Part shown: positions 1-18,302 of the stretch, one piece after another
Position numbering within the stretch: the stretch's first letter is position 1
Layout: every line of letters starts with the position of its first letter
DNA from: Gemmatimonadaceae bacterium
Lineage (GTDB): Bacteria; Gemmatimonadota; Gemmatimonadetes; Gemmatimonadales; Gemmatimonadaceae
Direction of reading: 5' to 3'
Assembly (NCBI GenBank): GCA_025451425.1
Contig: JANWKK010000290.1
Coordinates: forward strand, 1 to 18,302
Length of the DNA: 18,302 nt
The notes under the pieces: model-generated
The model's database searches: none
Seen by the model: the letters and a program-made list of their open reading frames with translations, nothing else
Told to the model about the DNA's origin: nothing
Position numbers and translations under genes: made by a program

Positions 1-84
1 ATTGTGAAAAGCTCACGCATGCCACTCGATAATTGTGAACGGCAGGCCGCAGGTCTTCACGACTACAGATTGATCAGATGAAGC

Positions 85-138
85 AGGATCTAAATGTCCT
101 TTGTTAGAAGCAAGCATCGCCAGTAGGACTTAGATCCT
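85..138. repeat. Imperfect inverted repeat, 14-bp stem with a 2-nt bulge
   Basis: The left arm AGGATCTAAATGTCCT (85-100) pairs with AGGACTTAGATCCT (125-138). The only irregularity is a 2-nt bulge in the left arm; the loop is 24 nt. The element abuts the interspersed repeat at 131-163, so the two may form one composite mobile or structured intergenic element. The function is unknown. Confidence 0.6.
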
Positions 139-163
139 TCGTCGCTTCGCTCCTCAGGATGAC
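131..163. repeat. GTCATCCTGAG-family interspersed repeat, copy A
   Basis: Read on the minus strand this is GTCATCCTGAGGAG followed by CGAAGCGACGAAGGATC. The same elements, GTCATCCTGAGGAG and CTTCGCTTCGCTCAGGATGAC, recur at 12740-12774. Finding two related copies in noncoding DNA of one 18-kb window points to an interspersed repeat family. It encodes no protein that I can see. Confidence 0.6.
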
Positions 164-172
164 AGTTTGCAC

Positions 173-208
173 CTAGGGAGAACAGCCCTAGCCCTACCCC
201 TCTAGCCT
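173..208 (-). terminator. Possible terminator: CTAGGG hairpin plus G-rich heptamers
   Basis: CTAGGG (173-178) and CCCTAG (186-191) form a 6-bp stem with a 7-nt loop. Adjacent C-runs (186-200) read as GGGGTAGGGCTAGGG on the minus strand. It lies about 20-55 nt past the DUF4142 stop codon. There is no U-tract, so it is not a classical intrinsic terminator. Similar sequence follows the stop codons at 2903 and 17106. Confidence 0.35.
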
Positions 209-226
209 CTTCTGGCATCAACATCG

Positions 227-844
227 CTAGGCAGTGCCACTCTGCTTGGACTGGATCTGCTTCGCCATGTCGAGATGTTTCTGAATGACTGGCGCCGCTT
301 TTTGAATCAGATCCTTGAGTTCTTGAGCCTGCGCCGCGGTCAGCGCCTGATTTGCCGTGTCTAACACGAGGATGTGGTACTGGACCTCGTGGTCGATATA
401 CGCCTTGTCGAAATCCGCTCCGCTCTTCGATTCGAGGTCGCTCATCGCGGCCTTCTGTTTGTCTGGCATGTCGAAGTTCGCGGGCGGCTGTGGCGTGACG
501 TTGAGCTTCTTCGCGAGCTGTTGCCCTTGAGCGCGGAGCGCGTGGTGCTCGCCTTCCATGAGGCGGGCAAACTTCTTCACGTCGGCGCTCTTGGCCTTTT
601 TCACTGCCAGGGCGCCAAACGTGCTGTCGGACTCGTTCGCGAAGTCGAGAATCGCGACGATGTTGGCGTCGGTGAGCGCTGGCGCTGCCGGTGCCGGCGC
701 AACGGCATGCGCGCTGGTATCAGTGGCGGACGTGGCCGGTTTCGTCGTGTCCACCGCGCCGTAACTCTCGTTTTTCGACTTGCACGCCGCGACCGCGAAT
801 GCGGCTAATGCCAACGCGGTGAAGAATCTGGGTGACGCGTTCAT
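227..844 (-). CDS. DUF4142 domain lipoprotein
   Basis: This 205-residue lipoprotein has a short basic N-terminus, a hydrophobic stretch and a lipobox ending AVAAC, which places the lipidated cysteine at residue 21. A low-complexity Ala/Thr/Pro linker (about 28-60) leads into a helical domain. That domain carries the DUF4142 (PF13628) pattern: FANESDSTFGALAVKKAKS, then a KKFARLMEGEH-like segment and an HLDMAKQ helix near the end. DUF4142 proteins are predicted ferritin-like helical bundles in the envelope, often called putative outer membrane proteins; their biochemical role is not established. I chose the ATG at 842-844 over the upstream in-frame start at 1063 because a GGAGG lies 8 nt before it and only this start exposes the lipoprotein signal. 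The 73 extra residues of the longer frame look like translated noncoding DNA. The neighbour at 1122 is divergent. Confidence 0.85.
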   Translation of the reverse strand: MNASPRFFTALALAAFAVAACKSKNESYGAVDTTKPATSATDTSAHAVAPAPAAPALTDANIVAILDFANESDSTFGALAVKKAKSADVKKFARLMEGEHHALRAQGQQLAKKLNVTPQPPANFDMPDKQKAAMSDLESKSGADFDKAYIDHEVQYHILVLDTANQALTAAQAQELKDLIQKAAPVIQKHLDMAKQIQSKQSGTA

Positions 845-1121
845 GGGGTGGGCCTCCGAAGCGGGTCCGTTGCGTGAGCAGCCACTAAACTTCGCGTGGG
901 CCACTGGCGGTGGGCCGCGACCCAGCCGGGTTGCGGGTGCAAGAAATGATCCTTCGGTCGCCCCGAGCAACGGGTTTCGATATGTTTCGTGCAGAGAACG
1001 ACGTCCTCGACAGCCGCGCGCCCTGCCCAACGAGAACCGATCGCACCATATTCGGCGCCGCACAGCGCGCGAACGTGCGCTCGCCTAACGACTAACGCCG
1101 ATCATCCGGAGAATCGCTCGC
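845..1121. other. Divergent intergenic region between the DUF4142 and DUF1080 genes
   Basis: This 277-bp spacer must carry promoters for both flanking genes, but I see no convincing -35/-10 pair. It contains one exact copy of the enriched octamer GCCTAACG (1083-1090), directly before ACTAACG. Just before the DUF1080 start, GGAGA (1108-1112) serves as ribosome binding site. Confidence 0.5.
853..857 (-). promoter_or_regulatory. Shine-Dalgarno GGAGG for the DUF4142 gene
   Basis: The plus-strand CCTCC reads GGAGG on the coding strand, 8 nt upstream of the ATG at 842-844. It decides this start against the longer frame beginning at 1063. Confidence 0.75.
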
Positions 1122-2081
1122 ATGCTACGACACAGCGTGACGCTCCTCACCGTCCTTGTTTCGTCGTCATCCGCAATCAGGGCGAGAACGAGCCTCGCAT
1201 CGACCGCTGACAACGCACTCATCGGCCGCTGGGACATCACGATCCAGACTCCGGGTGGAGAGCGACCCTCATGGCTCGAGCTCGAGCCCTCTGGTCGCGG
1301 CATTATCGTCGGTCGGTTCGTGGGGATCGTTGGCAGCGCACGGCCGATCTCTCGCGTGACGGTCCAAAGCGACTCCTTCCACTTCGCGATTCCACCCCAG
1401 TGGGAAAATGGCGAGGCCGACCTCGTCGTCGACGGGCGCCTAACGGGCGGCCATCTCGCCGGCAGCATGATCTTCCCGGACGGCAAGCGATTCGAGTGGT
1501 CGGGCGTTCGCGCGCCAGCGATGCGTGGCGAACACGCGCCAGCGTGGGGCACGCCGATCCATCTCATTCATGCGAACGATCTCGGCGGTTGGCACGCAGG
1601 GGGCGGACCGAACAATCAGTGGGTCGTGGTGAACGGCATCCTGCGCAGCCCACACTCCGGCGCGAACATCCAAACCGATCAGGCGTTCGGCGATTTCAAG
1701 TTACACATCGAGTTTCGGTATCCTGCCGGAAGCAATAGTGGTGTCTATCTCCGCGGCCGGCACGAGGTCCAGATCGAGGACGACGAGCAACACTCTTCCC
1801 CCATGGATCGCTTCAGCGGCGTCTATGGCTTCATTGCGCCTAGCGAGATGACCACGAAGGGGCCCAACGAGTGGCAATCGTACGACATCACTCTCGTCGG
1901 ACGGTTCGTGAACGTCGTTGCGAACGGAAAGCGCGTCATCTGCGATCAGGAGATTCCTGGCATCACCGGCGGCGCCATCGATAGCAAAGAAGGCACGCCA
2001 GGCCCGCTACTGCTTCAAGGCGACCACGGCCCGGTCGAGTTTCGCAACATCATACTGACACCTGCGAAGCCGGGGCCTTGA
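1122..2081 (+). CDS. Secreted DUF1080 (3-keto-disaccharide hydrolase-like) protein
   Basis: The protein has 319 residues. A weak signal-peptide-like N-terminus (LLTVLVSSSSA) is followed by a beta-rich N-terminal part (about 30-130). From about residue 145 comes a DUF1080 (PF06439) jelly-roll domain. Typical features are the start LIHANDLGGWHAGG, the FKLHIEFRYPAGSNSGVYLRG strand pair with the family's NSGVYLRG signature, EVQIEDD, then GPNEWQSYDITLVG and a final PVEFRNIIL strand. DUF1080 domains are concanavalin-like folds, found in periplasmic or secreted proteins acting on carbohydrates; some hydrolyse 3-keto-glycosides. The substrate here is unknown. The start is supported by GGAGA 9 nt upstream. 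The 3' end overlaps the convergent hydrolase gene by 32 bp. The octamer GCCTAACG falls inside this gene at 1438-1445. Confidence 0.85.
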   Translation: MLRHSVTLLTVLVSSSSAIRARTSLASTADNALIGRWDITIQTPGGERPSWLELEPSGRGIIVGRFVGIVGSARPISRVTVQSDSFHFAIPPQWENGEADLVVDGRLTGGHLAGSMIFPDGKRFEWSGVRAPAMRGEHAPAWGTPIHLIHANDLGGWHAGGGPNNQWVVVNGILRSPHSGANIQTDQAFGDFKLHIEFRYPAGSNSGVYLRGRHEVQIEDDEQHSSPMDRFSGVYGFIAPSEMTTKGPNEWQSYDITLVGRFVNVVANGKRVICDQEIPGITGGAIDSKEGTPGPLLLQGDHGPVEFRNIILTPAKPGP

Positions 2082-2805
2082 GCGTCTGCTCAAGGAGCGC
2101 CAGCAAGGTGTCCCAGTGGCGCTCGGCGGCGGCTTCGTCGTGCACTGGTGTGTCCGACGGCACCCAACCGTGGCGCGCGTTGTACGTCTCGACCACATGA
2201 TCGACATGCGCCTCGGTGAGTGCATCCTCAAGACGCTGCTTCTGAGCGTCGTCAAAGCCAGGATCCTCGATCGCGCCGGCGACGTAGACGCGCGCTGTCA
2301 TCTCGGGTGCGAGACGATGGGGACTGTCGGGCGCGTCTGTCGCCAGCTGGCTCGCGTGATACGATGCTGACGCAGCGACGCGATCGGGGAAATGCCCCGC
2401 CGCGGCGAGCGAAAACCGTCCGCCGAGGCAGTATCCGGTGGTTCCGATGCGTCCATGACGCACGCTTCGCTGCGCGTCGAGATGCTCGAGCAATGCCGGC
2501 ATGTCGCTCATGATCTTCCCTATGGTTACCGTGGGGAGAACGTGTTTCGACCATTCGGCGCGTATTTCCGGGTCCTTGAACAGATTCGCGCCCTGCGTGA
2601 AGCCGCTCCGGTAATACAAATCAGGAAGGACGACGTAATAGCCGGACGCGGCGAGGCGCTCTCCGATCTCGAAAAGCGCTGGTCGGACGCCAAGCCCATC
2701 CATGAAAACGAGAACGCCCGGCCATGGACCACTGCCGGTAGTCGTGAAGACGTGCGTCGGACAGACGCCGTCGTCGGTCCGAATGTCGATTGTCTGATGC
2801 GGCAT
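2050..2805 (-). CDS. Dienelactone hydrolase family protein
   Basis: This alpha/beta hydrolase has 251 residues from the chosen start. It fits the dienelactone hydrolase family (PF01738): PWPGVLVFMDGLG forms the first strand and oxyanion region, GYYVVLPDLYYR follows, and the nucleophile elbow G-Y-C-L-G-G carries a cysteine (C126), as in classical carboxymethylenebutenolidases. The likely acid is D181 in AGAIEDPG and the histidine H212 in ARHGWVPSD. Length matches the family, and there is no signal peptide, so it is probably cytoplasmic. Many members are generic esterases, so the substrate cannot be read from sequence. I chose the ATG at 2803-2805 because GGAG sits 7 nt upstream; the alternative ATG at 2824-2826 has a poorer site. 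The gene overlaps the convergent DUF1080 gene by 32 bp and may be co-directional with, but separate from, the lipoprotein gene upstream. Confidence 0.88.
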   Translation of the reverse strand: MPHQTIDIRTDDGVCPTHVFTTTGSGPWPGVLVFMDGLGVRPALFEIGERLAASGYYVVLPDLYYRSGFTQGANLFKDPEIRAEWSKHVLPTVTIGKIMSDMPALLEHLDAQRSVRHGRIGTTGYCLGGRFSLAAAGHFPDRVAASASYHASQLATDAPDSPHRLAPEMTARVYVAGAIEDPGFDDAQKQRLEDALTEAHVDHVVETYNARHGWVPSDTPVHDEAAAERHWDTLLALLEQTLKAPASQVSV

Positions 2806-2812
2806 GGTGTGG

Positions 2813-2816
2813 CTCC
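2813..2816 (-). promoter_or_regulatory. Shine-Dalgarno GGAG deciding the hydrolase start
   Basis: Plus-strand CTCC reads GGAG on the coding strand, 7 nt before the ATG at 2803-2805. It favours the 251-residue product over the 258-residue form. Confidence 0.6.
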
Positions 2817-2856
2817 GAAAGGGCATCCGCTCTACGCCGAGGGCCAGGCACCCGTT

Positions 2857-2884
2857 GGGGCTAGGGGCAAGGGGCTAGGGGCTA
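2857..2884 (+). repeat. (GGGGCTA)n tandem heptamer with G-quadruplex motif
   Basis: Four tandem heptamers run GGGGCTA, GGGGCAA, GGGGCTA, GGGGCTA. That gives four G4 runs separated by 3-nt loops, a textbook G-quadruplex pattern on the plus strand. The last heptamer (2878-2884) also pairs with TAGCCCC (2897-2903) across 12 nt, forming a hairpin that reaches the stop codon of the lipoprotein gene. The tract lies between two minus-strand genes, so their RNA would be C-rich here. Confidence 0.75.
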
Positions 2885-2902
2885 GGCCCGAGTCCATAGC
2901 CC

Positions 2903-4291
2903 CTACGGAAACTCCCGCAGCTGCGGCAGCGCTACGGGCGCAACGAGCGCTGCCTTTGCTGGCGCCGCGATCGTGCTGAAAAGATCGACGCGCAAACGCC
3001 GCTGCACGGCCGAGTGCCACGAGTAGTTGCTGCCGTCGAATCGCGCTCCGGAGTACCAGATCGTCACGGCGTCCGACGACGGATCGTAGGCGAAGCTCGA
3101 TCGATAGACGACATCGCGCAGCTCATCGATCGCGCCGCGTGCGAGCACAGGCGAGGGGTACGTCGTCCAGTGCACGCCGTCGGTGCTCGTCGCGAGATAC
3201 ACGGCGCTCGTGGTGCACGAGCCGGCGGTCTTCACATTGTAGAGCGCCCAGAATTCGTTGCGACTCGGGATCCACTCGACGTCGATGTGCCAGGGCGAAA
3301 ACCCCGGTTGCGTGAGCGCGACCGTCTCCGGTACCGACCAATCGACGCCGTTGATGGAGCGCCGGAGCTCGACCGCCGCCGAGCTGCCCGTGCAACCAGC
3401 ATTTCCATTCACTGCCCACATCAGCCAGTCGTTAGGTGTCCGCCGAACGACTGACGGTGAGATGATCTCATGGTTCGGCGCGTGTGTCACATCGATCGGC
3501 GTCGTCCAAGCGACGCCATCGCGCGACGTCGTTAGGCGAATCGTATTCTCATTCGTGACCTGGCGGAAGTACAGCCAAACCTCGTTCCGTTCGGGGACGA
3601 ACACCGCGTCCGGATCCGAGAGGTAGCCGTCGTGTGGCGATTCGATCGGGTTCGTCACATTATCGGGCACGAGCCACCGTGTCGGCTGCTCGCTCTCGAA
3701 GATCGATGGATTCTCGAAGTTGGCGTTGCCGTTCGGATAGGGTGTGATGAACAAATACTGACCAGCGTGCGTCCACTCCGGCCCTGTCGCCACGTAGTCC
3801 GGATGCACGGTCTGGCCCGAGCCGTCGTACGTCTTGAGGTCGAGCGGCACAATGACGTCGAGTGGCAGCTCAGCGTTGACGTCCGCCGACGCCGTGAGCT
3901 CCGCGGTGAGAAAGCCAGTCGCGACCGCGCGTCCGCGATGCATCGGGCCCGGGCCCAGGGTCCACGTCGCCGAGGCGAAGCCATTGGCGTCAGTGATGCT
4001 TTCCGGCGGGTCCATCACACCGCCATCGTCGGCGATCCACGTGACGTGCACGCCCCCGACGGGCGCACCGAACCCATCACGCACGACGAGCACGATCGGT
4101 TGATCGAGACGCAAACCCGGCGAGCCACGTTGAGCATTTCCTGAAGAGATCGCGATCTTGCCGCGTGAGCGTGGCATGGTCGTACGCTCGCCGCCACAAG
4201 CGAACATACCCCATAACGCCAGGAGCCAGCAGGCATACTCGAGATACGTGCGCAATCGCCGGTGCCTGCGCACCGAATAAGAGAACAGCAT
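2903..4291 (-). CDS. Lipoprotein with Ig-like domain and beta-propeller (GH43/sialidase-like fold)
   Basis: The protein has 462 residues. A basic N-terminus (RRHRRLR) and hydrophobic stretch end in a lipobox-like GMFAC, giving a lipidated C32. Residues about 55-135 resemble a bacterial Ig-like domain: PIVLVVRDGFGAPVGGVHVTW, then DANGFASATWTLGP. The rest (about 150-440) shows repeated propeller-blade signatures: TTSRDGVAWTTPIDV, RRSINGVDWSVPETV and ATSTDGVHWTTYPSPV, i.e. S-x-D/N-G-V-x-W repeats as in sialidase-like and GH43/GH32-type propellers. I cannot assign catalytic residues, so it may bind or cleave glycans or do neither. The start is the first ATG giving a full signal sequence; its ribosome binding site is weak. 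It is divergent from the CBM9/DUF5916 gene, and the two may be regulated from the shared 182-bp spacer. One octamer copy (3530-3537) lies inside. Confidence 0.72.
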   Translation of the reverse strand: MLFSYSVRRHRRLRTYLEYACWLLALWGMFACGGERTTMPRSRGKIAISSGNAQRGSPGLRLDQPIVLVVRDGFGAPVGGVHVTWIADDGGVMDPPESITDANGFASATWTLGPGPMHRGRAVATGFLTAELTASADVNAELPLDVIVPLDLKTYDGSGQTVHPDYVATGPEWTHAGQYLFITPYPNGNANFENPSIFESEQPTRWLVPDNVTNPIESPHDGYLSDPDAVFVPERNEVWLYFRQVTNENTIRLTTSRDGVAWTTPIDVTHAPNHEIISPSVVRRTPNDWLMWAVNGNAGCTGSSAAVELRRSINGVDWSVPETVALTQPGFSPWHIDVEWIPSRNEFWALYNVKTAGSCTTSAVYLATSTDGVHWTTYPSPVLARGAIDELRDVVYRSSFAYDPSSDAVTIWYSGARFDGSNYSWHSAVQRRLRVDLFSTIAAPAKAALVAPVALPQLREFP

Positions 4292-4364
4292 ACAAATTCG
4301 ATGTGAGAGTCAATCGCGCCTTCATATGCTCTACTCATCTGTACCGTCGCCGCGTCACCGTCTC

Positions 4365-4390
4365 ACGAAACGCGAGCATCAGCGTTTCGT
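4365..4390. promoter_or_regulatory. Perfect 9-bp inverted repeat, possible operator
   Basis: ACGAAACGC (4365-4373) and GCGTTTCGT (4382-4390) are perfect inverted arms around an 8-nt spacer. The element lies in the divergent spacer between the propeller lipoprotein and the CBM9/DUF5916 gene, 83 nt before the latter's preferred start. Size and spacing suit a dimeric repressor site or a 5'-leader hairpin. No regulator gene is adjacent. Confidence 0.5.
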
Positions 4391-4473
4391 AAGGCTTGCG
4401 TCAGGTTCGTTGAATTGCGCGCAGGTCGTGCATGTCGCATCGTCATATTTGCGAATCGCGCTGTCCAAGGCTC

Positions 4474-7209
4474 ATGCATCGCCATACGCGCTCGTTGCTC
4501 GCCGGGCTCTGCCTGGCCCCAGTTGCCGCTGCTGCTCAGAGCACGAGCAGTACGACGCGGCAGTCCGGTTCGGCGAGGTACGGCCACACGACGGCCGTTC
4601 CCACGGCCGTTGCGACGCGTCGTGAGGGTCGCATCGTACTCGATGGCAAACTCGACGAGCCCGGGTGGCGCGCTGCTACGCCCATCACTGAATTCACGCA
4701 GTTCGACCCTGACGAGGGACGTCCTGCATCACAGCGAACCGAGGTCCGTTTTCTCTTCGACGACGATGCACTGTATGTCGGCGCGAAGATGTACGATTCG
4801 CTCGGGGCCTCCGGCATCACGACACGGCTCGTACGGCGCGACGCGAGCTTCGATTCCGACTATTTGCAACTTGTCATCGATTCGTATCACGATCACCTGA
4901 GCCGCGCGTTCTTCGAGGTCAATCCGTCCGGCTCGCGGGCGGATCGCATCGGCATCGGCAATTCGTGCTGTGACAATTCCTGGGACCCAATCTGGGAGGC
5001 GGCCACACGTATCGACTCCGATGGCTGGACCGCCGAGATTCGCATCCCGTACAGTCAGCTCCGATTCTCGCGCGCCGTCTCGCAAACCTGGGGGTTGGAG
5101 GTGCGTCGCTACATCAAGCGGCGCGAGGAAGAAGACGACTGGTCGTTCTGGCACAAGAATGAAGCGGGCGGCCCGCCGCGCTTCGGCCATCTCGAGGGAC
5201 TCAGGATTCAAAGTTCCTCATCGCACCTCGAGCTGATGCCGTACGCAAGCGCGAAATCGTCGTCGCTCGCCGACAACGCGGGAACGCCCTTCGACACGCA
5301 TGGTCGTCCGGCGATGCGGGGTGGCCTCGATCTTCGCGACAACGTGACGTCGAACCTCACGCTCAACGCGACGATCAACCCCGACTTTGGGCAGGTTGAA
5401 GTTGACCCGGCGGTGCTCAATCTGTCGGCGTTCGAGACGTTCTTCCCGGAAAAGCGGCCGTTCTTCGTCGAGAACTCGCAGGTGTTCGACTTCGGGCTCT
5501 TCAACTGCAACTTCTGCAGTAACGTCGAGGGAATGCAGGGCTTCTATTCACGCCGCGTCGGGCGCGCGCCGACGGGTGCCGACCTCGCCTCCCAGAACTA
5601 TCCCTATGCCGACATTCCCGACGCCACCACTATTCTTGGCGCCGGCAAGGTTACCGGCCGTACCGCGAGCGGATTTACGGTCGGGTTGCTCGACGCGCTC
5701 ACCGGTCAGGCGAATGCACGCATCGTCTTCCCGAACGGCAGCCGCGGGTCACAGGAGGTCGAGCCGCTGGCGAACTACTTCGTCGGGCGCCTCAAGCGCG
5801 ACTTCCTCCACGGCAATCTCGTCGTCGGAGGCATGCTGTCGGGTGTCGCGCGAAACATCGATACGACTTTCGCGCCGCGACTCGCCCGCAACGCCGAGAT
5901 GTATGGAAACGACGTCGTGTATCGCTGGGCAGACAATGAGTTTTCGCTCATGGCCAATGCGGCGATCACCAACGTGTCGGGCGATCCGAGAGAGATTGCG
6001 CTTCGCCAGCAGTCGAGCGCGCGCTACTTTCAGCGTCCGGATCGCGGGGCGGGGTCGGGCGGATTCTTCTCCAGCCACTACGACACCACGGCGACGAACC
6101 TGCGCGGCATCGGCGGCTACGCCCGCATCGCGAAAGAGACTGGCGACTGGATGTGGGAGAGTGCCATCAACACACGGACGCCAGGCTACGAGACCAACGA
6201 TTTCGCCTTCCAGCAGTACGCCGACTACATCTGGTACGATCTCAACATCACTCGCTACTGGTCCAGGCAGACGAAGTGGTACCAGACGTTGTTTGGCCTC
6301 CTCGGCGCGCAAACGCAGCAGAACTACGAGGGCGACCGCACAGCTCTCCAGGTTCACGAGTTCATGAACTTCACGACTCGCCGGTTCTGGAACCTGACGG
6401 AATTCCTAATCGTTAGGCCGAGCGTGATGGACGATAGACAGTTGCGTGGCGGTCCGGTGGTGCGGCAGCCGAGTAGCACGTATGGCGTGATCAACATCCA
6501 AAGCGATTCGCGCCACATGGTCACGTCCACGCTGGACCTCGAGCATTACGCGGATCAGCAAGGTGGCCACGCCGCAACAGTTGCGTTGACAGCGGCGATT
6601 CGGCCCGCGCCGAACGTGAGCTTCTCGTTCGGTCCGTCGTGGAACCCGTCACGCCTTGCCGCTCAGTACGTGACGGCCGTTGGGGATCCGACCGCGACGA
6701 ACTTCTACGGCACCCGCTACGTCGTGTCGTCGCTCAGTCAGCAGACACTCGGCTTCGACACACGTCTGAGCCTCACGTTCTCGCCGCGCATGACACTCGA
6801 GCTCTACATGCAGCCGTTCTTTGCCGCGGCGCACTATTATGACTTCAAGGAGTACGCGGCGCCGCGCACGGCCTTGCTGCGCGTTTATGGACGTGATGTC
6901 GGCACCGAAGCGCAAACCACGGACGCAAACGGTGTGGCCACACAATATACGATCGATCCGGACGGTTCTGGGCCAGCGCGGGCATTCACGTTCGCGAATC
7001 CCGATCTCAACGACCGCTCGCTGCGGGGCAATGCGCTGTTCCGCTGGGAGTATCGACCCGGCTCGGTGTTGTACGTCGCCTGGACCCACTCGCGAGCCGC
7101 CGGTGCGTCGTACGGCAATCTCGAGCTTCAACGTGACATGGACGCCATCCTTGCTTCTCGCCCTGATAACATTTTTCTCATCAAGGCGAGTTGGTGGCTG
7201 CCAATGTGA
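4474..7209 (+). CDS. CBM9-like / DUF5916 outer-membrane beta-barrel protein
   Basis: The protein has 911 residues from the chosen start. A signal peptide (MHRHTRS, then LLAGLCLAPVAAAA) is followed by a CBM9-like domain (PF06452, about 45-220) with the hallmark RIVLDGKLDEPGWRAA, EVRFLFDDDALYVGAKMYD and a WTAEIRIPYSQLRF strand. A DUF5916 region (PF19313) follows: NLTLNATINPDFGQVEVDPA and FFPEKRPFFVENSQVF are very typical. The C-terminal half is rich in alternating aromatic/polar strands and ends in a hydrophobic-aromatic strand, IFLIKASWWLPM, as expected for an outer-membrane barrel. Such proteins are common in Gemmatimonadota, Acidobacteriota and Bacteroidota; their substrate is not established, although CBM9-like folds bind sugars. 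An upstream in-frame ATG (4432) would add 14 residues; I prefer 4474 because the signal peptide then starts normally. The 3' end stops 2 bp short of the convergent cupin gene. Confidence 0.85.
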   Translation: MHRHTRSLLAGLCLAPVAAAAQSTSSTTRQSGSARYGHTTAVPTAVATRREGRIVLDGKLDEPGWRAATPITEFTQFDPDEGRPASQRTEVRFLFDDDALYVGAKMYDSLGASGITTRLVRRDASFDSDYLQLVIDSYHDHLSRAFFEVNPSGSRADRIGIGNSCCDNSWDPIWEAATRIDSDGWTAEIRIPYSQLRFSRAVSQTWGLEVRRYIKRREEEDDWSFWHKNEAGGPPRFGHLEGLRIQSSSSHLELMPYASAKSSSLADNAGTPFDTHGRPAMRGGLDLRDNVTSNLTLNATINPDFGQVEVDPAVLNLSAFETFFPEKRPFFVENSQVFDFGLFNCNFCSNVEGMQGFYSRRVGRAPTGADLASQNYPYADIPDATTILGAGKVTGRTASGFTVGLLDALTGQANARIVFPNGSRGSQEVEPLANYFVGRLKRDFLHGNLVVGGMLSGVARNIDTTFAPRLARNAEMYGNDVVYRWADNEFSLMANAAITNVSGDPREIALRQQSSARYFQRPDRGAGSGGFFSSHYDTTATNLRGIGGYARIAKETGDWMWESAINTRTPGYETNDFAFQQYADYIWYDLNITRYWSRQTKWYQTLFGLLGAQTQQNYEGDRTALQVHEFMNFTTRRFWNLTEFLIVRPSVMDDRQLRGGPVVRQPSSTYGVINIQSDSRHMVTSTLDLEHYADQQGGHAATVALTAAIRPAPNVSFSFGPSWNPSRLAAQYVTAVGDPTATNFYGTRYVVSSLSQQTLGFDTRLSLTFSPRMTLELYMQPFFAAAHYYDFKEYAAPRTALLRVYGRDVGTEAQTTDANGVATQYTIDPDGSGPARAFTFANPDLNDRSLRGNALFRWEYRPGSVLYVAWTHSRAAGASYGNLELQRDMDAILASRPDNIFLIKASWWLPM

Positions 7210-7211
7210 GC

Positions 7212-7685
7212 CTAACGCGGCTCTTTGTGAATCGAATCGATCCAGAGCACCGTTTCGGGCGATTCGACGACGGGAATATCGAGATTGACGACGACTGCCT
7301 CCTGATCGCTGCGCACGAGTACGCACTCCAGCGGCTCGTCCGCCGCGGCGTTGATCTCCTGGTGCGGCACATACGGCGGCACGAAGATAAAGTCGCCCGG
7401 ACCTGCTTCGGCGACGTATTCCAGCCGGTCGCCCCAACGCATGCGCGCGCGGCCGCGCACGATGTAGATCACGCTCTCGAGCGCGCCGTGATGGTGCGCG
7501 CCCGTCTTCGCGTTAGGCCTGATCGTCACCGTGCCCGCCCAAATCTTCGTCGCCCCGGTCCGGGCGTGCGTGATGGCTGCGGCGCGCGTCATTCCAGGCG
7601 TTTGCGGCGTGTTCAGATCCAGCTCGTCACTGTGCACGATACGCACGCCATGACTGCGCCAGTCGGGACTCGTTCCGGGTTCCAT
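7212..7685 (-). CDS. Single-domain cupin protein
   Basis: This is a small cupin, 157 residues from the chosen ATG. Motif 1 is GAHHHGALESVIYIVRG, giving candidate metal ligands in the HHH group plus the glutamate. Motif 2 is GDFIFVPPYVPHQEIN, giving the last histidine ligand. The core matches cupin_2 (PF07883). Many such proteins bind Fe, Mn or Zn and serve as dioxygenases, isomerases or ligand sensors; this one is not assignable further. The start is uncertain: in-frame ATGs lie at 7743-7745 and 7797-7799, but the longer forms run into the divergent decarboxylase gene, and no start has a good ribosome binding site. The C-terminus ends 2 bp from the CBM9/DUF5916 stop. Coding-strand GCCTAACG occurs at 7511-7518, read as R-P-N-A. 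Confidence 0.8.
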   Translation of the reverse strand: MEPGTSPDWRSHGVRIVHSDELDLNTPQTPGMTRAAAITHARTGATKIWAGTVTIRPNAKTGAHHHGALESVIYIVRGRARMRWGDRLEYVAEAGPGDFIFVPPYVPHQEINAAADEPLECVLVRSDQEAVVVNLDIPVVESPETVLWIDSIHKEPR

Positions 7686-7748
7686 GGGCTGTATGTTACC
7701 GTAGATGCCGCACAAGGCAATTCTGTCGTGATCCGCACTACTCATATC

Positions 7749-9206
7749 ATGTCCGACTCCAACCTCTATCGCGCACCACTCGACCGCGCCGTCGCACACG
7801 CGAAGTCATATCTCGATAGCCTCGATACAGCGCCCGTATCGGCAACGGCGTCGCTCGACGAATTGCGTACGCGCTTCACGCGACCTCTCACCGACGCGGG
7901 CGTACCGGCCGAGCGCGTGATCGACGACTTGGCGAAAGACGCGGAGGGGGGACTCATCGGCAGCGCCGGCGGGCGATTCTTCGCCTGGGTGATCGGCGGC
8001 AGCCTCCCTGCGGCTCTCGCCGCCGATTGGCTCACCTCCACGTGGGATCAGAACGCTGGCATCTACGCGTGCAGTCCGGCAGCCGGCGTCGTCGAAGAGG
8101 TGGCTGGTAGCTACCTCAAGGACCTACTCGGCCTCCCGGCCCGCGCGAGCTTCGCGTTCGTGACCGGTACGCAGATGGCGCACGTGATCTGTCTCGCGGC
8201 GGCGCGACATGGCTTGCTCGCGCGACGGGGATGGAACGTCGAGCAACGCGGCCTAACGAGAGCGCCCGAAGTTCGCATCATCGTCGGCGCCGAGCGCCAC
8301 GGCACGGTCGACCGTGCGGTGCGATTGCTCGGCCTGGGAAGCGACAACATTCAACCGCTGCCGCTCGACGATCACAATGGCATGGACGTCGACGCGTTGA
8401 GCGCTGCCTTGCGCGAAGGCGCCGACCGTCCAACCATCGTCGTGCTCCAGGCGGGTGAGCTGAATACGGGCTCGTTCGACCGGTTTAGTGAGTTGATACC
8501 GGCGGCCCACGCACGTAGTGCGGGGGTTCATATAGACGGGGCCTTCGGCCTGTGGGCCGCGGCGAGCCCGAGCCATCGCCACTTCATGAAGGACGCCGCG
8601 CTCGCTGACTCGTGGTCGACGGACGGCCACAAATGGCTGAACGTTCCGTACGACAGCGGCTACGCCTTCGTCGCCGATGCCGAAGCGCATCACGCGTCGA
8701 TGACGCACCGCTCGAGTTACATGATGCACGAGGGCGACGCCCGCGACCAAGTCGACTGGAATCCGGAATGGTCGCGGCGCGCACGCGGACTCGCGACGTA
8801 CGCCGCGATTCGTAGCCTCGGCCGCGACGGCATTTGCGAGTTGATCGATCGTTCTTGTCACCACGCCACCGCGCTCGTGCAGCGCATTGGCGGGCTGCCG
8901 GGCGCGGAGGTGATGTGGGAACCGCTCATCAACCAGGGCCTCGTACGCTTCCGCGACGAGCGGCCGAAGGCGAGTGAGTCAGATCACGACGCGCGCACCG
9001 ACAGCGTGATCAACGAGATTCTTTCGGCTGGTGTGGCCTTCTTTGGCGGCGTTGCCTGGCGCGGCCGACGGTGCATGCGTGTGTCCGTCTCGAGCTGGCA
9101 GACCACGGACCGAGACGTCGAACGCACGGTGGACGCGGTTGGGCACGCCATGCAGGCGGCAGCGCACAAGTCCTCGCCCGCTCGAGCGCCCTCCCTCGCG
9201 CGTTGA
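7749..9206 (+). CDS. PLP-dependent group II decarboxylase family protein
   Basis: The 485-residue protein fits the pyridoxal-dependent decarboxylase family (PF00282, fold type I; aromatic-amino-acid/glutamate decarboxylase group). The PLP-binding lysine is K295 in STDGHKWLNVPYDSG, and the aspartate that pairs with the pyridine nitrogen is D263 in VHIDGAFGLWAA. The N-terminal part contains SPAAGVVEEVAGSYLKDLLGL, typical of the substrate-cofactor region, and FVTGTQMAH, a phosphate-binding-like loop. The C-terminus has the usual small domain (RRCMRVSVSSWQTT). The exact amino-acid substrate, or whether it is a lyase or transaminase-like paralogue, cannot be told. I start at 7749 because the open frame further upstream (from 7191) translates antisense cupin sequence. 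No strong ribosome binding site is visible. It is divergent from the cupin gene with only 63 bp between starts. Confidence 0.87.
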   Translation: MSDSNLYRAPLDRAVAHAKSYLDSLDTAPVSATASLDELRTRFTRPLTDAGVPAERVIDDLAKDAEGGLIGSAGGRFFAWVIGGSLPAALAADWLTSTWDQNAGIYACSPAAGVVEEVAGSYLKDLLGLPARASFAFVTGTQMAHVICLAAARHGLLARRGWNVEQRGLTRAPEVRIIVGAERHGTVDRAVRLLGLGSDNIQPLPLDDHNGMDVDALSAALREGADRPTIVVLQAGELNTGSFDRFSELIPAAHARSAGVHIDGAFGLWAAASPSHRHFMKDAALADSWSTDGHKWLNVPYDSGYAFVADAEAHHASMTHRSSYMMHEGDARDQVDWNPEWSRRARGLATYAAIRSLGRDGICELIDRSCHHATALVQRIGGLPGAEVMWEPLINQGLVRFRDERPKASESDHDARTDSVINEILSAGVAFFGGVAWRGRRCMRVSVSSWQTTDRDVERTVDAVGHAMQAAAHKSSPARAPSLAR

Positions 9207-9215
9207 GGTGTCACC

Positions 9216-9250
9216 GCGACAATTGGCCAGTGGCATTGGCCAATTGTCGC
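9216..9250 (+). terminator. Perfect 14-bp inverted repeat after the decarboxylase gene
   Basis: GCGACAATTGGCCA (9216-9229) and TGGCCAATTGTCGC (9237-9250) pair perfectly around a 7-nt loop, starting 9 nt after the decarboxylase stop. In RNA this is a strong hairpin that could end transcription or protect the 3' end, although no U-run follows. Each arm contains ATTGGCCA, and the right arm includes the palindrome TTGGCCAA, so a protein-binding operator for the kinase operon at 9322 is the alternative. Confidence 0.5.
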
Positions 9251-9321
9251 ATTGCTTGTCGCGTTTGCTGGCGCCAGTTTAGGTCGCTCCCGAACTCGCT
9301 AATCGGCTCGTCCAGCAGGCG

Positions 9322-11478
9322 ATGACTGACATCCGCAGGAGCGCCGGTACTAGAGGAGGCGCGGGAACGCTCCCACTCGCGTTGGGCCTTGCTTTGTTCG
9401 CTCCGATCGCGCTTCTGGGCAACGAAGCCGGAGCGCTGCTCCGCTATCCCGACATCGGCAGCGCAGTGCTTTTTCCGCCGTACGCGGCGCTGACGGCCGT
9501 CCTCGTTGCCTCGCCTCGGCGTCACTGGCTCTGGTACATTCTCGTCGGCCACGTCGCGCACCTCGCTACGAATTGGCCGCAGTGGACGTTCACGTGGGTT
9601 CTGTTTGCTGATGTGGCAAACATTGCCCGCGCCCTGACGGCGGCGCTCCTGCTTCAATGGCTGTTCGACGGCCGGCCGAAGTTCGAGGGCCTCGACGCGC
9701 TCGCCCGTTTCGTTCTCAGCGCAGTACTCGTGGCCCCTGCCGTCGGAGCAACCATTGGCGCGGCAGATGTCGTTCTGCATGGAGCGACATCCACGTTCGG
9801 GGCGGCATGGCGCGCGTGGTTCATGGGCAACGCGCTCACCGGCCTAACGATGATGCCGGCGTTCGTGCTCGGGGCATCGCGGATTGCGCACTGGCGCCCG
9901 AATCGAATGAGCCGGCGGCGCAGCGCCGAGACGATCGGCCTCGGCTTGACAGTCGCGGCGACGTGCGTCCTTGCCGCCGTGGTGCATGGTACGACGAAAT
10001 GGCAGCTGTTGCTGAGCTTCTACGCGCCGCTTCCGGTATTGCTCTGGGCGGCACTCCGCTTCTCCGCCATCGAGACGAGTCTCGCACTTACCGCCGTGAC
10101 CTTCGCGGCCGTCATCGGCGCCGATCGCAACATCGGCCCGTTTTTCGGCTCGTCCCCGGACGAGAGCGTGTTGGTGGTACAGCTCTTCGTTGTTCTCACG
10201 AGCTTCACGATCCTTTGTATCGTCGCAATGAGTACTGCGCGGCGTGCTGTTATCCGCTTGCATCGGGCGGTGCTCGCTTCGGCGCGCGACCGCATCGCCA
10301 TCCTCGACTCGCGCGGGGCGGTGCTCGAGGCCAACGATTCGTGGCGACGGTTCGCCGAGACTAATGACGTGGCTTCTTTTCATCGGACCCTGGCTGGTCA
10401 GAACTATCCGGCCGCGTGCGCTGTCGCCGCGGAACGTGGAGACGCTATCGCGTCGCGGGTGCTCGAGGGCGTGACCGGTGTGCTCGATCAGACGGAGAAT
10501 CGCTTCGAGATGGAGTACGACGACGTTCACCACGACAGTCCCGAGCGATACGCGCTTCGCGTCGAGACCCTGCAGCACCCGGACGGTGGCGTCGTCGTCA
10601 GACACACCAACGTAACGGCGCGCCATCGGGCGCAAATCGAGCTCGAGGAGCAGCGGCGTCAGCTCTCGCACCTCGCGCGCGTTGCATCGTTAGGCCAGCT
10701 ATCTGGCGCGCTCGCCCACGAGCTGAATCAGCCGCTAGCGTCGATCGGCAGTAACGCCGAAGCGGCGCGCCACCTCCTCAAGCGGGGCGCGGGAGATACG
10801 CAGCTCCTCGACGAAATTCTGGGTGACATCATCACCGAGAACTATCGCGCGGCCGAGGTCATTCGGCGCCTTCGCGCGCTGCTGCGTCGCGGTGAAACAC
10901 GTCTTCAGCCGCTCAACACGGCCGAGCTGATCGCCGAGGTGCTCGAGCTGGCGCACGCGGAGCTGATCACGCGCCGCGTCACCGCGACGTCGCTCATTGC
11001 GCCGAATCTTCCACCCGTATTAGGCGATCGCGTTCAGCTTCAGCAAGTCCTGCTCAACCTGATCCTCAACGCCTGTGAATCCATGCGTGTGACGCCGCTG
11101 CGCGAGCGACAACTCTGGGTCGTCGCAAACGTCGTTGGCAGCAGCACGCAGATCTCGATTCGCGACTTCGGCACTGGCATTCCTCCGGCGCTCATCGGTC
11201 GATTGTTCGAGCCGTTCTTTACCACAAAGGCTGAGGGACTCGGTCTCGGGCTTTCGATCTCGCGAACGATCGTCGCCGCACATGGCGGGCGACTCTGGGC
11301 CGAGAACAATCCTGATGGGGGTGCCACCCTTTACTGCGTGCTCACGACGGCGCCCGTCGACGCAGCAGTTCCTGCAGCGCAATTGGGCGACCACAAAGCA
11401 TCAGCGACGAACGAATTGCCAGTGGCCACCTCCCTGGTCGCGCCAGCATCGTCGACGTTGGGCACACCTTCTTTGTGA
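9322..11478 (+). CDS. MASE1-PAS sensor histidine kinase
   Basis: The kinase has 718 residues. Residues about 15-310 are a multi-span membrane domain matching MASE1 (PF05231): PDIGSAVLFPPYAALTAVLV and the helix pairs around WPQWTFTWVLF. A PAS-like segment follows (about 320-440: RIAILDSRGAVLEANDSWRR). The HisKA dimerisation helix reads GQLSGALAHELNQPLASIGS, with phospho-acceptor H466. The HATPase domain has N583 (LILNACESM), D615 (RDFGTGIPP) and GLGLGLSISRTIVAAHGG. The kinase core resembles the FixL/DctB group. A Pro/Ala/Thr-rich tail of about 50 residues follows the catalytic domain. It probably autophosphorylates in response to a ligand sensed in the membrane and passes phosphate to the receiver gene it overlaps by 4 bp. 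The ATG at 9322 has only a weak, close AGG upstream. Octamer copies lie at 9842 and 10688. Confidence 0.9.
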   Translation: MTDIRRSAGTRGGAGTLPLALGLALFAPIALLGNEAGALLRYPDIGSAVLFPPYAALTAVLVASPRRHWLWYILVGHVAHLATNWPQWTFTWVLFADVANIARALTAALLLQWLFDGRPKFEGLDALARFVLSAVLVAPAVGATIGAADVVLHGATSTFGAAWRAWFMGNALTGLTMMPAFVLGASRIAHWRPNRMSRRRSAETIGLGLTVAATCVLAAVVHGTTKWQLLLSFYAPLPVLLWAALRFSAIETSLALTAVTFAAVIGADRNIGPFFGSSPDESVLVVQLFVVLTSFTILCIVAMSTARRAVIRLHRAVLASARDRIAILDSRGAVLEANDSWRRFAETNDVASFHRTLAGQNYPAACAVAAERGDAIASRVLEGVTGVLDQTENRFEMEYDDVHHDSPERYALRVETLQHPDGGVVVRHTNVTARHRAQIELEEQRRQLSHLARVASLGQLSGALAHELNQPLASIGSNAEAARHLLKRGAGDTQLLDEILGDIITENYRAAEVIRRLRALLRRGETRLQPLNTAELIAEVLELAHAELITRRVTATSLIAPNLPPVLGDRVQLQQVLLNLILNACESMRVTPLRERQLWVVANVVGSSTQISIRDFGTGIPPALIGRLFEPFFTTKAEGLGLGLSISRTIVAAHGGRLWAENNPDGGATLYCVLTTAPVDAAVPAAQLGDHKASATNELPVATSLVAPASSTLGTPSL

Positions 11479-11858
11479 GCGCAACTTCTCCGCTGCGCGT
11501 CGCAATCGTCGACGACGAGGAGGCTGTTCGCGTCAGCCTGCGGCGCCTGTGTCAGTCACTCGACATGCACGCTGTGGCCTATGCGTCAGGCGTCGATTTC
11601 CTCGATGAGCTCTACGCGCATCGCGCCGATCCCGATTGCCTTCTCCTCGACGCCCACATGCCGCAGATGACGGGCCTCGACGTACAACACCAACTGGTCG
11701 CACGCGGCGTTCGCTTCCCCACGGTCGTCTATTCCGCGGACGACGAACCGGAGGCACTGGAGCGATACATTGCTGCCGGCGCGGTCGCCTATCTTAGAAA
11801 GCCGCTTCGCGCCGAGCAGCTCATCGCGGCAATCGAGCGCGCCGTCGCTTCTCGTTAG
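11475..11858 (+). CDS. Single-domain response regulator (receiver only)
   Basis: The 127-residue protein is one receiver domain (PF00072) with no output domain. Acidic pocket D13/D14, phospho-acceptor D59 (CLLLDAHMPQMTG), S87 and K109 (YLRKPLRAEQL) are all present, so it should be phosphorylatable. The sequence resembles FixJ-type receivers that lost their DNA-binding part, so it may act by protein contact, as a phosphate sink or as a relay. Its GTG start overlaps the kinase stop as GTGA, which strongly suggests translational coupling and a cognate pair. Its TAG stop shares TTAG with the TAA stop of the convergent plug-protein gene (11855-11857). Confidence 0.9.
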   Translation: MSATSPLRVAIVDDEEAVRVSLRRLCQSLDMHAVAYASGVDFLDELYAHRADPDCLLLDAHMPQMTGLDVQHQLVARGVRFPTVVYSADDEPEALERYIAAGAVAYLRKPLRAEQLIAAIERAVASR

Positions 11859-12631
11859 GGTCCGTGTTTGCGCCAAACGGCAATCACGGCGCACGGGCTA
11901 CCGCCGGAGGTAAACTCAGCCGGAATGTTGACGGACGATGTGTAGACCTCAATAGCTTGTATCTCGCTCGGAGGCAGAGTCTCCAGGAAGGAGTTCATCT
12001 GACGGGGATCCTTTGGATCCTTGGAGGTCTCGTGGTTGGTCAATCGCTGGCCGTCGAACCACACCTCCGCATACTCGCCTCCGAAAACTGGATTGCCATA
12101 GCATCTGTTGAAGTAGACGCCATCCTGGTCGACAAAGACGCCATTGATGCCCTCGAACATCGTCTTGACGTCCTTGGGCCCAACCGAATCGATCTGCTCG
12201 CGCGTGATGAATGTTCCCCATCCTCGCGCGCCGCGTTCGTAGACCGCCTCGTAGCCATGCGGCACACGGAAGGCTCGACCGTGAACGACGAGCTCCGATA
12301 ACAGCTGCGGCATCCGCTTCAAGTAGATGTCGAGCCGTATGGAGTCGCCTGTGACGAAGAGCACCGTATCCTTGACCGGCGAATACCTGAAGAACCGCAC
12401 CTCGATCTCGCGACGACCCGTAGGGATGCTGGACAAGCGAAAGCGTCCACGCCCGTCGGACCGAGCGACCAGGTTGGTGCCCACGATCTGGATCCCGGCA
12501 TTCGCGACGCCGCCGCTGTCGGTTGCGTCGAGAATCCGCCCGACGAGCGTTGCGGAGCTATTCCGTTGCCCTTGCGCGACCAGGACATTGGTCAGCGCGA
12601 CACATATTCCCGCGAGCAGCGTGACACGCAT
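11855..12631 (-). CDS. Secreted carboxypeptidase-regulatory plus TonB-plug-like protein without barrel
   Basis: This 258-residue protein has a signal peptide (MRVTLLAGICVALTNVLVAQG). A carboxypeptidase-regulatory-like beta-sandwich (about 27-110) follows: LVGRILDATDSGGVANAGIQ, GRFRLSSIPTGRREIEVRF. A segment resembling a TonB-dependent receptor plug comes next (about 112-258): LSELVVHGRA, ITREQIDSVGPKDVKTMFEG, EVWFDGQRLT and PPSEIQAIEVYTS. It ends just where a receptor would begin its 22-strand barrel, with a proper TAA stop. Short proteins of this type occur in Gemmatimonadota, where they may be periplasmic or surface-attached; their role is not known. Two cysteines (in FNRCYGNP and GGSPCAV) could form a disulfide. 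GGAG 6 nt upstream supports the start. The stop overlaps the regulator stop on the other strand. Confidence 0.75.
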   Translation of the reverse strand: MRVTLLAGICVALTNVLVAQGQRNSSATLVGRILDATDSGGVANAGIQIVGTNLVARSDGRGRFRLSSIPTGRREIEVRFFRYSPVKDTVLFVTGDSIRLDIYLKRMPQLLSELVVHGRAFRVPHGYEAVYERGARGWGTFITREQIDSVGPKDVKTMFEGINGVFVDQDGVYFNRCYGNPVFGGEYAEVWFDGQRLTNHETSKDPKDPRQMNSFLETLPPSEIQAIEVYTSSVNIPAEFTSGGSPCAVIAVWRKHGP

Positions 12632-12637
12632 TCGAGG

Positions 12638-12641
12638 CTCC
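12638..12641 (-). promoter_or_regulatory. Shine-Dalgarno GGAG for the plug-like protein
   Basis: Plus-strand CTCC reads GGAG on the coding strand, 6 nt upstream of the ATG at 12629-12631, and confirms the start. Confidence 0.6.
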
Positions 12642-12689
12642 GCAGTTGCTAGTGGAGTGTAATGGAGATAATGATGGCAAGTGTTAAGA

Positions 12690-12827
12690 GGCCGCTGATA
12701 CCAGAGACACGACGCTGAGGCCGCTGACGTAAGAGCGTTGTCATCCTGAGGAGCCCTTCGCTTCGCTCAGGATGACAAGAGACAGCAATTGTCAGCGGTT
12801 TCAGCGCAGTGTCAGCGGCTTCAGCGG
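12690..12827. repeat. Composite palindrome around a GTCATCCTGAG hairpin, copy B
   Basis: The core is GTCATCCTGAG (12740-12750) pairing with CTCAGGATGAC (12766-12776), an 11-bp stem whose loop carries GAGCCCTTCGCTTCG. The flanks are also inverted: CCGCTGA occurs at 12692-12698 and 12721-12727 on the left, and TCAGCGG at 12792-12798, 12812-12818 and 12821-12827 on the right. The core is related to the repeat at 131-163. No transposase is encoded, so it may be a non-autonomous element or a structured regulatory sequence. Confidence 0.65.
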
Positions 12828-12976
12828 CCCTATCCAATTTTGATATACAAGGCTGCGTGCCTGCTTTCACCATCTCAATTACATCCCACTAGCATCAACT
12901 TACTGCCGCCGCCTGAAGACACAAACGATGATGAACGATATCGTATCTCCGGGAATTGAGGGTTGTTCAGCATACT

Positions 12977-13000
12977 GTGATCTCCTCGTTAGAGGATCAC
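12977..13000 (+). other. Small bulged hairpin overlapping a GAGGA
   Basis: GTGATCTCCTC (12977-12987) can pair with GAGGATCAC (12992-13000), with a 2-nt bulge and a GTTA loop. The right arm contains GAGGA, 5 nt before the ATG at 13002. If that small frame is translated the hairpin would hide its ribosome binding site; otherwise it is a short structured spacer. Confidence 0.35.
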
Positions 13001-13073
13001 AATGGGCGACGCGGATGCAAGGAGGCAATGTGCGTACGACCGTCGCAATACGGCAGTCGCCCTGATTAGTTGG

Positions 13074-13157
13074 CAGGCGACCGGCGCATTTCGCCACACG
13101 ACCGGGGCTTCACCCGACACGACCGGGACTTCGCCCGAGACGACCGCGATTTCTGCG
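13074..13157. repeat. Four copies of a 21-nt degenerate tandem repeat
   Basis: Units begin at 13074, 13095, 13116 and 13137, each carrying the core CGACCG followed by GGC/GGG and TTC. The best pair, GACACGACCGGGACTTCGCCC and its left neighbour, differ at only a few positions. Because the period is 21 nt, every open frame through it gives a 7-residue repeat: xTTGxSP-like on the plus strand, xAPVVSG-like on the minus strand. It lies about 30 bp past the 3' end of the LuxR-type regulator gene. Confidence 0.7.
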
Positions 13158-13188
13158 TGCACAACGCGCGACCGGTGGACCACGATAT

Positions 13189-13845
13189 CTAACGCGTGGT
13201 GTCCTCGACGGGATACTCGAGGAGGCCGTGCTCTGCTGAATAGCGCACTAGATCGGCGTTTGTGGCGAATCCCATCTTCTCCATGAGCCGCGTGCGATAC
13301 GTGCTCACAGTCTTCGGCGACAAGCCCAGCGCCTCCGCGACCTCCTTCACCGTGCGGCCGGTTCCGAGCCCACGCAGTACGTCGAACTCGCGGTCGGAGA
13401 GTTGCTCGTGCGGTGCGCCCACGAAATCCTGTCCGAGCTGCGCGGCGAGTTTCTCAGCGAGCATCGGACTCACGTAGCGGCCGCCACGATGCACCCTCCG
13501 GATCGCATCGAGTAATTGCTCGGGAGAATGGTCCTTCGTTAGGTACCCCGATGCGCCTCCGCGCAGTGCGCGGACGGCCCACTGATCTTCCGGGTGCGCG
13601 CTGAGCACGAGCACACGCACCGTGGGATGCGTCTCACGCAGTCGTCGCAGGGTATCCGTGAACGGCGATCCGGGCATCGAGACGTCGAGCAATACGACGT
13701 CCGCGACGTGCTGCTGGAGCGCGAGCAGCGCGGCCTCGCCACTCGCCGCCTCGGCGGTGACGACGATACCGCGATCGTCCTCGGCGATTCGGCGCAGGCC
13801 GGCACGAACGATCGGATGATCGTCGACGATCAGGACGCGAATCAC
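13189..13845 (-). CDS. NarL/FixJ-family response regulator with LuxR-type HTH
   Basis: This 218-residue DNA-binding response regulator has a receiver domain at about 1-118 with D8/D9, phospho-acceptor D54 (VVLLDVSMPG), S83 (LVLSAH) and K104 (YLTKDHS). A short linker leads to a LuxR/GerE helix-turn-helix (about 147-205): LSDREFDVLRGLGTGRTVKE, then VAEALGLSPKTVSTYRTRLM. Length and order match NarL/UvrY-type regulators. It starts with GTG inside the stop of the kinase gene (GTGA overlap at 13842-13845), so both are made from one mRNA and should form a cognate pair. The target promoters are unknown. The enriched heptamer variant CGTTAGGT occurs at 13537. Confidence 0.93.
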   Translation of the reverse strand: MIRVLIVDDHPIVRAGLRRIAEDDRGIVVTAEAASGEAALLALQQHVADVVLLDVSMPGSPFTDTLRRLRETHPTVRVLVLSAHPEDQWAVRALRGGASGYLTKDHSPEQLLDAIRRVHRGGRYVSPMLAEKLAAQLGQDFVGAPHEQLSDREFDVLRGLGTGRTVKEVAEALGLSPKTVSTYRTRLMEKMGFATNADLVRYSAEHGLLEYPVEDTTR

Positions 13846-14984
13846 GGCGCAGCCAACTCCGCCTTTGCCGGCGTTGGCGCCGGCGGGAGTGGCAACCGCA
13901 ATGAAACCGTCGTGCCCGATTTGGCTTCACTAAAGACACTGACCGACCCGCCTAACGCGATCGCGCGCTCGCGCAGGCCGAGCAGACCGAGCGAATGCGT
14001 CCCGCGCATCTCGTCACGGGAGATTCCGCGGCCATCGTCGGTGACATCGAGCGAGAGAATCTCTCCCTCGATGCCCAGTGCCACACGCACACGCGATGCC
14101 TCGGCGTGCTTCGCGACGTTCGTGAGCGCTTCCTGCAGCATGCGAAAGACGGCTGACGCGATCGGGCCCGGCGGCGACGAGCCGGAGCAATGGATGTCGA
14201 GCTCCAGCTCCAGCCCGGTGCGGGAGGCAAAGTCCTGTGCCTGCCACTCGATCGCGTCACCCAGACCGAGTTGGTCGAGCACACTCGGCCGAAGCTCGGT
14301 GATGATGCGTCGAACAGCGATCATGACGTCGTCCAGCCGGCCGAGAACACTTGCGCAGCGATCCACGACCTCCGGCTGCGCGTGTCGGCTGAGACGGCGG
14401 TCCATCCACGCGAGATCGAGCTTGAGCCCCGTGAGCGCTTGCCCGAGCTCGTCGTGCAGCTCGCGAGCGATGCGAGTTCGCTCTTCCTCGCGAACCGACT
14501 CGAGCCGCGCAGCAAGCGCCCGCAACTCTTCGCGCGATTGGGCGATCTCCGCCGCGGCGCGGTGTCGATCGGTAATGTCGCGCTGAATGCCAAGATGCCC
14601 GGTGATTCGACCCTTCTCATCATACACGCAGAGGTAGTGGCCTTCGATGCGAACCGGCGTGCCGTCCATGCGTCGCTCGTCTGTCTCCGTGTGGATATGC
14701 CCCGCGTCGAACATGGCACGCCAGCCCGCCTTCCCTCCCTCCATGTCGTGCGCGAAAAACTCCGCCGGTGTCTTTCCGATGAGCTCTGGCAACTGCACAC
14801 GGTATTGTCGTGCATACGCCTCGTTCGCGATCGTCATGCGTTGATGCTGAAATACGTGCTCGAGTATCGCGTCTTTATCAACCGAGTCGTTCCACTCGAT
14901 AGGCTCATCGAGCATCATGATGAAGAACCCATCGATCGATTGCGCGAAGAACAGCTCGCGCAGACTGTCGGGAGAAAGGGACAC
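13842..14984 (-). CDS. Soluble PAS-domain histidine kinase, HisKA_3 type
   Basis: This 380-residue kinase has no membrane segment. An N-terminal PAS domain (about 10-138) carries IANEAYARQYRV, RRMDGTPVRIEGHYLCVYDE and a C-terminal GHLGIQRDITDRH. A coiled coil follows (about 140-168). The HisKA_3 dimerisation box EEERTRIARELHDELGQAL has phospho-acceptor H177. The HATPase domain has an N-box EALTNVAKHAEASRV, a G1 box DDGRGIS and GLLGLRERA. This is the NarX/DegS-type kinase class that pairs with NarL-type regulators, and the regulator follows with a 4-bp overlap. The PAS domain may bind a small ligand or cofactor in the cytoplasm; nothing identifies it. Translation starts at GTG (14982-14984) with only a weak upstream GGA. 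The gene is divergent from the alpha/beta hydrolase at 15215. Confidence 0.93.
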   Translation of the reverse strand: MSLSPDSLRELFFAQSIDGFFIMMLDEPIEWNDSVDKDAILEHVFQHQRMTIANEAYARQYRVQLPELIGKTPAEFFAHDMEGGKAGWRAMFDAGHIHTETDERRMDGTPVRIEGHYLCVYDEKGRITGHLGIQRDITDRHRAAAEIAQSREELRALAARLESVREEERTRIARELHDELGQALTGLKLDLAWMDRRLSRHAQPEVVDRCASVLGRLDDVMIAVRRIITELRPSVLDQLGLGDAIEWQAQDFASRTGLELELDIHCSGSSPPGPIASAVFRMLQEALTNVAKHAEASRVRVALGIEGEILSLDVTDDGRGISRDEMRGTHSLGLLGLRERAIALGGSVSVFSEAKSGTTVSLRLPLPPAPTPAKAELAAP

Positions 14985-15051
14985 GAGAAGTCCGTCGCGC
15001 AGTATGGCTGGTTAGGCGACTCGAGAAGAAGCGGCGCACGACGTGGTGCGC

Positions 15052-15112
15052 TGTAGGACAACTGACTACGAGAGGCGCCCGTGCGCCAGAGGTTGTCAGC
15101 GTGCGTCCTACA
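15052..15112. promoter_or_regulatory. Nested three-stem palindromic element in the divergent spacer
   Basis: Three nested pairings share one centre: TGTAGGAC (15052-15059) with GTCCTACA (15105-15112), CTGAC (15062-15066) with GTCAG (15095-15099), and GGCGC (15074-15078) with GCGCC (15083-15087) around a CCGT tetraloop. It lies between the starts of the PAS kinase (-) and the alpha/beta hydrolase (+). It could be a structured RNA leader, a palindromic repeat or a binding region for a regulator, possibly the adjacent LuxR-type one. That last idea is a guess. Confidence 0.4.
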
Positions 15113-15214
15113 CGTGTGTTCCCGCCCGTCGTACAGATCGCGCCTTACGTCGCCGATTCGTGAGGCTCAGGTGGCCGGCTAGCCTCCACGCCATCCCACC
15201 ACACCAAAACGCCA

Positions 15215-16141
15215 ATGTCGATTCTTCCACTCACGATCGCGCATAATGACGACCGCCTCGAGACGCTCGTCGTCGATGGCCGCCAGATCGCATATCAAGA
15301 TGTTGGCGGCGGCCCAACGATCATTCTCGCTCACTGCTCCGGCGCGTCACATCGGATCTGGACGCCGTCTGTTGAGTGTCTTCGCAGTCGTTATCGCGTC
15401 GTCGCACCAGACCTACTCGGTTACGGCCAGTCGGAGCGATGGCCGATCAATGCTCGGCTGCACCCGTGGTCGGACTTGAGCGCGCTCGTCGCGCTCGCGG
15501 AAGGATCGAGGGAGCCGGTTCACCTCGTCGGCCACTCGTACGGCGGCACGGTTGCGCTCGAGGCAGCGCGCGTTCTTGGCGCGCGCGTGAAGAGCCTAAC
15601 GTTGATCGAGCCGATCGCTTTCCATCTGCTGCGACTCACTGGACGAATGCAGGAGTGGCAAGAGCTCAGCGACGTCGGACGCGAGATGATGGAAGCTCTC
15701 CGACTCCGCCGGGAGCGCGGCGCAGCCGGCGTTTACATGAAGTACTGGGTCGGCCGGCTACGATGGTGGTCGATGAGTCCGAGGGCTCGACGTCGAGTAC
15801 TGCTCACCGTGGGAAAAGTGGGCGCCGAGTTCGAAGCGGTTTCGGGGCTTTCCACTACCGCCGCTGATTATCGAGCTGTCAACACGCCAACTCGTCTCGT
15901 CGTCGGCGAGCGAACGCGCCAGCCCGCACGCGCCATCGTCGATGAGCTACTCGACCTTTTGCCGAACTCGCACCTTCAGGTGATACCAGGCGCGGGACAC
16001 ATGAGTCCTTTGACACATCCTGACGCCGTCGCGAGGCTTGTTTCGCGGCACGTCGAGCATGTCGAAGCGAGCCTCGGCCGAATGAAGCCGACGACGTTGC
16101 AAGCCGCGCAGGCTCGTCCAAAGCGACGATCGATCGCGTGA
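15215..16141 (+). CDS. Alpha/beta hydrolase fold protein
   Basis: The protein has 308 residues. Strand-loop TIILAHCSGASHRIW carries the oxyanion region, RVVAPDLLGYGQSERW follows, and the nucleophile elbow VGHSYGG has S108. The likely histidine is H262 in IPGAGHMSPL. After the sixth strand, where family members usually show an aspartate, this protein has LVVGERTRQPARA, leaving only E232 close by, so the acid is unusual or lies elsewhere. Residues 145-215 form a basic cap region (ALRLRRERGAA, RLRWWSMSPRARRRV). There is no signal peptide. The family covers esterases, haloperoxidases and C-C hydrolases, so the substrate is unknown. The ATG at 15215 has no clear ribosome binding site. The C-terminal tail is rich in Lys/Arg and may be disordered. 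A 7-bp inverted repeat (16154-16160 with 16184-16190) follows the stop. Confidence 0.85.
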   Translation: MSILPLTIAHNDDRLETLVVDGRQIAYQDVGGGPTIILAHCSGASHRIWTPSVECLRSRYRVVAPDLLGYGQSERWPINARLHPWSDLSALVALAEGSREPVHLVGHSYGGTVALEAARVLGARVKSLTLIEPIAFHLLRLTGRMQEWQELSDVGREMMEALRLRRERGAAGVYMKYWVGRLRWWSMSPRARRRVLLTVGKVGAEFEAVSGLSTTAADYRAVNTPTRLVVGERTRQPARAIVDELLDLLPNSHLQVIPGAGHMSPLTHPDAVARLVSRHVEHVEASLGRMKPTTLQAAQARPKRRSIA

Positions 16142-16153
16142 GTCTATCATAAA

Positions 16154-16190
16154 CCGTCGCCAATTCCGTTACATGACCGACACGCGACGG
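16154..16190 (+). terminator. Weak hairpin after the alpha/beta hydrolase
   Basis: CCGTCGC (16154-16160) and GCGACGG (16184-16190) can pair across a 23-nt loop, followed by ATCTGAAAAA. The long loop and missing U-tract make it a weak terminator candidate. Confidence 0.25.
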
Positions 16191-16250
16191 ATCTGAAAAA
16201 CGTTGCATGAGCTTTCTATCATCTCAGCCCGAGCTGGGGACTACCACTCG

Positions 16251-16255
16251 GGAGG
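16251..16255 (+). promoter_or_regulatory. Shine-Dalgarno GGAGG deciding the phosphodiesterase start
   Basis: GGAGG sits 5 nt before the ATG at 16261, whereas the upstream in-frame ATG at 16207 has no comparable site. It supports a 281-residue product. Confidence 0.65.
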
Positions 16256-16260
16256 CCGTG

Positions 16261-17106
16261 ATGGAGCTGATCGATCCGGTAAGTCGCGTCATCGTCGTCG
16301 TACTCGACGGCCTGCGCGCCGATGCGGTTGAGGCTTTTCAACTGTCGACCTTGACGAGCCTGCGCCGCACGAGTGCGTGGACGACCGAGGCGAGGACAAT
16401 CGAGCCGAGCGTAACGTGGGCCGCCATGACGTCGCTCATGACCGGCGTCCCACCGCTACTGCATGGAGTCGTCTGCGATTCCATCCACCTGCCCCGGCCA
16501 CGAACGGAGCTGCATCCGCTGCCCGCCGTTCTCGCCGGCGCTGGCCTGCCGACCACTGCGGTGCTCTCGAGCATCCCAATGATCTTTCGAGGCGTCGCCT
16601 CCGCGATCGGGCGGCGCCTTGGCATCGGGCACCTTCGGTTCGTGGGCGCCGGCGCCGACGACATTCTCGACTCGGCGCAGGATCGTCTCGCCGCGCAGCT
16701 TCGTGGATTCATCTTCCTGCACTGGCCAGATGCCGACCGGGCAGGTCACGATCATGGATGGATGTCACCGCAGTACCGAGACGCAGCCTTGACGCTCGAC
16801 AGCGCGCTCTCGCGCCTCATCGCAACCGTGGAGGATGATTCGGATACGCTGATCATCGCGCTCGCCGATCATGGCGGCGGAGGCGTCGATCCGAAGGACC
16901 ATATGAGCGATCATCCCTACGATCGAACCATTCCGATCTTCTTAACGGGAGCCGGCGTCGTCCCGGGTGGGCTGGGCACCGGGTTAACGCTCGTCGACGT
17001 TCCGGCCACGATCCTCTGGGCGCTCGGCGTCGGGCGCCCTTCGAGTTATACGGGCACGCCGATTACGCGGATCTTCGATCGCACTCGCCGGCTGGCGGTG
17101 GCCTAA
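16261..17106 (+). CDS. Alkaline phosphatase superfamily / nucleotide pyrophosphatase-like protein
   Basis: This 281-residue enzyme of the type I phosphodiesterase/NPP branch (PF01663) has VIVVVLDGLRAD with metal ligand D16. The nucleophile loop EPSVTWAAMTSLMTGVPPLL has T52 and resembles the NPP pattern PSxTxxxxxSLxTGxxP. HWPDADRAGHDHGW supplies D159 and H163, and ALADHGGGG supplies D203 and H204; H214 or H218 (DHMSDHP) could complete the two-zinc site. All catalytic elements therefore appear intact. There is no signal peptide or membrane anchor, unlike many NPPs, so it may act in the cytoplasm on phosphodiesters or phosphonates. The alternative start at 16207 would add 18 residues. It follows the alpha/beta hydrolase in the same direction with about 120 bp between, so co-transcription is possible but not certain. 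TAA stop lies within GCCTAACA, a near match to the enriched octamer. Confidence 0.87.
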   Translation: MELIDPVSRVIVVVLDGLRADAVEAFQLSTLTSLRRTSAWTTEARTIEPSVTWAAMTSLMTGVPPLLHGVVCDSIHLPRPRTELHPLPAVLAGAGLPTTAVLSSIPMIFRGVASAIGRRLGIGHLRFVGAGADDILDSAQDRLAAQLRGFIFLHWPDADRAGHDHGWMSPQYRDAALTLDSALSRLIATVEDDSDTLIIALADHGGGGVDPKDHMSDHPYDRTIPIFLTGAGVVPGGLGTGLTLVDVPATILWALGVGRPSSYTGTPITRIFDRTRRLAVA

Positions 17107-17109
17107 CAA

Positions 17110-17145
17110 GGGATAGGGAATAGGGGTTAGGGGCGCGGGCTAACC
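17110..17145 (+). repeat. G-rich telomere-like tract with overlapping hairpin
   Basis: Just 3 nt after the phosphodiesterase stop, four runs of three or four G are separated by ATA, AATA and TTA (17110-17133), followed by CGC and a further GGG. This is a potential G-quadruplex in both DNA and the mRNA tail. GGTTAG (17125-17130) also pairs with CTAACC (17140-17145), so a hairpin may compete. It resembles the tracts at 2857-2884 and 183-208. Confidence 0.6.
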
Positions 17146-17199
17146 GTCGGGAGGCGTGTCTTGACATCCAATGGTCCTGGTGGCAGATAGGACGACCCC

Positions 17200-17817
17200 G
17201 TGAACGGAGCACAGGCGTTGACCCACGTAGTTGGAATCGGCCTCGGGGCCAAAAGCGACGAATCGATCAGTCTTTCTGAGCGTCTGAACACGAGCTGGCA
17301 TCGGCCGGCGCTGCAATTCTTCATGGTCATCGTGCTCTTTCACTGGGTCGAGCACATCGTCCAGGCCTATCAGGCGTTCATCCTCCACTGGCCAAGGCAG
17401 ATGGCCATGGGATTGTTAGGCATGTATTACCCCTGGCTGATGCGCACCGAAACGCTGCACTACGGCTTTGCGGTCGTCATGCTCGTCGGGCTGTGGGCGC
17501 TTCGTCGCGGGTTTACGGGTCGATCACATACCTGGTGGATGGTCGCGTTCTGGATTCAGTTCTGGCATCACATCGAGCACGCCCTGCTCTTCTACCAGGC
17601 GCTCACCCACCATTATTTGTTCGGCGGCACGGTGCCGACGAGCATTGGGCAGATCTGGATCCCTCGCATCGAGCTGCACCTCTTCTACAACGCCATCGTG
17701 TTCACGCCGATGGTCGTCGCGATGTACTACCACATGTATCCGCCCGCGAGCGAGGTGCCGAGCATCAAGTGCGCGTGTGCGAGACATCGCCATCACGGCA
17801 TAGCCGCTGCGGCCTGA
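17200..17817 (+). CDS. Histidine-rich four-helix membrane protein, unrecognised
   Basis: I do not recognise this 205-residue protein. Four hydrophobic helices are visible (about 38-60, 85-103, 112-135, 159-180). Helices 1 and 3 carry the same motif: F-HWVEH-IVQAYQAF (H48, E51, H52) and W-HHIEH-ALLFYQAL (H123, E126, H127). Six of 14 positions are identical, so the protein seems to arise from duplication of a two-helix unit. Helix 4 starts with a related RIELHLFYNAI (E158, H160). Clustered intramembrane His and Glu suggest metal or haem binding, as in membrane di-metal enzymes, but no known active-site set is matched. The tail KCACARHRHHG adds two Cys and three His. The start is GTG with AGGA 7 nt upstream. 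It may stand alone, since both the phosphodiesterase before it and the convergent YdeI-like gene after it look unrelated. Confidence 0.7.
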   Translation: MNGAQALTHVVGIGLGAKSDESISLSERLNTSWHRPALQFFMVIVLFHWVEHIVQAYQAFILHWPRQMAMGLLGMYYPWLMRTETLHYGFAVVMLVGLWALRRGFTGRSHTWWMVAFWIQFWHHIEHALLFYQALTHHYLFGGTVPTSIGQIWIPRIELHLFYNAIVFTPMVVAMYYHMYPPASEVPSIKCACARHRHHGIAAAA

Positions 17818-17835
17818 GTCGCCTGAGTCTAGGGC

Positions 17836-18302
17836 CTACCCGCTTCGCGGAGTGGGCTGAAGCTGGCGTATTCGACGACGCGCCTCAGAGTCGTCGATGA
17901 GCGTCGCGAGCCGGCGCGCGCGCGTCTCGGGGCGCTTCGCACTGATGACCCACCAGGTCGCGACCTGCCGGTAGCCCGGCGGCTGTGACTCGAAGAACGT
18001 CCACGCCTCTTTGTTCGCGCGAAACTGCTTCTCCTCAGGTGGCGTGAGCTGAGCCTTTTTTCGTTGCTCGAAGGCGTAGATCCCTGACTTCTTCGAGTCA
18101 CGCGCTTCGAAGGCGCGGAGACCTGCGGGCCGCATGCGGCCGCACTTGACCAGTGCCGCGGCCTTCCTGATGTTGACGTTGCTCCAGATGCTCGTCGTCT
18201 TTCGCGGCGTGAAGCGAATGACGTACGCCGCGGCACTGACGGACTTACGAATTCCGTCGATCCAGCCGAAGCAGAGCGCTTCGTCCACGGACTCTGGCCA
18301 AG
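17836..18302 (-). CDS. YdeI/OmpD-associated family protein, 5' end outside the window
   Basis: The visible 155 codons match the YdeI/OmpD-associated (OmdA, PF13376) family. At the window edge the frame reads W-P-E-S-V-D-E-A-L-C-F-G-W-I-D-G, the family's conserved core. It continues with YVIRFTPRKTTSIWSNVNIRKA and a basic helical stretch to LTPPEEKQFRANKEAWTFFE, then GYRQVATWWVISAKRPETRARRLATLIDD, the OmdA-like C-terminal part. The GTG at 18286-18288 is therefore an internal valine, not the start, and the N-terminus is cut by the window edge. These are small cytoplasmic proteins of unclear function, sometimes linked to antimicrobial-peptide resistance or bacteriocin-protection annotation. The gene is convergent with the membrane protein, 18 bp away. 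Confidence 0.88.
   Translation of the reverse strand, partial: WPESVDEALCFGWIDGIRKSVSAAAYVIRFTPRKTTSIWSNVNIRKAAALVKCGRMRPAGLRAFEARDSKKSGIYAFEQRKKAQLTPPEEKQFRANKEAWTFFESQPPGYRQVATWWVISAKRPETRARRLATLIDDSEARRRIRQLQPTPRSG

Follow-up and report, generated by a model that had tools for sequence, protein, structure and literature searches.

The window analysed here, the whole stretch of 18,302 nucleotides of contig JANWKK010000290.1 from a Gemmatimonadaceae bacterium, contains open reading frames (ORFs) for a 3-keto-disaccharide hydrolase, a Big_1-like protein, a DUF5916 protein, a cupin, a PLP-dependent decarboxylase, a MASE1 sensor kinase, a PAS histidine kinase and an alpha/beta hydrolase; its comparison with Rfam gave no match. 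Scattered along these genes are 11 exact copies of the octamer GCCTAACG, 7 on the plus and 4 on the minus strand, all lying where a preliminary description of the sequence had placed them. They are listed below with their state in the syntenic relative G246.

1083..1090, plus strand: GCCTAACG copy 1, intergenic, upstream of the 3-keto-disaccharide hydrolase ORF (1122); not alignable to G246
1438..1445, plus strand: GCCTAACG copy 2, in the 3-keto-disaccharide hydrolase ORF, frame CTA-ACG; intact in G246
3530..3537, minus strand: GCCTAACG copy 3, in the Big_1-like ORF, frame CTA-ACG; 2 changes in G246
6411..6418, minus strand: GCCTAACG copy 4, in the DUF5916 ORF, frame GTT-AGG; intact in G246, 2 changes in G001 (locus L001)
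7210..7217, plus strand: GCCTAACG copy 5, at the boundary of the convergent DUF5916 and cupin ORFs; intact in G246
7511..7518, minus strand: GCCTAACG copy 6, in the cupin ORF, frame CCT-AAC; 1 change in G246
8251..8258, plus strand: GCCTAACG copy 7, in the PLP-dependent decarboxylase ORF, frame CTA-ACG; intact in G246
9842..9849, plus strand: GCCTAACG copy 8, in the MASE1 sensor kinase ORF, frame CTA-ACG; syntenic G246 region without that stretch
10688..10695, minus strand: GCCTAACG copy 9, in the MASE1 sensor kinase ORF, frame TTA-GGC; syntenic G246 region without that stretch
13950..13957, plus strand: GCCTAACG copy 10, in the PAS histidine kinase ORF, frame TTA-GGC; intact in G246
15594..15601, plus strand: GCCTAACG copy 11, in the alpha/beta hydrolase ORF, frame CTA-ACG; intact in G246

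Fewer than one copy had been expected by chance, and this estimate holds: 200 dinucleotide shuffles of the window gave a mean of 0.35 and a maximum of 2 copies, none of the 200 reaching 11. The reading frames first proposed are likewise correct, with CTA-ACG at five sites, TTA-GGC at two, CCT-AAC and GTT-AGG at one each and two copies at gene boundaries. Of the six variants matching 7 of 8 letters, five lie at the positions initially given, whereas the sixth begins at 17414 instead of 17415; moreover, the list was incomplete, for the window has 26 octamers with a single mismatch, compared with a mean of 13.4 (standard deviation 3.6, maximum 22) in 100 first-order Markov simulations.

Counts in relatives disprove a restriction of the enrichment to this window, which would have refuted the preliminary reading. 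Across the phylum Gemmatimonadota, 24 of 395 genomes are enriched in the octamer, with densities of approximately 100–970 copies per Mb, except for G190, which has 49 per Mb and in which the octamer is not the top 8-mer of a 45 kb sample. It does rank first among 8-mers both in the window and in the sampled parts of G361, G204, G001 and the cultured Gemmatirosa kalamazoonensis (4469 copies), standing 28- to 52-fold above an order-2 Markov model computed on genome samples of 88–340 kb. Small, dialect-like differences in the word are seen from genome to genome. Its presence is patchy even among relatives, since in one family 26 of 179 genomes are enriched and the remaining 153 carry at most 70 copies each (the rpoB tree has 25 rows; the 26th genome, G002, matched only in part and was omitted). 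We call genomes without the enrichment plain; no substitute over-represented word was found in 74–100 kb of plain G163, G174, G029 and G139, nor in short loci of plain G003 and G004.

Could such an excess be an artefact of composition, codon usage or a protein motif? Most copies in the enriched genomes do sit inside genes, and TTA-GGC is the most frequent frame. Against this stand the use of at least four frames and of rare codons (the octamer is the source of 181 of the 234 TTA codons sampled in Gemmatirosa), the non-coding copies, the far lower frequency of the reversed octamer (269 copies in G001, vs. 2940 of the octamer in its 4.7 Mb) and plain relatives of similar G+C that lack the excess. 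The shuffles, the reversed-octamer count of G001 and the plain family members together refute the artefact, to which we assign virtually no probability.

The word is also conserved between relatives. In 60 aligned copies from four comparisons, three of which have G204 in common, identity is 93.3% in the octamer, 79.2% within the 10 bp flanks and 82.7% in the background; in G246, 6 of the 8 alignable copies of the window are intact, vs. 17% of control octamers. The Gemmatimonadota octamer is present in hundreds to thousands of copies per enriched genome and kept while adjacent letters vary. That it constitutes a signal at the DNA level, as proposed at the outset, is strongly supported by its genome-wide occurrence in relatives, its several frames and its preservation amid loosely constrained flanks.

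Which signal this may be can be examined first in the arrangement of the copies. The suggested check of strand bias relative to the replication origin was carried out in Gemmatirosa, where 34 samples gave +96/−118 and +85/−81 for the two halves of the chromosome, hence no replication-strand bias, with the origin assumed at base 1 as GC skew is too weak for mapping it. A mild bias apparent in 14 samples (+31/−54 and +41/−29) disappeared with the 34. Of 346 pairs of adjacent copies, 177 have both members on one strand, and the spacing of copies is slightly more even than random (variance 1.72 vs. mean 2.24 per 4 kb). Such slightly even spacing, together with genome-wide distribution and conservation, would suit a site recognised by a protein of recombination, of the nucleoid or of segregation, whether similar to Chi or KOPS or nucleoid-organising, the latter including strand-neutral sites. 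Chi and KOPS are over-represented non-palindromic octamers that follow the replication strand; the Gemmatirosa octamer has no such preference. Chi-like and strand-polar segregation sites are therefore disfavoured by the lack of replichore polarity, an objection that does not reach a strand-neutral nucleoid site; we consider this class of binding sites, taken as a whole, decidedly unlikely.

Gene context is less uniform. Of 380 copies sampled in Gemmatirosa, 77 overlap uncalled bases, which is an excess given that these form 9% of the sample, the number being 51 by midpoint alone; the equivalent counts are 3 of 90 in G361 (9% uncalled), 9 of 77 in G001 (11%) and 3 of 11 in the window (19%). G204 was set aside for these counts, because its 35% of uncalled bases was judged to reflect poor gene calling. 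A general intergenic preference was dropped, since these proportions are inconsistent from one genome to another. Among copies lying close together, Gemmatirosa has 16 pairs, of which 3 are inverted, and G361 has two, neither of them inverted; the only close pair of G001 is inverted.

These data bear upon the possibility that the copies are scattered attC sites of integrons. GCCTAAC/GTTAGGC fits the attC core consensus; several plain genomes show one-strand clusters with spacing of about 0.4–1 kb, resembling cassette arrays, and integron-type integrases above the cut-off are present in 35 of 64 genomes. The integrases do not track enrichment, however, occurring in 16 of 32 enriched and 19 of 32 plain genomes, with none above the cut-off in G361 and G001. 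Moreover, the copies of enriched genomes are mostly intragenic, inverted pairs are few and the enriched samples have neither paired sites nor arrays, all of which renders the attC explanation extremely improbable.

Two further possibilities invoke DNA modification or repair. The octamer could be what a defence system, such as one of restriction-modification, attacks or recognises as self: its presence is patchy, and non-palindromic words are typical of some of these systems. An excess of about 50-fold is not expected of a modification target, nor is the octamer one of the three adenine motifs, RGATCY, ATGCAC and CCAGN7TCA, each over 99% methylated in the published Gemmatirosa methylome; a defence mark is highly improbable. 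Alternatively, a sequence-specific bias of repair or mutation, perhaps linked to modification, may create and keep the word with no role in uptake. A parallel is HIP1 (GCGATCGC) of cyanobacteria, according to PMC4390886 an equally 8-bp, very frequent word, patchy among relatives and of unsettled function, for which a repair model has been proposed. Octamer density is equal on the Gemmatirosa chromosome, megaplasmid and 21-kb replicon (17 copies in 20 kb of the last), as would result from a process to which all resident DNA is exposed. HIP is palindromic and methyltransferase-linked, whereas the Gemmatimonadota octamer is non-palindromic and absent from the reported Gemmatirosa methylation motifs, cytosine-5 methylation lying outside that study. 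In addition, no single neighbour word stands out as a depleted precursor, several lying below the model, the lowest at 0.43, and others being raised up to 6-fold, in a weak test whose expectation is inflated by the octamer itself. We regard a HIP-like origin as unlikely, if less so than the preceding alternatives.

Of the functions originally offered for the signal, an uptake sequence fits best, while strand-polar segregation, Chi-like recombination and adenine methylation fit poorly. The word is short and non-palindromic, in extreme genomic excess, conserved amid permissive flanks in the 60 aligned copies and present in both orientations without replication polarity in Gemmatirosa. Judging from these sequence patterns, GCCTAACG probably is a lineage-specific DNA uptake sequence, i.e. 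a tag of self-DNA, of competent Gemmatimonadota using the type IV pilus and ComEC pathway. A DNA-binding component of the pilus, most plausibly a minor pilin, would favour octamer-bearing DNA; the pilus would pull this DNA through the secretin, and ComEC and DprA would import a strand and hand it over to recombination. Tagged alleles would have an advantage over untagged ones in import and recombination, and so the tag would spread and be restored wherever coding constraints allow. What we infer in this scheme is that tagged DNA is favoured in uptake, that a protein reads the tag and that the tag is driven to spread. The octamer-rich 21-kb replicon, possibly a phage according to the authors of the published Gemmatirosa methylome (matched by size), would count against an uptake tag, because newly acquired DNA should be tag-poor. 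Capsid matches, sought in 18 enriched genomes to assess prophage depletion, were absent.

Competence and type IV pilus genes accompany the octamer in most genomes, and equally so in plain ones: ComEC, DprA and a PilQ-like secretin are found in 26, 26 and 30 of 32 enriched genomes and in 27, 29 and 31 of 32 plain genomes, the PilQ-like matches all being below the family cut-off. The uptake machinery consequently does not set the enriched genomes apart. ComP_DUS matches, too, are weak and fail as a discriminator, with 13 of 32 genomes in either group and the only match above cut-off in plain G139. The pil operon is present in all five enriched loci inspected, and gene content and pilin pI are alike in the pil loci of 5 enriched and 4 plain genomes; neither these nine loci, pilin pI nor the ComP_DUS matches revealed a dedicated DNA-binding minor pilin or receptor distinguishing enriched genomes. 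Among octamer-rich metagenome-assembled genomes, G361 lacks matches for ComEC and DprA and G001 for DprA, perhaps owing to genome incompleteness.

Strand neutrality and a mostly coding location are features that the octamer shares with the uptake signal sequence (USS) of Pasteurellaceae. USS density, reported as 31–913 per Mb in 150 genomes in sections of PMC12616744, spans a range resembling that of the octamer, although the USS is an unrelated 9-bp word of another phylum, with a receptor that is only predicted. The DNA uptake sequence (DUS) of Neisseriaceae, read by the minor pilin ComP, is similarly a short non-palindromic word with hundreds to thousands of copies and dialects (portions of PMC3630211 and PMC2397512), conserved amid permissive flanks (PMC2397512, in part) and not evident in some genomes of the family (PMC3630211, in part). 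The octamer, as a putative uptake tag, differs by its unrelated sequence and phylum, its 8-bp core and the lack of a ComP-like receptor among our matches. Inverted pairs, common for the DUS in the portion of PMC3630211 concerned, are rare for the octamer in Gemmatirosa and G361, which counts against an uptake tag, but this trait is not required for function. Parts of PMC7811141 and PMC1939737 describe uptake sequences as belonging to Neisseriaceae and Pasteurellaceae; our literature search found no transformation experiment in Gemmatimonadota and, among the text matches listed for GCCTAACG, no title on a bacterial genome motif.

In evolutionary terms, Gemmatimonadota would, on balance, seem to have independently evolved a self-DNA uptake tag, consisting of one octamer with small dialect shifts in two deep clades, gained or lost repeatedly among close relatives, each of them equipped with pili and ComEC. 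If true, an uptake-sequence system would exist in free-living soil bacteria unrelated to Neisseriaceae and Pasteurellaceae, and uptake specificity could be switched on or off over an unchanged machine. Since enriched and plain sisters have this machinery in common, the change creating specificity should be findable by comparison, and at least one enriched species, Gemmatirosa kalamazoonensis, is in culture. Several gains and losses within an abundant and rarely cultured soil phylum would allow the causes of DNA tagging to be tested, addressing whether such tags arise by selfish drive or by selection for recombination with one's own kind.

The 11 exact copies of the octamer GCCTAACG claimed in the preliminary description are all present in the 18.3 kb of the window (7 on the + and 4 on the - strand); over 200 shuffles the octamer averaged 0.35 copies and never exceeded 2. 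Five of the six near-matches listed there are correctly placed and the sixth is off by one base, the total of such near-matches being 26. When window 8-mers are compared with an order-2 Markov model, GCCTAACG comes out on top, tied with the overlapping CCTAACGA; it also heads the lists for samples of genomes G361 (104 kb), G204 (88 kb), G001 (124 kb) and the cultured Gemmatirosa kalamazoonensis (340 kb), its excess over the model ranging from 28- to 52-fold across the window and these four samples. Filtered 8-mer lists place it first in G033, G160, G249, G106, G137 and G159, and second in G370 and, behind an overlapping word, in G113; it is absent from the list of G190 (45 kb), and those of four plain genomes, relatives without enrichment, contain neither the octamer nor an obvious replacement. 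G361 and G204 are less strict at position 8, A is also used at that position in G249 and at position 1 in G106, and A is favoured directly after the word in G001 and the window; judged from these sequences, such shifts appear dialect-like. Little information resides in the bases flanking the core, so the octamer does not belong to a longer dispersed repeat.

Short dispersed intergenic repeats do occur in the window, at 131-165 and at 12739-12777, the second with an inverted repeat around CATCCTGAG...CTCAGGATG; relatives including G001 and G246 contain many matches to them at 93-100% identity. Intergenic segments 12791-12830 and 13052-13153 have many 76-95% matches in G246, and the former also in G393. 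An Rfam search of the window gave no match. Samples L049-L055 of G001 contain a second over-represented string around CTGATAACTATGGACT, with 10-mers of 7-10 copies each in 124 kb, which is probably a repeat.

The window genes named by Pfam are ordinary (DUF4142, 3-keto-disaccharide hydrolase, dienelactone hydrolase, DUF5916, cupin, decarboxylase, kinases, regulators and hydrolases), with no DNA uptake or modification families among them. The DUF5916 protein is 74% identical to its homologue in a metagenome-assembled Gemmatimonas sp. (locus L001 of G001); the remaining four matching loci are labelled Gemmatimonadetes or Gemmatimonadaceae in three cases and Ignavibacteriae in the fourth. Most of the window is collinear with G246 at 76-79% DNA identity. 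About 4 kb (~9168-13210), comprising a sensor kinase, a response regulator and a carboxypeptidase-regulatory-like gene, has no counterpart there, yet carries two exact octamers.

Is the word itself maintained? Between the window and G246 (78.5% identity where aligned, three copies not being alignable), 6 of 8 octamers are intact, compared with 17.1% of 999 composition-matched octamers (binomial 5e-4); the sole copy alignable with L001 is not intact. Octamers of G204 are intact in 13 of 16 cases in G365 (controls 48-49%, binomial 9e-3), 14 of 21 in G418 (25-28%, 3e-4) and 11 of 15 in G361 (22-24%, 7e-5), comparisons that all involve G204 and hence are not independent. In the reverse direction, over aligned pieces, 20/28, 17/23 and 18/36 octamers, respectively, are intact in G204. 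Pooled identity is 93.3% within the octamer, 79.2% in the 10 bp on each side and 82.7% in the background, the least conserved base being the T at position 4 (80%). In this the octamer resembles the neisserial DUS, for which passages of one study (PMC2397512) likewise report a conserved word within permissive surroundings. The signal at the DNA level proposed in the preliminary description is strongly supported, the word being conserved and genome-wide in relatives, and we regard it as virtually certain that the octamer is a real word of this kind in a subset of Gemmatimonadota.

The 4.7-Mb genome G001 has 1464 and 1476 copies on its two strands against 149 and 120 of the reversed octamer; G002-G005 have 11-50 copies. 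Strand totals in fragmented assemblies are uninformative on replication strand because contig orientation is arbitrary. By our count by eye, 24 of 395 Gemmatimonadota genomes exceed both 100 copies and their own reversed control; G041 (181) and G125 (172) exceed 100 yet fall below that control, and the remainder have fewer than 100. In the family of Gemmatirosa, 26 of 179 genomes are enriched, falling into several separate blocks when listed, and the other 153 reach 70 copies at most. An rpoB tree of 25 genomes, with enriched ones over-sampled by choice, requires at least three changes for those above 100 per Mb, which lie in two deep clades with plain genomes in between.

The octamer shares the core consensus of integron attC sites, but its copies are very unlikely to be such sites. 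Plain genomes do contain array-like clusters, on one strand and spaced by ~0.4-2 kb (G118:C2, G007:C43, G142:C5, G260:C14), that are probably integron cassette arrays, but enriched genomes show no link with attC, and integron integrases above cut-off occur in 16/32 enriched and 19/32 plain genomes.

Gemmatirosa has 4469 copies; its samples contain 155 in 280 kb of chromosome and 56 in 60 kb of the 1.1-Mb plasmid (a 1,106,233-bp contig of G084, 5 kb of which are 100% identical to plasmid NZ_CP007129.1). A 21-kb contig (L086, G084:C1), as rich as the megaplasmid with 17 octamers in 20 kb, matches nothing in the plasmid collection; by size we assign it to the high-copy element that the authors of the Gemmatirosa methylome paper suspected to be a phage. 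A methylation target fits poorly, since the adenine motifs published in that methylome are RGATCY, ATGCAC and CCAGN7TCA and do not include the octamer. Against a Chi or KOPS site stands the absence of replication polarity: chromosome halves carry +96/-118 and +85/-81 (380 copies in 34 samples of 20 kb, base 1 being taken as origin, with skew too weak for mapping). Adjacent copies lie on the same strand in 177 of 346 pairs, and counts per 4 kb (variance 1.72, mean 2.24) are slightly more even than random. Individual loci of G361 can be lopsided, e.g. 10/2 and 6/14, perhaps following gene direction. A product of HIP-like bias is less likely, the octamer not being palindromic and its neighbour words including no single clear depleted precursor.

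Most copies lie within genes, in frames avoiding stop codons, the commonest being antisense copies read as TTA-GGC (fractions are approximate, genes having been called by a simple script); consequently the octamer accounts for 181 of the 234 TTA codons sampled in Gemmatirosa and for 22-49 of 50-113 in five other enriched genomes. TTA frequency per 1000 codons is 0-0.27 in plain genomes versus 1.1-3.6.

Regarding uptake machinery, ComEC was found in 26/32 enriched and 27/32 plain genomes, DprA in 26/32 and 29/32, and a PilQ-like secretin, never above the family cut-off, in 30/32 and 31/32. A PilA-like pilin is common to nine pil loci, five from enriched and four from plain genomes, as is a gene run that we take to be PilM-N-O-P-Q, and among them no gene cluster separates enriched from plain. 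The uptake pathway is present, then, without explaining which genomes have the octamer. Open-licence literature yielded no report of a gemmatimonad DNA uptake sequence; among the matches listed for GCCTAACG none was by title a bacterial genome motif, and wider work on uptake sequences had, by title, nothing on Gemmatimonadota. In passages of one study, recombination among soil bacteria is connected with ComEC loci (PMC7305173). Of the readings considered for these Gemmatimonadota, the most likely is that the octamer serves as an uptake sequence, which we consider probable.
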